Made by a program: the position numbers and the translations under genes. A DNA stretch of 50,518 nt from NCBI RefSeq assembly GCF_014349155.1, contig NZ_JACSIT010000136.1:1-50518 (forward strand), given 5' to 3'. The notes under the pieces are model-generated. The model was not told where the DNA came from. It saw only the letters and a program-made list of their open reading frames with translations, and made no database searches. This document shows positions 1 through 50,518 of this stretch, one piece after another. Each line of letters opens with the position of its first letter. Position 1 is the first letter of the stretch. The DNA is from Neolewinella lacunae (GTDB lineage Bacteria > Bacteroidota > Bacteroidia > Chitinophagales > Saprospiraceae).

Positions 1-2409
1 CAGGGCCTGACCAACGTCCAGGTCTGCCAGCAGCGGATCACGGTCTACGGCATCCACGACTACCGGATCACCTTCCCGACGGACGAAGAGGGCACCTGCG
101 CTGACGTTCCCGACTACGACGGTATCGTAGCCGAAGAGCTGGCCTGTGACCTGATCACGACGACGCACTACATCGACACACTGCGCACGATTGCCGCCGG
201 CGAAGAGTGCTTCAAGCTGCGGATCACCTACGACGTAGTGAACTGGTGTGAGTACAACACGCTGGGCCAGCCCTACCTGATCCCGCGGGACGGCGACGGC
301 ATCCGCAACCCGGAGACGCAACTGCTCTACCTGAACGTCATCCCCCAGGTGACGACGACGCTGACGGACGACTTTGCGTTCCTGAGCCGCTTCACGGACC
401 GGAACTACAACCCCGGTGCCCCGCAGTTTGACCAGACGCTGGACGACGGCAACGACATGGACGGTACGGACGACGACAACGGCAACGACAACATCGACAA
501 CGATGTGTACGCCGCCGACGACAGCCGCGGAGCGTTCCGCTACGTACAGTTCGTGAAAATCTACGACGAGGTGGCCCCGGTCATCGAGGCAGACGAGCCG
601 GAAGAATGCTTCGGTGGTACGAGCGTAACGTGCACGGCCGACCTGACGCTGACCTTCACGGCGGTAGACGAGTGCTCCGACGTTGACGTGACGCTGCAAC
701 TGGACGCGAACTACGACGTTGCGCAGGGCTTCCGTCCGGACAACGCTGCGGCGCTGGGCGTAGGCATCACGCTGACGAACAACGGAGACGGCAGCTACTC
801 GATCCGCGCTACGAACGTACCGGTAGGCGAGCACGCCATCCGGATCCGGGCGGCCGACGGCTGTGGCAACTTCGACGTGGAGATCCTGGAGTTCTGTGTA
901 ACGCCGGACAAAGCGCCGACGCCAATCTGTATCCAAACCTTGACGGCAACCCTGATGCCCGACGGACAGGGTGGTGGCATGGCTGCGATCTGGGCTTCTG
1001 ACTTCATCGCCAGCGATGTGTTTGACTGCTTCGGCAACCTGATCGACCAGTACAGCATCTACACGGAAGAAGAAGCGGGCGTAGCTGGCTTTAATCCTTC
1101 CGCCGGTCGCCTGGGCATCGACCTCGACTGCGACGACCTCGGTGACCTTCCCGTCCGTGTTTATGCTGTTGACAACAACGGAAACGGCGATTACTGCTCC
1201 GTCATCGTACAGGTACAAGCCTTCCAGGACGGCGTGTGCGGTGAGGCTGGTCCGAACCTGACGGGAACGATCGCCACGCGGACGGACCGCGCCATGGCCA
1301 ACGTAGCGGTAACGCTGACTGGCGAAGGCGGAGCGATGGACGAGACGGTGCTGACCGACGCCGCCGGTGTTTATTTCTTTGCTGACTTGAACCTTGGCGA
1401 AGATTACACCGTACAGCCGCTGTACGCCGTACCCGTGGATGTACAAGCGGTGAAAACTTCGGACATCGTTAAGATTACCAAGGTTATCCTGGGTGCTGAG
1501 GATTTTGACTCTCCCTACGACTACCTGGCGGCGGACGTTGACCAGAACCGGAACCTGAACGTACTGGACCTCGTTGCGATCCAGCGGGTGATCCTGGGCC
1601 TGGACGCTAACTACGCTACCGGCGAGAGCTGGGGCTTCGTGCCGGCGGACGTTGACGTGAGCAACCCTTACGCTGCGGCCTTCCCCGAGGTGTACAATGT
1701 CAATGACCTGACGGGCAGCATCCTGGATGCGGACTTCGTGGCCTTCGCTTACGGTGACGTAGTGGGCAACGGACGTTCTACGGCAGCCATCGAAGCTGCC
1801 GACGCACAGTTGGAAGTTGGTCAGACGCACACCATGGAAATCCGCGGCACCGAGCTGGCGGGCTTCCAGGGCACGATCAAGCTGGCCGCTGGCCTGGAGC
1901 TGGTGACGGCCAGCTACGAAGGCGAAGGCGCGATCAACCTGAACCGGGCCGGCGACGGCCTGGTGGCGGTAGCCCTGCGGGGTGCTGATGCGATGCTGAC
2001 GCTGGAGGTGATGGCTACGGTTGGTGGCCGCCTGAGCGAGTTGGTGAGCCTGACGGATGAGATTACGGTCCGCGAAGGGGTAAGCCTGAACGGAACAGGT
2101 GGTGCGTTGAACCTTGCTTTCACGACTTCCACGGCACCTGCGACCGCGCAAAACGGATTGTTGCAGAACCTTCCAAACCCGGTGACCGCTTCTACGCTGA
2201 TCCGCTTCGATCTTGCCGTTGCTGGCTCCGCTACCCTGAGCGTACAGGATGCTGCAGGCCGCCTGCTGCTAACGCGTAAGCTTGATGCGGTTGCCGGTCG
2301 CAACGAAGTTACCCTTACGGCTGCCGACCTCGGCGCCGCGGGCGTACTGACGTATACGCTGACTTCCGGCGACTTTACCGCTAGCCGGAAGATGGTGGTG
2401 GTTCGGTAA
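1..2409 (+). CDS. T9SS-sorted adhesin-like surface protein with dockerin-like segment, 5' truncated by window edge
   Basis: The reading frame is open from base 1, so the true start lies upstream; 802 residues are visible. The first 400 or so residues are Cys- and Asp-rich beta-sandwich-like repeats, resembling the HYR/PKD-like modules of Bacteroidota surface proteins. Residues about 484-540 look like a dockerin type I pair: two helices carrying VKITKVILG and VAIQRVILG, with a calcium loop DVDQNRNLNVLDL between them. Residues about 720-802 form a type A T9SS C-terminal sorting domain (NLPNPVTASTLIRFDL at its start, ending in RKMVVVR). The protein should be exported by Sec, then by T9SS, and anchored on or released from the outer membrane. 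The architecture and CTD are seen; an adhesive role is inferred. A terminator hairpin follows about 60 bases after the stop. Confidence 0.9.
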   Translation, partial: QGLTNVQVCQQRITVYGIHDYRITFPTDEEGTCADVPDYDGIVAEELACDLITTTHYIDTLRTIAAGEECFKLRITYDVVNWCEYNTLGQPYLIPRDGDGIRNPETQLLYLNVIPQVTTTLTDDFAFLSRFTDRNYNPGAPQFDQTLDDGNDMDGTDDDNGNDNIDNDVYAADDSRGAFRYVQFVKIYDEVAPVIEADEPEECFGGTSVTCTADLTLTFTAVDECSDVDVTLQLDANYDVAQGFRPDNAAALGVGITLTNNGDGSYSIRATNVPVGEHAIRIRAADGCGNFDVEILEFCVTPDKAPTPICIQTLTATLMPDGQGGGMAAIWASDFIASDVFDCFGNLIDQYSIYTEEEAGVAGFNPSAGRLGIDLDCDDLGDLPVRVYAVDNNGNGDYCSVIVQVQAFQDGVCGEAGPNLTGTIATRTDRAMANVAVTLTGEGGAMDETVLTDAAGVYFFADLNLGEDYTVQPLYAVPVDVQAVKTSDIVKITKVILGAEDFDSPYDYLAADVDQNRNLNVLDLVAIQRVILGLDANYATGESWGFVPADVDVSNPYAAAFPEVYNVNDLTGSILDADFVAFAYGDVVGNGRSTAAIEAADAQLEVGQTHTMEIRGTELAGFQGTIKLAAGLELVTASYEGEGAINLNRAGDGLVAVALRGADAMLTLEVMATVGGRLSELVSLTDEITVREGVSLNGTGGALNLAFTTSTAPATAQNGLLQNLPNPVTASTLIRFDLAVAGSATLSVQDAAGRLLLTRKLDAVAGRNEVTLTAADLGAAGVLTYTLTSGDFTASRKMVVVR

Positions 2410-2467
2410 GACGGCGTAGATTGCCTTGGCGGGCTGTGCGTAAGTCCGCCTGAAAAAGGCTAAAATA

Positions 2468-2512
2468 CAGGCCCCGCGCTCTTCGGAGTAGCGGGGCTTG
2501 TGTTGTTTTAGG
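2468..2512 (+). terminator. Rho-independent terminator after the T9SS surface protein
   Basis: AGGCCCCGC and GCGGGGCTT form a perfect 9-bp GC-rich stem, followed by a T-rich run. It lies about 60 bases after the stop codon at 2409. Confidence 0.7.
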
Positions 2513-2563
2513 GCTGCGTAACCATAAGCGCGCTACATTTATCACCCCCAAACCACCTCATCC

Positions 2564-4243
2564 ATGCGCGCCTTTCTTTTCTGCTTTTTGTCGCTCACTT
2601 TCACCGGCGTCACTGCCCAATCCGCAACCACCGCTGCTGCCCGCCTGGATAGCCTGGTGGAGGCGTACGGTAATTGGCGGCCCCAGCAGAGCGGCCAGTA
2701 TTGGGCCATCCGCAGCGAAGCGGATTACCAGGCGGATTTGGCCACCCTACGGCGGCTGCGCGACGCGCTGCCGCCCGGCACCCACCTGACCGGCCAGCAA
2801 CGCATCAACCGCGACTTACTGGAGCACGTCCTGGACGACGAAATTTTCCAGCGTGACTTCGGCAGCCACCGTTTCCCCCTCGACTCCGAGGGCGGTTTTC
2901 TGGCGGGGGTGATTTATCGTTTCTCGGGCCAGAGGGTCGGTACCGAGGCGGAGTACGAGCGCCACCTGGCCACCCTGGAGGAATTGCCCGCCTACTTCGC
3001 GGCCCAGATCGATGCCATGCGCCGGGGGCTGGCCGAGGGCAAAACCTCTCCTGGCCTGATCGTGAAAAACTGTGGTGACCAGATACGCAGGGTACTGGAA
3101 GCGCCCGTGGAAGAAAGCATTTTCGTAGTGCCGGTGAAAGCCAACGCTACCTGGGCTGCGGGCGCTGCGGCCATTACCCGGCGGGCCGTTTACCCCGCCT
3201 ACCAGCAGTTGCTCGACTTTCTGGAGCGGGAATACCTGCCCGCACTGCCGGAAGCCATTGGTATCAGGAGCATAACCGATGGCGCAGCGTACTACGAGCA
3301 GCGCGTTCGCTTTTTCACGACCGACGACGTCTCTCCCCAAATCGTTTTCGAGACCGGCCAGCGCGAAGTACGCCGCATCCGCCAGGAGATGGAAGCCGTT
3401 ATTGCCCGAACGGGATTCCAGGGTTCTTTTGCCGATTTCCTGCATTTTTTGCGGACGGATGAGCAGTTTTACGCCCAAAGCGCTGAGGAGTTGTTGCAGC
3501 GTGCCGCCTGGATTACCAAACGCATGGAGGGCTTGCTGCCGCGCTATTTTAACCACTTGCCGCGGATGCCGCTGACGGTCGAGCCCGTCCCCGCCGCCCT
3601 GGCGCCCAACTATACGGGCGGCCGCTACTCGCCGGGGTCTTACGGGCGGCGCAAGGCGGGGGCTTTCTGGGTCAATACCTACAATCTCCCCAGCCGGCCG
3701 CTTTACGTCTTGCCTGCCCTGGCGCTGCACGAGGGCGTGCCTGGCCACCACACGCAGATGATGCTGGCAGCAGAGTTGGCTGAGCAGCCGCGCTTCCGCA
3801 AGCAACTCTACCTCTCCGCCTTCGGCGAAGGCTGGGCCCTGTACTGCGAATACCTCGGCAAAGAGGCCGGCATCTACGAAACGGACTACGAAGAATTTGG
3901 CCGCCTCGTCTACGAAATGTGGCGCGTGTGCCGCCTGGTCGTGGACCCCGGCATGCACTACTTTGGGTGGAGCCGAGAGCGCGCCGTCGCCTTCATGGCT
4001 GAAAACACCGCCCTCTCCCTGCACGAAGTCAATACGGAAATTGACCGCTACATCGGCTGGCCGGGGCAGGCGGTGTCGTACAAAATGGGCGAGCTCAAAA
4101 TCCGGGAACTTCGGGCGCGGGCGGAAAGTCGCCTGGGGGAGAAATTCGATCTGGCGGCTTTCCACGACCTCGTTTTGGCCAATGGGGCCGTGACTATGGC
4201 TACCCTTGAAACGTTGGTGGAGGAATGGATGGCGGGGAGGTAG
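2564..4243 (+). CDS. DUF885 family secreted metallopeptidase-like protein
   Basis: 559 residues with a signal peptide at about 1-19 (hydrophobic stretch ending VTAQ), so probably periplasmic. The C-terminal half carries the DUF885 signature HEGVPGHH at residues 389-396 and a downstream GEGWALYCE with Glu422, resembling the zinc ligands of thermolysin-like gluzincins. Length and order match full-length DUF885 proteins, which are annotated as probable metal-dependent peptidases, in some cases carboxypeptidase-like; the substrate is not predictable. A weak -7-like element, TACATTTA, lies at 2534-2541. The gene stands alone, with a terminator in front and about 550 non-coding bases behind. Confidence 0.88.
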   Translation: MRAFLFCFLSLTFTGVTAQSATTAAARLDSLVEAYGNWRPQQSGQYWAIRSEADYQADLATLRRLRDALPPGTHLTGQQRINRDLLEHVLDDEIFQRDFGSHRFPLDSEGGFLAGVIYRFSGQRVGTEAEYERHLATLEELPAYFAAQIDAMRRGLAEGKTSPGLIVKNCGDQIRRVLEAPVEESIFVVPVKANATWAAGAAAITRRAVYPAYQQLLDFLEREYLPALPEAIGIRSITDGAAYYEQRVRFFTTDDVSPQIVFETGQREVRRIRQEMEAVIARTGFQGSFADFLHFLRTDEQFYAQSAEELLQRAAWITKRMEGLLPRYFNHLPRMPLTVEPVPAALAPNYTGGRYSPGSYGRRKAGAFWVNTYNLPSRPLYVLPALALHEGVPGHHTQMMLAAELAEQPRFRKQLYLSAFGEGWALYCEYLGKEAGIYETDYEEFGRLVYEMWRVCRLVVDPGMHYFGWSRERAVAFMAENTALSLHEVNTEIDRYIGWPGQAVSYKMGELKIRELRARAESRLGEKFDLAAFHDLVLANGAVTMATLETLVEEWMAGR

Positions 4244-4795
4244 AATTTACAATTTACAATTTAACATTGGGGCATCCGCCAGGAGGTTGGATTATCACTG
4301 GCGAGCTATTTTTTTGAAAGCGGTTGGGTTTTTCGCAAATCAAGCTCCCACGCGAATAATCCTCCGAGGCCTCTTTTGCCGTTTGAAATGAGGGGAATCG
4401 CTTCGGAGGAATAATCGGTGGAGGCAAATATTTCTCGGAGATGAAAAACGTTGAGCGGCGCAGTATTTTTTAGGGCGCGGGCGCGGGTGCTGGGGGAGGG
4501 ACAGATGCAGGGGACGGGATGAACCTTCGAACATGTTCGAATGTGCGAATTTTAGTGCGTGGTAGTCCCACCCCCAGGCGGTGGGGGAGGACTAATCTTC
4601 GAACATATTCGAATGTGCGAAACTCCGGCGCAAGGTCAAAAATTTGGCGGGTACAGGTTTTGCAACACCCTCCAGCGCTTGCTCCAACGCCGCCCCCAAA
4701 GACCAAGTAAAGGGCAATCCGGCCAACGCCGCTACTTTTTCTACCGTCTATCTTGTTATCCTGACCTTTTCCAACCCTGCCGTAAACGATTCCGC
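4244..4795. other. 552-base intergenic region with short repeats, no gene seen
   Basis: It starts with a short tandem of AATTTAC units right after the DUF885 stop; a related TAAATTGTAAAT tract in opposite orientation lies near 37420-37435. A degenerate relative of the dispersed GGGCGCGGCCGCAGGTGC motif lies at 4473-4490, and a duplicated palindrome at 4525-4621. Frames open across this region lack coding character. Confidence 0.6.
4525..4621. repeat. Duplicated 16-bp palindrome TTCGAACATGTTCGAA
   Basis: TTCGAACATGTTCGAA at 4526-4541 is a perfect palindrome; a second copy at 4598-4613 differs by one base. Both are followed by TGTGCGAA. The two copies are 72 bases apart, upstream of the gene at 4796. 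They could be paired operator sites or members of a dispersed repeat. The two-base spacer does not fit the usual LexA box. Confidence 0.55.
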
Positions 4796-5611
4796 ATGAA
4801 ATACCTCGCTTTTCTCCTGTTCTTCCTCCCCTCCACGGCCTACGCCTGTTCCTGCTTATTTACGGCGACTTTCTGCGAGTACGCCGCCCAATACGTAGAA
4901 TGGACGGAAGGGGAAACGGCCGTAGTGCGGGCCACTTACCTGGGCTTTCGCAGCCCCGACGTCGACGGCTTTGCCCCGCTGTACGACTTCCGGCTGGAAG
5001 GCATCATCGGCGGAAGCCTCCCGGGGGTGTCCCGCTTTTCCCTCTGGGGCCAGGACGGCGGAAACTGCAACGGACCCGTTGCGCCACTGGAAGAAGGCGA
5101 GCAGTACATTGTCCTATTCCCGAGCAGGGAGGGCTACACCTCCTACTTCCCTGGCCTCCAAAGCGGAGTGGATAACCCGTACCCGATTTACGATTTTCCG
5201 GGCTGTGGTCCGGCCAGCCTCAAGGTAGAAGCGGGGGGATCCGTAACCGGTCCCATTGCCCCGGACCTTCAGCGCGTGGGGTTGGCCTCCTTCGCCCGGG
5301 AGCTGGAAAACTGCCTGGGCGATAAATTCCAGGAGTGGGCAGGGGGCAACGGACCTGTCTTACCCCAACCCATCGAAGCAGACGTGTTCCCCAATCCCGC
5401 TAACGAAAGCTTCACGGTCACGTTCACCGAGACGCCGATATATGACGTTTTGCTCTACGACCTCGCCGGCCGGCTCATCTGGGAAGAACAACTGGGTGGA
5501 GCAGTACGGACGGAGCATTCCATCAACGTCCGTTCCCTACCCGCCGGGGTATACTTTTTAGTCATGGAAACCGACGGCCTCCGCATCAAGGAACGGGTAG
5601 TGGTGCTTTAA
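4796..5611 (+). CDS. Small secreted protein, NTR/TIMP-like N-terminus plus T9SS sorting domain
   Basis: 271 residues. The ATG at 4796 is chosen because a signal peptide follows at once (MKYLAFLLFFLPSTAYA); the frame is open further upstream but that part lacks protein character. Mature Cys18, Cys20 and Cys27 (CSC...FC right after cleavage) resemble the NTR/TIMP-like secreted proteins of Bacteroidota, followed by a beta-rich region to about residue 185. The C-terminus from about 190 (VFPNPANESFTVTF to the end) is a type A T9SS sorting domain. It is probably a secreted or surface-bound protein; whether it binds or inhibits a protease is unknown. It converges with secDF, with a dispersed repeat in the junction. 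Confidence 0.82.
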   Translation: MKYLAFLLFFLPSTAYACSCLFTATFCEYAAQYVEWTEGETAVVRATYLGFRSPDVDGFAPLYDFRLEGIIGGSLPGVSRFSLWGQDGGNCNGPVAPLEEGEQYIVLFPSREGYTSYFPGLQSGVDNPYPIYDFPGCGPASLKVEAGGSVTGPIAPDLQRVGLASFARELENCLGDKFQEWAGGNGPVLPQPIEADVFPNPANESFTVTFTETPIYDVLLYDLAGRLIWEEQLGGAVRTEHSINVRSLPAGVYFLVMETDGLRIKERVVVL

Positions 5612-5642
5612 CCCGCGCCATGCCCCAAACCCCTAACCCCCT

Positions 5643-5761
5643 CCTGACCCCGGTAGGGGTCCAACCTTAATAACCCCGGATGAAGGATGCCTCGCATCCG
5701 TAATCCGGGGGCCTCCACCAGCGAGACGCCTCGCATCCGTAATCCGGGGGCCTCCACCAGG
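5643..5761 (+). repeat. Dispersed repeat family B, copy 1, in a convergent gene junction
   Basis: An approximately 120-bp block contains CTGACCCCGG, then CCTTAATAACCCCGGATG, then two tandem units of about 40 bp with CGCATCCGTAATCCGGGG. A clearly homologous block lies inverted at 26352-26487. Both copies sit between convergent genes. Confidence 0.8.
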
Positions 5762-5828
5762 AAAACTTCCCTCTTCCGCCAAACCCTGCTCCTCGTCCTA
5801 ACTCCCCCCTTCGGGGGGCCGGGGGGGA

Positions 5829-5845
5829 GCACCTGCGACCGCGCC
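5829..5845 (-). repeat. Dispersed 18-bp motif, copy a
   Basis: The plus strand reads GCACCTGCGACCGCGCC, one mismatch from the consensus of the family and lacking the final base. It is preceded by a C-run/G-run hairpin also present before the copy at 40611. Confidence 0.75.
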
Positions 5846-5886
5846 AAAAAAAGATGCGTGGACCAGCCGAAGCCGATCCACGCACC
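5846..5886 (-). terminator. Rho-independent terminator of secDF
   Basis: On the minus strand, TGCGTGGATC pairs with GGTCCACGCA around a GGCTTCGGC loop region, followed by seven T residues. It begins about 34 bases after the secDF stop at 5920. Confidence 0.85.
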
Positions 5887-5919
5887 TTTAATGCTCGCTA
5901 ATTGCTTGGGAGGAAGCGC

Positions 5920-8900
5920 TTAGGCTTTGGCGGGAGTGGGGGTACCTTCCGAAATTTTCACTTCGGGTTCCTTCGTCAGGTCGTGTACGATAGGCGTGGC
6001 GACGAAGATGGAGGAATAAGTACCCACTGCGATACCAACGATCAACGCAAAGGCAAAACCTTTGATGCTGCTGCCACCGAAGAGGAAGAGCACCAACACC
6101 ACCAGGACGGTAGTGAAGGAGGTGATGACCGTACGGGAAACCGTGGTGCTGATGGCGTCGTTGATGACTTCCGTTTTGCTCCGGCTGAGGTAAGTGTTCA
6201 GGAACTCGCGAATCCGGTCGAAAACGATTACCGTATCGTTGATGGAGTAACCGATCACCGTCAGGATGGCAGCAATGAAGGCCTGGTCAACTTCCATATT
6301 GAAGCCGAGGCGGCCCCAGAAGAAGGAGAAGACCCCCATTACGATGATGGAGTCGTGGAACAGGGCCACAATAGCACCGATGGAGTAGCGGGGCTTATTG
6401 AAGCGCAGCAGGAGGTAGAGGAAGATCAGCAACAAACCGATGGCACCTGCCCAGAGGGCGGAGCGCATAATGTCGTCGGCAATGGTAGGGCTAACCTTGC
6501 TCACACTGGTAATGTGGGTGCCGGATTCTGCTTCGGTATCGGAGAACTGCTCCAGCGTAAGGCCACTGTCGCCGGTCGCTGCCTGGACGCCCGTGTGCAG
6601 GGCGGCCAGCACCACTTCCTGGGGTTCTTTGCCATCTACCAGCGCGGTTTCTTCCACGAGGTAGTCGGTTACGATGTTGAAGGTATTGTCCGTGCTGACT
6701 GACTTAACAATCGGCTCGCCACCGAAAGGAGTAGCCAGGGCCGCACGCAGGTCTTGCGGGTTCACGGCCTTATCGAACACCACGGTGTAGCTGTAGCCCC
6801 CCTTGAAGTCGACGCTGAGGTCGAAGCCCCGGGTAGCGATGGAGGCCAGGGAGAGCACTACCAGAATGGCCGAGATGGCGTAGCTGATTTTGCGCTTGCC
6901 CATCCAGTCGACGTTGATGTTGCTGAACAGGTTCTTGCTGGGGGCGGTCCAGAAAGACAGGTCTCCTTTCTTATTTACCCACCAGTCGATGAACAGGCGG
7001 CCAACCAATACGGCGGTGAACATGGACGAAATGACGCCCACCATCAGTACCACGGCAAAGCCCTTGATGGGGCCAAGACCAAACCAGGCCAGGGTGATGG
7101 CGATGAGCAGGGTCGTCACGTTGGCGTCAATGATGGCCGAATAGGAGTTGCTGAATCCATCCTGGATGGCATTTTGCACCGTTTTGCCGATGCGTAGCTC
7201 CTCGCGGATCCGTTCAAAAATGATGACGTTGGCGTCAACGGCCATACCAATTGTGAGGAGGATACCGGCAATACCGGGCAGGGTAAGTACCGTACCGAGG
7301 CTGGCCAGGACACCGAAGATGAACACGATGTTCAGCAGCAGCGCGGCAATGGAAACGATGCCACCACCGCCGTAGTAGAAAATCATGAACAGCACCACCA
7401 GCGCGAAACCAATCAACAAGGCGGTGATGGAGCGGCTGATGTTTTCAGCACCGAGGCTGGGACCAACGATGCTTTCCTGGATGATTTCCGTACGGGCGGG
7501 CAGACGACCAACGCGGAGCATATTGGCCAGGTCATCGGCCTCCTCTACGTTAAAACCACCGGTGATGGCCGTGTTGCCGCCGGGGATGGGGCCGTTTACG
7601 CGGGGGGCAGATACCACCCGGTCGTCGAGCACGATGGCTACCTGACGGTTTTGGTCGTTGGCGGCCTCCGTCGTCATCCGGGCCCAGATGCGGGCGCCTT
7701 CGGAGTTCATGCTGAGGTTGACGGCCAGCTGCCCGTCGGGCTGCGGACCAGCGCTGGCGGTAGTAACGTACTCACCCGTCAGCGGAGCAACACCGTCGCG
7801 GGGCAGATCCAGCTGGTAGAGGGCGTAGAGATCACCCAGCGTGCCTTGCTCGTCGATGGGCAGCGGACTGGCCTCCCAGCGGTAGATGACGTCGCGGGGC
7901 AGCAGACGCTCTACTTCGGGGTCTTCCAGCATGTCCTTCACCGCAGCCAGGTTGCGCTCGGTGGCGACACCGAGGACGGCGGGACCGAGGTTGCCGTTGT
8001 TGGGGCTGAAGATGCTGAAGAGGGGGCCGGCCGTCTGGTTGGTCACCTCCGTTGTATCAATCCGGTCGATTTCCGTAGTAAGATTACCCAGGTCATCGGC
8101 GCGGTAGAGCGTGTCGTAGCGGTAGGTTTTGGCCTCCACGTAGTTGCTGTCGCGGCCGGCGGCGATCTTGGCCCGGCGCTCCAGGAGTTGGTCGATTTCG
8201 ATCAGGGCGTTGATGGCGGTCTGGTCGATGCGCTTAACGTCGTAGAACTCAAGGTTGGCCGCACCCGTCAGGAAAGAGCGGGCGCGCTCGGCGTTCTCGA
8301 TGCCCGGCAGTTCCACCAGGATGAGGTCGCGCTCGGCGTCGAGGCTGACGTTGGGCTGCACCACGCCGAGGCGGTCAATGCGCTTCTTGAGCAGCTCGTA
8401 GGTAGAGGCCACGGCTTCGTCGGCCTGGTCGCGGAGAATACGGATGACTTCTGCGTCGGACGTTCCCATGGGGATCTGGTCGCGCAGGGCGTCGTTGCGG
8501 CTGAAGATGGACGCCAGGTCCTTATCTCCCCGCACTTCCCGCCATGCGTCGGCGAAAAGAGCGATGTAGTTGTCCTGGGCGTTGGATTGAGCTTGGGAGG
8601 CTTTGTTGATGGCTTCATCAAAAGTGGGGTCCTTGGTATTGCGGGCCAGGGTTCGGAGGAACTCCCGGAGGTCTACCTGGAGAACGACGGACATACCGCC
8701 TTTCAGGTCAAGCCCCAGGTTGAGTTGCTGGGCTTTGAGATCCTGGTAAGTGAACGACTTGATGAGTGGAATACTGAAGACTTCCTGGTTGGAGATGCTG
8801 TCCAGGTAATAGGCACGCATCATGCGGAATTCTTCGCCTTCGGTTTGTCCTGATTCTTCTTGGGCATAATCGGCGGCGTCGGCCTCAACGGCGTTGGTCG

Positions 8901-8979
8901 GGATGATGAAGAAGTACTGGTAAGCAGTTACCAGGAGCATAACCACAAGGAAGAATTTGATAATTCCCTTGCCTTGCAT
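5920..8979 (-). CDS. secDF: SecDF fused protein translocase subunit
   Basis: 1019 residues, the fused SecD-SecF form usual in Bacteroidota. It uses the proton-motive force to assist SecYEG-driven export across the inner membrane. An N-terminal transmembrane segment (about 7-27) is followed by the SecD signature LGLDLKGG at 88-95, a long periplasmic P1 region to about 500, and a block of five membrane segments with the conserved GIAGILLTIGMAVDANVIIF. The SecF half starts near 680, with VDFKGG around 720 and a second block of five membrane segments containing VIGYSINDTVIVFDRIRE. The length is as expected and no truncation is visible. It has a leader of about 180 bases holding a possible small structured RNA, and a strong terminator. 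It would serve the many T9SS clients in this window. Confidence 0.97.
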   Translation of the reverse strand: MQGKGIIKFFLVVMLLVTAYQYFFIIPTNAVEADAADYAQEESGQTEGEEFRMMRAYYLDSISNQEVFSIPLIKSFTYQDLKAQQLNLGLDLKGGMSVVLQVDLREFLRTLARNTKDPTFDEAINKASQAQSNAQDNYIALFADAWREVRGDKDLASIFSRNDALRDQIPMGTSDAEVIRILRDQADEAVASTYELLKKRIDRLGVVQPNVSLDAERDLILVELPGIENAERARSFLTGAANLEFYDVKRIDQTAINALIEIDQLLERRAKIAAGRDSNYVEAKTYRYDTLYRADDLGNLTTEIDRIDTTEVTNQTAGPLFSIFSPNNGNLGPAVLGVATERNLAAVKDMLEDPEVERLLPRDVIYRWEASPLPIDEQGTLGDLYALYQLDLPRDGVAPLTGEYVTTASAGPQPDGQLAVNLSMNSEGARIWARMTTEAANDQNRQVAIVLDDRVVSAPRVNGPIPGGNTAITGGFNVEEADDLANMLRVGRLPARTEIIQESIVGPSLGAENISRSITALLIGFALVVLFMIFYYGGGGIVSIAALLLNIVFIFGVLASLGTVLTLPGIAGILLTIGMAVDANVIIFERIREELRIGKTVQNAIQDGFSNSYSAIIDANVTTLLIAITLAWFGLGPIKGFAVVLMVGVISSMFTAVLVGRLFIDWWVNKKGDLSFWTAPSKNLFSNINVDWMGKRKISYAISAILVVLSLASIATRGFDLSVDFKGGYSYTVVFDKAVNPQDLRAALATPFGGEPIVKSVSTDNTFNIVTDYLVEETALVDGKEPQEVVLAALHTGVQAATGDSGLTLEQFSDTEAESGTHITSVSKVSPTIADDIMRSALWAGAIGLLLIFLYLLLRFNKPRYSIGAIVALFHDSIIVMGVFSFFWGRLGFNMEVDQAFIAAILTVIGYSINDTVIVFDRIREFLNTYLSRSKTEVINDAISTTVSRTVITSFTTVLVVLVLFLFGGSSIKGFAFALIVGIAVGTYSSIFVATPIVHDLTKEPEVKISEGTPTPAKA

Positions 8980-9074
8980 AGCTGAAAAAATTTAGGTTTC
9001 GTGCGGACCCGCCGTACGAAATTTGGGGCGGGACCACCACTTTAAGAAGGGTGATGAAGCGGCCGCTTCCAAAT

Positions 9075-9157
9075 AGAAAAGCCCTCCGAAAGAAGGCTTA
9101 ATCATTCGTTGTCGGCCTGTGCTTAGGGCGGAGCCTCCCAGTTCCACCTGACTAAGC
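9075..9157 (-). ncRNA. Candidate small structured RNA or attenuator-like leader upstream of secDF
   Basis: The minus strand shows GCUUAG (9157-9152) pairing with CUAAGC (9126-9121). Stacked inside it, GGUGGA (9148-9143) pairs with UCCGCC (9132-9127), with a 3-nt UCA bulge and a 10-nt loop. About 20 unpaired bases follow, then AGCCUUC and GAGGGCU form a terminator-like hairpin ending UUUUCU (9099-9075). A -7-like box precedes it. Either a free RNA of about 83 nt or a secDF leader that can terminate early would fit. It does not match the SRP core GGAAGGAAGCAGC, and I do not recognise a named family. Confidence 0.45.
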
Positions 9158-9162
9158 GGGTG

Positions 9163-9170
9163 CAAATATA
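9163..9170 (-). promoter_or_regulatory. Bacteroidota -7 box (TATATTTG) for the secDF leader
   Basis: The minus strand reads TATATTTG, matching the TAnnTTTG -7 element. No clear -33 TTTG lies 19-21 bases upstream, so the promoter is only half supported. Confidence 0.45.
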
Positions 9171-9217
9171 CGATTTGGTCTAACAAATAGGTACCCGTGC
9201 CAGGAAGTAAGGCAAAT

Positions 9218-9235
9218 GGGCGCGGCCGCAGGTGC
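9218..9235 (+). repeat. Dispersed 18-bp motif, copy b
   Basis: Exact consensus GGGCGCGGCCGCAGGTGC, followed by a C-run as in the composites at 5829 and 40611 (seen there in inverse). Confidence 0.85.
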
Positions 9236-9274
9236 TCCCCCCCGGGATAAAGGAGCAAAGGGGGAAAGGACGCC

Positions 9275-9961
9275 TTAGACCTCCACCCCGAACAGATAAC
9301 CGACCAATGCCGTCAGGCCCATCGCCACCGTTCCCCAGAAGGTGATGCGCAAAACCGGGCGCAGGGTCCCGGAGCCCCCCACGCGGGCGGAGAAATAGCC
9401 CAGCAGCACCAGGAAAAAGAGGGCAAAGCCATATTGCAGGCCAATCATCCCCCCCAGTGGAGCCAGCGCTGCCACCACCACGGGCAGTATCCCCCCAACG
9501 GTGAAGGACAAGCCAGAAGCCACGGCGGCTTGCAGCGGGTTGGCTTCGGTCAGGTCACTGATGCCCAGTTCGTCGCGGGCGTGGGCCAGCAGGGCGTTGT
9601 GGGCGGTCAACTGTCGGGCCACTTCCAGGGCGGTTTCAGGTCGGAGCCCGCGGGCCTGGTAGATGTCGGCCAGCTCCGTCAATTCTTGCTCGGGCATGGT
9701 GGCCAGTTCTTCGCGCTCGCGGTCGAGGTCGGCTTTTTCCAGGTCGGCCTGGGAACTGACGGAGACGTACTCACCCGCCGCCATCGAAAGTGCTCCGGCC
9801 ACCAAAGCCGCCACGGAGGCCAGCAGGAGGGGTTCCCGGGCCGCACCCGCCGCTGCCACGCCCACGGCTACGCTGGCGGTAGAAAGAATTCCGTCGTTGG
9901 CCCCCAAAACGGCGGCCCGCAACCAGTTGCTGCGGTTAATGTAGTGGTTTTCGGGCATCAT
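9275..9961 (-). CDS. VIT1/CCC1 family metal (Fe2+/Mn2+) transporter
   Basis: 228 residues, the usual length for this family. The first helix carries GANDGILSTASVAVGVAAAG (about 20-39), the VIT family hallmark. A second helix (about 44-64) is followed by a charged cytosolic segment (about 70-145) rich in Glu, with EKADLDREREELATMPEQEL, matching the metal-binding helical domain. Three more hydrophobic segments follow to the end. It probably moves iron or manganese out of the cytosol across the inner membrane, inferred from the family. It is transcribed in the same direction as the HD gene upstream, with a gap of 40 bases, so the two may be co-transcribed. Confidence 0.92.
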   Translation of the reverse strand: MMPENHYINRSNWLRAAVLGANDGILSTASVAVGVAAAGAAREPLLLASVAALVAGALSMAAGEYVSVSSQADLEKADLDREREELATMPEQELTELADIYQARGLRPETALEVARQLTAHNALLAHARDELGISDLTEANPLQAAVASGLSFTVGGILPVVVAALAPLGGMIGLQYGFALFFLVLLGYFSARVGGSGTLRPVLRITFWGTVAMGLTALVGYLFGVEV

Positions 9962-10001
9962 GGGAGGGTATCCTGGTAACTAGTAAGTGGTGAAAAAAGG
10001 C

Positions 10002-10586
10002 CTATTTCTCAAGCCCGTATTTTTCTTTACGGGGCTGCAGCACCGTCTGTCCGTAGTGCGTAAAGTAGTGGTGCTGGTGGAGAAATTCCTGGTTTTCCCG
10101 CTCCCAGTCTTCGTCTGAGCTGACTTTCCCTAACACCCGGCTCCACTCCTCGCGGAGCAGTTCCTGGGCGTGTTCGTAGGTGACCAGCGAGAGGTGGTAC
10201 ATGTCGGCATCGCAAATGATTTCTTCGAGGTGAGACTCCGGCCGCTGGGGCATCGTCGTCGCCAGAATACAACGGGCTACGGCCGCCATGCGTTCGGCCG
10301 GGTAGTCGTGCCGAAGGAGAAAATCACGGGCAATTTCTGCGCTGGCCACCTCGTGCCCCTCGTAAGTTTTGATGTGCCCCACGTCATGAAACCAGGCCGC
10401 CAGCAACAAGGTCTCCATCTCCGGCTCCGAGACTTTTTCTGCGTTGCCAATATTGATGACGCCCTGCACGACATTGATGGTGTGGTGCAGGTTGTGGTAG
10501 AGCCGGTCTGCGGGTAACTTACTGATGAGCAACCTGGCTACGTAACGACCAGTGAGGTAAGTAATGTTGTCAACGCTGGAGGCCAT
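10002..10586 (-). CDS. HD-domain metal-dependent phosphohydrolase, stand-alone
   Basis: 194 residues from the ATG at 10586, where homology begins; an open extension upstream to 10673 has no protein-like character. HD superfamily residues are visible: YHNLHHT with His31 and His34/35, WFHDVGH with His67-Asp68, and CDAD with Asp126/128. The sequence closely resembles the N-terminal HD domain of Bacteroidota proteins that continue into a transmembrane Pycsar effector-type (DUF5706) region. Here the protein stops after the HD fold (QPRKEKYGLEK), with no membrane segments. It is likely a nucleotide or phosphate-ester hydrolase; the substrate is unknown. It lies directly upstream of the VIT transporter gene. 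Confidence 0.85.
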   Translation of the reverse strand: MASSVDNITYLTGRYVARLLISKLPADRLYHNLHHTINVVQGVINIGNAEKVSEPEMETLLLAAWFHDVGHIKTYEGHEVASAEIARDFLLRHDYPAERMAAVARCILATTMPQRPESHLEEIICDADMYHLSLVTYEHAQELLREEWSRVLGKVSSDEDWERENQEFLHQHHYFTHYGQTVLQPRKEKYGLEK

Positions 10587-10848
10587 AATGCGGGTAGCAG
10601 GTTTTTGCCCGAAGCAAGTATTTCCGGGCCGGTAAATTAAACAAAAACCCTGAACAGCCCCAAAAAGCACCACCCCAGGCAGGGTAGGGGACGGGATGGT
10701 TCAGAAGTGCAGTAGTCCCTGGTTTAGTAGAAATGCTTAGATGAATAGTCTGGAGGAGACCAAAACCACGGGAATCCCACAACCTGTATCCACCAAAAAC
10801 CAGACCTTGCACCAGGCAAGCGGTAGCCCGTCCCCCCGGCGGCAACCA

Positions 10849-10935
10849 GGCAAGTGCGGCAGCCGACCAAGTGCGGCAGCTCATTAGCTAGCGCTGCTGC
10901 CTCCGGCGGTCACTCATTTACTCATTCACGCATCC
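10849..10935 (+). repeat. Dispersed repeat family D (GTGCGGCAG...CATTAGCTA...GGCGGTCACTCAT), copy 1
   Basis: AAGTGCGGCAG occurs twice, followed by CTCATTAGCTAGCGCTGCTGCC, CGGCGGTCACTCATTTACTC and CATTCACGCAT. Related blocks lie at 46753-46800 (inverted) and, in tandem, at 47509-47712. The rest of 10587-10848 shows nothing recognisable. Confidence 0.7.
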
Positions 10936-10944
10936 AATCATTTA

Positions 10945-11766
10945 ATGTACCGAGCCCTCCTCTCTATCCTCCCCCTCGTCCTATGTGCCGCCTGCTACGA
11001 AGACCGCATCGCCTGCCTTGACCCCGACGCAACGAATTACGACCTGCGGGCCGACGAAGCCTGCCCCGACGATTGCTGTACCTACCCCGCCTTCCGCGTG
11101 GAGATTGCCCGCCTCTGGGGTGAGGCGGCTTTCAGCACTACCGATACCTTTACCGACGGCGCGCTCAATCGTTTTCGCCTCCTGCGGTTCCGCTACTACC
11201 TCGGCGGACTGGAACTGGTGGCGGGCAATTCCCCGCTGGCGGTACCCGAGAACCCCGTGGAAGTCCGCGTCCTTTCCGGCACCGATACCCTCCCTGCGGT
11301 GCTGAACGCCAACCTGGTACTGGCCCAGTCAACGGGGAGCAATGTTTCTACCGTCGGCACCCTGCGCATTGGAAAAGCGGCGCTGACGCAGGTGCGAGGG
11401 AAGTTTGGTCTGAGCAGTGATTTTTTGCCCGTCTTCCCTCCTTCGGCCCCCAGCAACTCCCCGCTGGCCACCCAGGCCGGACTCCTCAATTTCAACGACG
11501 GACGGGGCTACCTCCAGGCCAGCGCTGAATACCTCCTCACCGCTACCAACGATACCCTGCGCGTCGATGCTTATGGGTTGCTGCCCTTTGTCCTTGATTT
11601 TCCCGCTGCGGTGGCCCCCCAGCGGGGGACGGACCTCACCGTGCTGCTGGCCGCCGATTTGTCCAACGTCTTCGGTACCATCAACCTGGCGGCCGATTCC
11701 ACTGCGGTCGTCAATGCCCTCCAGGAGCGCTTGCCGGCCCTGCTGCGGGTCACTGGCGTGCGGTAA
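10945..11766 (+). CDS. MbnP-like (copper-binding family) lipoprotein
   Basis: 273 residues. The N-terminus MYRALLSILPLVLCAAC ends in a lipobox, so Cys17 should be acylated. A Cys-rich segment follows (CLDPDATNYDL...CPDDCCTYP), typical of Bacteroidota secreted proteins. The rest matches the MbnP-like domain, with FRLLRFRYYLGGLELV at about 75-90 and later the NDGRGYLQASAEYLL region. MbnP is the periplasmic partner of MbnH in methanobactin loci, and Bacteroidota homologues are usually lipoproteins near di-haem peroxidases. No such partner is seen here, so copper handling is only suggested. A bidirectional terminator separates it from the convergent CHRD gene. Confidence 0.82.
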   Translation: MYRALLSILPLVLCAACYEDRIACLDPDATNYDLRADEACPDDCCTYPAFRVEIARLWGEAAFSTTDTFTDGALNRFRLLRFRYYLGGLELVAGNSPLAVPENPVEVRVLSGTDTLPAVLNANLVLAQSTGSNVSTVGTLRIGKAALTQVRGKFGLSSDFLPVFPPSAPSNSPLATQAGLLNFNDGRGYLQASAEYLLTATNDTLRVDAYGLLPFVLDFPAAVAPQRGTDLTVLLAADLSNVFGTINLAADSTAVVNALQERLPALLRVTGVR

Positions 11767-11872
11767 AACACCAGGCACATCCTGTCTTCCAAGGGAGTTC
11801 AGCCGGACGAGACGTCCGGAGCCGGCGCACAGCAGACATCTGACGTCGCACATCGGACTTCCAACATCCACT

Positions 11873-11890
11873 GCACCTGCGTCCGCGCCC
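11873..11890 (-). repeat. Dispersed 18-bp motif, copy c
   Basis: The plus strand reads GCACCTGCGTCCGCGCCC, one mismatch from the consensus. It lies in a convergent junction just before the bidirectional terminator. Confidence 0.8.
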
Positions 11891-11911
11891 CCAAACGCTT
11901 CCCCGGACCAT

Positions 11912-11953
11912 AAAAAAACCCGTGCCTCCGGAGGTGGAGACACGGGCCTTTTT
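11912..11953. terminator. Bidirectional rho-independent terminator between convergent genes
   Basis: CCCGTG (11919) pairs with CACGGG (11946) around an inner CCTCCGGAGG palindrome. There are seven A residues on the left and five T residues on the right, so it can end transcription from both the MbnP-like gene and the CHRD gene. Confidence 0.88.
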
Positions 11954-11978
11954 CTGCGCTGCCGAAGCAACGGACGGT

Positions 11979-14900
11979 TTACTGCCGGATGATGCGGCGC
12001 GTGCTGACACCAGACTGGTTGGTCAGGCGGAGCAGGTAGGCACCGGCCGAGAGTTGGTCGGTACTGAGTTCAATGCGGCCATCGCGCAGGTTCAGGGTTT
12101 GCTGGGCCAAAACGCGGCCGTTGATGTCCAACAGCTGCAACTGGGTGCTTTCCGCCCGCAGGCCACCGACCTCCAGCGTGAGGCGGGTAGTGAAGGGGTT
12201 GGGGAAGACCCGGAGCAGGTCGGCAGCTTCCTGGGTACGGGTGCTGACGGAGAGCACGTTAGGCGCACAGGGCGTCGGGGCACCGAGGGCATATTCGCGC
12301 GCGGTCCGGTTGGGAATGAGCTGGATGGAAACGTCGTCGGTGGGGCTGCCCAGTTCGGTATTGAAGTCCCAGAGGCCCTCGGCAACGGCCAGGTTTTCAC
12401 CCGTGCGGTTGCCTTCACCCCAGGCGAGGTAAGAGTAGATCACTACGTTGGGCGCGTTATAGCCGTTGGTGCTCAGGAGGGCCAGTTCGCCAGCGTCCAG
12501 TCCGGCTACGGCGTCGAGCTGCACCGAAATCCGGTCGCCCGGCTTCAGGGTGAGGTCGCCACAGAGGATGTTGAGGTCGCCAATCCGTTGGAAGTCTCCG
12601 TTGCCACCGATGTAGTAATCGCCCAGGAAGGTGGTGCTGTTGCCGAGGTTGATGAACTCTACGGCACCGTCGCGGCCCACTTCATTGACGGCCAGGATGC
12701 CGGGGCGCTCCGCGGCCAGGGTGATGGTCACGGTTTGCGCTTCACCCGCCGTGGCTACGCTGCCATCGCTGGCTTTGAAGCGGTAGCGCAGGGGGATAGA
12801 GACGCCGTTGGGCAGGCCCAGTCCGGAGAGGGTATCGTAGAGGCCCACCAGGGCTTGGGTAAAGCTGGTGTCGGCCCCCACTTTAATGCAGGCCAGGAGG
12901 GTGGTGAATTCCGCGTCTTCCATGCCTACCAGTTCCAGGATGTACACCACGGTGTCTCCGTTGGGGTCGGTAGACCGGGAGATGGAGGCGGTGTCGGCGT
13001 CGGTTCCGCCGGGGAAGACGGTAACGGTGGCACCATCGGCGGGCAGGAGGATTTCCGGGGCAGCGGGGTAAGCGTTGTCATCCCGCAGTACCTGTCCGCG
13101 GATTTCTCCAGCGGGGTTGGTGGTCGTGTGCAGGTTGAAGTACAAGCCGCCGTCGCGCAGGGCGCTCACCTGGGGGGCGGTGAGGGTAAAGCGGTTGCTG
13201 TCTGGGGCATAGCTGCCGCTTTTCAGGTCACTGCTTACCTCTGCGTTCATTTCCACGGCAATCCCCCCGGTGGTGGTTGCGTCGCCCAGGTGGAGGTGGG
13301 AACCACCCGCGATGGAGGCATCAAAATCTCCCTCAAGGTCATCGAAGGCACCCATGGCCACCAGTTGGTTGCCGGAGGCCTCGAAGAGAAGGAATCCGTT
13401 GCCCGTGCTTTTCACGGCGTTGGGGTTGGAGTTGAGGCCGGAGAGATTGGCACCGAAATAGCCCTTGGCAAGGTGCAGGGCCTGGCCGCGTACTTCGCCC
13501 GACATCACGGCTCCGCTGTGGACGTTGACGTAGTATTCCCGGTTGTAGAGGGCGGCTACCTGCGCCGGTGCGAGAGTAAACGTGTTGGAATCGGCGAGCC
13601 AGACGCCACCGCGGCGGTCGGCATCGAGGGCTATTTGGAGGGGGAAGGCAATGGGCCCGGAGGTGCCCGTGCCGCCCAGGTGGATGTGGCTGCCCCCGGC
13701 AATGCTGGTGGCTACCGTATCCATCAGGTTGCGGACACTTCCGCTGACGGTCAGGGTAGAGTCTCCGTCGAAGTACAGCATCACCCGGCCATCGGCGGGG
13801 GTGTTGACGGCGGCGGGTTGCTCCTGGTGGCCACTCAGGTTGGCGTAGAAGCTGCTGACGGTAAGGTCACTGATCTGGCCCCGGAGTTCGCCACTACGCA
13901 CTGCGGCGGAGTGGATGTTGACGTAGTACATCTCATCGTTCAGGGCATCCACTTGCTCGTCCGTCAGGGCAAACACGTTATCGGCGGCGGCAATGGTAGC
14001 GCTCAGGCTATCGGCACTCAGGTTCAGGGTCAGCGGGAAGATGACCGGGCCATTGCGGCCGGCTACCGCACGGTGGATGTGCGCGCCGCCCACGATGTCG
14101 GTAGCTACCGGGCCATTCAAGCCACTGAAGCTGCCGGAAACGGTAAGGGTATTGCCCACCCGTTCGATCATCACACCACCGATGGCTTCGGTAACGACGG
14201 CCGGTACTTCATTGACGCCCAGCAACTGGGTCGTCTTAACCGCTTCCACCGTGGCGGGAAGCAACTGTCCGCGGAGTTCACCGGCGGCGTAGTCCAGCGT
14301 ATGGATGTTGACGTACATTCCCCGGTCCTGGAGGAGGGTCACTTGTTCAGGCGTGAGCTCAAACACGTTGCTGTCGGCCACGAAGGTGCCGCTGCGCAGG
14401 GTGCTGTCGAGTTCACTGTTGAGGCGGAAAACGATGCCACCCGCCTGGCCCGCGAGGCCGGAATGGATGTGGGCACCGCCAGCGACGTTGACGTCAAAGT
14501 CGGAAGAAAGGTCGGAGAAGGAACCGCTCACCGTCAGGGTGTTGCCTTCCAGCGTAGCACTTACCGTGCCGCGTGCGGTGGTCGTTACCGGCGTAGGCAG
14601 TTCATTGAGGCCACTCAGCTGGGCGGTAAAGCCGCCGATGTTGTCGCAGGCATCGCCCGTAAGGCGGGTCACGACGATGGCGTTGGAGAGGTCGAAGCAT
14701 CCGCCCAGGTCGGCCAGGTTGGCACCGACCGTTGCGCCGGTGAAGGTGCTGTCGTGGCTCACAGCGTAGATGCTGCAGGTTCCGCCGCCCGCGCCTTCAA
14801 AGTCGAAGGGTTGGTCCGCCGGGACGGACAGGATCATGCCTTCGCTGTCGGTGATGATATAAGTGAAATTGCTGCCAACGGTATCGGTCAACACTACGGA

Positions 14901-17900
14901 GAGTGAATCGGCAATGCTGTCTCCTGCGCAAATGGTCACGCTGGTGGTGCTATCCGCGAGGGTCAGGGTACCTCCGTCAACGTTGCAGCCGTCGCAATCC
15001 GTTCCCGTCAGGCGGGTGACGACGATGGCATTGGAAAGATCAAAGCAACCGGCGAGGTCTTCCAGGTTTGCGCCCACGGTAGCGCCGATGAAGGTGCTGT
15101 CGTGGCTCACGGCGTAGAGGTTGCAGGCTCCGCCGCCGGCACCTTCGAAGTCGAAGGGTTGGTTGGCAGGTACGGAGAGGATCACGCCTTCGCTGTCGGT
15201 GACGAGATAAGTAAAGTTGGCACCCACGGTGTCGGTCAAGACCACGTTGAAGGAATCAGCGATGCCATCTCCGGCACAGATGGTGAAAGCGGTGGTGCCG
15301 TCTTCCAGCGCCAGGTTGCCGCCGTCGACGTTGCAGCCGGGGCAATCCGTGCCCGTCAGGCGGGTGACGACGATGGCGTTGGAAAGATCGAAGCAACCGT
15401 CGAGGTCGTCCAGATTTTCGCCCACGGTAGCGCCGGTGAAGGTACTGTCGTGGCTCACGGCGTAGATCAGGTAGGTTCCGCCATCGCCGGCATCGAAGTC
15501 GAAGGGCTGATTGGCGGGGACATCGATGATGACGCCGTTGCTGTCGGTGACGATGTAGGTGAAACTGGTCCCGACGGTATCGGTTACCACTACACTGATC
15601 GAATCGGGGATGCCGTCGCCAGCGCAGATGCTAAGGTCCGTGCTGCCGTCTTCCAGCGCCAGGGTGCCGCCATCGACCTCGCAGGGTGCGGTCCCGATGA
15701 TGAGGACGATGGTGCGGGCGGGGCCGGGGGTGGCCACGCTGCCGTCGGAAGCAACGATGCGGTAACGCAGGGGAACTTCGAGGCCTGCCACGCCGCCGTT
15801 GGCAATCAGCGTGTCGTAGATGGCACCGATGGTGGCGGTGGAGGAGGTCCGGGTGCCGACTTTCAGGCAAGCGATGATGCTGTCGAAGGCCATGTCTTCA
15901 GGCTCTGTAACTTCAATGGTGTACACCACCAGGTCGCCGTCGGGGTCGGTGGCTGCTTCAAAGGCGCCTTCTTCGAGGTCGCTGCCGCCTTCAAAGACGG
16001 TCACGCGGGCGCTGTCTTCCGGAACAATGATGTTGGGGGCGGTGGGGAAGGCGTCGTCATCCCGCAGCAACTGTCCGCGGATTTCTCCCGACGGGTGGTC
16101 TACGGTGTGGAGGTTGAAGTAGTAGCCACCGGCAAGGAGCGTGGCCCGCTGTAGCGAATCGATGGCAAAGCGATTGTCGGCTGCCCGGTAGACGCCCGCG
16201 CGCAGGGTGGAATCCACCTCCACGTTGAGTTGGAAAACGATGCCGCCAGTGTTGGCAGCGTCGCCAACGTGGATATGGGAACCTCCGGCAATCTCGGCCG
16301 CAAAATCACTTTCCAATTCCTGGAAGGAACCCGTGGCCACCAATTCGTCGTCGCAAAGCTCGTAGATCACGAAGCCATTGCCCGCCGTCTTTTTGGCTTC
16401 CGGGTTGGCATTGATGCCCGCCAGATTGGAGCCGAAGTAGCCCTTGGCGAGGTTCATGACCTGGCCCCGGACTTCCCCGCTGTTCACCGCCGTAGAGTGT
16501 ACGTTGACGTAGTAGCCGCGGGCGTAGAAGGCGTCTACCTGCTCTGGGGTAAGCGTGAAGGTATTATCCGCTGGCAACCACTGTCCGCTCGTGCCCGCGC
16601 TATCGAGGGAAATGGTCAGGGGGAAGACCACGGGGCCGGATTCGCCGGCCAGACCCAGGTGCAGGTGAGCACCCCCAGCCAGGCTGAGGAGCACGGAGTC
16701 CATCAGGTCATTGACGCTACCGCTGAGGGTCAGGGTACTGTCGCCGTCGAAGTTCAGCATGGCCCGGCCATTGCCGGGGGTGTTGACGGGGACGGGCTGT
16801 TCCTGGTGGCCACTCAGGTTGGCGTAGAAAGTGGCCGTAGCCAGGGGCATAATCTGTCCGCGCAGTTCGCCGGACATGACGGCAGCGGAGTGGATATTCA
16901 CGTAGAGTCGCTCTTCATCCATGGCCGTCACTTGTTCGTCCGTCAGGGTGAAGATGTTATCGGCCGCAGCAATGGTTGCTCCGGTGGAGTCGGCGCTCAG
17001 GTCGAGTGTGAGGGGGAAGATCACCGGGCCGTTGCGGCCAGCAATGCCGAGGTGGATGTGGGCTCCGCCAACGATCTGCGTAGCCACGGGGGCCATCAGT
17101 CCGCTGAAGCTACCGGAAACGGTGATGGTGTTTCCGTCGCGCTCCACCATCGTTGCGCCCTGGGCGGGAGAGTAGATGGAGGGGTTTTCGTTGACACCCA
17201 GCAAGTAGGCGGCGGCGTAGGCATCGGCGTCGGCAGCCAGCAACTGGCCACGGATTTCGCCGGCGGGGTAATCCAGGGTATGGATGTTGATGTAAAAGCC
17301 GCGGTTGCGGAGGGCCTCTACCTGGTCTGCCGTCAGGGTAAAGGTATTGTCTTCGGCCGCGAAGGTGCCCCCACGGAGGTCACCGTCGAGCGTAGTTGTA
17401 AGCGGTAAGGCAATGGGCCCCGCTTCACCGGCCAGGCCGAGGTGGATGTGGGCACCGCCAGCAATGTTGGGGTCGAAGTCGGAGGTGAGCCCGGAAAAGC
17501 TGCCGCTGACCGTAAGCACACTATCGGTAAGCGTTGCCTGCACTGACCCCGTTCCCGTAGAGGTTACCGGGCACGGGACCCCGTTGGTGCCACTGAGCTG
17601 GGCCACGAAATCGTTGATGCAGTCAAAACCTTCCGCCCGGTTGACCGTAATGGGATTGGAGAGGCTGAAGCAGCCGTCGAAATCCATGGGGGTATTGCCT
17701 ACTTCGAGGCCGGTCAGGTCGTCGTCGTAAGAAAGGTGCCAAATCAGGCAGGTGCCCGCTCCGGCGGCGCTGAGGTCGAAGGGACCGTCATCGGTGGGGA
17801 TGGACAGAATCCGCCCGGTATCGTTGGTGATCAGGAAAGTCATTTGGTCGCCGCGCAGGTTGCCCGTCAGGGTCACGTCCACCCGGGCGTCGAGGGTGTC

Positions 17901-18413
17901 GGAAATACAAATGTCCGTTTCCGTGCCTCCTCCGTTGGTAAGGGTGAGCATGCCCCCGTCGGCTACGCAAAAATCGTCGCAGTCATCGCCGCGTTTGCGG
18001 TTGACGACGATGGGGTTGGAGAGGCTGAAGCAACCCGTGGCGGCCGACAAGCAGATGTTGTCGCCCACCGCAACGCCAATGAGGTCTCCCGTATAGGAAA
18101 CACTCCAGATGGCCAGCACCCGGGCACCGTAGCTGCGCAGGTCAAAAGGCGGGTCGCCTTCGAGCACTTCCAGGATGAAGCCGCCGGGGTTGGTGAGGAA
18201 ATACTGGCTGGTGCCACCAACGAAGCCCGTGCGGATGATGTCCGTCAGGCCCTCATCCATATCGTCTAAGCAGACGGGGATGTAGGGGGTGCCGTTGGGG
18301 CTGGTGAGTTCGCCGGCGTTGCATTCCGGCGATTGTGCCGCAAGGGGCACCAGGAGTGTGGTGAATAGGGCCAACAGCAAAAGCCTGGCGCCTTGGTAAA
18401 ACTTGTAGTGCAT
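11979..18413 (-). CDS. Giant secreted protein with eight CHRD domains, lamin-tail domain and T9SS sorting domain
   Basis: 2144 residues. The ATG at 18413 is chosen because a signal peptide follows (MHYKFYQGARLLLLALFTT, cleaved after LAAQ). Order, with approximate residues: two Cys-bounded repeats of about 100 residues ending in CFSLSNPI (28-265); four CHRD domains (270-390, 402-522, 527-653, 657-783), each with an AGG[AS]HIH core and a closing [IV]H...GE[ILV]RGQ; a cadherin-like linker (792-908); three more Cys repeats ending in CFDLSNAIVVTRLTG (912-1255); four more CHRD domains (1265-1777); a second linker (1787-1900); a lamin-tail-like domain (EVGRDGAVEFINLGNS, about 1905-2035); and a type A T9SS CTD (2058-2144). 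The two CHRD blocks correspond domain by domain, pointing to duplication of a whole four-domain block. CHRD domains are structural modules first named in chordin; the biological role here is unknown. Long frames antisense to this gene are shadows. Confidence 0.93.
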   Translation of the reverse strand: MHYKFYQGARLLLLALFTTLLVPLAAQSPECNAGELTSPNGTPYIPVCLDDMDEGLTDIIRTGFVGGTSQYFLTNPGGFILEVLEGDPPFDLRSYGARVLAIWSVSYTGDLIGVAVGDNICLSAATGCFSLSNPIVVNRKRGDDCDDFCVADGGMLTLTNGGGTETDICISDTLDARVDVTLTGNLRGDQMTFLITNDTGRILSIPTDDGPFDLSAAGAGTCLIWHLSYDDDLTGLEVGNTPMDFDGCFSLSNPITVNRAEGFDCINDFVAQLSGTNGVPCPVTSTGTGSVQATLTDSVLTVSGSFSGLTSDFDPNIAGGAHIHLGLAGEAGPIALPLTTTLDGDLRGGTFAAEDNTFTLTADQVEALRNRGFYINIHTLDYPAGEIRGQLLAADADAYAAAYLLGVNENPSIYSPAQGATMVERDGNTITVSGSFSGLMAPVATQIVGGAHIHLGIAGRNGPVIFPLTLDLSADSTGATIAAADNIFTLTDEQVTAMDEERLYVNIHSAAVMSGELRGQIMPLATATFYANLSGHQEQPVPVNTPGNGRAMLNFDGDSTLTLSGSVNDLMDSVLLSLAGGAHLHLGLAGESGPVVFPLTISLDSAGTSGQWLPADNTFTLTPEQVDAFYARGYYVNVHSTAVNSGEVRGQVMNLAKGYFGSNLAGINANPEAKKTAGNGFVIYELCDDELVATGSFQELESDFAAEIAGGSHIHVGDAANTGGIVFQLNVEVDSTLRAGVYRAADNRFAIDSLQRATLLAGGYYFNLHTVDHPSGEIRGQLLRDDDAFPTAPNIIVPEDSARVTVFEGGSDLEEGAFEAATDPDGDLVVYTIEVTEPEDMAFDSIIACLKVGTRTSSTATIGAIYDTLIANGGVAGLEVPLRYRIVASDGSVATPGPARTIVLIIGTAPCEVDGGTLALEDGSTDLSICAGDGIPDSISVVVTDTVGTSFTYIVTDSNGVIIDVPANQPFDFDAGDGGTYLIYAVSHDSTFTGATVGENLDDLDGCFDLSNAIVVTRLTGTDCPGCNVDGGNLALEDGTTAFTICAGDGIADSFNVVLTDTVGANFTYLVTDSEGVILSVPANQPFDFEGAGGGACNLYAVSHDSTFIGATVGANLEDLAGCFDLSNAIVVTRLTGTDCDGCNVDGGTLTLADSTTSVTICAGDSIADSLSVVLTDTVGSNFTYIITDSEGMILSVPADQPFDFEGAGGGTCSIYAVSHDSTFTGATVGANLADLGGCFDLSNAIVVTRLTGDACDNIGGFTAQLSGLNELPTPVTTTARGTVSATLEGNTLTVSGSFSDLSSDFDVNVAGGAHIHSGLAGQAGGIVFRLNSELDSTLRSGTFVADSNVFELTPEQVTLLQDRGMYVNIHTLDYAAGELRGQLLPATVEAVKTTQLLGVNEVPAVVTEAIGGVMIERVGNTLTVSGSFSGLNGPVATDIVGGAHIHRAVAGRNGPVIFPLTLNLSADSLSATIAAADNVFALTDEQVDALNDEMYYVNIHSAAVRSGELRGQISDLTVSSFYANLSGHQEQPAAVNTPADGRVMLYFDGDSTLTVSGSVRNLMDTVATSIAGGSHIHLGGTGTSGPIAFPLQIALDADRRGGVWLADSNTFTLAPAQVAALYNREYYVNVHSGAVMSGEVRGQALHLAKGYFGANLSGLNSNPNAVKSTGNGFLLFEASGNQLVAMGAFDDLEGDFDASIAGGSHLHLGDATTTGGIAVEMNAEVSSDLKSGSYAPDSNRFTLTAPQVSALRDGGLYFNLHTTTNPAGEIRGQVLRDDNAYPAAPEILLPADGATVTVFPGGTDADTASISRSTDPNGDTVVYILELVGMEDAEFTTLLACIKVGADTSFTQALVGLYDTLSGLGLPNGVSIPLRYRFKASDGSVATAGEAQTVTITLAAERPGILAVNEVGRDGAVEFINLGNSTTFLGDYYIGGNGDFQRIGDLNILCGDLTLKPGDRISVQLDAVAGLDAGELALLSTNGYNAPNVVIYSYLAWGEGNRTGENLAVAEGLWDFNTELGSPTDDVSIQLIPNRTAREYALGAPTPCAPNVLSVSTRTQEAADLLRVFPNPFTTRLTLEVGGLRAESTQLQLLDINGRVLAQQTLNLRDGRIELSTDQLSAGAYLLRLTNQSGVSTRRIIRQ

Positions 18414-18983
18414 AAGAATTGGGTTATGAATGAAAATATCAAGCGGCATTCTCCTGCGGCAGATGAGCAGGAAGCTGGCGTACTTTATCGGTAGTGGCGG
18501 GGAGTGGGTGTGGTCATTGTTCGCTTTCGGTGGGCTCGCGCAGCGCCACCGTGCGCGGTGGCCATTGAAAGCTAAAATGGCGGCCTGGGTGAATCCTAAT
18601 CCCCTCCGCAGTGTCAATTGTCCATAGCTACGGGGAAAACCCTTCGAATGGTTTGGGCCCCGTTTGTGTTTAGGTTCAATTTAGGGCAATTGTTCTGTAT
18701 TCGCCACACTTTTCAGTTTGTTTATCAGGAATTTCCTTGATTTCATACCCAACTTCTGTGCAACCTGGCCCGAAAGACACCCCTAAGGCTGCCAACCCGT
18801 GTACGCCTTGATAAGGAAAATGGTTAAACATTTTCTTCTTCAGGGAGTTTTAATACTTTCAAGAGGCATTAGTGTGGTTTTCAAAACTTAATGTTGTCTG
18901 GGGCACTGTCGTTACATAGTTCTTCGGCAAACGGTTTTTCTCCACATCCTTCTGTCGAACTATTCAATCATTAAAAAATACCG
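18414..18983. other. 570-base divergent intergenic region, AT-rich in its right half
   Basis: It separates the divergent CHRD and five-repeat surface protein genes, so it should hold both promoters, though no full -33/-7 pair stands out. A perfect hairpin, GCCACC-GTGCGC-GGTGGC, lies at 18545-18562 in the CHRD leader. The 18700-18983 part is much more AT-rich than its surroundings, as expected of a promoter region. No gene is seen. Confidence 0.6.
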
Positions 18984-21857
18984 ATGAGATTATTTACCCT
19001 TTTGCTGTGCCTGGTGCTCAGCACAGTGCTCGCGAGTGTGGAGGCCCAGGGCCTCAACCTACCCGTTACTTTTGAAGATACCGGCCTGGATTATGCCCTG
19101 ACGGATTTCGGGGGTAACGCTTCCCAAATTGTGGCAGACCCCACTGATGCAACTAACCGGGTGGTACAGTCTACTAAAACAGTGGCCGCACAATTGTGGG
19201 CCGGCACCACCGTTGGCGGCGAAGTCGGCTTCACTGCGCCCATTCCCTTCGCGGCAGGCGCCACTACGATGTCGGTACGCGTTTGGTCGCCTACGGCGGG
19301 GACGCCCATCCGCCTGAAGGTGGAAAAAGCCTTCGATCCCACCATTTCGGTAGAAACTGAAACCCTGACGACAGTGGCCATGGCCTGGGAAACCTTAGTG
19401 TTTGACTTCAGCAACCAGGCGCCCGGCACCGCAGCGCTGAACTTTGCGAACATCTATGAAAAGGCGTCCATTTTTTTCAACTTTGGGACCGATGGCTCCA
19501 TGGCGGGAGAACAGACTTATTACTGGGACGACCTAAGCTTCGGCGGCGACGGACCTCCGCCTACGGGGCTCAACCTGCCCGTCACCTTCGAGGATACAGC
19601 GACGGTGGACTACGGTCTGACGGACTTCGGGGGCAACGCTTCGGAGATCGTAGCAGACCCTACTGACGGAACCAACACCGTGGTACAAACCACTAAGACG
19701 GCAGGTTCCGAGACTTTTGCGGGCACCACGATTGGCGGCACGGTCGGCTTCAGTAGCCGCATCCCCTTCACGGCTTCGGCAACAACGATGTCCGTACGCG
19801 TATGGTCGCCTACGGCCGGCACGCCCATCCGCCTGAAGGTGGAAGCGGCCAATGACCCCGCCATTTCGGTGGAGACCGAGGCACTGACTACGGTGGCCAT
19901 GGCCTGGGATACCCTGGTATTCGACTTCACCAACGAGGCCCCCGGCACCGCCGCCTTTAACCTGGCCAGCAGCTACAACAAAGCTTCCATATTCTTCAAC
20001 TTCGGCGCTTCCGGGACGGGGGAGATTTACTACTGGGACGACGTCACTTTCGGCGGCGACGGACCTCCGCCCACCGGACTCAACCTGCCCGTCACTTTTG
20101 AAGATGAGACACTGGACTACGGCCTGACCGATTTCGGCGGCAACGCTTCCGAAATTGTGGCAGACCCAACCGACGCAAGCAACACCGTAGCCCAAAGCAC
20201 GAAAATGCCCGGCTCCGAGACTTTTGCGGGCACCACAATTGGCGGCACGGTCGGCTTTGCTACGCCCATCCCCTTCACAGCTTCGGCAACAACGATGTCC
20301 GTACGCGTATGGTCGCCTACGGCCGGCACGCCCATCCGCCTGAAGGTGGAAGCGGCCAACGACCCCGCCATTTCGGTGGAGACCGAGGTACTGACTACGG
20401 TGGCCATGGCCTGGGATACCCTGGTATTCGACTTCACCAACGAGGCCCCCGGCACCGCAGCCTTCAACCTGGCCAGCAGCTACAACAAAGCTTCCATATT
20501 CTTCAATTTCGGCGCTTCCGGGACGGGGGAGATTTACTACTGGGACGACGTCACTTTCGGCGGCGACGGACCTCCGCCTACGGGGCTCAACCTGCCCGTC
20601 ACTTTTGAAGATGAGACACTGGACTACGGCCTGACCGATTTCGGCGGCAACGCCTCCGAAATTGTGGCAGACCCAACCGACGCTACCAACACGGTAGTAC
20701 GGTCCACCAAAACCATGGCCGCGCAATTGTGGGCCGGCACCACCGTTGGCGGCGAAGTCGGCTTTGCTACGCCCATCCCCTTCGCGGCAGGCGCCACTAC
20801 GATGTCGGTACGCGTTTGGTCGCCTACGGCGGGGACGCCCATTCGCCTGAAGGTGGAGCAGGCTTTCGTCCCCACCGTCTCGGTTGAAACCGAAACCCTG
20901 ACGACAGTGGCCATGGCCTGGGAAACGTTGGTGTTTGACTTCAGCAACGAGGTAAACGGCACCGCACCGCTCAACTTTGCCAGCACCTACAACAAGACTT
21001 CTATTTTCTTCAACTTTGGGACCGATGGCTCCATGGCGGGAGAACAGACTTATTTCTGGGACGACGTCACTTTCGGCGGTGACGGGCCTCCGCCCACGGG
21101 GCTGAACCTGCCCGTTACTTTTGAAGATGAGACACTGGACTATGCCCTCACCGACTTCGGCGGCAACGCTTCCGAAATTGTGGCAGACCCTACCGATGCA
21201 AGCAACACCGTAGCCCAAAGCACGAAAATGCCCGGCTCCGAGACTTTTGCGGGCACTACGATGGGCGGCACGGTTGGCTTCAGTAGTCCCATCCCCTTCA
21301 CGGCTTCGGCAACAACGATGTCGGTACGCGTTTGGTCGCCTACGGCCGGCACGCCCATCCGCCTGAAGGTGGAAGCGGCCAACGACCCCGCTATTTCGGT
21401 AGAAACCGAAGCGACCACCACCGTGGCCATGGCCTGGGAAACCCTGGTATTTGACTTCAGCAACCAGGCAATGGGTACCGCCGTACTTAACCTGGCCAAC
21501 AGCTACAACAAGGCTTCGATCTTCTTCAACTTCGGTACTTCGGGAACGGGGGAGACTTATTACTGGGACGACGTCACCTTCGGCGACGCCGTTTCCACGC
21601 GTAACCCCATTTTCGACCTCAGCCTGTTTGAGTTGCGGCCCAACCTGGTTCGGGAAAGCACCGTCCTGCACTTCAGCCAGCAGTACGCCGGGCGCAAGGA
21701 AGTGCAGGTATTCAGCGCGGCGGGCGTCTTGCTCAAGTCTTTCGAGACCCACGCCCAGGATTTGCCGCTGATGACCGCCGACCTGCCCCGGGGCCTCTAC
21801 CTGGTGCAGGTGCGCTCCGAAGGTCGTTTGGCCACCAAGAGAATGCTCAGGCAGTAA
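18984..21857 (+). CDS. Secreted protein of five near-identical ~170-residue repeats with T9SS sorting domain
   Basis: 957 residues. A signal peptide (about 1-22, ending VEAQG) is followed by five tandem repeats starting near residues 24, 196, 366, 535 and 707. Each begins GLNLPVTFED and ends YYWDD[VL][ST]FG followed by a short GDGPPPT linker. Each has conserved TMSVRVWSPTAGTPIRLKVE and AMAW[ED]TLVFDF segments, which look like a carbohydrate-binding beta-sandwich. DNA repeat units are 507-516 bp and very similar, so the array can vary by recombination. Repeats 1 and 4 share one variant (QLWAGTTVGGEVGF), repeats 2, 3 and 5 another (SETFAGTT). A T9SS CTD (about 876-957) ends in KRMLRQ. The ligand is unknown; sugar binding is inference. 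Confidence 0.92.
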   Translation: MRLFTLLLCLVLSTVLASVEAQGLNLPVTFEDTGLDYALTDFGGNASQIVADPTDATNRVVQSTKTVAAQLWAGTTVGGEVGFTAPIPFAAGATTMSVRVWSPTAGTPIRLKVEKAFDPTISVETETLTTVAMAWETLVFDFSNQAPGTAALNFANIYEKASIFFNFGTDGSMAGEQTYYWDDLSFGGDGPPPTGLNLPVTFEDTATVDYGLTDFGGNASEIVADPTDGTNTVVQTTKTAGSETFAGTTIGGTVGFSSRIPFTASATTMSVRVWSPTAGTPIRLKVEAANDPAISVETEALTTVAMAWDTLVFDFTNEAPGTAAFNLASSYNKASIFFNFGASGTGEIYYWDDVTFGGDGPPPTGLNLPVTFEDETLDYGLTDFGGNASEIVADPTDASNTVAQSTKMPGSETFAGTTIGGTVGFATPIPFTASATTMSVRVWSPTAGTPIRLKVEAANDPAISVETEVLTTVAMAWDTLVFDFTNEAPGTAAFNLASSYNKASIFFNFGASGTGEIYYWDDVTFGGDGPPPTGLNLPVTFEDETLDYGLTDFGGNASEIVADPTDATNTVVRSTKTMAAQLWAGTTVGGEVGFATPIPFAAGATTMSVRVWSPTAGTPIRLKVEQAFVPTVSVETETLTTVAMAWETLVFDFSNEVNGTAPLNFASTYNKTSIFFNFGTDGSMAGEQTYFWDDVTFGGDGPPPTGLNLPVTFEDETLDYALTDFGGNASEIVADPTDASNTVAQSTKMPGSETFAGTTMGGTVGFSSPIPFTASATTMSVRVWSPTAGTPIRLKVEAANDPAISVETEATTTVAMAWETLVFDFSNQAMGTAVLNLANSYNKASIFFNFGTSGTGETYYWDDVTFGDAVSTRNPIFDLSLFELRPNLVRESTVLHFSQQYAGRKEVQVFSAAGVLLKSFETHAQDLPLMTADLPRGLYLVQVRSEGRLATKRMLRQ

Positions 21858-21877
21858 CGAACCTGGGCAAACGATAA

Positions 21878-21934
21878 AGCGCTTGCCGGGTAAGGGCTCC
21901 GCCACGGAGCCTTCGCCCGGCAGGCGCTTTTTTA
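21878..21934 (+). terminator. Rho-independent terminator after the five-repeat surface protein
   Basis: AAAGCGC and TGCCGGG pair with CCCGGCA and GCGCTTT across an inner GGCTCCGCCACGGAGCC hairpin, followed by a T-rich run. The stem is unusually long. Confidence 0.88.
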
Positions 21935-21958
21935 TTTTACCGCCAAAATTATCCCTCC

Positions 21959-22225
21959 GTGCAAATCTCCGCCGAACTCTCTTTGTATCCCCTTACGCCC
22001 GATTACGATGCGCCCATCCTTGCCTTCATCCACCGCCTGCGGGAACAGCCCGGCATCCGGGTGGCCACCAATGGCCTGTCCACCCAGCTTACGGGGGAAT
22101 ACGGCGCAGTAATGGCTGCCCTGACCGAGGCCATGGAACCTACTTTACGAGAAGGGCCCACCTGTTCTTTTGTGCTGAAAATCCTCAACGTGGCCATTGA
22201 GCCGGGCGTCCTCGAAGAGGTTTAA
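21959..22225 (+). CDS. MTH1187/YkoF-type thiamine-binding family protein
   Basis: 88 residues. The start is GTG at 21959, since homology begins at once (QISAELSLYPL) and no upstream ATG fits. Family features are ISAELSLYPLTPDYDAPI at the N-terminus, then TNGLSTQLTGEY (about 39-50), and a second strand pair with FVLKILNVAIEP. This small ferredoxin-like fold is described as a thiamine-pyrimidine/hydroxymethylpyrimidine binding module in the YkoF/MTH1187 families and acts in the cytosol. No thiamine genes are adjacent, so the ligand is unconfirmed. The stop codon lies inside the left arm of an inverted-repeat element. Confidence 0.8.
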   Translation: MQISAELSLYPLTPDYDAPILAFIHRLREQPGIRVATNGLSTQLTGEYGAVMAALTEAMEPTLREGPTCSFVLKILNVAIEPGVLEEV

Positions 22226-22481
22226 ACCTAGGCTGTCTAATCTAATGGGTTTAACCCGTACGCGCTTTAGGGGCCTAGACCGCCTAGGTTGAGACCCTCT
22301 GGGTCGATCCAGCTAATCACGGTGCCCCCCTAGGTTGAGACCCTCTGGGTCGATCCAGCTAAGTACATTGGCGTATTCTCCTACGACCCAGAGGGTCTCG
22401 ACCTATTAAGCGCTTGAGCCTCCCCGGTTGGCCAAAGTGAGTACGGCTGCGGCCTGGCTAATTAGACAGCCTAGGTTTAAA
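22221..22481. mobile_element. 261-bp MITE-like element with perfect 21-bp terminal inverted repeats
   Basis: The left arm 22221-22241 (TTTAAACCTAGGCTGTCTAA plus T) is the exact reverse complement of 22461-22481. Inside, a 34-bp unit beginning CCTAGGTTGAGACCCTCTGG occurs directly at 22283-22316 and 22329-22362, and part of it inverted (GACCCAGAGGGTCTCGACCT) at about 22385-22404. No reading frame is present. The left arm supplies the stop codon of the preceding gene (TAA at 22223). No flanking target duplication is obvious. It could be a non-autonomous transposon or a REP/BIME-like element. Confidence 0.75.
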
Positions 22482-22522
22482 CTATCCGGGGCGGACGTTC
22501 CTTGCTCCAATAGGCAAACTTT

Positions 22523-22540
22523 GCACCTGCGGCCGCGCCC
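22523..22540 (-). repeat. Dispersed 18-bp motif, copy d
   Basis: The plus strand reads GCACCTGCGGCCGCGCCC, the exact consensus inverse, 42 bases to the right of the MITE-like element. Confidence 0.85.
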
Positions 22541-22571
22541 TTTTGCTAGTTCAGTAGTTCAGTAGTCCAGT

Positions 22572-22613
22572 AGGGGCACCCTTTAGCCTTTGATCCTTTC
22601 CCCCTTTAATCCT
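22572..22613. repeat. Polypyrimidine short repeat at the 3' end of the ABC permease gene
   Basis: CCTTT is repeated with small variations (CCTTTGATCCTTTCCCCC and CCTTTAATCCTTTAAT). It resembles the longer tract at 26524-26634, which also lies at the 3' end of a minus-strand gene. Confidence 0.55.
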
Positions 22614-23942
22614 TTAATACTTGGAAAAAAGCCAGCGGCTCATGTCCTTGAAAGAACTCTTTTTGCCGTAGTTGAGGATGCCGACGCGGTAGATGCGGGC
22701 GGCCAGCCACACCATGGCGGCAGCGAAGCCGATGACGACGAGGAGGCTGAGGATGATCTGCCAGGCGGGCGGGCCAAACGGCAGCCGCGCCGGCATCACG
22801 ATGGGTGCAAACAGCGGGATGAAACTGGAGGTGACGGCCAGGCTTGAATTCGGGGCCTGCATGGCTGCCATCATGATGTAGAGCGCCAAAATGACCGGAA
22901 TGGTAATGGGCAAGGTAAGCGATTGGCCCTCGCCCAGGTCGTCGCCCATGGCCGAACCCACCGCCGCAAACAGGGCCGCGTACATGAAATAGCCGCCGAG
23001 GAAGTAAATGATGAAGCAGGGCAAAATCACCCACCAGTTCATTTCCGCCACGCCGGCCATCACCCGTTCCACCATGCTTTGCATTTCTTCGGGGTCCATC
23101 TCCGGGCTCTGCGGCATCTGCTGGGCGGCATCGGCGTCGAAACCAAATACCAGGGTCGCCAGGAAAATGACGGCCGGAATGAGGACCATCCAGGCCAACA
23201 CCTGGGTCAGGCCCACGGCACCCACGCCGATGATTTTGCCGAGCAGCAGCGTAGTGGGCCGCACCGAAGAGATGACCACCTCCACGATGCGGTTCATTTT
23301 CTCTTCCATCACCGAGCGCATCACCATCATCCCGTAAATGAAAATGGAGAGGTACATCATGAAGCCCATGATGGTGCCCAGGGCCGCGCCGACTACGCCG
23401 GCCATGCTGGTGTCGGCCTTTTCTCCTTCCTCCACGGTAATTTTTTGGGAACGGATGTCCACGTCCGAATCCAGGGATTTGAGCAGGCTTTCATCCAGTT
23501 CCAGGGCCGTGATCTTGTAGTTGCGCAGGGCCTTTTCCACCCGTCCCTTAATGGCCATTTCGAGGTCGAGCGTGAGCGGCTCGTCGCTGAAATACTGGAT
23601 GCGGAAGTCTTTGGCGCGGGTATTTTTTACCTCGGGAATGACCAGGATGGAGCCGTATTCGGGGTCCTCGCTGTCGCGGATTTCCCCTTTGAGCGTCTCA
23701 ATGTCCTTGTCCACGAACTTGAAGTAGAGGCCTTGTTCGTCGGGGATGGGGCCACTGAACACCTTGCCCTGGTCTACCACCGCGATGCGGTTCACCTCGT
23801 CGTTTTCGTAGCTGAAAATGAATTGTACCACTACGATGAAAACGGCAATGCCCAGCGGCGTGAGCAGGGTAGCGAGGAGGAAAGACTTGCGCCGGACGCG
23901 GGTGATGTATTCACGCTGAATGACGAGCCAGAGATTTTTCAT
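22614..23942 (-). CDS. ABC-2 type exporter permease (NatB-like)
   Basis: 442 residues. The N-terminus IQREYITRVRRKSFLLATLLTPLG is typical of the NatB/ABC-2 permease family: a cytosolic elbow then a first membrane helix (about 20-40). A large extracytoplasmic domain (about 45-185) is followed by a cluster of about five further hydrophobic segments (from about 190 to 425), including GMMVMRSVMEEKMNRIVEVVISS. With the ATPase encoded 81 bases upstream on the same strand, it should form a two-gene efflux transporter in the inner membrane. The substrate cannot be predicted; Na+ in NatAB is only one possibility. Confidence 0.92.
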   Translation of the reverse strand: MKNLWLVIQREYITRVRRKSFLLATLLTPLGIAVFIVVVQFIFSYENDEVNRIAVVDQGKVFSGPIPDEQGLYFKFVDKDIETLKGEIRDSEDPEYGSILVIPEVKNTRAKDFRIQYFSDEPLTLDLEMAIKGRVEKALRNYKITALELDESLLKSLDSDVDIRSQKITVEEGEKADTSMAGVVGAALGTIMGFMMYLSIFIYGMMVMRSVMEEKMNRIVEVVISSVRPTTLLLGKIIGVGAVGLTQVLAWMVLIPAVIFLATLVFGFDADAAQQMPQSPEMDPEEMQSMVERVMAGVAEMNWWVILPCFIIYFLGGYFMYAALFAAVGSAMGDDLGEGQSLTLPITIPVILALYIMMAAMQAPNSSLAVTSSFIPLFAPIVMPARLPFGPPAWQIILSLLVVIGFAAAMVWLAARIYRVGILNYGKKSSFKDMSRWLFSKY

Positions 23943-23958
23943 TGGGGGTAGATTTTGT

Positions 23959-23976
23959 GGGCGCTGCCGCAGGTGC
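23959..23976 (+). repeat. Dispersed 18-bp motif, copy e
   Basis: GGGCGCTGCCGCAGGTGC, one mismatch from the consensus, in the gap between the two ABC transporter genes. Confidence 0.75.
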
Positions 23977-24023
23977 AGGGCAGGGGATGGGAGGAGCCGG
24001 GGAAGGCCAGGGCCGGGTCTGGA

Positions 24024-24956
24024 TTAAACTGCCGGGGCGGCGGCCTCCGGGCCGAGCTTGGTGACTTGCTTGATGAAGACTTCGTTGAGGCTGGGCAGCA
24101 ACTCCCGGAAGGTGATGAGGTGGACGTTGTGGTCGAGCAGGTAGCGCAGCAGGTCGTTGCCGGTCTGGGTCGCGCTCAACTGCACATCGACGCCCGAAGG
24201 GGTGGGGTTCAGGAGTTGGAAGTAGTCGCCCATACCCGCAGGCAGGCTGCCATTGAATTCCAGGTGAAAGCGGTTGTCCTGGAAACGCCGCCGGATCTCG
24301 CTCACCTTTCCGTTGAGGATGTTCTGCCCGTGGTTGATCAAGACGATGAATTCGCAGAGTTCCTCGACCTGCTCCATGCGGTGGGTGCTGAAGATGACGC
24401 CCGTCCCCGCGTGGTGCAGGCGCAAAATTTCGGTGCGCATGCGGGTGGCGTTGACGGGGTCGAGGCCACTGAAGGGTTCATCGAGGATGAGCAGCTTGGG
24501 ATCGTGCAATACGGTGGCGATGAACTGCACCTGCTGCTGCATGCCTTTGCTGAGTTCTTCGACTTTCTTCGTCCAGTGGTTTTCCAGTTCGAATTTGGCC
24601 AGCCATTCTTTGGCGCGGCTTTCGGCGGTGGCTTGGTCGATGCCTTTGAGGCGGGCCAGGTAGACGAGCTGTTCGCCGACGTACATTTTCTTGTAGAGGC
24701 CCCGCTCTTCGGGCAGGTACCCGATTTGCGTGGGGTGGTAGCCGCTCAGGGGCTCACCGTGGAAGAAGATCTGCCCCGCATCGGGTGCCGTGATGGTGGT
24801 AATCATCCGGATCAGCGAGGTCTTCCCGGCACCGTTGGGCCCCAGCATACCCAGAATTGCATCCGGCGGCATGGCAAAAGACACATCGTCGACGGCCACC
24901 TTTTCACCGTAGGCTTTGCGGACGTTTTTTACTTCTATGATGGGGACGAAAGACAT
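24024..24956 (-). CDS. ABC exporter ATP-binding protein (NatA-like)
   Basis: 310 residues with all ATPase motifs: Walker A GPNGAGKT (39-46), signature LSKGMQQQ (135-142), Walker B LLILDEP (155-161) and H-loop His192 (STHRMEQ). The C-terminal part from about 215 is the DUF4162-type domain found on NatA/CcmA-like exporter ATPases. It is the first gene of a two-gene operon with the permease downstream. Its leader holds a 10-bp inverted repeat and, further upstream, a long imperfect hairpin, so expression may be regulated at the RNA level (inference). Confidence 0.95.
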   Translation of the reverse strand: MSFVPIIEVKNVRKAYGEKVAVDDVSFAMPPDAILGMLGPNGAGKTSLIRMITTITAPDAGQIFFHGEPLSGYHPTQIGYLPEERGLYKKMYVGEQLVYLARLKGIDQATAESRAKEWLAKFELENHWTKKVEELSKGMQQQVQFIATVLHDPKLLILDEPFSGLDPVNATRMRTEILRLHHAGTGVIFSTHRMEQVEELCEFIVLINHGQNILNGKVSEIRRRFQDNRFHLEFNGSLPAGMGDYFQLLNPTPSGVDVQLSATQTGNDLLRYLLDHNVHLITFRELLPSLNEVFIKQVTKLGPEAAAPAV

Positions 24957-24990
24957 AGTGGCGGAGTTTAGCGTGTTAGTCTGAACAACA

Positions 24991-25029
24991 GCAAACCGAA
25001 AAACGAAAATCCCTCAACATTCGGTTTGC
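24991..25029 (-). promoter_or_regulatory. 10-bp perfect inverted repeat in the ABC operon leader
   Basis: GCAAACCGAA (24991-25000) is the exact reverse complement of TTCGGTTTGC (25020-25029), with a 19-base AT-rich spacer, 35 bases upstream of the ATPase start. It could be an operator or a leader hairpin. Confidence 0.5.
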
Positions 25030-25120
25030 ACTGCGCAAAGTGCGAAATTTACCCCAAACCTGCTGCATCTTTAGACCAATTTCCGTCAATCGTCGACTTG
25101 AGCTGCAGGTAGCGACCACC

Positions 25121-25287
25121 CTAGTGGTTGAAGAACGAATTATGATCTAGCTTGGACTTGTCCTCGCGGCACTGAACGGCCTGGCCAAAACGCCACCATA
25201 AGTCGGCTATGCTGGCGTTTCGTCCACTTGTTCAGCACCACGATCACTTCGCCCAAGCTAAGCCCTAATTCATTCCTCAACCACTAG
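25121..25287 (-). ncRNA. Long imperfect hairpin (80-nt arms, 7-nt loop) upstream of the ABC operon; possible structured RNA
   Basis: 25121-25200 and 25208-25287 are near reverse complements around AGTCGGC. The outer 10 bases (CTAGTGGTTG) are perfect, the innermost 13 (AAACGCCANCATA) have one mismatch, and the middle needs two single-base gaps. Read as minus-strand RNA, about eight of the arm differences become G-U pairs; read as plus strand, only one or so does. This points to a minus-strand transcript, the same strand as the ABC operon. It could also be a MITE relic. No protein frame of note. Confidence 0.5.
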
Positions 25288-25312
25288 CACTTCCCTCTCC
25301 TAACTTTCACGT

Positions 25313-26260
25313 GTGAAACCACCCATTCCTCACTGGCACTTCCTGGTAAACCCTGCGGCGGGCCGGGGCCGCGCTGCCCGCAAGTGGGCCCGCCTGCTGC
25401 CGCGTTTGCAAGCCGCCTTGCCCGGCATGACCTGGGCGGAGAGCGACGCCGAAAACAGCCTGACCGTCTTGGCCGAAGCCGCCGTACGCGCCGGGCGGCT
25501 TCGCCTGGTGGGCGTCGGCGGAGACGGTACCCACCACGATATCCTCAACGGCATCGTGGCGGCGGGCAATGTCGAGCGCGTCCTTTACGCCCCCTTCCCG
25601 CTGGGTTCGGGTAACGACTGGGTACGCACCCTGGGCACCCCCCGCCAGCTCTCCGCCTGGCTGGCCACGCTCCACGCCGGGCACTGGATCGACCACGCCA
25701 TCGGCAACCTCGTTTACTACCGCACCCCCTCCGGCCCCCGCATGCCCGCCATCCGCAGCTTCCTGAACGTAGCCGGTATGGCCTACGACGCCGAAGTGGT
25801 GCGCCGCGCCGAAAAAGCCCGCTTCAAGCACCGCCTGCTCTATCCCTTGCTGACCCTGGCCTACCTCCGGGATTTTACCGCACCCACCGTGCGCATCGAT
25901 TACGACGGGCAGGCCTTCCAGGGGCCCGTCCATACCGTCAACTTCGGCATCGGCCGCTACAACGGCGGGGGGATGCGCCTGGTGCCCCAGGCAGACCCTG
26001 AACGGCCGGACCTGGCCCTGACTTTCGCCCCGGAGTTTTCCATCGCCAAAATTCTGCTCCACGCCTGGCGCTTTTACACGGCCAGCATCGGCCGCGTACC
26101 CGGAGTAGTAACGGCTCACGCCAGTCAGGTCGGCGTGGCCCCCACCCAAGGTACCCTGGAACTCGAAGCCGACGGCGAATGGCTCGGCTACGGGCCCGTT
26201 ACCGTTCGTTTGGATCACCGTCGCCTGCGGGTAGTGGTGCCGGCGGGGCGGCGGGGGTAG
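25313..26260 (+). CDS. Diacylglycerol/lipid kinase family protein (YegS/DagK-like)
   Basis: 315 residues from a GTG start at 25313, where the family N-terminus begins (HFLVNPAAGRGRA). The catalytic GGDGTHHDILNG (69-80) and the nucleotide-binding PLGSGNDW (96-103) are intact. The C-terminal beta-rich half ends ELEADGEWLGYGPVTVRL, close to the usual EXDGE element of the family. Such enzymes phosphorylate diacylglycerol, sphingoid bases or related lipids with ATP at the inner face of the membrane; the exact lipid is unknown. It converges with the M61 gene, and the junction carries two repeat families. Confidence 0.93.
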   Translation: MKPPIPHWHFLVNPAAGRGRAARKWARLLPRLQAALPGMTWAESDAENSLTVLAEAAVRAGRLRLVGVGGDGTHHDILNGIVAAGNVERVLYAPFPLGSGNDWVRTLGTPRQLSAWLATLHAGHWIDHAIGNLVYYRTPSGPRMPAIRSFLNVAGMAYDAEVVRRAEKARFKHRLLYPLLTLAYLRDFTAPTVRIDYDGQAFQGPVHTVNFGIGRYNGGGMRLVPQADPERPDLALTFAPEFSIAKILLHAWRFYTASIGRVPGVVTAHASQVGVAPTQGTLELEADGEWLGYGPVTVRLDHRRLRVVVPAGRRG

Positions 26261-26351
26261 CGAGAACCATCGAGTGGATCGTCCGCCCGAAGCCACCTGA
26301 GTAAGTTTCTTCTCCCCCTTTGAGCATTTGGGGGCTTCCCTGGCTCCTGAC

Positions 26352-26487
26352 GTCCCGTCCTGTTTCTCGCGGGAATACCCCGGATTCCGGATGCGGTGCA
26401 TCCTCCGCCTCGCGGGAGTACCCCGGATTCCGGATGCGGTGCATCCTCCATCCGGGGTTATTAAGGTTCGACCCCTGCCGGGGTCAG
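26352..26487 (-). repeat. Dispersed repeat family B, copy 2, in a convergent gene junction
   Basis: The inverted homologue of 5643-5761. On the minus strand it reads CTGACCCCGGCAGGGGTC, CCTTAATAACCCCGGATG, then two tandem units with CGCATCCGGAATCCGGGG. The units end in CCCGCGAG here, whereas copy 1 has CCTCCACCAG. Confidence 0.8.
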
Positions 26488-26523
26488 GAAAGGCAATACT
26501 CGAAAGATACTGAATAGTGGTAC

Positions 26524-26634
26524 TGTACGCCCTTCCCCCTTTCCCATTATTCCTTTCCCCCTTTATTCCCTTCCCCCTTTACTCCCTTCCCCCATTATTC
26601 CTTTCCCCCTTTACTCCCTTCCCCCTTTACTCCT
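26524..26634. repeat. Polypyrimidine tandem repeat overlapping the end of the M61 gene
   Basis: About six irregular units of 16-17 bp of the type CTTCCCCCTTTACTCC. The repeat runs into the M61 coding region and encodes its Gly/Lys-rich last residues (GEGSKGGKE). Confidence 0.75.
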
Positions 26635-28463
26635 CCCCACCACTCCCGGCGCCGCTGCAAATCCTTTTTTCCTGCTTTTTCCGCCAGCCGCAGGACCAAC
26701 TCCGGGCTGGCCGCCGCCACAAAATTTCCCGTTTTTTCTATCCCCATTTGCTCGAAGGCCAGCGCGTAGGTCTTGCCCGGTTTCAGCCCCGCCACGGCCG
26801 TATCCCAGGCGGCCTGGGAAATGATCTCTATTCCGTTCAGGCGCAGGATCTTGCTGTCCTGGTCCAGGCCGGTGGCGTACAGGGGGCTGTTTTCATTGAT
26901 GCGGCTGCGGACGACCATGCGGCCATCTTCCTCCCGCAGGCGCAAGCCCAGGAATCCGGCACTGTCTTGTTGCACGGGCTTCAGCTCCAGGCCGTATTCC
27001 GCCAGGAGGCTAGGGAAGTCGGGTAGGGCACTGCCGTAAATGTGGCGGGCAAACCACTCTTGGGCCCAGTTTTGGTCCTGTACGATTTCGCCCAGGGCGA
27101 GTTGCAGGTCCCGCAGGTGGTAAGGGATTTCGGTTTTTCCGTAGCGTTCCCACACCAGTTTCATCAGTTCGTCGAGGGTGTGGCCTTTGCGGCGCAGTTC
27201 CAGGTCGAGGGCCAGGGCGATGGTGGCGCCGTAGGGGTAGTAACTGACGAAGGTATTCTCAAAATTGTCGGGGTCATTGGCCGTTGCGGCGTCTACGAAG
27301 GGAGCCTGCTGACTCATCTCCACGGGCCCCCGGTGCTGGCGGCCGGGACGGAGGAGGACGTAATTGAGCTGCCCGGTGAGGCCCTCGGCGTAGTCTTCCG
27401 GCGCAAGAATGCCCGCCCGGACGAGCGAAAGATCATCGTAATAACTCGTGAAGCCCTCGGCAAACCACAGTTCTCCACTCTGGTTGGCGTGGTCAAACTC
27501 GAAGGGCTCCAGGCTGGCCGGGCGGATGCGTTCCACGTTCCAGCAGTGGAAAAACTCGTGGCTGACCGTCCCGATCAGCCGGTCGGCGTACTCCTCCAGC
27601 CCTACGGAGGCCGAGCAGACGGTGGAGTTGCGGTGCTCCATCCCGTCGCCGCCAATCCAGGGGTTGTAACTGCAGAGGAAAGTGTACCTGCCGTAGTCGA
27701 AATCGGGCAATTCGCCGAACACTTTTTGTTGGGTCAAGACGATGTCGCGCGTCCAGGCCAGGTAGGCATCGAAGGCTTCGCGGGTTCCTTCGTGCATCAT
27801 GGCCAGTTCGATGGTCTGTACTTTGCCATCGGGGTTGCTTACGCGGAAGCTATCGCGCATGATGGTGCCCACCAGGGTCGGCGAGTCGAAAAAGTAGTAG
27901 TAGTTAGGGGCGGCGAAGCGGCGCTGCCCGAGGTCCACCAGCTGGGTGGCTACCGTCCAATCTGGCCGTTGTCCGTCCTTGATTTTCAGCAGGATGGGGC
28001 GGTCATTGAGTTGCTCGCCGTAGATAAAACTGGCGGGCATGTTGAGGTGGAGTTTGCGGTCGTCGATGCCCGAGTAGGTACCGTCACCACCGTTGGCAAA
28101 GAGGGTGTACTCCAGGCGGACCGCCCCGCCGTGGTTGGCGATGGCCCATTCGGCGAGGTCTTGCTGGGAGATGGGAATGGCCTGGCCGTTGGCGTCGTAG
28201 GCGCGAAGGTCGTAGACGTTTTTCGCGAAATTATGGGTGGCGTAGCGGCCGGGGCTGGCCTGCGGCATCCGCACGGTAAAGACGCCGGGCCGGACGGCGG
28301 GGAAATCCACCCGAATACGCAACTCGTGCTGCTGGACCTTCTCCAGATCGAGCGTATAGGTAATGGTGGCCGGGTGGCTGGCTACCCAGTTGAGCTGCCC
28401 CCGGAGCGGGCAAGCGGCCAGGAGCAGTGCAGCAAAAAGGAAGAAGCTAAGTAAATGGCGCAT
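26595..28463 (-). CDS. M61 family metallopeptidase (glycyl aminopeptidase-like) with PDZ domain
   Basis: 622 residues. The N-terminus MRHLLSFFLFAALLLAAC ends in a possible lipobox (Cys18), so it is exported, perhaps as a lipoprotein. An N-terminal beta domain is followed by the zinc site HEFFH at 302-306 (VSHEFFHCWNVERIRP) and Glu336 in LWFAEGFTSYYDD as third ligand, the M61 pattern. A PDZ domain follows (about 500-590, GLRLREEDGRMVV...ILRLNGIEI). M61 enzymes remove N-terminal Gly or Ala from peptides. The last 10 or so residues come from a polypyrimidine microsatellite, so the C-terminus may vary between strains. Confidence 0.94.
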   Translation of the reverse strand: MRHLLSFFLFAALLLAACPLRGQLNWVASHPATITYTLDLEKVQQHELRIRVDFPAVRPGVFTVRMPQASPGRYATHNFAKNVYDLRAYDANGQAIPISQQDLAEWAIANHGGAVRLEYTLFANGGDGTYSGIDDRKLHLNMPASFIYGEQLNDRPILLKIKDGQRPDWTVATQLVDLGQRRFAAPNYYYFFDSPTLVGTIMRDSFRVSNPDGKVQTIELAMMHEGTREAFDAYLAWTRDIVLTQQKVFGELPDFDYGRYTFLCSYNPWIGGDGMEHRNSTVCSASVGLEEYADRLIGTVSHEFFHCWNVERIRPASLEPFEFDHANQSGELWFAEGFTSYYDDLSLVRAGILAPEDYAEGLTGQLNYVLLRPGRQHRGPVEMSQQAPFVDAATANDPDNFENTFVSYYPYGATIALALDLELRRKGHTLDELMKLVWERYGKTEIPYHLRDLQLALGEIVQDQNWAQEWFARHIYGSALPDFPSLLAEYGLELKPVQQDSAGFLGLRLREEDGRMVVRSRINENSPLYATGLDQDSKILRLNGIEIISQAAWDTAVAGLKPGKTYALAFEQMGIEKTGNFVAAASPELVLRLAEKAGKKDLQRRREWWGGVKGEGSKGGKE

Positions 28464-28510
28464 CGGAATGGGGGTTAGCGAGCGCCAATGTACGGGGCTT
28501 GTTTGGTTTT

Positions 28511-28527
28511 TGCGCGGCCGCAGGTGC
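28511..28527 (+). repeat. Dispersed 18-bp motif, copy f
   Basis: TGCGCGGCCGCAGGTGC, the consensus apart from its first two bases, upstream of the M61 gene and followed by a G-run. Confidence 0.75.
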
Positions 28528-28601
28528 AGGGGGGGGCAGGAGGCAAGGTCAAGACCTTTTACGTCGCAATACCCCCTCGGCGGGAAAGGTTTCGCTTTCT
28601 G

Positions 28602-29318
28602 CTACCGGAGCAGCCGCAAATCGAAACTAAACCCGGGCAGTACGTCCTCCCCCGTTACGACTTGTTCAAAGCCTTCCACTAAACTGACCGTACCATTTTG
28701 GCGGTAAATCCAGAGTTTTTCGTTTTCTACGTCGACCAGCCAGCCTAGGCGGACGCCATTCGCTATCCAAACGGTGGTCATTTTTGCAGCGGCAGCCTTG
28801 AGTTGGTCCGTGGGAGAAATAACTTCTACCACAAAATCCGGCACCAAAGGCACGAAATGGTTGAGGTCTGTTTCGGTAAGGCTTGCCATCTGCAACGCGG
28901 TTACGTAGCAGGCATCTGGTGATTTTACGGATCCATCCGGCAGCGCAAATCCCGTGCTCGAACTGAAGGATTCCCCACCGTGTTCCACCACATAGTTGTA
29001 CAGCTGGCCGTTAAATTTTAGTTCACTTCTGCCACTTTTTCCGGATACTGGAGACATCACTTTGATTTTACCGTCGGGATCACGTTCAATGAGCAATTCC
29101 TTGTTAGCCAGGCACAGGGCTTCGAAAGCCTCGTTGCTAAGACTTGTGGGGAAGTTCAACTCCACCTCTGCTTCCGGGATGGTTAGTTCTAGTGGCACGG
29201 GGATTTTTTTAACTTGGCTTATGCTGCTGCTTTGTTTTAACGCTTTGGGTTGGGGTTTGGTTACTCGGGGGCTAATCTGTTGAGGGTTGAGCCCCGCTCC
29301 GCCGCTGGGGACCGACAT
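28602..29318 (-). CDS. Uma2 family (DUF820) putative endonuclease, copy 1
   Basis: 238 residues. The core starts at about residue 43 (PLELTIPEAEVEL); the 40-residue lead has no homology to the two sister genes, so the true start may be internal (for example a GTG just before PLEL). PD-(D/E)XK-like features of the family are visible: SPDACYV, then DFVVEVISPTDQ, then W-ANGVRLGWLVDVENEKLWIY. The family is annotated as restriction-endonuclease-like; no cellular role is established. It is the most divergent of three neighbouring Uma2 genes, but its 3' end is close to copy 3 at DNA level. Confidence 0.85.
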   Translation of the reverse strand: MSVPSGGAGLNPQQISPRVTKPQPKALKQSSSISQVKKIPVPLELTIPEAEVELNFPTSLSNEAFEALCLANKELLIERDPDGKIKVMSPVSGKSGRSELKFNGQLYNYVVEHGGESFSSSTGFALPDGSVKSPDACYVTALQMASLTETDLNHFVPLVPDFVVEVISPTDQLKAAAAKMTTVWIANGVRLGWLVDVENEKLWIYRQNGTVSLVEGFEQVVTGEDVLPGFSFDLRLLR

Positions 29319-29643
29319 TCTACGTCGCAGTGTCAGGTGAGGTCAAGACGTTTTACGTCGCAGCTGCCCCGGCCCGGCAAGGTATTTTTAGCCCATGGAG
29401 TTGCATGGAGTTTTGCTTCGCAGTATTTCATGCTAGCATGGAGTTGCTTGGAGTTTTTTGCGTGAGGTCAAGACGTTTTACGTCGTAGTGTCAGATGAGG
29501 TCAAGACGTTTTACGTCGCAGCTGCCCCGGTTCCGGACGTCCCGTCCGGCGAGGTTTTTTTTAGCCCATGGAGTTGCATGGAGTTAAGCATGGAGTTGCT
29601 TGGAGTTTTTTGCGTGAGGTCAAGACGTTTTACGTCGCAGCAG
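29319..29643. repeat. Repeat cluster built on GGTCAAGACGTTTTACGTCG
   Basis: GGTCAAGACGTTTTACGTCG begins at 29341, 29466, 29499 and 29618, with a near copy at about 28546 and a partial one at 29319. The element contains the palindrome GACGTTTTACGTC. Interleaved are AGCCCATGGAGTTGCATGGA (about 29391 and 29564) and GGAGTTGCTTGGAGTTTTTT (about 29440 and 29592). The rest up to 29705 carries no gene. Confidence 0.8.
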
Positions 29644-29705
29644 AAACCCTCATGCCCCCCTCGACGTGGAAAGTCTCGACCTCACGTGAAAGGTCTCGGC
29701 CTCCT

Positions 29706-30302
29706 CTACCGCAGCAGCCGCAAATCAAAAGCGAAACCGGGCAGTACGTCCTCCCCCGTTACGCTTTGATCAAAGCCTTCGATCAAATCAACGGTTCCGT
29801 TCTGGCGGTAAATCCAGAGTTTTTCATTTTCTACGTCCACCAGCCAGGCCAGCGCTACGCCGTTTTTAATCCAGACTTGCGACATCTTCAACGCCAATTC
29901 CGCCAACTGATCGGATGGGGAGGCTACCTCTACAACGAACAGGGGGACGATGGGGGCGAAGCGCAGGAGGTCTTTTCTGGAATGGAGGGCCATTGCTGCT
30001 TCCGTAACGTAGCTCGCATCAGGAGAGCGGACGGAACCATCGGGCAAGGTAAAGCCGGTGCTGGAACTGAAACTGTGCCCCCCAAACTGGCGGCAGTAGA
30101 TGTACAGCTCACCGTTGAATACGGATTCATTCTGGCCGCTCAGGGTAGATACTGGAGACATAATCGATATTTTGCCATCTGCCTCGCGCTCAATGACCAG
30201 CTCTTGGTTGGCAAAACACAGTTCTTCAAAAGCCTCGTTGCTGAGGCCGTTGGGAAAAGTGAGCGCTACTTCGCTGGCGGGAATCTTGATTTCGAGTAAC
30301 AT
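29706..30302 (-). CDS. Uma2 family (DUF820) putative endonuclease, copy 2
   Basis: 198 residues, close to the usual family length of about 190-200. Family elements: IPASEVALTF start, SPDASYV, FVVEVASPSDQ, and NGVALAWLVDVENEKLWIY. The first ~52 residues and the last ~60 are identical or nearly so to copy 3, while the middle (about 53-135) differs strongly, a mosaic pattern. The upstream 65 bases are also duplicated in front of copy 3. It is transcribed with the same polarity as the other two copies. Function beyond the nuclease-like fold is unknown. Confidence 0.88.
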   Translation of the reverse strand: MLLEIKIPASEVALTFPNGLSNEAFEELCFANQELVIEREADGKISIMSPVSTLSGQNESVFNGELYIYCRQFGGHSFSSSTGFTLPDGSVRSPDASYVTEAAMALHSRKDLLRFAPIVPLFVVEVASPSDQLAELALKMSQVWIKNGVALAWLVDVENEKLWIYRQNGTVDLIEGFDQSVTGEDVLPGFAFDLRLLR

Positions 30303-30367
30303 GCAAATGACGGGTTAATTATGGTCTGCCGTTTCTTACGTGCTGTCTTTAAACGCCGGGGCCGGGC
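30300..30367 (-). repeat. Duplicated upstream segment of the Uma2 genes, copy A
   Basis: About 65 bases directly upstream of the Uma2 gene at 30302 (starting GCAAATGACGGGTTAATTAT) are repeated at 31081-31148. They probably include the promoter. Weaker similarity continues further upstream (GACGCATCCG followed by TGAACT). Confidence 0.85.
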
Positions 30368-30486
30368 ATTAGTTAAGTTGGCTGCTGCATATTGGCTGCG
30401 CAGTCGCTTCGCCTCCACCGACGCATCCGCTGAACTTTTGCGACTGCCGTACGGATGAGCGGTAATGTTGTGCCAGCAAGCAGATT

Positions 30487-31083
30487 TCAAACCAACAGCC
30501 GCAAATCGAAACTAAACCCGGGCAGTACGTCCTCCCCCGTTACGCTTTGATCAAAGCCTTCGATCAAATCAACGGTTCCGTTCTGGCGGTAAATCCAGAG
30601 TTTTTCATTTTCTACGTCCACCAGCCAGGCCAGCGCTACGCCGTTCTTTATCCACACCTCCGTCATTTTGCTTACTGCATCTGACATTTTATCTGAAGGG
30701 GAAACAACTTCCACTACAAAGAGGGGGACAATTTGAGCGAAGTGATCAAAATCTTCTTTGCTATAACCCACGAGTTGGTCTTCCGAAAGATAGCTTGCAT
30801 CCGGAGATTTTATAGCGCCATCCTTAAGCGTAAATGCCACTTGGGAACTGAAAGAACGACCGCCGTGCTTACGCGCGTAAAGGGTGAGATCTGCAATGAA
30901 CTCAGCTTCGTGTTCACTACTGTTAAGAGATACTGGAGACATAATCGATATTTTGCCATCTGCCTCGCGCTCAATGACCAGCTCTTGGTTGGCAAAACAC
31001 AGTTCTTCAAAAGCCTCGTTACTGAGGCCGTTGGGAAAAGTGAGCGCTACTTCGCTGGCGGGAATCTTGATTTCGAGTAACAT
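30487..31083 (-). CDS. Uma2 family (DUF820) putative endonuclease, copy 3
   Basis: 198 residues, first gene of the Uma2 row on the minus strand. The N-terminal ~52 residues (MLLEIKIPASEVALTF onwards) and the C-terminal ~60 match copy 2. The middle carries its own version of the family motifs: SPDASYLSEDQL and FVVEVVSPSDK. The conserved D, E and the NGVALAWLVD segment are intact, so there is no sign of inactivation. The sharp identity borders suggest gene conversion or exchange of central segments between the copies. Confidence 0.88.
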   Translation of the reverse strand: MLLEIKIPASEVALTFPNGLSNEAFEELCFANQELVIEREADGKISIMSPVSLNSSEHEAEFIADLTLYARKHGGRSFSSQVAFTLKDGAIKSPDASYLSEDQLVGYSKEDFDHFAQIVPLFVVEVVSPSDKMSDAVSKMTEVWIKNGVALAWLVDVENEKLWIYRQNGTVDLIEGFDQSVTGEDVLPGFSFDLRLLV

Positions 31084-31148
31084 GCAAATGACGGGTTAAT
31101 TATGGTCTGCCGTTTCTTACGTGCTGTCTTTAAACGCCGGGGCCGGGG
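31081..31148 (-). repeat. Duplicated upstream segment of the Uma2 genes, copy B
   Basis: Near-identical to 30300-30367, located just upstream of the Uma2 gene starting at 31083; together with the 5' coding parts the identical block is about 220 bp. Confidence 0.85.
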
Positions 31149-31255
31149 CTTTGGTTAACTCCGCTGGCTGACCGACGACGCATCCGATGAACTGTTGTGA
31201 CTACGTCAGCAAAAGCTGTAGCGGATGGGCGGCGGCCAGCCAGTATCGAGTAGGG

Positions 31256-34162
31256 TTACTTCACCTCAAACTCCGCCTTTACACTTTCGTCGCCGACGGT
31301 CAGTTCGGCGGTGTACTTGCCGGGGCGGAGGTAGAATTTGTCGTTTTCGGCTGCTTTGACGGTGATGGGCTTTTGGTCTTCCTTGCGGTTCTTGTTGAGC
31401 TCGGTTTCGAGGGCGCTGGCCTGGGCGAGGTCGAAGCTCAGGTCATAGGGGATGGCGTTGATGCCGGGGATGAGGTCAATTTTTTGGGTGAAAAGCGTGG
31501 TCCCTCCCTTGCTCGTTATCCGCAACGTAGCACCTGCGGCCGCGCCCGGATGATAGACCTGGAAGCTGACACTGGGCTCGATAGTGGTGAAATCGAAACC
31601 TTGGCTGCCGTAGCGCCCGGAATAGCGGAGCCGCGTGGGGGGCAGCAGCGTGAGGGCGGGGCCAGCGCTGGCGGCGGTTTGGAGCAGGGCGACGTTGGCC
31701 TTGTAGAGGCTGCGGCCGTGGGTGCCGACGATGAGGTCTTTGGTAGTGGGCTGGATGACGAGGTCGTGCACGGCCACGGCGGGCAGGCCATTGTGGAGGG
31801 CGGCGAAGGAATTGCCGCCGTCGAGGCTGAAGTAGAGGCCGTGGTCGGTGCCCACGAAGAGCAGGTTGGGCGTCGTGTCGTCTTCGACGATGACGTTGAC
31901 GGCCTCGGCGGGCAGGTCGTTGCCGATCTTGGTCCAGGTCTGGCCCGCGTCTTCGCTGCGGTAGACGTAGCTGCTGAAGTCGTCGTTGCGGTAGCCGTTC
32001 AGCGTGGCGTAGACCACGTTGGTGTAGTGGTGGCTGGCTTCCACGCGGCTCACCCAAAGGTTCTGGGGCAGGCCCGCGTCGATGCGCTGCCAGGAGGCCC
32101 CGGCGTCTTTGCTGCGGTTGATGCGGCCGTCGTCGCTGCCCGTGTAGAGCAGGCCGAATTGCAGCGGACTTTCGTCGATGGTCGTCAGCGTACCGTAGGC
32201 CACGTCGCCTTTTTTGCCGCCCGCCGTGAGGTCGGGGCTGATGATGCTGAAGTCGTCGCCGCGGTTGAAACTGCGGTGCAGGTAGTTGGAGCCGAGGTAG
32301 AAAATGTCGGGTTGGTGCGGACTGATCAGGATGGGGCTTTGCCAGTTCCAGCGGTAGGGGCGCTGGCCGAGCTCGTGTTTGGGGGTGATCGGCTTGGTTG
32401 TGTTTTCCTTGGGGTTGAGGCGGTAATAGTTGCCGAATTGGAAGCCGACGTAGACCGTTTCATTGTCGCGGGGGTCTACCTGCACCTGCATGCCATCGCC
32501 GCCGAAGAGGGCTTTGTAGGGGTATTCGCCTTCCTGCATCCAGCCGGGACTGGCCTCGTAGCTGCCCGGTCCGCGCCAGGTGCCGTTGTCTTGCAGGCCG
32601 CCGTAGACGCGGTAGCCATCGGGGTGGTTATCGACGGCTACGGCGTAGAATTGGCCCAGGGGCGGGTTGTTGCACTTGCGCCAGTTTTTGCCGCCGTCGT
32701 AGCTGATGTTGATGCCGCCGTCGTTGCCGTTGATCAGGTGATCGGGGCGGGCGGGGTTGATCCAGAGGTAGTGGTGGTCGGCGTGGACGTTATCGCCGTT
32801 GATGCCTTTCCAGGTTTTGCCGCCGTCGGTGGATTTCACGATCGGCACGCCCATGGCGTAGACGGTGGAGGGATCGGCGGGATGAACGGCGATGTCGCCA
32901 AAGTAGTAGCCGTAGGTGTAGTAAATGCCATCGAGGTAATCCTCGTGGGTGCGGGTCCAGTTTTTGCCGTCGGAGATACTGTGGTAGAGTTCGAATCCTT
33001 TGACGGGTTTATCGAACAGGAGGCTGTTGGCATCTTCGAGGTATTCGACGAGCTGGGCGGTGGTCACTTCGCCCTTTTCGATTTTGCTGCGCACTGCATC
33101 GGTGGTCAGGCTGCGGGGGAAGCCGTTGCCGCGCAGGAATTCGTCGATCTGGTAAGGTTTGAGGGCCAGGAATCCCTCCTTGGTCATGCTGCGCAGCTGG
33201 TTTTTGGTGAGGGTTTCGTCGGTGGGGTCTACCGGCTTATCGTAGCGGAAGTAGTTGTCGATGCTGGCGTAGAGGTGGCGTTTGTCGCTGCCGTCGTAGC
33301 TGATGGCCAGGCCGATGCGGCCGGCGCCTTCGCCGGTGGGGAAACCGGCTTTTTCGCTGCTGATGCGCGTCCAGGTGATGCCACCGTCCTTGCTGTGGTG
33401 GATGCCGCTGCCGGGGCCGGACTCCTGGAAGTCCCAGGCCCAGCGCTGCCGTTCCCAGGTGGCGGCGAAGAGTTCGTTGGGCTTGCGGGGGTCGCGGATG
33501 AGGTCGACCGCGCCGGTTTTATCGTCTACGAAGAGGGTTTTGGCCCAGGTTTTGCCGCCGTCGGTGGTGCGGAAAACGCCGCGTTCGGGGTTGGTGGTGT
33601 AGAGGTGGCCTAGGGCGGCGACCCAGACGGTGTTGGCGTTTTTGGGATCGACGATGACGCGGCCGATGTGGTGGGTTTCGTCGAGGCCCAGGTGGGTCCA
33701 GCTTTTGCCGCCGTTGCTGCTTTTGTAGAGGCCGTTGCCGGCGTAGCTGCTGCGGCTGGAGTTGACCTCGCCGGTGCCGACGTAGATGGTTTTGCTGGGC
33801 CAGTGCACGTCGATGGCCCCGATGGTCATCACCGCCTGGTCATCGAACAGGGGGTGGAAGGTGATGCCGTTGTCTTTGGTTTCCCAGAGGCCGCCGCTGG
33901 CGTAGCCTACGTAGAAGTGGGTGGGGTCGGCGGGGTCCACGGCCACGTCGGCCACCCGTCCGCTCATGATGCTGGGGCCGATATTGGTGAAGGCCAGGCC
34001 GGCGGCGGGGCTGTTGCTTTGCAGCTGTTGGCGTTGTTGGTAGGCCTGGCTGCGCACCGTGGCGGGCGTCGCGCTTTGGCTGCGGGGGCCGTCCGTTTGG
34101 GCGCTGACGCAGGTGCCGGGCAAGAACAAGGAGCAAAGGAGGAGCAGGGGAAAGAATTTCAT
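31256..34162 (-). CDS. Secreted VPS10/sortilin-type (BNR/Asp-box) beta-propeller protein
   Basis: 968 residues from the ATG at 34162, which gives a good signal peptide (MKFFPLLLLCSLFLPGTCVSAQ); the open frame continues upstream but without protein character. Repeated Asp-box-like signatures (STDGGKTWKGI, SYDGGKNWRKC, SKDAGASWQRI, SEDAGQTWTKI, SLDGGNSFAAL) mark a multi-bladed propeller of the VPS10/sialidase-like type. The C-terminal ~150 residues form a beta domain ending YTAELTVGDESVKAEFEVK, and no T9SS CTD is visible. Such proteins are common in Bacteroidota and often called glycosyl hydrolases without proof. One copy of the 18-bp motif lies in frame (GAAAGA). Confidence 0.9.
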   Translation of the reverse strand: MKFFPLLLLCSLFLPGTCVSAQTDGPRSQSATPATVRSQAYQQRQQLQSNSPAAGLAFTNIGPSIMSGRVADVAVDPADPTHFYVGYASGGLWETKDNGITFHPLFDDQAVMTIGAIDVHWPSKTIYVGTGEVNSSRSSYAGNGLYKSSNGGKSWTHLGLDETHHIGRVIVDPKNANTVWVAALGHLYTTNPERGVFRTTDGGKTWAKTLFVDDKTGAVDLIRDPRKPNELFAATWERQRWAWDFQESGPGSGIHHSKDGGITWTRISSEKAGFPTGEGAGRIGLAISYDGSDKRHLYASIDNYFRYDKPVDPTDETLTKNQLRSMTKEGFLALKPYQIDEFLRGNGFPRSLTTDAVRSKIEKGEVTTAQLVEYLEDANSLLFDKPVKGFELYHSISDGKNWTRTHEDYLDGIYYTYGYYFGDIAVHPADPSTVYAMGVPIVKSTDGGKTWKGINGDNVHADHHYLWINPARPDHLINGNDGGINISYDGGKNWRKCNNPPLGQFYAVAVDNHPDGYRVYGGLQDNGTWRGPGSYEASPGWMQEGEYPYKALFGGDGMQVQVDPRDNETVYVGFQFGNYYRLNPKENTTKPITPKHELGQRPYRWNWQSPILISPHQPDIFYLGSNYLHRSFNRGDDFSIISPDLTAGGKKGDVAYGTLTTIDESPLQFGLLYTGSDDGRINRSKDAGASWQRIDAGLPQNLWVSRVEASHHYTNVVYATLNGYRNDDFSSYVYRSEDAGQTWTKIGNDLPAEAVNVIVEDDTTPNLLFVGTDHGLYFSLDGGNSFAALHNGLPAVAVHDLVIQPTTKDLIVGTHGRSLYKANVALLQTAASAGPALTLLPPTRLRYSGRYGSQGFDFTTIEPSVSFQVYHPGAAAGATLRITSKGGTTLFTQKIDLIPGINAIPYDLSFDLAQASALETELNKNRKEDQKPITVKAAENDKFYLRPGKYTAELTVGDESVKAEFEVK
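31530..31547 (-). repeat. Dispersed 18-bp motif, copy g, inside the VPS10-type gene
   Basis: The exact consensus lies on the gene's sense strand and encodes Gly-Ala-Ala-Ala-Gly-Ala in frame. Confidence 0.85.
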
Positions 34163-34410
34163 GGTATGGTTTTGATCCGCGAAGCTGAGTGGGAGGTGAA
34201 GCCATCGGAAGTGGGCCCGCTGGAGGGAGGCGCTTACCGACGGCCCAGGCGAAGGGGGGAAAGATAAGGCAGCGAACAGGATTTGCTGCGCCGCCCCGCG
34301 CGCACCCAGCAAGGTATTTTGCCGAGCGACCAGCCTTTCCGCGTCAAAGAAGGCCCGGAGCTGCGAACATATTGCCTCCCGATACTGTCCGGATAAAAAA
34401 CAAGTTAAAC

Positions 34411-34827
34411 ATGAAACGTACCGCAACTGCCGACTGGCAAGGAACCGTCAAGGACGGCAAAGGCACCCTCACCACCAAGTCCAAAACCCTCAACCAACAC
34501 AATTACTCCTTCCACAGTCGGTTTGAAGACGGCGCTGGTACCAACCCCGAAGAACTCATTGCCGCCGCCCACGCCGGATGCTTCACGATGGCCCTCAGCA
34601 ACATGCTCACCGAGGCAGGCCATACCCCCGGTAAACTCCACACCGAGTGTGCCGTGGATTTTCAGAACCTCACCATCGTAGGTAGCCACCTTACCGTCAC
34701 TGCAGAAGTACCCGGTATCGAAGCGGAGGAATTTGACGGGATCATTCAAAAGGCTAAGGAAAACTGCCCCATCTCCAAGGTGCTGAACACGGAGATCACC
34801 ATGGAGTATACGCTGGAGAACGCTTGA
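34411..34827 (+). CDS. OsmC family peroxiredoxin
   Basis: 138 residues from the ATG at 34411, preceded by an A-rich stretch; the homologous N-terminus KRTATADWQG follows at once. The two reactive cysteines of the family are present: Cys57 in HAGCFTMAL and Cys119 in ENCPISKVL. OsmC/Ohr proteins reduce organic hydroperoxides in the cytosol. The segment pattern (NPEELIAAAHAGCF, ITMEYTLE end) fits the OsmC rather than the Ohr branch. It stands alone, converging with an unrecognised gene across a repeat-filled junction. Confidence 0.93.
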   Translation: MKRTATADWQGTVKDGKGTLTTKSKTLNQHNYSFHSRFEDGAGTNPEELIAAAHAGCFTMALSNMLTEAGHTPGKLHTECAVDFQNLTIVGSHLTVTAEVPGIEAEEFDGIIQKAKENCPISKVLNTEITMEYTLENA

Positions 34828-34845
34828 GTTTTAGGATCTTCGATC

Positions 34846-35222
34846 TGGTTTTTGAACCACTAAGTACACGAAGAGGGACTAAGGAATCTTCCCCTCTCAG
34901 CGTCCTTGGTGGTTCAAAATCTTAGTGTGCCTCAGTGTCCTTAGTGGTTCAAAAAACCTGCGCAGCAGCTCCTCCCCCATTTGTCTTAGCACCTCTTCGT
35001 GTCCTTAGTGGTTCAAAAGAGAGCGAAGCTCCAACGGGTAGTTCAAAAAACGTAAAATGTGCTGGATATGAGGTGTCTCTACCCGGAACGTGGATGTTCG
35101 GGTGGGGACACCCTCAGCCGGGTTCTTCCTATTTGAGTTGGGATATCCTCAACCAGGTTTTCCTGCCACATCTTAGCCCCTCTTCGTGTCCTTAGTGGTT
35201 CAAAAATGCGCTGCGCAGCAGC
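34846..35222. repeat. Repeat family C (TTAGTGGTTCAAAA) in a convergent junction
   Basis: CTTAGTGGTTCAAAA recurs at about 34936-34953, 35003-35018 and 35189-35204, with an inverted form (TTTTTGAACCACTAAG) at the left edge and diverged forms between. CTCTTCGTGT, GAGCGAAGCTC and GCTGCGCAGCAGC elements are interleaved, as in the arrays at 41640 and 45420. A distinct hairpin sits in the middle. Confidence 0.8.
35070..35115. other. Strong hairpin nested in the repeat family C region
   Basis: GAGGTGTCTCTACCCGGAAC and GTTCGGGTGGGGACACCCTC form about 20-bp arms (single-base bulges, two or three mismatches) around GTGGAT. It lies between the convergent OsmC gene and the gene at 35272, and could act as a terminator, although no T-run follows. 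Confidence 0.5.
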
Positions 35223-35271
35223 CCCTGTCTCCAGAAAGGACAGTTCTCAGTTATTTCTTCCCATTCAGCCA

Positions 35272-36285
35272 TTAATGCACCATCGGATGGCGCGCCTCCA
35301 TCAGATGCCCGGTAATAAACTTGACGATGTCCTGAACGGCTTCTTCGATCAGCGCGTCTTCAACGGTGAAGGGCGTGCCATCATAAAAGCGGGCGATCGT
35401 GCCCGAACCCGTAGGCGCCCGGTGATCGACATCAATGGACTTGCGCCATATTTCAGCGTGGTGCGCCCATTCGTCTTGATCAACCAACTCCGGCGCTACG
35501 AACCAGACGTTCCAGGCCAGGGTATTCCCCGGTTCCAGCATGTTGCCAGAAGCCACGTTGAAAGCCTTCATTACGAGGTCATTAAAGTCATCGACGAATT
35601 TGGAGGTAGTGGGTTTTGGTGTCCCAATTTCTACTTCCAGGTTCCCAACACTCCAGGCTTCCGAAGAATGATCGGTAAAGGATGGGGATTGAAAATCCGT
35701 TGCGGTGCCCCTCAGTAAGGGGAAAATGGGCTGTTCAGGGCAGCCCGGAGCGTACGTGTTCAGTTGAATGGCGTGCTGCTTACTGTCTGGGAAAGGCCAA
35801 GCGGCCGACAGTAACCTGAAGCTATCCCAGATGAACTTGCCCAGGGGACTCTGCACGGCATCGGGGCTGAACCAAATCTTCGGGTCTACCGTCATATCCG
35901 CCGCAATTTCCCGGGTGTCTTCGTTGACCCAGCCCCGGTTGCCGGTTACGGTTACTTCCACGTTCAGCGTGCCGAAGCCCTTAATCCAGGCGCCCTGTTG
36001 TGGGCAGATGATGGAGTATATCTTACCGGTGTTGGTATACCCCAGTCGGGAAATGTAAGGGGAGAACATCTGAAAACAACGGGAATCCGGGATGCCCTTG
36101 ATCGTCTGCCAACTGAATTCTGGCCACTGTACCCCCTGTTGCCGTTGGAGTAAATTAATGTGGGTCAGGTTTGCTTGCATCGGGAGAGAGGAAAGGTCGG
36201 GATGCGGGTAAGCAAAGGCGGGGTTCGATTGCTCGAAGCCTCCGATCCAGCCGGGTGCGGCGGGCCTGTGATTCTGAAAAGCCAT
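35272..36285 (-). CDS. Unrecognised 337-residue protein
   Basis: I do not recognise a family. There is no signal peptide or membrane segment, so it should be cytosolic. The start MAFQNHRPAAPGW at 36285 is the first in frame. The composition is ordinary for a globular protein, with many Trp and Pro and conserved-looking stretches such as EVTVTGNRGWVNED, DPKIWFSPDA, WNVWFVAPELVDQDEWAHHAEIW and FYDGTPFTVEDALIEEAVQDIVKF. Codon use looks genuine and the frame is long. It is flanked on one side by repeat family C and on the other by a MITE-like element, so it may be part of an accessory segment. Confidence 0.75.
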   Translation of the reverse strand: MAFQNHRPAAPGWIGGFEQSNPAFAYPHPDLSSLPMQANLTHINLLQRQQGVQWPEFSWQTIKGIPDSRCFQMFSPYISRLGYTNTGKIYSIICPQQGAWIKGFGTLNVEVTVTGNRGWVNEDTREIAADMTVDPKIWFSPDAVQSPLGKFIWDSFRLLSAAWPFPDSKQHAIQLNTYAPGCPEQPIFPLLRGTATDFQSPSFTDHSSEAWSVGNLEVEIGTPKPTTSKFVDDFNDLVMKAFNVASGNMLEPGNTLAWNVWFVAPELVDQDEWAHHAEIWRKSIDVDHRAPTGSGTIARFYDGTPFTVEDALIEEAVQDIVKFITGHLMEARHPMVH

Positions 36286-36482
36286 GGCGTATGGTTTGAG
36301 GATGGGTTAAAGAATACTGTACTTCATGAGAGAGCACCATCGATTCAAACTTAGGGCCTCCGTAGCTACGAGTTAAGTGTAGCCACTAAATTTGCGTGTT
36401 TATACCTATTCTTTCGGGTGGTTTATCCAAGGTGCTGCCTGGTAGTTCAAAAACCGCTGCGCAGCAGCCTCCTACCTAAGCT

Positions 36483-36660
36483 TAGAGCGTGTCTAAAATT
36501 TTTAAGAACTGATAATCAATGACTTATGATTCTGGCTAGACAAAAAATTGCGCGCATAGTGGACTACGTAAGCCATTTTTTGTGACGCCAGGTTCATAGC
36601 ACGAAGTACTGCGTAGCAAACTGCTTGGTTATCAGGAAGTAAAAATTTAGACACGCTCTA
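36483..36660. mobile_element. 178-bp MITE-like element with TAGAGCGTGTCTAAA termini
   Basis: TAGAGCGTGTCTAAA (36483-36497) is the perfect reverse complement of 36646-36660. With one gap the inverted repeat extends to about 37 bp (TTTTTA and CTGATAA blocks). The interior of about 100 bp has no reading frame. A clear 2-base TA target cannot be separated from the repeat itself. It resembles a non-autonomous derivative of an insertion sequence. Nothing else of note lies in 36286-36482, apart from a short repeat family C fragment at about 36441-36472. Confidence 0.75.
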
Positions 36661-36823
36661 AAACATGGGCCAACAAAAAGCTTCCTTTGTTAGGTGTTTT
36701 CTACTTCATAACGACCAAACTTCCATCGTCACGCTTTATCTGCGCGATGCCGGTAACTCGTTGGGGCAAATTTGTATTTTTCGCAGGAGATACCAAGCCT
36801 CAACTGCAAGCAACAAACGATCC

Positions 36824-37198
36824 ATGCTCCCCACCCCCCAACCCAAATCCCTCCTCCTCCTCGACGGACTAGGCGCCCTCCTCTCCACCCTCTGCCTGGG
36901 CCTCATCCTCCCCGCCTGGCAGCCACTGTTTGGCATGCCCAAAGACATCCTCTGGATCCTGGCCGCCCCGGCCGCCATTTTCGCTTGCTATTCTTTGCTC
37001 TGCCACTGGCTCCTGCGGCAAAACTGGGAACCTTACCTCCGCATCATCATGCTTGCCAATGCACTGTACTGTGCCTTGAGCATCTACCTGGTCGTACGCC
37101 ACTTCTCCCAACTTACGCCCCTCGGAATTGCCTATTTCTCCCTCGAACTGCTCATCCTGGCCATCTTAATCACCGTAGAGTACCGCGCATCTTTTTAG
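36824..37198 (+). CDS. Small four-helix membrane protein, unrecognised
   Basis: 124 residues from the ATG at 36824, which places the protein start just before the first membrane helix; the frame is open back to 36665 but that part borders the MITE-like element and lacks protein character. Four hydrophobic segments at about 13-30, 40-58, 70-90 and 98-118 indicate an inner-membrane protein with both ends probably on the same side. The sequence resembles small Bacteroidota integral membrane proteins of unknown role. There is no partner gene in an operon. Confidence 0.7.
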   Translation: MLPTPQPKSLLLLDGLGALLSTLCLGLILPAWQPLFGMPKDILWILAAPAAIFACYSLLCHWLLRQNWEPYLRIIMLANALYCALSIYLVVRHFSQLTPLGIAYFSLELLILAILITVEYRASF

Positions 37199-37225
37199 AA
37201 ATGGAAATCCCACACAACAGCCCAA

Positions 37226-37342
37226 TCAAACATCAAACCTCAAGAATCGTCTATCTCGTGCGTCAGCAAAATCAAATATCAAGAATCGTCTATCGTCTAT
37301 CCTTCGCGTCAGCAAAATCAAGTATCGTCTATCGTCTATCAA
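37226..37342. repeat. Short irregular repeats of ATCGTCTATC and CGTCAGCAAAATCAA
   Basis: ATCGTCTATC occurs several times and GCGTCAGCAAAATCAA twice within about 115 bases, downstream of the small membrane protein gene. No gene is seen between 37199 and 37434. Confidence 0.65.
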
Positions 37343-37434
37343 ATGGCTATTAGAAACCATCGCTCACCGTGGAAGCGCTATCCCCTGCGGCAGCCAATTC
37401 AAAATGTTAAATGCTGAATTGTAAATTGTAAATC

Positions 37435-38310
37435 TTAACCCCCCTCCTCAGTATGCAACACCAACACCGCCCGCTCCGCCCGCAAAGCCAGGTTCTGCGT
37501 CAGCGTCGCTGCCAGTAGCGAACGCCAGCGGTTGCGCAGGCGATTGACGATCACCACCAGGTCTGCATCCACAGTAGCAGCGTACTCCAGCAATCCTGCC
37601 GTAACGTCCTGGTTTTCCACCGTCACCACCTCGTAGGGGTAGCGACCATCGGCCGGAGCCTCGCGGTGCAGCTTTTCCATCAAGCGCCACGGCACAAAAC
37701 GCAGCGGCGCAAATTGGTCCGGCCATTCCACGTGTACGAAGTGGATCTCCGCCTGGAAAGTAGTCGCCAAGCCCTCAATTTGCCCCAGGGGATAAGTCTC
37801 CGCCGAAGTATCATTATTGGCCACCACGATTTTCTGGAATGGCCGGTATTTTACGTCCGCCGGAATGAGGTACACCGGCCGCTGGCAAGCTTCACTCACG
37901 GTGGTCGACGTACTCCCCAGCCACTTGTCCAACAGCTTTTTCGAACTCCGCGTCGCCATCACCACCAGGGCAATGTCCGGCTTGCTCGCCCGCGCAATGA
38001 TGGAGGCCGATACCGAAAAGACGTATTCCGTCTCGTAATGCACAGTAACACCTGCGGGAAATTCCAGCCCCGGAGCGTCGTCCGCTTCCTCCGCACCGGA
38101 AGATTTGGCAAAGTCGCGCAGCCGCTCCAACGAGGAATCGCGCAGGCTGCCGTCGCCCGTAAAAACCAGGGGCTGACCCGGGTTCAAAGACCCCAGCGAA
38201 TAGTGGGCAAGTACTACTTCCAGCTTTAACGCCTGCGCCAACTGCAAGCCAAAACGGAAGGCGTTGTGGCAGGGATAACTGAAGTCTACGGGAATAAGAA
38301 TGCTGGACAT
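37435..38310 (-). CDS. Two-domain universal stress protein (UspA family), copy 1
   Basis: 291 residues: two tandem Usp folds. The first begins SSILIPVDFSYPCHNAFRFG and the second FQKIVVANNDTSAETYPLGQ at about residue 154. The ATP-binding glycine motif (G-2x-G-9x-G-S/T) is not obvious, so it may be of the non-ATP-binding type. These are cytosolic proteins of stress and stationary-phase physiology in general, and the precise role is unknown. It is the first of three such genes within about 4 kb, the other two being at 39531 and 40759. It is directly downstream of a lipoprotein-like gene, with an 18-base gap. Confidence 0.88.
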   Translation of the reverse strand: MSSILIPVDFSYPCHNAFRFGLQLAQALKLEVVLAHYSLGSLNPGQPLVFTGDGSLRDSSLERLRDFAKSSGAEEADDAPGLEFPAGVTVHYETEYVFSVSASIIARASKPDIALVVMATRSSKKLLDKWLGSTSTTVSEACQRPVYLIPADVKYRPFQKIVVANNDTSAETYPLGQIEGLATTFQAEIHFVHVEWPDQFAPLRFVPWRLMEKLHREAPADGRYPYEVVTVENQDVTAGLLEYAATVDADLVVIVNRLRNRWRSLLAATLTQNLALRAERAVLVLHTEEGG

Positions 38311-38328
38311 GGTGGATAAATTTATTGG

Positions 38329-39099
38329 TTAGCGCATACTCGGCGCAGCAGCAGCAGCAGCAGCACCGGGGTAGGCCGTCACGACGGCCAGGTAATCAAA
38401 AAAGCGTTGGTTGATCGCATGGCTCGGCCCAGCGGCCAGGGTATGGTCCGCACCCTCCAGCACAAGGGCAAAATTTTCGAGCTCCTGCGTCAGCGCCACC
38501 GAGGCGTTTTCCGAAGCCGTCGCATTTTGGCTGTAGCCCGGGAAGAGGGTATCGGAAAAGCGTGGCCGGGCGGCCAGGTAGGCCCGCCAGCTGCCCAACG
38601 CCACTTCGTACTGCTCTTCGTATTCTCCCCATTCCAGCAGGCACATCATCGGGTCGTTGCTGGTGGCTACCACTTCTTGCCATTGGTGGTAAAAGTCGTA
38701 CAGCCGGTCGGTGGCGCTGTCCAGCCCGTACTGCGGGCGGAGGGCACGAATTTCGTTCTGGATCAGGCTGATGGCGGTAATGGCCCGCTCGGATTGCCTG
38801 CTTTCTACGGCCTTGCGCAGGCTCAGCATCCAGAAGTCCACGCGGAGGGCCGATTGCCTCAGGGTGGCTTGCAGGGCCGCCGAGCGGTAGTCGTTGCGCA
38901 AAGTCGCCCAGTGTTGCTGGGCCGCCGAGTTGTAGGTGATCAACCGGCTGCTGTCGGCCCGCTCCAGCGCCAGCCAGGTCAGCAGCAGGTCGCGCTCCAA
39001 CGTATCCATTTCGATGAGCTGGTCTTCGGAGCAGCGGCTGGTGAGGCCCGCCAGCAGCAACAACAGCACTAGTGGAGTAAACTTAGCAGTAGGTAGCAT
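38329..39099 (-). CDS. Exported helical protein of unknown function, possible lipoprotein
   Basis: 256 residues. The N-terminus MLPTAKFTPLVLLLLLAGLTSRCSED is a signal peptide; the LTSRC site is an atypical lipobox because of Arg before Cys, so lipidation is uncertain. The rest appears largely helical with no family I recognise. The C-terminus ends in seven alanines encoded by a GCT tandem, then APSMR-like residues. It probably shares a transcript with the universal stress protein gene 18 bases downstream. Confidence 0.75.
   Translation of the reverse strand: MLPTAKFTPLVLLLLLAGLTSRCSEDQLIEMDTLERDLLLTWLALERADSSRLITYNSAAQQHWATLRNDYRSAALQATLRQSALRVDFWMLSLRKAVESRQSERAITAISLIQNEIRALRPQYGLDSATDRLYDFYHQWQEVVATSNDPMMCLLEWGEYEEQYEVALGSWRAYLAARPRFSDTLFPGYSQNATASENASVALTQELENFALVLEGADHTLAAGPSHAINQRFFDYLAVVTAYPGAAAAAAAPSMR
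38345..38365. repeat. Seven-unit GCA microsatellite at the 3' end of the exported protein gene
   Basis: GCA is repeated seven times, encoding a poly-alanine run read on the minus strand as GCT codons; a slippage-prone site that would change length without breaking the frame. Confidence 0.8.
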
Positions 39100-39238
39100 G
39101 GTGGGCGTTTTTTATCCGTCCCAAAAGTGGTGGGTCGGGTCTATGAATTACTGTGATTTCAGTATGGACATTGGACCCATCGCTTTTAATGGACACTTAT
39201 TTTTGTTTAAGTTTTTTAATTTTCAGTCGCTTTCAAGA

Positions 39239-39451
39239 CCCCTCCCCCGTCCCCTCCCCGTAGGAGAGGGGTGACCTGGGAGCCGTGATTATACTGTCTT
39301 AGTTAGTTGATTTTCAAATGGTTGTGTATTTGCATTGGTTCGTTTGAATAGGGTCTGCATCCTTTGCTCTGGGTACTGTAAATATTTCCATCAAACAAAA
39401 AAAGACGAGAGAGGGTCACCCCTCTCCTGTGGAGAGGGGCCGGGGGAGAGG
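39239..39451. repeat. Inverted pair of ~38-bp C/G-rich repeats bounding ~137 bases
   Basis: 39239-39276 (CCCCTCCCCC...GAGAGGGGTGACC) and 39414-39451 (GGTCACCCCTCTCC...GGGGGAGAGG) are about 80 percent reverse-complementary, and each is also partly self-complementary. The inner part is AT-rich without a gene. It fills most of the 431-base gap between the lipoprotein-like gene and the next universal stress gene. Confidence 0.7.
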
Positions 39452-39530
39452 TAAAATAAGGTGGACCTAGCGCCTACTGGGTCGATGTACATTTCTTCAA
39501 GGCGAAGAAGCACAGTTAGCGAGCGGCCAC

Positions 39531-40388
39531 TCAAGAATCGCTGATGGGAATCACCAAAACGGGGCCAGCCGAGTAATTCAGCAGCGGCGTAATGGCCGAA
39601 GACACGAAAAGCCGCTTGAACATGCCCCGCTGCCGGCGGCCCAGAATGAGCAGATCGATGTTTTCCTGCTCCGTGTATTCCAACAGCTGGTGAGCCGTCG
39701 CGCCGGGCTCCAGGAGGTCGAGTTCCGCTGGGTAATCCAAAAATTCGGTCTCGGGCTGTTGGTCGCCGCCCACGGCCAGGTGGTAGGCCTCGGCCTCCGC
39801 ACCGGCTTTGCGGACGTGGACCATCCGCATCGTCGGCATCAGCGCAGTACGCAAAAAGTCAAAGCCCGCGCTCGTCTCCCGCAGGCCATCCACCGTTTCG
39901 TAAGCAATGGAGACTTGGTGCAGCGCCGGAACGTCGTAGCCAGCTGGAACGGCCAGCACGGGGCAAGCCGCTTGCTCTACTACCGACCGCGCCACACTGC
40001 CAAACAGGGGCGTTACGGGACTGACCACCCCCGTACCCACGCCCCCCATCACCACCAGGCGGCTGCCTTCCTCGCGGCTGGCGGCGACGATGACTTCCAC
40101 GGGCGTCCCCGTCACCTCCCGGCTGCTGATGATGACCTCGCTGGCGCTCAACGGCGCATCGGCGGGGAGTTTCAGGGTAAAGCGGACGAATTCGTCAATC
40201 TTGCGCTGGGCCGTCATGTGGGCCTCCAGGTCGCCCTTGCGCACGTTCACGCCTTCGGTGTGGCCGTAGCCGTCGTGGACGTGGATGATGTCCAGGCCCA
40301 GACCAGTCGCCCGCGCCAGAAAATGGGCGTAACGCAGCGCCGCAGAAGCCGTAGCGGAAAAATCGGTGGGTACAATAATCTTTTGCAT
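39531..40388 (-). CDS. Two-domain universal stress protein, copy 2
   Basis: 285 residues from the ATG at 40388, giving the family start MQKIIVPTDFSATASAALRYA; an ATG six codons upstream is possible. The first Usp domain has VMGGVGTGVVSPVTPLFGSVARSVVEQAACPVLAVP, close to the ATP-binding motif; the second domain (about 150-285) ends LLILGRRQRGMFKRLFVSSAITPLLNYSAGPVLVIP. It is cytosolic, with a role in stress tolerance inferred from the family. It is oriented divergently from copy 3. Confidence 0.9.
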   Translation of the reverse strand: MQKIIVPTDFSATASAALRYAHFLARATGLGLDIIHVHDGYGHTEGVNVRKGDLEAHMTAQRKIDEFVRFTLKLPADAPLSASEVIISSREVTGTPVEVIVAASREEGSRLVVMGGVGTGVVSPVTPLFGSVARSVVEQAACPVLAVPAGYDVPALHQVSIAYETVDGLRETSAGFDFLRTALMPTMRMVHVRKAGAEAEAYHLAVGGDQQPETEFLDYPAELDLLEPGATAHQLLEYTEQENIDLLILGRRQRGMFKRLFVSSAITPLLNYSAGPVLVIPISDS

Positions 40389-40503
40389 AGTCACTCGCTT
40401 TTGCACAAATTTCCGGGCATTTGCGGGCCCCGACGCTGATGGATATCACCGTCACCAATGATTTATTTCGGAACGCCCATTTTGCAGGGCAGAACTTTTT
40501 TTC

Positions 40504-40521
40504 GGGCGCGGCCGCAGGTGC
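40504..40521 (+). repeat. Dispersed 18-bp motif, copy h
   Basis: Exact consensus GGGCGCGGCCGCAGGTGC, in the divergent region between two universal stress genes. Confidence 0.85.
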
Positions 40522-40610
40522 CACGCAAGTCGTTTAAGCGCAATGAAGGTCCCGGCCCAGACTTCCCTTGCTCCTTGTCATGACTCCCCCCTTTGGGGGG
40601 CCGGGGGGGA

Positions 40611-40628
40611 GCACCTGCGTCCGCGCCC
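40611..40628 (-). repeat. Dispersed 18-bp motif, copy i
   Basis: The plus strand reads GCACCTGCGTCCGCGCCC. It is preceded by ACTCCCCCCTTTGGGGGGCC and a G-run, the same composite as at 5800-5845. It lies 90 bases from copy h in opposite orientation. Confidence 0.8.
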
Positions 40629-40758
40629 AAGCCCCAAACCGCTCGCCGTGATCACTTATGGACACCCAAAATGACCAAGATCAGCCTGCTCCCTGCGCCG
40701 CATCAGCGAACCCCGTGCGCGGCCGACCGAGTTTTGTGGAAAGACCAAACCACTGCTT

Positions 40759-41631
40759 ATGTCCGCCATCCGATCCATCCTGGTGCCCGTTGACTTCAGC
40801 GAAATCGCCGCCGCCAGCTACCGCTACGCCCTGCAGTTGGCGGATCATTTATCCGCCAGCGTTCACCTCCTGCACTGCTTGCCAGCGATGACCGACGCCT
40901 CCGTGCACGCCCACCTTTTGCTGGACGTGACGCAAGTGCAACAAGCCCAGGCCGAGGAACGACTGGACGCCTTTTTGGCCGCCGGCGTAAGCGACCTCAC
41001 TCCCAACCTGAACGCTCCCCCGGTGGTCGCATGTTCAGTTACCGGCCTCGGACTGTGGGAGGGCATTGACCAGTACCTGAGCACCTTCCCGACGGACCTG
41101 ATCGTCATGGGCACCCACGGCGTGCACGACGGCTGGGACCGCCTCTTCGGCACCAACGCCGCCTTTTTGGCCGGCAAGGTGCAGGTGCCTATCCTGATTT
41201 TACCCGCTACGGCCACTTTCCAACCCCTGAAGTCCATCTGCTTCGCGACGGCGTTGCGGGAGAGCGACCTGACGGGCACCCGCCGCCTGCACCACGCCCT
41301 CTCCGCCTTCGCGCCAACGTTTAATTACCTGCACGTCCACCACCCCGAAAACGGGCAATCCCCCGAAGCCCTCGACCTGTTCCGGCGGGCCTTCGAACAG
41401 CCCAACGGCGGCGTCGGTGCCACCTTCACCACCGTATTTAATGAAGACGTCACCGACGGCATTTTCAATTACCTGGAAAACAATGCCCACGACCTGCTGG
41501 TGATGATCAAACTGCCGCGCAAGGGCTGGGCCCGCTGGTTTTCCCACCGCGAAACACTGGAATCGGCCGGGATTACTTCTTTGCCGCTGCTGGTCATTAG
41601 CCAGACTTATGCCCTTGAGCCGGTAGGGTAA
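40759..41631 (+). CDS. Two-domain universal stress protein, copy 3
   Basis: 290 residues. The start MSAIRSILVPVDFSEIAAASYRYA is typical. The first domain contains LIVMGTHGVHDGWDRLFGTNAAFLAGKVQVPILILP, matching the Usp nucleotide-loop region; the second begins FQPLKSICFATALRES near residue 154. It resembles copies 1 and 2 in length and layout, so the three are likely old duplicates. It is followed by repeat family C and then the large T9SS propeller gene on the same strand. Confidence 0.9.
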   Translation: MSAIRSILVPVDFSEIAAASYRYALQLADHLSASVHLLHCLPAMTDASVHAHLLLDVTQVQQAQAEERLDAFLAAGVSDLTPNLNAPPVVACSVTGLGLWEGIDQYLSTFPTDLIVMGTHGVHDGWDRLFGTNAAFLAGKVQVPILILPATATFQPLKSICFATALRESDLTGTRRLHHALSAFAPTFNYLHVHHPENGQSPEALDLFRRAFEQPNGGVGATFTTVFNEDVTDGIFNYLENNAHDLLVMIKLPRKGWARWFSHRETLESAGITSLPLLVISQTYALEPVG

Positions 41632-41639
41632 GGTTTTGG

Positions 41640-41960
41640 CTCCTGCGGAGCGGTTTTTGAACCACTAAGTTCACTAACTTTTGCTCCTGCGGAGCGGTTT
41701 TTGAACCACTAAGTTCACTAAGAGCACTAAGTTACACTAAGGGCAAGATCCCTTAGTATAACTTAATGCTCTTAGTGGTTCAAAAAAGAGCGAAGCTCTC
41801 TTAGTCCCTCTTCGTGTCCTTAGTGGTTCAGAAAGAGGGGCGAAGCCCCGAGTGTGACAATGCCTTAGTACCTCTTCGTGTCCTTAGTGGTTCAAAATAG
41901 GGGGCGAAGCCCTCTTCCTGTACCTAGTGGTTCAAAGCAAGAGCGAAGCTCCCAAGCAAA
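41640..41960. repeat. Repeat family C array between copy 3 universal stress gene and the T9SS propeller gene
   Basis: A 43-base unit containing TTTTGCTCCTGCGGAGCGG and TTTTTGAACCACTAAGTTCA occurs twice at the left. CACTAAG units with about 9-base periodicity follow, then inverted CTTAGTGGTTCA units with CTCTTCGTGTC and GCGAAGC. The overall layout is an inverted repeat, shared with 45420-45778. Confidence 0.85.
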
Positions 41961-41994
41961 AGCGCGGCTAAACGGAATAGTCCCCCTCGCCGAT

Positions 41995-42002
41995 TATCTT
42001 TG
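41995..42002 (+). promoter_or_regulatory. -7 box (TATCTTTG) of the T9SS propeller gene
   Basis: TATCTTTG fits TAnnTTTG exactly and lies 25 bases before the ATG at 42028, giving a short leader. No good -33 element is seen. Confidence 0.55.
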
Positions 42003-42027
42003 GGGCATTAACTTTCCCACACCCATC

Positions 42028-45000
42028 ATGAAGAAACATTGGCTGTCCCGTTTATTTTTTGCGTCTCTTCTCCTCCTTACCACTAGCGCCTTTGGGCAAA
42101 ATTCTCTGGAGCAAATCATGCGCAGCACGCGCAACTACGCCCAGGTTGTGGCCGAAGGCGAGCGGTACTTCCAAAACAAGTACCCTGGCCTGACGCCCAA
42201 AGACCTCAGCAGTGGGCCCCACCGCGACGGCGAGTACGTCAAATTCATGCGCTGGCAATCCTTCTGGAAGGGCCGCCTCAACCCCGACGGCACCCTCGGC
42301 GACCCCACCGCTTACGGCCGCAAAGCCACTTCCGCCGACGAAAAACTGCTCAACCCCTACGCCAACGTCCCCTGGACGGAAATCAACTACACCGATTACA
42401 TCGGCGTGCAGATTGGGCTGGGGCGGACGACCTGCGTGGCCTTTCATCCTACGGACGTCTTTACCTTCTACGTCGGTGCCGCCATCGGGGGCATTTGGCG
42501 CACGACAGATGGTGGGCGGACTTACGTTCCCCTGGGCGATGAGCTCCCTTTCCTGGCAGTTTCCGCCATCATCGTCGATCAGCAAAACCCCAATACCCTC
42601 TACATTGCCGTGAGCGACCACGTTTGGTACGGCCCCAGCGGCATCGGGGTCTACAAAAGCACCAACGGCGGCACCACCTGGGCTCCCACCAGCCTGGCCT
42701 TCAGTTTTTCCTCCGACGTCCGGATCTACTGGATGGAAGCCGACCCCACCAACCCCCAGCGGATGTTCGTCGCTACCGCCAACGGCGTCTACCGTACCAC
42801 CAACGGCTTCACTACCGTGGCCCAGGTATTGCCCGATAATTGCTTCGACGTGCGCCTCCAACCCGGTAATCCCAACCAGGTCTACGTGGGCACCAACAAC
42901 GGCCGCCTGCTGCGCAGTACCGACGGCGGAAACTCCTTCACCCAGCTGCAAAACTTCGGCGGCGGATCCGTCTTCCTCGCCACCCACCCCCTGGCCCCAG
43001 ACCGCCTCTGGGCCCGCCACGGCCAAACCCTCCACTTATCCTCCGACGGCGGGGTCACCTTTCCCACTACGCAGACCTTCGCCGAAAGCAACGAGGTATT
43101 CACCCTCGCTCCGCTCGACGAAGACATCATCCTCTCCGGCAACTTCGATACCTACCGCAGCAACGACGGCGGAGCCACTTTTTCTGCCATCAGCCACTGG
43201 CTCGGTAACAACGGCCTGCCGCTCATCCACGTCGATCAGCGCAACATGTTCGTCAATCCCCTGGAACCCGACGCCGTCTATTACTGCAACGACGGTGGCC
43301 TCTACCGCTACCTGATCTCCGCCAACCACTTCGTCAACCTTTCCGACGGACTGGCCATCACGCAGTACTACGACATTGCCGTGGCCCAAACCGACGCCAA
43401 TATCGTCGGCGGTGGTTCCCAGGACAACGGCAACGTCTTCCGCCAGAGCAACGGCGACTGGCTCCAGTACGCCGGCACGGGCGACGGCATGAACCAGGAA
43501 ATTGACCCCACCGACGCGGGCATCCGCTACTGGTCTTACCAGTTCGGCAGCATGAACCGCTGGCAAAATGGCTCCAATTCCGGCATCAAACCCGCAGCGG
43601 TGAACTACGACGGCGCCTGGGAAACCCCCTACAAAATCGATCCCGCCAGCCCCAACCGCCTCATCGCGGGCTTCCGCCGGGTGTACGAGTCTTTAAACCG
43701 GGGCAGCTCCTGGAAGGCCATCAGCGGGGAACTGGCCGGCGGCGGCAACCTGGAGGAATTGTCCATCTCCCCCGCCAACCCCGAACGCATCTACGCCGTG
43801 GCGGGCGGCAGCCTCTACGTTAAAAATACCTTCAACGACACCTGGATCACCCGCAACCTGCCCGCTGGCAATATCTCCGACCTCGAAGCCGACCCCACCG
43901 ACATCGACAAAGTCTACATCTCCACCGCCGGCTACACGACGGGCGAAAAAGTATTCGTCTCCACCGACGCCGGGGCCACCTGGACCAACATCAGCGGCAG
44001 CCTCCCCAACGTTTCCACCGGTGCGTTGGAGCTTTACCACGACGTCCCCGGGGCCATTTTCGTCGGCACCGACGTCGGCGTCTTTTACCGCGATCCCAGC
44101 CTTACCGACTGGCTGGCCTACGGCAACCTGCCCAACACCCGCGTGGAAGACATCGAAATCCAGTACGCCGCCCAGTTGATCCGCGTGGGCACCCACGGCC
44201 GGGGCGTGCTCGAGGCGGCCATCAATATCCAGTCCTGCACCCCGTCCTCCCCCGATGGAGACAACGACGGTGTTTGCGACGTGCTCGACTTCTGCCCCAA
44301 CTTTCAGAACAGCCTCATCGGTACGCCCTGCGACGACGGCGACGCCTTCTCCTCCGGCGAGACCTACGACAACAACTGCGGCTGCTCGGGCGGCGTGGCC
44401 AACCTGAGCTACTGCTTCGCCGAAGGCGCCGCCGGCACCGGAGCCGATTACCTCGATTACGTGGGCCTCAATACCATCGACAACGCCTCCGGGCAAACCA
44501 ACTACTCCGATTTCCGCAGCATCAGCACCGACCTGACCATCGGCAACCAGTACACCATCACCGCCGGCCTGGGCTTTTCTTTCGGCATCGATCGCCTCCA
44601 CGCCTGGATCGACTACGACCGCAGCGGCACGTTCGATGCCAGCGAAGCGATTGCTTTTACCGTGCCCAACGCCAACCACCAGGGCACGGGCACCTTCACC
44701 GTGCCCCCCGGCACCGCCGAGGGCGTCACTACGCTGCGGGTGCGCGCCGTCTACTCCGAAACCTTCAACAGCCCCTGCGGCTCCGCCTTCGGCGAAGTAG
44801 AAGATTACACAGTACGCATCGTTTGCGGCAACGGGGCCGGGCAGTGTCTGCTGCCGCTTGATTGGGTCACCTTCAGCGCCCGGCCGCTGGGTAAAGACGC
44901 GGCCAGCCTGCGTTGGTCCACCGCCGCCGAAGCGGGCGTCAGCCATTTTGAAGTCTTTCGCTCCACCGACGGCGACGCATTTTCACCCATCGGTACCTTG

Positions 45001-45405
45001 CCTGCGCAGAACCGCCCGCTGGCCGACTACACGCTGCTCGACACCACCGTCCGCGCGCCCCTGGCTTACTACCGCATCACCGCCGTGGATTACGATGTCA
45101 CCCGCAGCAACAGCCCCATCCGCCGGGTGGATTGGCCAGGCAGCAACGAACGCGCCGCCCGCCTTTTCCCCAATCCGCACCAGAATGGGCCGCTTCAACT
45201 CACCTGGCAACAGCCCAATCCAGCCACCGTCTCCTGGCACGTCTACAACGCCTGGGGGCAGCTCGTTCGCGAGGGCAGTTTGGGCGCGGCCGCAGGTGCC
45301 AACCAGGTTGAACTAGCGGTGGACGACCTCCCCGCCGGCACTTACCTGCTCCGTCTCCGCGCCGCCGACTGGGACTGGACGGAGGCCTTCCTCCGGCAGC
45401 CTTAG
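42028..45405 (+). CDS. Secreted VPS10-type propeller protein with GEVED domain and T9SS sorting domain
   Basis: 1125 residues from the ATG at 42028, chosen for its signal peptide (MKKHWLSRLFFASLLLLTTSAFGQ). Residues about 130-730 hold a VPS10/sortilin-like propeller with repeated Asp-box-like motifs (TTDGGRTYVPL, STNGGTTWAPT, STDGGNSFTQL, SNDGGATFSAI, STDAGATWTNI). A Cys-rich, Asp-rich linker (DNDGVCDVLDFCPNFQNS) precedes a GEVED domain (about 795-935, ending FGEVEDYTVRIVCG). A fibronectin-like segment and a type A T9SS CTD (about 1045-1125) finish the protein. It is likely cell-surface or secreted; the substrate is unknown. It is a relative of the gene at 31256, which lacks the GEVED and CTD parts. 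Confidence 0.92.
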   Translation: MKKHWLSRLFFASLLLLTTSAFGQNSLEQIMRSTRNYAQVVAEGERYFQNKYPGLTPKDLSSGPHRDGEYVKFMRWQSFWKGRLNPDGTLGDPTAYGRKATSADEKLLNPYANVPWTEINYTDYIGVQIGLGRTTCVAFHPTDVFTFYVGAAIGGIWRTTDGGRTYVPLGDELPFLAVSAIIVDQQNPNTLYIAVSDHVWYGPSGIGVYKSTNGGTTWAPTSLAFSFSSDVRIYWMEADPTNPQRMFVATANGVYRTTNGFTTVAQVLPDNCFDVRLQPGNPNQVYVGTNNGRLLRSTDGGNSFTQLQNFGGGSVFLATHPLAPDRLWARHGQTLHLSSDGGVTFPTTQTFAESNEVFTLAPLDEDIILSGNFDTYRSNDGGATFSAISHWLGNNGLPLIHVDQRNMFVNPLEPDAVYYCNDGGLYRYLISANHFVNLSDGLAITQYYDIAVAQTDANIVGGGSQDNGNVFRQSNGDWLQYAGTGDGMNQEIDPTDAGIRYWSYQFGSMNRWQNGSNSGIKPAAVNYDGAWETPYKIDPASPNRLIAGFRRVYESLNRGSSWKAISGELAGGGNLEELSISPANPERIYAVAGGSLYVKNTFNDTWITRNLPAGNISDLEADPTDIDKVYISTAGYTTGEKVFVSTDAGATWTNISGSLPNVSTGALELYHDVPGAIFVGTDVGVFYRDPSLTDWLAYGNLPNTRVEDIEIQYAAQLIRVGTHGRGVLEAAINIQSCTPSSPDGDNDGVCDVLDFCPNFQNSLIGTPCDDGDAFSSGETYDNNCGCSGGVANLSYCFAEGAAGTGADYLDYVGLNTIDNASGQTNYSDFRSISTDLTIGNQYTITAGLGFSFGIDRLHAWIDYDRSGTFDASEAIAFTVPNANHQGTGTFTVPPGTAEGVTTLRVRAVYSETFNSPCGSAFGEVEDYTVRIVCGNGAGQCLLPLDWVTFSARPLGKDAASLRWSTAAEAGVSHFEVFRSTDGDAFSPIGTLPAQNRPLADYTLLDTTVRAPLAYYRITAVDYDVTRSNSPIRRVDWPGSNERAARLFPNPHQNGPLQLTWQQPNPATVSWHVYNAWGQLVREGSLGAAAGANQVELAVDDLPAGTYLLRLRAADWDWTEAFLRQP
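45282..45299 (+). repeat. Dispersed 18-bp motif, copy j, inside the T9SS sorting domain
   Basis: Exact consensus on the sense strand, encoding Gly-Ala-Ala-Ala-Gly-Ala in frame within the CTD (LGAAAGANQVEL). Confidence 0.85.
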
Positions 45406-45419
45406 GGCTCCACGCGTAG

Positions 45420-45490
45420 GGCTCCTGCGGAGCGTTTTTTGAACCACTAAGTTCACTAAGAGCACTAAGTTACACTAAGGGCAAAATCCC
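45420..45490. repeat. Repeat family C leader with CACTAAG units
   Basis: GCTCCTGCGGAGCG hairpin, TTTTTTGAACCACTAAG and further CACTAAG units, the same order as at the left of 41640-41960. Confidence 0.8.
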
Positions 45491-45778
45491 TTAGTCCCTC
45501 TTCGTGTTCTTAGTGGTTCAAAAAAGAGCGAAGCTCTCTTAGTTCCTCTTCGTGTTCTTAGTGGTTCAAAAAAGAGCGAAGCTCTCTTAGTCCCTCTTCG
45601 TGTTCTTAGTGGTTCAAAAAAGAGCGAAGCTCTCTTAGTTCCTCTTCGTGTTCTTAGTGGTTCAAAAAAGAGCGAAGCTCTCTTAGTCCCTCTTCGTGTT
45701 CTTAGTGGTTCAAAAAAGAGCGAAGCTCTCTTAGTCCCTCTTCGTGTTCTTAGTGGTTCAAAAATTGAGCGAAGCTCC
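45491..45778. repeat. Six perfect-register tandem 48-bp units
   Basis: Units start at 45491, 45539, 45587, 45635, 45683 and 45731. Each contains CTCTTCGTGTTCTTAGTGG and TTCAAAAAAGAGCGAAGCTC; the only variation is CCC/TCC near the start and an ATTG variant in the last. There are no spacers, so it is not CRISPR. The array ends 30 bases before the dehydrogenase start codon, so any -33 region lies at its edge. Confidence 0.95.
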
Positions 45779-45795
45779 AAAAACGCCCTCCAAGC

Positions 45796-45803
45796 TACCT
45801 TTG
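45796..45803 (+). promoter_or_regulatory. -7 box (TACCTTTG) of the dehydrogenase gene
   Basis: TACCTTTG fits TAnnTTTG and ends only 4 bases before the ATG at 45808. If used, transcription would start at or next to the start codon, giving a leaderless mRNA. Confidence 0.5.
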
Positions 45804-45807
45804 CCCC

Positions 45808-46752
45808 ATGAACATCGCATTTATCGACCAGGCCGCCCACCCTTTCCTCCGCGAGGCCCTCGAAGCCGCCGGCCATACCGTTGCTGACCTCAGCGCCCTG
45901 CCCCGGGCCGAAGTACTGACGGAGCTGAAGAACTACCAGGGGCTCATGGTCCGCTCCCGGCTCAACATCGACCGGGAGCTGCTCGATGCCGCGGGACCAA
46001 ACTTCAGGTTCGTCGCGCGCTGGGGGGTGGGGACGGACCACATCGACCTCGACTACGCCCGCAGCAAGGGCATCACCGTATTCAACAGTCCGGAAGGCAG
46101 TAAACACACCGTGGCGGAGCATACCGTGGGGATGCTGCTCATGCTGCTCAACCATTTGGGGCGGGCCGATCGGCAGGTGCGGGAGGGGAGTTGGGTCCGC
46201 CGCGGCAACGTCGGGACGGAACTCGGCAGCCTCACCGTGGGGCTCATCGGCTACGGCAACATGGGGCAAATGACCGCACGCCGCCTGCAAGGCTTCGGCT
46301 GCCGGGTACTGGCGCACGATAAATTCCGCCAGGATTACGGCGACCAATTCGCTGCCGCCGCCAGCCTCGAACAAATCCAGGCGGAAGCCGACGTCGTTTC
46401 CCTCCACCTCTTTCTCGAGGGCAACCACTACTACGTCAATCGCGATTGGATTGACGCCTTCGCCAAACCCTTCTACCTCATCAATACCGCGCGGGGCCTG
46501 GCCGTCAATACCGCCGACTTAGTAGCGGCCATGCAAAGCGGCAAAATCTTAGGCGCTGCGCTGGACGTCCACGAGTACGAAGAGCAAAGCTTCGTCCACC
46601 TCGAACCCGACGCCCTGCCCGCTCCATTCCAGTACCTCCGCCAAAGCGATCACACCGTGCTTACCCCCCACATCGCCGGCTGGAGCGCAGAAGCGGAAGA
46701 AGGGCACGCCCGGACGCTTTTTGCTAAGATTTGTGCAGGGTTTAAGGAGTGA
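45808..46752 (+). CDS. D-2-hydroxyacid dehydrogenase (phosphoglycerate dehydrogenase-like)
   Basis: 314 residues. The Rossmann nucleotide motif GYGNMG is at 148-153, with Asp171 after the following strand (LAHDKF) indicating NAD preference. Catalytic residues of the family are present: Arg229 (NTARGLAV), a Glu in HEYEEQ (about 256-259) and His288 (TPHIAGW). The length suits the short form without an ACT regulatory domain. It could be a 3-phosphoglycerate dehydrogenase (SerA-like) or another 2-hydroxyacid enzyme; no serine biosynthesis gene is adjacent. Its promoter region is bounded by the 48-bp tandem array. Confidence 0.93.
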   Translation: MNIAFIDQAAHPFLREALEAAGHTVADLSALPRAEVLTELKNYQGLMVRSRLNIDRELLDAAGPNFRFVARWGVGTDHIDLDYARSKGITVFNSPEGSKHTVAEHTVGMLLMLLNHLGRADRQVREGSWVRRGNVGTELGSLTVGLIGYGNMGQMTARRLQGFGCRVLAHDKFRQDYGDQFAAAASLEQIQAEADVVSLHLFLEGNHYYVNRDWIDAFAKPFYLINTARGLAVNTADLVAAMQSGKILGAALDVHEYEEQSFVHLEPDALPAPFQYLRQSDHTVLTPHIAGWSAEAEEGHARTLFAKICAGFKE

Positions 46753-46800
46753 ATGCGTGACCGCCGTAGGCAGCAGCGTAGCTAATGGCTACCGCACGTG
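46753..46800 (-). repeat. Dispersed repeat family D, copy 2
   Basis: ATGCGTGACCGCCGTAGGCAGCAGCGTAGCTAATGGCTACCGCACG, immediately after the dehydrogenase stop, is the inverse of the units at 47509-47712; quoted here only by its segments GACCGCCGTAGGCAGCAG and CGTAGCTAATGGCTACCG. Confidence 0.75.
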
Positions 46801-46898
46801 GCAGGCGAGGGAGTTGTTAGTTGACCTCGCTAGCGTCTAGTGTATGGTGTGTTGCCAAAAGGTAGTCACTTTAACCATGTTGTCTTTTCGTTTTTCTC

Positions 46899-47372
46899 CT
46901 AATCTCCTTCGCGCCAATTTTCGGTTTTACTGGAATAATCTCTAAAGTGCCATCCATCAACTAAGTACATCAACCGGAATTCTGAAGTAGCTGAATCCGT
47001 TCGGTAACTGAAGACGTCCACTTCGTACCCTATGGCTTGCAAGTCGTTTGGGTAGGAGCCGTGTAGATCCTTGTAATGTGCTAGGTCTAGGATTATTTGC
47101 TCCGCCGTATTGTTCTTGGCAGTGATTTTAATGAAGTTGGTAGATGAAGTGCTAATGCATGAGGTGATGGCTAATAAAATCATTAAGCCACTTATTTTAA
47201 TGACCCTGGAGTTGTTGTTAAAAAGCCCGGAAATTAATGCGATAAAGCCAATGAATCCAATGAAAAAAAGAATCAGTAGGCTTTGCATTACGCCGAATAT
47301 ATCTGCTTGGCCAAAATATATACCCAGCATGGCTGCCATCAGGAACAGGAAAACGGACTTCTTATTCTTCAT
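46899..47372 (-). CDS. Unrecognised membrane-anchored protein, AT-rich gene
   Basis: 157 residues from the ATG at 47372 (MKNKKSVFLF), preferred over more distant upstream starts that run through repeat DNA. Three hydrophobic segments at about 6-22, 30-50 and 56-74 are followed by a soluble C-terminal domain (about 80-157) with HYKDLHGSYPNDLQAIGYEVD, which resembles the G-x-YP-x-x-L stretch of pseudopilin-like proteins. The DNA is visibly more AT-rich than neighbouring genes, suggesting recent acquisition. It is bordered on both sides by repeat family D. Function unknown. Confidence 0.65.
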   Translation of the reverse strand: MKNKKSVFLFLMAAMLGIYFGQADIFGVMQSLLILFFIGFIGFIALISGLFNNNSRVIKISGLMILLAITSCISTSSTNFIKITAKNNTAEQIILDLAHYKDLHGSYPNDLQAIGYEVDVFSYRTDSATSEFRLMYLVDGWHFRDYSSKTENWREGD

Positions 47373-47508
47373 GTCATTTATATCCGGTAATACGCCTAAC
47401 CTAAGGAACCCAATATCTGCGCTGCTGCCCCTCGCGTGACTTACTGCTGCACGTAACTGCGCTGGCTTTTGCGAAAGATGAAAATTCATAAATGTCACAC
47501 CCATCCCG

Positions 47509-47712
47509 TGCGGCAGCGTGTCGCGTGCGGTAGCGTGTCCCGTGCGGTAGCCATTAGCTACGCTGCTGCCTACGGCGGTCACTCATTCACGCATTCGCTC
47601 AGCGGCAGCGTGTCCCGTGCGGCAGCCATTAGCTACGCTGCTGCCTACGGCGGTCACTCATTCACGCATTCACTCATTTGCTGCGCAGTACTTCGTGCTC
47701 ACTCATTCGCTC
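47509..47712 (+). repeat. Dispersed repeat family D, tandem copies 3 and 4
   Basis: Two units with GCGGCAGCGTGTCCCGTGCGG, CAGCCATTAGCTACGCTGCTG (one has TAGCC) and ACGGCGGTCACTCATTCACG, followed by short CTCATTC-type repeats. Each unit can fold through the GGCAGC/GCTGCC arms around TTAGCTA. They lie between the AT-rich gene and the 3' end of the M56 gene. First segments listed are quoted in part only. Confidence 0.75.
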
Positions 47713-47714
47713 AT

Positions 47715-49760
47715 TCACTTCCTGGTCCGCACCTCCACAATGCCATCGTATCCTTTGAGCTTGCGGGCACGAAGGGTCTTTTGATCTTTGTAGACCTCGA
47801 TCTGGGTGATTTTGTCGGGATCGAGCGCGTTGACTTCTTTTTCGGTGCTGCGCTGACCGTTGATGAAGTAGGCGATTTTTTCTGCGGTAGCGAAGGGGGC
47901 ATCTGGGCTTACCGGGGTGGAAGGGCGGGTGACGGGCAGGGTGGGAGAGACGCTGCCTTTTTTGAGCTGGATGTCTACGATGCCTTCTTTGCCGGCGTAG
48001 CCGCGCAGGGCGAGTTGTTCCGGGTCTTTGATGACGTTGATTTCGGCGATGTCATTAGGGTTTACCGTGTTGGGGCTGGCGACGGCAACGCCATTGACGA
48101 GAAAGACAACGTTTTCGGTGTTGGGGTTGGGGGTGACGATGCGTACGGCGTTGTTGTTGGTGGCTTGTCCCTTCAGTTGGCCGCTGCGGCGGGGCGGGAT
48201 GGTGTCGGTAGGGCCACTATGCAGTACGCCGGGTGCCAGGAGTTTGAACTGGGGGACGGATTGTAGTCCAGACTGGCTGCCGCGCACCCGGGGCGGGGCC
48301 GGTGGCGCGGGGGGCGCGGGCGGTGCCATCACGACGACGCCGACGCGGGGAGCCGGGGCGGGCGGAGGTGTTGGCGCGACGCTCAGGCAGGGGCTGGGAG
48401 GTGCGGGTGGCGCGGGGTAGGGCGCGTTGGGCGCTACGCCGATAGATCCCCAGGTTGCGGAATTGCGGGGCGGGGTGATGCCGTGTTCGGCCTGGTATTT
48501 TTTCAGGGCCCGTTCGTAGAGGGCGCGGCTGCGGGGGTCTTGGGAATCGGGCGGCGTGGGAGCGTCGGCGCAGGGGTTCTGGTCGGGGGCGACGGGTGCC
48601 GGGGCCGGGGCGCTGCTGCTGGCGGGTTCGGGGGCCGGAGTAGCAGCTGGGGCGGGTACGGAATCCAGGGTCGCCAGGGAACTTGCCGGGGGCGGCGTGG
48701 GGGTGTTGATTGGACTTACTTTGCTGTCTTGGCAGTCCACTGCACCTGCGTCAGCGCCCAAATGGAGGACGCTGAAATGGCCGGCACCGAGCAGCAGAAA
48801 AAGGAGGCCGGAGAATAGGATTTTGCCCTCCTGGTGGCGTTGCTCCCCGACAAAAATGCGTTGGATGCGGGCGGAAAAAGGCGTCTTGGTGGCGCTCATA
48901 ACTAAAGAATTTTGGGGATAATGGGAGGCCCGGGCGACGGTGACCAGGGCAGTGGCGTAAGTGCGGCGGTCTTCGCAGCGGGCGGCTACCCAATCGTCGC
49001 AGCGGTGCTCCCGTTCCTGATCGATGAGCTGGCTGAGCGCGTAGGCGGCCGGGTGGTAGAAAAAGAAGGTGCGCAGCACTTGCTGGGGGTAGTTCAGCCA
49101 GTGGTCGAAATGCCGCAGGTGGGCGATCTCGTGCAGCAGGATGGTGCGGGCCATTTCGGGCGTCAGGTCATTGACCAAAGCGACGGGAAAAACGACGATG
49201 GGCGACCAAAACCCCAGCGTCATGACCTCCCCGGCGCGGGTGCTCAGGTGGCAACGGACGCGGCGCGTGAGCGGGTGGCTGGCCAGCTCGGTACCCAGGC
49301 GCTCGGCCCAGGCGCCGGGTAAGTCGCTAAGCCCGGTGCGGCGCAGTGTATCGACCCGTTGCTGGTCGCGGACGAGGTAAAGCGCTGCGGGCAGCAGACC
49401 TAAGAAATAGAGTAGGGAAAGCCAGGGGGCGAAGGTCGGGATTTGGTCCTCGAACCACTCCAACCAGGTGCTGGGCGGCGCGGTGCTGGCCATTAGTAAT
49501 AGGTCGGGCGGCGCTGCGGCCAGGGCGTCGAGGGGTTCGCATACGGGGTTGGGCTCGTAAACGAGGTAGTAGCTCAGGCCAAAACCCACGGCCAGCAGGC
49601 AGAGGGCGAAGTAGGCCACGTTGTGCCGCGCTGCGGGGCTGCCCAGCAGCGGAAAAATGGCCCGTACGGCGGCGTAGAGGAGTCCGCCAATCCAGAGACT
49701 GTGCAAGAGGGCCAGTCCGAAGGCCGTGGCGAGGGGCAGGAGGGTAGGGGGGAGGGCCAT
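47715..49760 (-). CDS. BlaR1-like M56 family metallopeptidase/sensor with plug-like C-terminal repeats
   Basis: 681 residues. The N-terminal part has four hydrophobic segments (about 10-30, 47-67, 112-132 and 305-325, the last after the peptidase). The gluzincin site HEIAH is at 210-214 with a following HFDHW, and a downstream EREHRCDDW that may give the third ligand. The periplasmic C-terminus has a long Pro/Ala-rich stretch (about 350-500), then two segments like the plug of TonB-dependent receptors (FLVNGVAVASPNTVNPNDIA and FINGQRSTEKEVNALDPDKI). BlaR1-type proteins sense an outside signal and cleave the partner repressor; the BlaI-type gene lies 3 bases upstream. The signal is unknown and no beta-lactamase gene is nearby. 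Confidence 0.92.
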   Translation of the reverse strand: MALPPTLLPLATAFGLALLHSLWIGGLLYAAVRAIFPLLGSPAARHNVAYFALCLLAVGFGLSYYLVYEPNPVCEPLDALAAAPPDLLLMASTAPPSTWLEWFEDQIPTFAPWLSLLYFLGLLPAALYLVRDQQRVDTLRRTGLSDLPGAWAERLGTELASHPLTRRVRCHLSTRAGEVMTLGFWSPIVVFPVALVNDLTPEMARTILLHEIAHLRHFDHWLNYPQQVLRTFFFYHPAAYALSQLIDQEREHRCDDWVAARCEDRRTYATALVTVARASHYPQNSLVMSATKTPFSARIQRIFVGEQRHQEGKILFSGLLFLLLGAGHFSVLHLGADAGAVDCQDSKVSPINTPTPPPASSLATLDSVPAPAATPAPEPASSSAPAPAPVAPDQNPCADAPTPPDSQDPRSRALYERALKKYQAEHGITPPRNSATWGSIGVAPNAPYPAPPAPPSPCLSVAPTPPPAPAPRVGVVVMAPPAPPAPPAPPRVRGSQSGLQSVPQFKLLAPGVLHSGPTDTIPPRRSGQLKGQATNNNAVRIVTPNPNTENVVFLVNGVAVASPNTVNPNDIAEINVIKDPEQLALRGYAGKEGIVDIQLKKGSVSPTLPVTRPSTPVSPDAPFATAEKIAYFINGQRSTEKEVNALDPDKITQIEVYKDQKTLRARKLKGYDGIVEVRTRK
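48742..48759 (-). repeat. Dispersed 18-bp motif, copy k, inside the M56 gene
   Basis: GGGCGCTGACGCAGGTGC on the sense strand, two mismatches from the consensus, encoding Gly-Ala-Asp-Ala-Gly-Ala in the same frame as the other genic copies. Confidence 0.75.
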
Positions 49761-49763
49761 GGC

Positions 49764-50138
49764 TTATTTCTTTTGGCGGTTGATCCATTCTTGCAGTTCG
49801 TCCAGCTCCTGCGCGGTGGGGGTTTCGTTGCCGAGCGCACGCAGGGCCAGGTTGATTTTGCTGCCTCCGAAGGCGGTGTCGGCCAGGCGGTCAAACAGGC
49901 GGTGCTCCACCTGCTCGCGGCGCAGGGCGGCGACGTAGGTGTGGGTGCGTTGCTCGGTATTGCGCAGCACAAAACCGGCTTTGGCCATGCGCTGCAGTTG
50001 GGTGAGTACGGTGTTGTAGCTCACCTGCCGGCGGTCGGCCAGCCGCTCGTGCAGGTCCTGGACGGTAGCGGGTTGTTGCTGCCAGAGCAGGTCGAGAATC
50101 TCCAATTGGGCCTCCGAAGGCATCGGCAAATCAGGCAT
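49764..50138 (-). CDS. BlaI/MecI/CopY family transcriptional repressor
   Basis: 124 residues, the family length. An N-terminal winged helix (about 6-70) carries EAQLEILDLLWQQQPATVQDL and QVSYNTVLTQLQRMAKAGFV, the recognition helix region of the family. The C-terminal helical dimerisation part ends LDELQEWINRQKK. It acts as a DNA-binding dimer that represses its own operon and is inactivated through the M56 partner encoded 3 bases downstream. Two TACTACA-type operators overlap and adjoin its promoter. Targets elsewhere in the genome are possible. Confidence 0.95.
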   Translation of the reverse strand: MPDLPMPSEAQLEILDLLWQQQPATVQDLHERLADRRQVSYNTVLTQLQRMAKAGFVLRNTEQRTHTYVAALRREQVEHRLFDRLADTAFGGSKINLALRALGNETPTAQELDELQEWINRQKK

Positions 50139-50155
50139 GGGGCAGTAGTTTGGGC

Positions 50156-50187
50156 CAAAGATATACTACAAGTGTAATACTGCGCAA
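50156..50187 (-). promoter_or_regulatory. Promoter of the BlaI-M56 operon
   Basis: The minus strand reads TATCTTTG at 50163-50156 as the -7 box (TAnnTTTG) and TTG at 50187-50185 as a -33 element, 21 bases apart. The leader to the BlaI ATG is about 12 bases from the expected start point. Confidence 0.7.
50164..50179. promoter_or_regulatory. BlaI-type operator 1
   Basis: TACTACAAGTGTAATA, a palindrome with one mismatch matching the TACTACA-n2-TGTAGTA operator of BlaI/MecI. It abuts the -7 box and fills the spacer between -33 and -7, so bound repressor would block RNA polymerase. Confidence 0.85.
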
Positions 50188-50194
50188 GGGGGAG

Positions 50195-50209
50195 TACTAC
50201 AATTGTCGT
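50195..50209. promoter_or_regulatory. BlaI-type operator 2 (half-conserved)
   Basis: TACTACAATTGTCGT: one perfect TACTACA half-site and a degenerate second half, 31 bases upstream of operator 1 (about three helical turns), suited to cooperative binding. Confidence 0.7.
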
Positions 50210-50276
50210 TTTTTAACGTTTGGGGGCTGTACGCATTGTCTGGATGAGGATTCTTAGGATTTGGGGATGGGGGAGG

Positions 50277-50518
50277 ATGGGCCGGTCATACCACCCGGGT
50301 CTGGTCCATCGTTTGCCCTTCAAATCTGCCCATCACTTGAACCTCCCCACCGCCATCGTCAATCCCCAAGGTACCCACAGCATCGTGTATGGCGCGGGCG
50401 GCAGTAAGCTGACCCAGACCCCGGCGGGCGGTGCCCCCCGGCGCGACTATTTCGGCGAGATCGAGTATAGCAACCAACAAGCCACGGCCATCTACCACGA
50501 GGAAGGGCGCGCGCTGAA
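50277..50518 (+). CDS. RHS/YD-repeat protein fragment, continues beyond the window
   Basis: The frame from an ATG at 50277 is open to the window end (80 codons visible). From about residue 19 it reads HHLNLPTAIVN, then IVYGAGGSKLTQTP, then DYFGEIEYSNQ and AIYHEEGRAL. These are the ordered hallmarks of the C-terminal RHS core (YNHLNLPT and DY-G-IEY-N steps) that precedes a toxin or variable tip. The first ~18 residues look like non-coding sequence, with no signal peptide and no upstream RHS repeats. The gene is therefore either a displaced orphan RHS tip or a 5'-truncated pseudogene. Confidence 0.75.
   Translation, partial: MGRSYHPGLVHRLPFKSAHHLNLPTAIVNPQGTHSIVYGAGGSKLTQTPAGGAPRRDYFGEIEYSNQQATAIYHEEGRAL

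Follow-up and report, generated by a model that had tools for sequence, protein, structure and literature searches.

What role is played by an 18-bp word that recurs, in both orientations, at eleven places within some 50 kb of a bacterial chromosome? The window considered here, a stretch of 50,518 nucleotides from Neolewinella lacunae, raised this question in a preliminary description, which offered a chromosome-organising or DNA-uptake-type signal, a protein-binding site and a very small mobile repeat as possible answers. Judging from the features of the sequences compared, we consider it somewhat probable that the word belongs to a two-box motif which serves in Neolewinella as a DNA-uptake-type self-recognition signal. 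Among the roles offered, this appears the best supported, with a chromosome-organising or protein-binding role as its main rival and the mobile repeat disfavoured. No published report of the motif was found in the literature searched, most subscription journals being outside its scope.

Results

A two-box site in the window

All eleven places named at the outset carry the 18-mer (the copy given as 28511 starts at 28510), and the degenerate relative noticed near 4473 is also present, with two mismatches. When up to three mismatches are allowed the window holds 15 core matches against 0.24 expected, a number reached by 0 of 100 shuffles, which bears out the impression of a density beyond chance (Table 1). 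Five of these cores are exact, three have one mismatch and the remaining three of the original eleven have two; those at 34099, 2134 and 11378 are additional to the earlier list. The gene map agrees that eight of the eleven are intergenic, with the copies at 31530, 45282 and 48742 lying in genes.

The 18-mer is half of a site of about 45 bp, in which a T-leaning tract, GG, the core and a purine-rich tail follow one another and AGCAAGG usually lies 14-17 nt further. Where a hairpin intervenes, this second box is displaced by about 22 nt, or about two helical turns. Of 40 hairpins of the form C6-loop-G6, 36 are found no more than 60 bp from a core, and their occurrence beside several copies had already been remarked upon; within the window a hairpin directly follows the cores at 5829 and 40611, and 9218 has a C-run alone. 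The preliminary description caught the core, but the second box, the dialects and the genome-wide scale described below were not seen there.

Table 1. Core matches and associated features in the window (C/G hairpin, paired C-run and G-run; mm, mismatches to the 18-mer)
Positions	Strand	Core	Second box	Context and other features
2112-2151	-	2134-2151, 3 mm	2112-2119	antisense in gene 238-2409, codes APATAQ
4473-4490	+	degenerate GGGCGCGGGCGCGGGTGC, 2 mm	not found	5' of called gene 4796-5611
5784-5846	-	5829-5846, 2 mm	5784-5791	intergenic, Por_Secre_tail gene on one side, secDF on the other; C/G hairpin 5804-5827
9218-9265	+	9218-9235, exact		intergenic, 5' of secDF; C-run after core
11378-11419	+	3 mm	11412-11419	in gene 10945-11766, codes ALTQVR
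11843-11890	-	11873-11890, 1 mm		intergenic
22500-22540	-	22523-22540, exact	22500-22507	intergenic
23959-24006	+	23959-23976, 1 mm		intergenic, ABC transporter gene either side
28510-28557	+	28510-28527, 2 mm		intergenic
31507-31547	-	31530-31547, exact	31507-31514	in gene 31256-34162, codes GAAAGA
34099-34149	+	2 mm	box-like GAGCAGGG at 34142-34149	antisense in gene 31256-34162, overlapping its signal-peptide-like N-terminal codons (GTCVSAQ)
40504-40551	+	40504-40521, exact		intergenic; left half of convergent inverted pair
40566-40628	-	40611-40628, 1 mm	40566-40573	intergenic; right half of the same pair; C/G hairpin 40586-40609
45282-45329	+	45282-45299, exact		in gene 42028-45405 close to the C-terminus, codes GAAAGA
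48712-48759	-	48742-48759, 2 mm		in gene 47715-49760, codes GADAGA

Number, spacing and placement across the genome

The 16-mer GCGCNGNCGCAGGTGC occurs 1193 times in this 5.8-Mb Neolewinella (Bacteroidota) genome, split 606/587 between the strands, against 0 copies of the same pattern reversed; the near-chance count that would have told against the motif was therefore not obtained. Non-palindromic, on both strands and far more frequent than chance allows, the motif shares these properties with DNA uptake sequences. Its density in the sampled stretches is about 0.24 copies per kb, and the copies there are spaced more regularly than random placement allows (CV 0.63 vs 0.95, 0/1000). The evenness is also apparent in one relative, G013, in which counts per 20 kb have a mean of 4.4 and a variance of 1.25. 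Plotting of strand bias along the replication axis had been proposed, and was carried out in G013 using 25 stretches over its 4.17-Mb contig: the strands are split 58/52, with no orientation bias in relation to GC skew (P 0.85) or gene direction (P 1.0), so the replication-axis bias that marks Chi or KOPS is not seen in this genome.

Genes hold 60 of 202 sampled copies, intergenic DNA being over-represented, and the 30 in-gene copies inspected use five of the six possible readings. Divergent, convergent and co-directional gaps are used alike, as are both senses within genes. Neighbouring copies less than 200 bp apart are inverted in all 18 cases (14 convergent, 4 divergent and 0 tandem), and frequent close inverted pairs are also characteristic of DNA uptake sequences. 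As a gauge of whether copies are scarce in newly acquired DNA, as uptake sequences are, copy count was set against local GC, with which it rises (rho 0.30, P 0.007, 83 windows), a correlation that composition alone could produce.

Dialects within the genus

A relaxed pattern finds 243-1214 copies in 17 of 21 congeneric genomes, with controls at 0-11, and 99, 35, 4 and 3 copies in the four that are poor in it. As expected of uptake sequences, the wording differs between species. Sampled consensuses are GGCGCGGcCGCAGGTGC in G000, GGCGCTGCCGCaGGTGC in G013, GGCGCGGtCGCgGGTGC in G019, GGCGGGGCCGCAGGTGC in G011 and GGCGGGGACGCGGGAGC in G004, and G005 and G008 show a mixture at one position. An apparent loss of the motif from G001, G006 and G010, three of the four poor genomes, was withdrawn when k-mer searches revealed other words there. 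These words, each discovered and counted in identical stretches, are the shifted dialects GGCGG[AG]GCGC[AG]GG[TA] in G001 (11 in 134 kb, reversed control 0) and GCGCCGG[AG]GCGC[AG]GG in G006 (at 14 different places within about 153 kb, reversed control 0), and an unrelated core, CAAAGTAGC, in G010 (35 copies in about 116 kb vs 2.1 expected, reversed control 2). The outer frame around CAAAGTAGC is similar to that of the motif (T-tract, GG ... GC, ARNG). In an earlier k-mer list, 45 kb of G010 had 8 occurrences of CAAAGTAGCA, and 120 kb of G001 had 11 of GGAGCGCAGG.

Beyond the genus, searched with the GC pattern only, there were 3 matches in G021, 2 in G037 and 0 in the remaining 17 genomes. 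A scan of named genomes gave at least 80 stretches, with the culturable Neolewinella persica DSM 23188, N. agarilytica DSM 24740 and N. aurantiaca SSH13 among the carriers of the motif. Of the 80 listed, 76 belong to Neolewinella, Lewinella or one Bacteroidia bin; the other four, from Pseudonocardia, Xanthobacteraceae (2) and Pelomonas, are taken as chance.

How copies arise

Comparison of orthologous intergenic regions with and without the motif had been suggested as a check. Alignments of eight genes that span a copy are gap-free at the motif in 17 of 18 cases, the exception having one 20-residue gap across it, although local alignment may overlook insertions. Between close species pairs all 10 distinct sites are gap-free at the core, the partner differing by 0 mismatches at five, 1 at three, 2 at one and 3 at one. 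Since the orthologous sites are mostly gap-free, copies probably arise mainly by substitution in place, as DNA uptake sequences do; the 20-residue gap and some YcsF homologs are the exceptions. For intergenic copies this rests on a few sites, as most intergenic DNA is unalignable at 75-89% identity. Taken together with the fading of averaged base preferences by about 45 bp, these comparisons lend no support to the copies being artefacts of one larger duplicated element.

One site in comEC carries the motif in seven aligned species, and G018 has it likewise at the same locus position; the G010 gene has CAAAGTAGC there, one column off. Third codon positions at the pheT motif are modestly conserved beyond most. 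Across all nine species 64 of 367 columns share one codon in at least seven, and the Ala, Arg and Val columns of the motif do so in 7, 8 and 8 species. When five-codon windows are compared, all third bases agree among seven or more of the nine species in 11 of 815, three of them at the motif. With the seven motif-keeping species the one-codon columns number 19/311 overall vs 3/3 at the motif, a contrast that is partly circular because the species were chosen for keeping it (G015 and G004 dropped).

In pairwise comparison, a gap falls no more than three residues from the motif in 30 of 119 homologs of Tgt, 10 of 118 of YcsF and 11 of 106 of the thioesterase. What these families show is therefore the existence of compatible residues in homologs rather than an absence of insertion. 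The Tgt gaps are one residue long in 10 of the 12 cases shown. The ten YcsF gaps measure 15 residues in five cases, 16, 23 and 3 in one each and 1 in two; in seven of the 118 homologs the motif is adjoined or interrupted by 15-23 additional residues, exactly 15 in five, and these 15-residue (45 nt) extras differ in sequence among homologs.

Machinery

The Neisseria uptake sequence is read by a minor pilin of the type IV pilus. Among the 21 genomes no convincing candidate for a type IV pilus ATPase was found with the PF00437 profile: its cut-off was passed narrowly in 11, the listed matches span at most 84 of 370 positions, and the best lie in frames of about 950-1070 aa. The pilus route of known uptake signals, with a minor pilin as reader, therefore seems absent here, and we class the motif as working like such signals, not as a member of their families. 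ComEC is encoded in 21/21 genomes and DprA in 20/21, the one miss falling in a 55% complete genome. Neither of these nor the HHH_3 proteins tracks motif number between species, and DUF5689 was found in G010 only. We know of no uptake or competence experiments in Neolewinella.

Discussion

We favour an uptake-type signal because of the dialects, the mostly in-place gain of copies, the inverted pairs, the symmetry between strands and the permissive positions within genes. A putative cell-surface receptor would bind the motif on DNA shed by kin, and the bound DNA would be imported, possibly through ComEC, and then recombined; we infer both that a receptor reads the motif and that uptake is raised by this. 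Given that no convincing pilus ATPase was found, a receptor of another kind is proposed. Molecular drive, through recombination of taken-up DNA, may then fill the genome with copies, and regular spacing would be expected since a new copy gains most on an incoming fragment that lacks another. A shift in receptor specificity could make copies change together. A more specific version, to which we commit only tentatively, is a self-recognition code for exchanging DNA: each species would have its own word at hundreds of sites, set within a constant frame (T-tract, GG, a variable core, GC, ARNG) and read by a putative pilus-independent receptor of Bacteroidota, and the word could be swapped wholesale, as in G010, with sites such as that in comEC rewritten in place.

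The spacing is also what might be expected if a nucleoid protein bound the site and organised the chromosome roughly every 4-5 kb, its specificity having drifted between species with the sites following. Strong evenness is treated as a sign of chromosome compaction in one paper, in the text available from it (PMC1939737), and equal use of both orientations, the intergenic excess and a long two-box site whose second box moves by some 22 nt when a hairpin intervenes would all suit such a protein. Uptake drive acting on fragments of a few kb could also give regular spacing, however, and it is hard to see how a new core could have replaced the old one at hundreds of places in G010 without a drive that spreads it; we regard this explanation as unlikely. 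More doubtful still is an intracellular mark of self, by which a system of defence, repair or modification would spare or repair the DNA that bears it. The density and dialects would fit. In viral contigs 88 stretches carry the 16-mer and, among the 80 listed, five have two copies and none more; that scan says little, however, because the number of Neolewinella phages in it is not stated. Against such a mark, a Chi-like strand or replichore bias is absent in G013.

A REP/REPIN-like or MITE-like repeat spread by a transposase would account for the intergenic excess, the close inverted pairs and a common unit with a hairpin, and the one gapped gene alignment and the 45-nt extras of some YcsF homologs may point the same way. 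Nearly all orthologous sites lack an insertion, however, copies in genes are numerous and are read in most of the possible ways, and neither of two Y1_Tnp genes has a copy (up to two mismatches) within about 1.5 kb, a single three-mismatch copy lying at the edge of one of these loci (L030). A mobile repeat was for these reasons rejected as the best reading, and we hold it to be improbable. The hairpin on some copies and the location of several between convergent genes could suggest a terminator or structured RNA, but the Rfam scan of the window gave zero matches, all gene-pair orientations are alike and both senses occur inside genes, which makes a transcript-level element very improbable indeed.

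If the motif is an uptake signal, such systems would extend, with new machinery, beyond Neisseriaceae and Pasteurellaceae, both type IV pilus users and the families for which uptake signals are described in the sources consulted in part. An independent case in Bacteroidota, with no detectable pilus ATPase, would imply more than one origin for sequence-marked DNA exchange, and the motif would offer a handle on a DNA receptor of this phylum. Several dialects and an unrelated core within one genus would make the joint change of receptor and signal testable in culturable marine bacteria. Were the chromosome-organising rival true, a regularly spaced, species-specific site this large would likewise be new.

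Comparison with known systems

A short motif that recurs densely in the genome, within genes too, is known in HIP1 of cyanobacteria, a palindromic octamer whose function is debated; the Neolewinella motif is instead long, non-palindromic, two-boxed and dialect-forming. REP/REPIN elements with their RAYT transposase share the inverted pairs and the intergenic excess, but the motif differs in having nearly all orthologous sites free of insertion (the 20-residue gap and the YcsF extras apart), no flanking transposase gene at the two Y1_Tnp loci and many copies in genes. In Riemerella columbina, also of the Bacteroidota, a preference for its own DNA has been reported (PMC7965970). The DUS of Neisseriaceae, as far as the excerpts describe them, likewise number hundreds to thousands of copies with species dialects and inverted pairs (PMC3630211), and are mostly intergenic with the rest in permissive gene regions (PMC2397512). 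They are 10-12 nt long, however, against about 45 bp in two boxes in a member of the Bacteroidota, are unrelated in sequence, and belong to pilus users, whereas no convincing type IV pilus ATPase was found in Neolewinella. The USS of Pasteurellaceae resemble the motif in having a core (9 bp) with flanking tracts, there AT-rich (PMC7811141, in part), and in lacking orientation bias, with point substitution in place thought to be their origin (PMC1939737, in part). Their spacing is given as about 1 kb in the former source, against the sparser Neolewinella motif, which is unrelated to USS in sequence and, unlike them, varies within a single genus, where one of its several dialects has an unrelated core.

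Results

The preliminary description of a dispersed 18-mer in the window was borne out, with all the described copies present and three more besides. The motif extends to the whole genome (5.8 Mb in 154 contigs, the window being C118), where its exact 16-mer search pattern, GCGCNGNCGCAGGTGC, has 606 copies on one strand and 587 on the other, far above the count of 0 for the backwards pattern. A search of 40 genomes found GCGCNGNCGCAGGTGC in 20 of the 21 from the genus, from 3 copies upward, and in 2 of the 19 outside it, at 2-3 copies each. The nearest named relatives belong to Neolewinella (Bacteroidota, Saprospirales), the Tgt protein of this genome sharing 86% identity with its N. agarilytica counterpart.

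Anatomy and distribution were examined in 837 kb (14%) of this genome, which holds 202 copies, 102 of them plus-strand. Only 60 are wholly genic, though coding DNA makes up 84% of the sample as called by a simple codon-usage script. The 30 genic copies of the first 437 kb (12 sense, 18 antisense) use five of the six readings, of the ARPQVQ, GAAAGA, APAAAP, CTCVSA and LHLRPR types. Six of these lie antisense in signal-peptide-like N-terminal codons, giving the peptide's end, and four of the six read TCVSAQ (see the table). Among 140 intergenic copies, 102 point the core toward the nearest gene and the tail away and 38 do the reverse, which we take as putatively reflecting the room needed by the tail. 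All neighbours less than 200 bp apart are inverted, 14 pairs being convergent and 4 divergent, and none stands in tandem. With close pairs merged, the 184 sites are spaced with a coefficient of variation of 0.63, compared with 0.95 (sd 0.07) for random placements keeping the same genic/intergenic split, a value reached in 0 of 1000. Motif count is weakly correlated with local GC, as base composition by itself could bring about. Twenty-five 20-kb stretches sampled along a 4.17-Mb contig of the relative G013 contain 2-6 copies apiece (mean 4.4 and variance 1.25 per stretch; control 0). Of these copies, 58 are forward against 52 reverse, and 49 are genic against 61 intergenic; neither GC skew nor the direction of genes makes a difference in the stretches sampled.

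Locations of individual features (contigs of this genome unless stated)
Feature	Location	Detail
Antisense copy, signal-peptide-like codons	window 34099-34116	
Antisense copy, signal-peptide-like codons	C16:24545	
Antisense copy, signal-peptide-like codons	C19:41322	
Antisense copy, signal-peptide-like codons	C19:48163	
Antisense copy, signal-peptide-like codons	C22:2558	
Antisense copy, signal-peptide-like codons	C12:13727	
Hairpin between boxes	window 5804-5827	
Hairpin between boxes	window 40586-40609	
Window's longest stretch without exact 16-mer	window 11873-22523	10.65 kb; one small gene and two long ones (2156 and 957 codons)
tgt gene	C19:71349-72482	
DUF5689 frame of G010	C115:8691-10592 (L345-L347)	708 aa, three repeats

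Base preferences outline a larger unit, much alike in genic and intergenic copies: an AT-rich, T-leaning stretch, GG, GCGC[G/T]GNCGCAGGTGC, then mostly A, a base other than T, any base, G, and a tail rich in purines. The unit's second box, defined as [AG]AGC[AG][AG][GT]G, starts 14-17 nt past GTGC in 22/60 genic and 40/107 hairpin-free intergenic copies; it lies anywhere within 70 nt in 32/60 and 50/107, against 2.2% at sampled random places, so about half of the copies have no second box as defined. A C/G hairpin follows the core in 40/202 copies. Where it stands between the boxes it displaces the second by about 22 nt, probably close to two helix turns; among 35 intergenic hairpin copies the second box starts at 36-39 in 20 and is absent from 9. 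Of the 40 C6-loop-G6 hairpins in the 837-kb sample, 36 have a core no more than 60 bp away.

The relaxed pattern GGCGSKGNCGCRGGWGC, degenerate at positions K, R, S and W, has 243-1214 copies in 17 of the 21 genomes (controls 0-11), the copy-poor four being G015 (99), G006 (35), G010 (4) and G001 (3). Consensuses, sampled from 203 copies in this genome, 10-23 in each of seven others (80-160 kb) and 3 in G012, 2 in G001 and 0 in G006, vary between species. K is T in 91% of the G013 copies, R is G in 58% for G019 and 79% for G004, S is G in 94% for G011, and W is A in 71% for G004; both bases of S are in use in G005 and in G008. Three of the copy-poor species have words of their own, each counted in the same stretches that yielded it: GGCGG[AG]GCGC[AG]GG[TA] in G001 (11 copies in 134 kb; reversed control 0), GCGCCGG[AG]GCGC[AG]GG in G006 (14 distinct places, inverted pairs among them, within about 153 kb; reversed control 0) and CAAAGTAGC in G010 (35 copies in about 116 kb, 18 genic and 17 intergenic, vs 2.1 expected; reversed control 2). 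For comparison, 787 kb of this genome contain 9 copies of the G010 9-mer, and 400 kb of G013 contain 8. The G010 logo runs from a T-tract through mostly GG, C, T/C and two variable bases to CAAAGTAGC, then A/C, A/G, mostly T and a G present in 35/35 copies. Reading the two logos side by side, its outer frame (T-tract-GG ... GC-ARNG) appears to resemble that of this genome, with a different core.

When eight motif-bearing genes were compared with relatives, 17 of 18 alignments spanning the motif were gap-free; in the other, 20 residues of a low-complexity tail are missing from the relative, and an insertion there is conceivable. Between close species, 30 distinct locus pairs gave 10 distinct sites comparable in alignments with 76% identity or more. 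None of the 10 has a gap at the core, and small gaps occur in the flank of some. With the relaxed pattern widened to accept A at K and also T at R, the partners carry no mismatch to it at 5 sites, one at 3, two at 1 and three at 1. In pheT, GCG CGG NCG CAG GTG, with Pro, Thr or Ala at the N codon, is kept in 7 of 9 species compared; G015 has TCG CGC GCG CAG GTG and G004 is without the motif. The same codon is kept for Ala in 7/9 species and for Arg and Val in 8/9 each, and 64 of 367 comparable columns, these three included, keep one codon in at least 7/9. At a site chosen since this genome has the motif there, this would be modest evidence for a conserved DNA word rather than a peptide. Five YcsF homologs (P0125, P0143, P0152, P0168, P0178) have 15 extra residues (45 nt), differing in sequence, immediately before the LHLR peptide, which in this genome is encoded by the motif; this counts as a point of doubt for the uptake reading. 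The zinc motif of textbook Tgt, CxCxxC, was absent by eye from 120/120 Tgt sequences in the stretch viewed.

A motif copy lies within dprA of this genome, and comEC bears the motif at two sites across the genus, as judged with A at K also accepted. Site A (alignment column 140) has it in G017, G004, G011, G020, G016 and G012; site B (column 630) in G015, G009, G013, G007, G005, G003 and G014. In G018, with a cut reading frame, the motif stands at the locus position that corresponds to site B. The site B copy is the sampled consensus in G013, GCGCGGTCGCGGGTGC in G019 (by eye its own consensus but for the first base) and a relative with 3 mismatches in G002. G010 has CAAAGTAGC one column from site B and again elsewhere in the gene, and with the patterns applied neither site was detected in comEC of G000, G001, G006 and G008. 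The peptides encoded at site B are highly diverse (WAGTQVQ, GARTQVP, SALPQVR, YARSRVP, GWQSSKV). Because this stretch is poorly conserved (mean column conservation 0.36 vs 0.51), independent arrival of the motif at a permissive site is possible. About 79 kb around comEC (L325-L344 and L031, from 21 genomes) hold 19 relaxed-pattern copies vs 7.4 expected from genome means, the 19 being non-independent through orthologous sites. At least five viral contig stretches among the 80 matches listed (L261, L266, L267, L271, L275), perhaps one related group, carry two 16-mers of like orientation separated by about 3.6 kb.

Discussion

We lean towards the motif being a putative uptake-type signal. Molecular drive through biased uptake would account for the uniformity of hundreds of words within a genome and for their concerted change. 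A chromosome-organising site seems less likely to us. The regular spacing suits it as well; for USS, lack of evenness is argued in PMC1939737 to show that these are not chromosome-organising sites. A replication-directed signal of the Chi or KOPS type is spoken against by the strand symmetry of G013, as far as sampled.

For uptake, ComEC is present in 21/21 genomes and DprA in 20/21, gene content that permits competence without showing it. Transformation of Riemerella anatipestifer, of the same phylum, is reported to require ComEC, DprA, ComF and RecA, and also four proteins that do not resemble known machinery (PMC8459023). For R. columbina, a preference for its own DNA is reported, along with over-represented k-mers of unproven role (PMC7965970). 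Because of these precedents, and because the known pilus route seems missing from the 21 genus genomes searched for PF00437, a candidate pilus-independent receptor is plausible. DUF5689, a domain present in a protein that Riemerella cannot do without for transformation (PMC8459023), occurs in just one of the 21 genomes, G010, the very species with the unrelated motif core; as one case, it may serve as a lead for the receptor.

The putative uptake signal shares with the DUS of Neisseriaceae and the USS of Pasteurellaceae, as these are described in PMC3630211, PMC2397512, PMC1939737 and PMC7811141, its dialects, inverted pairs, permissive locations, intergenic majority and evolution by point substitution.
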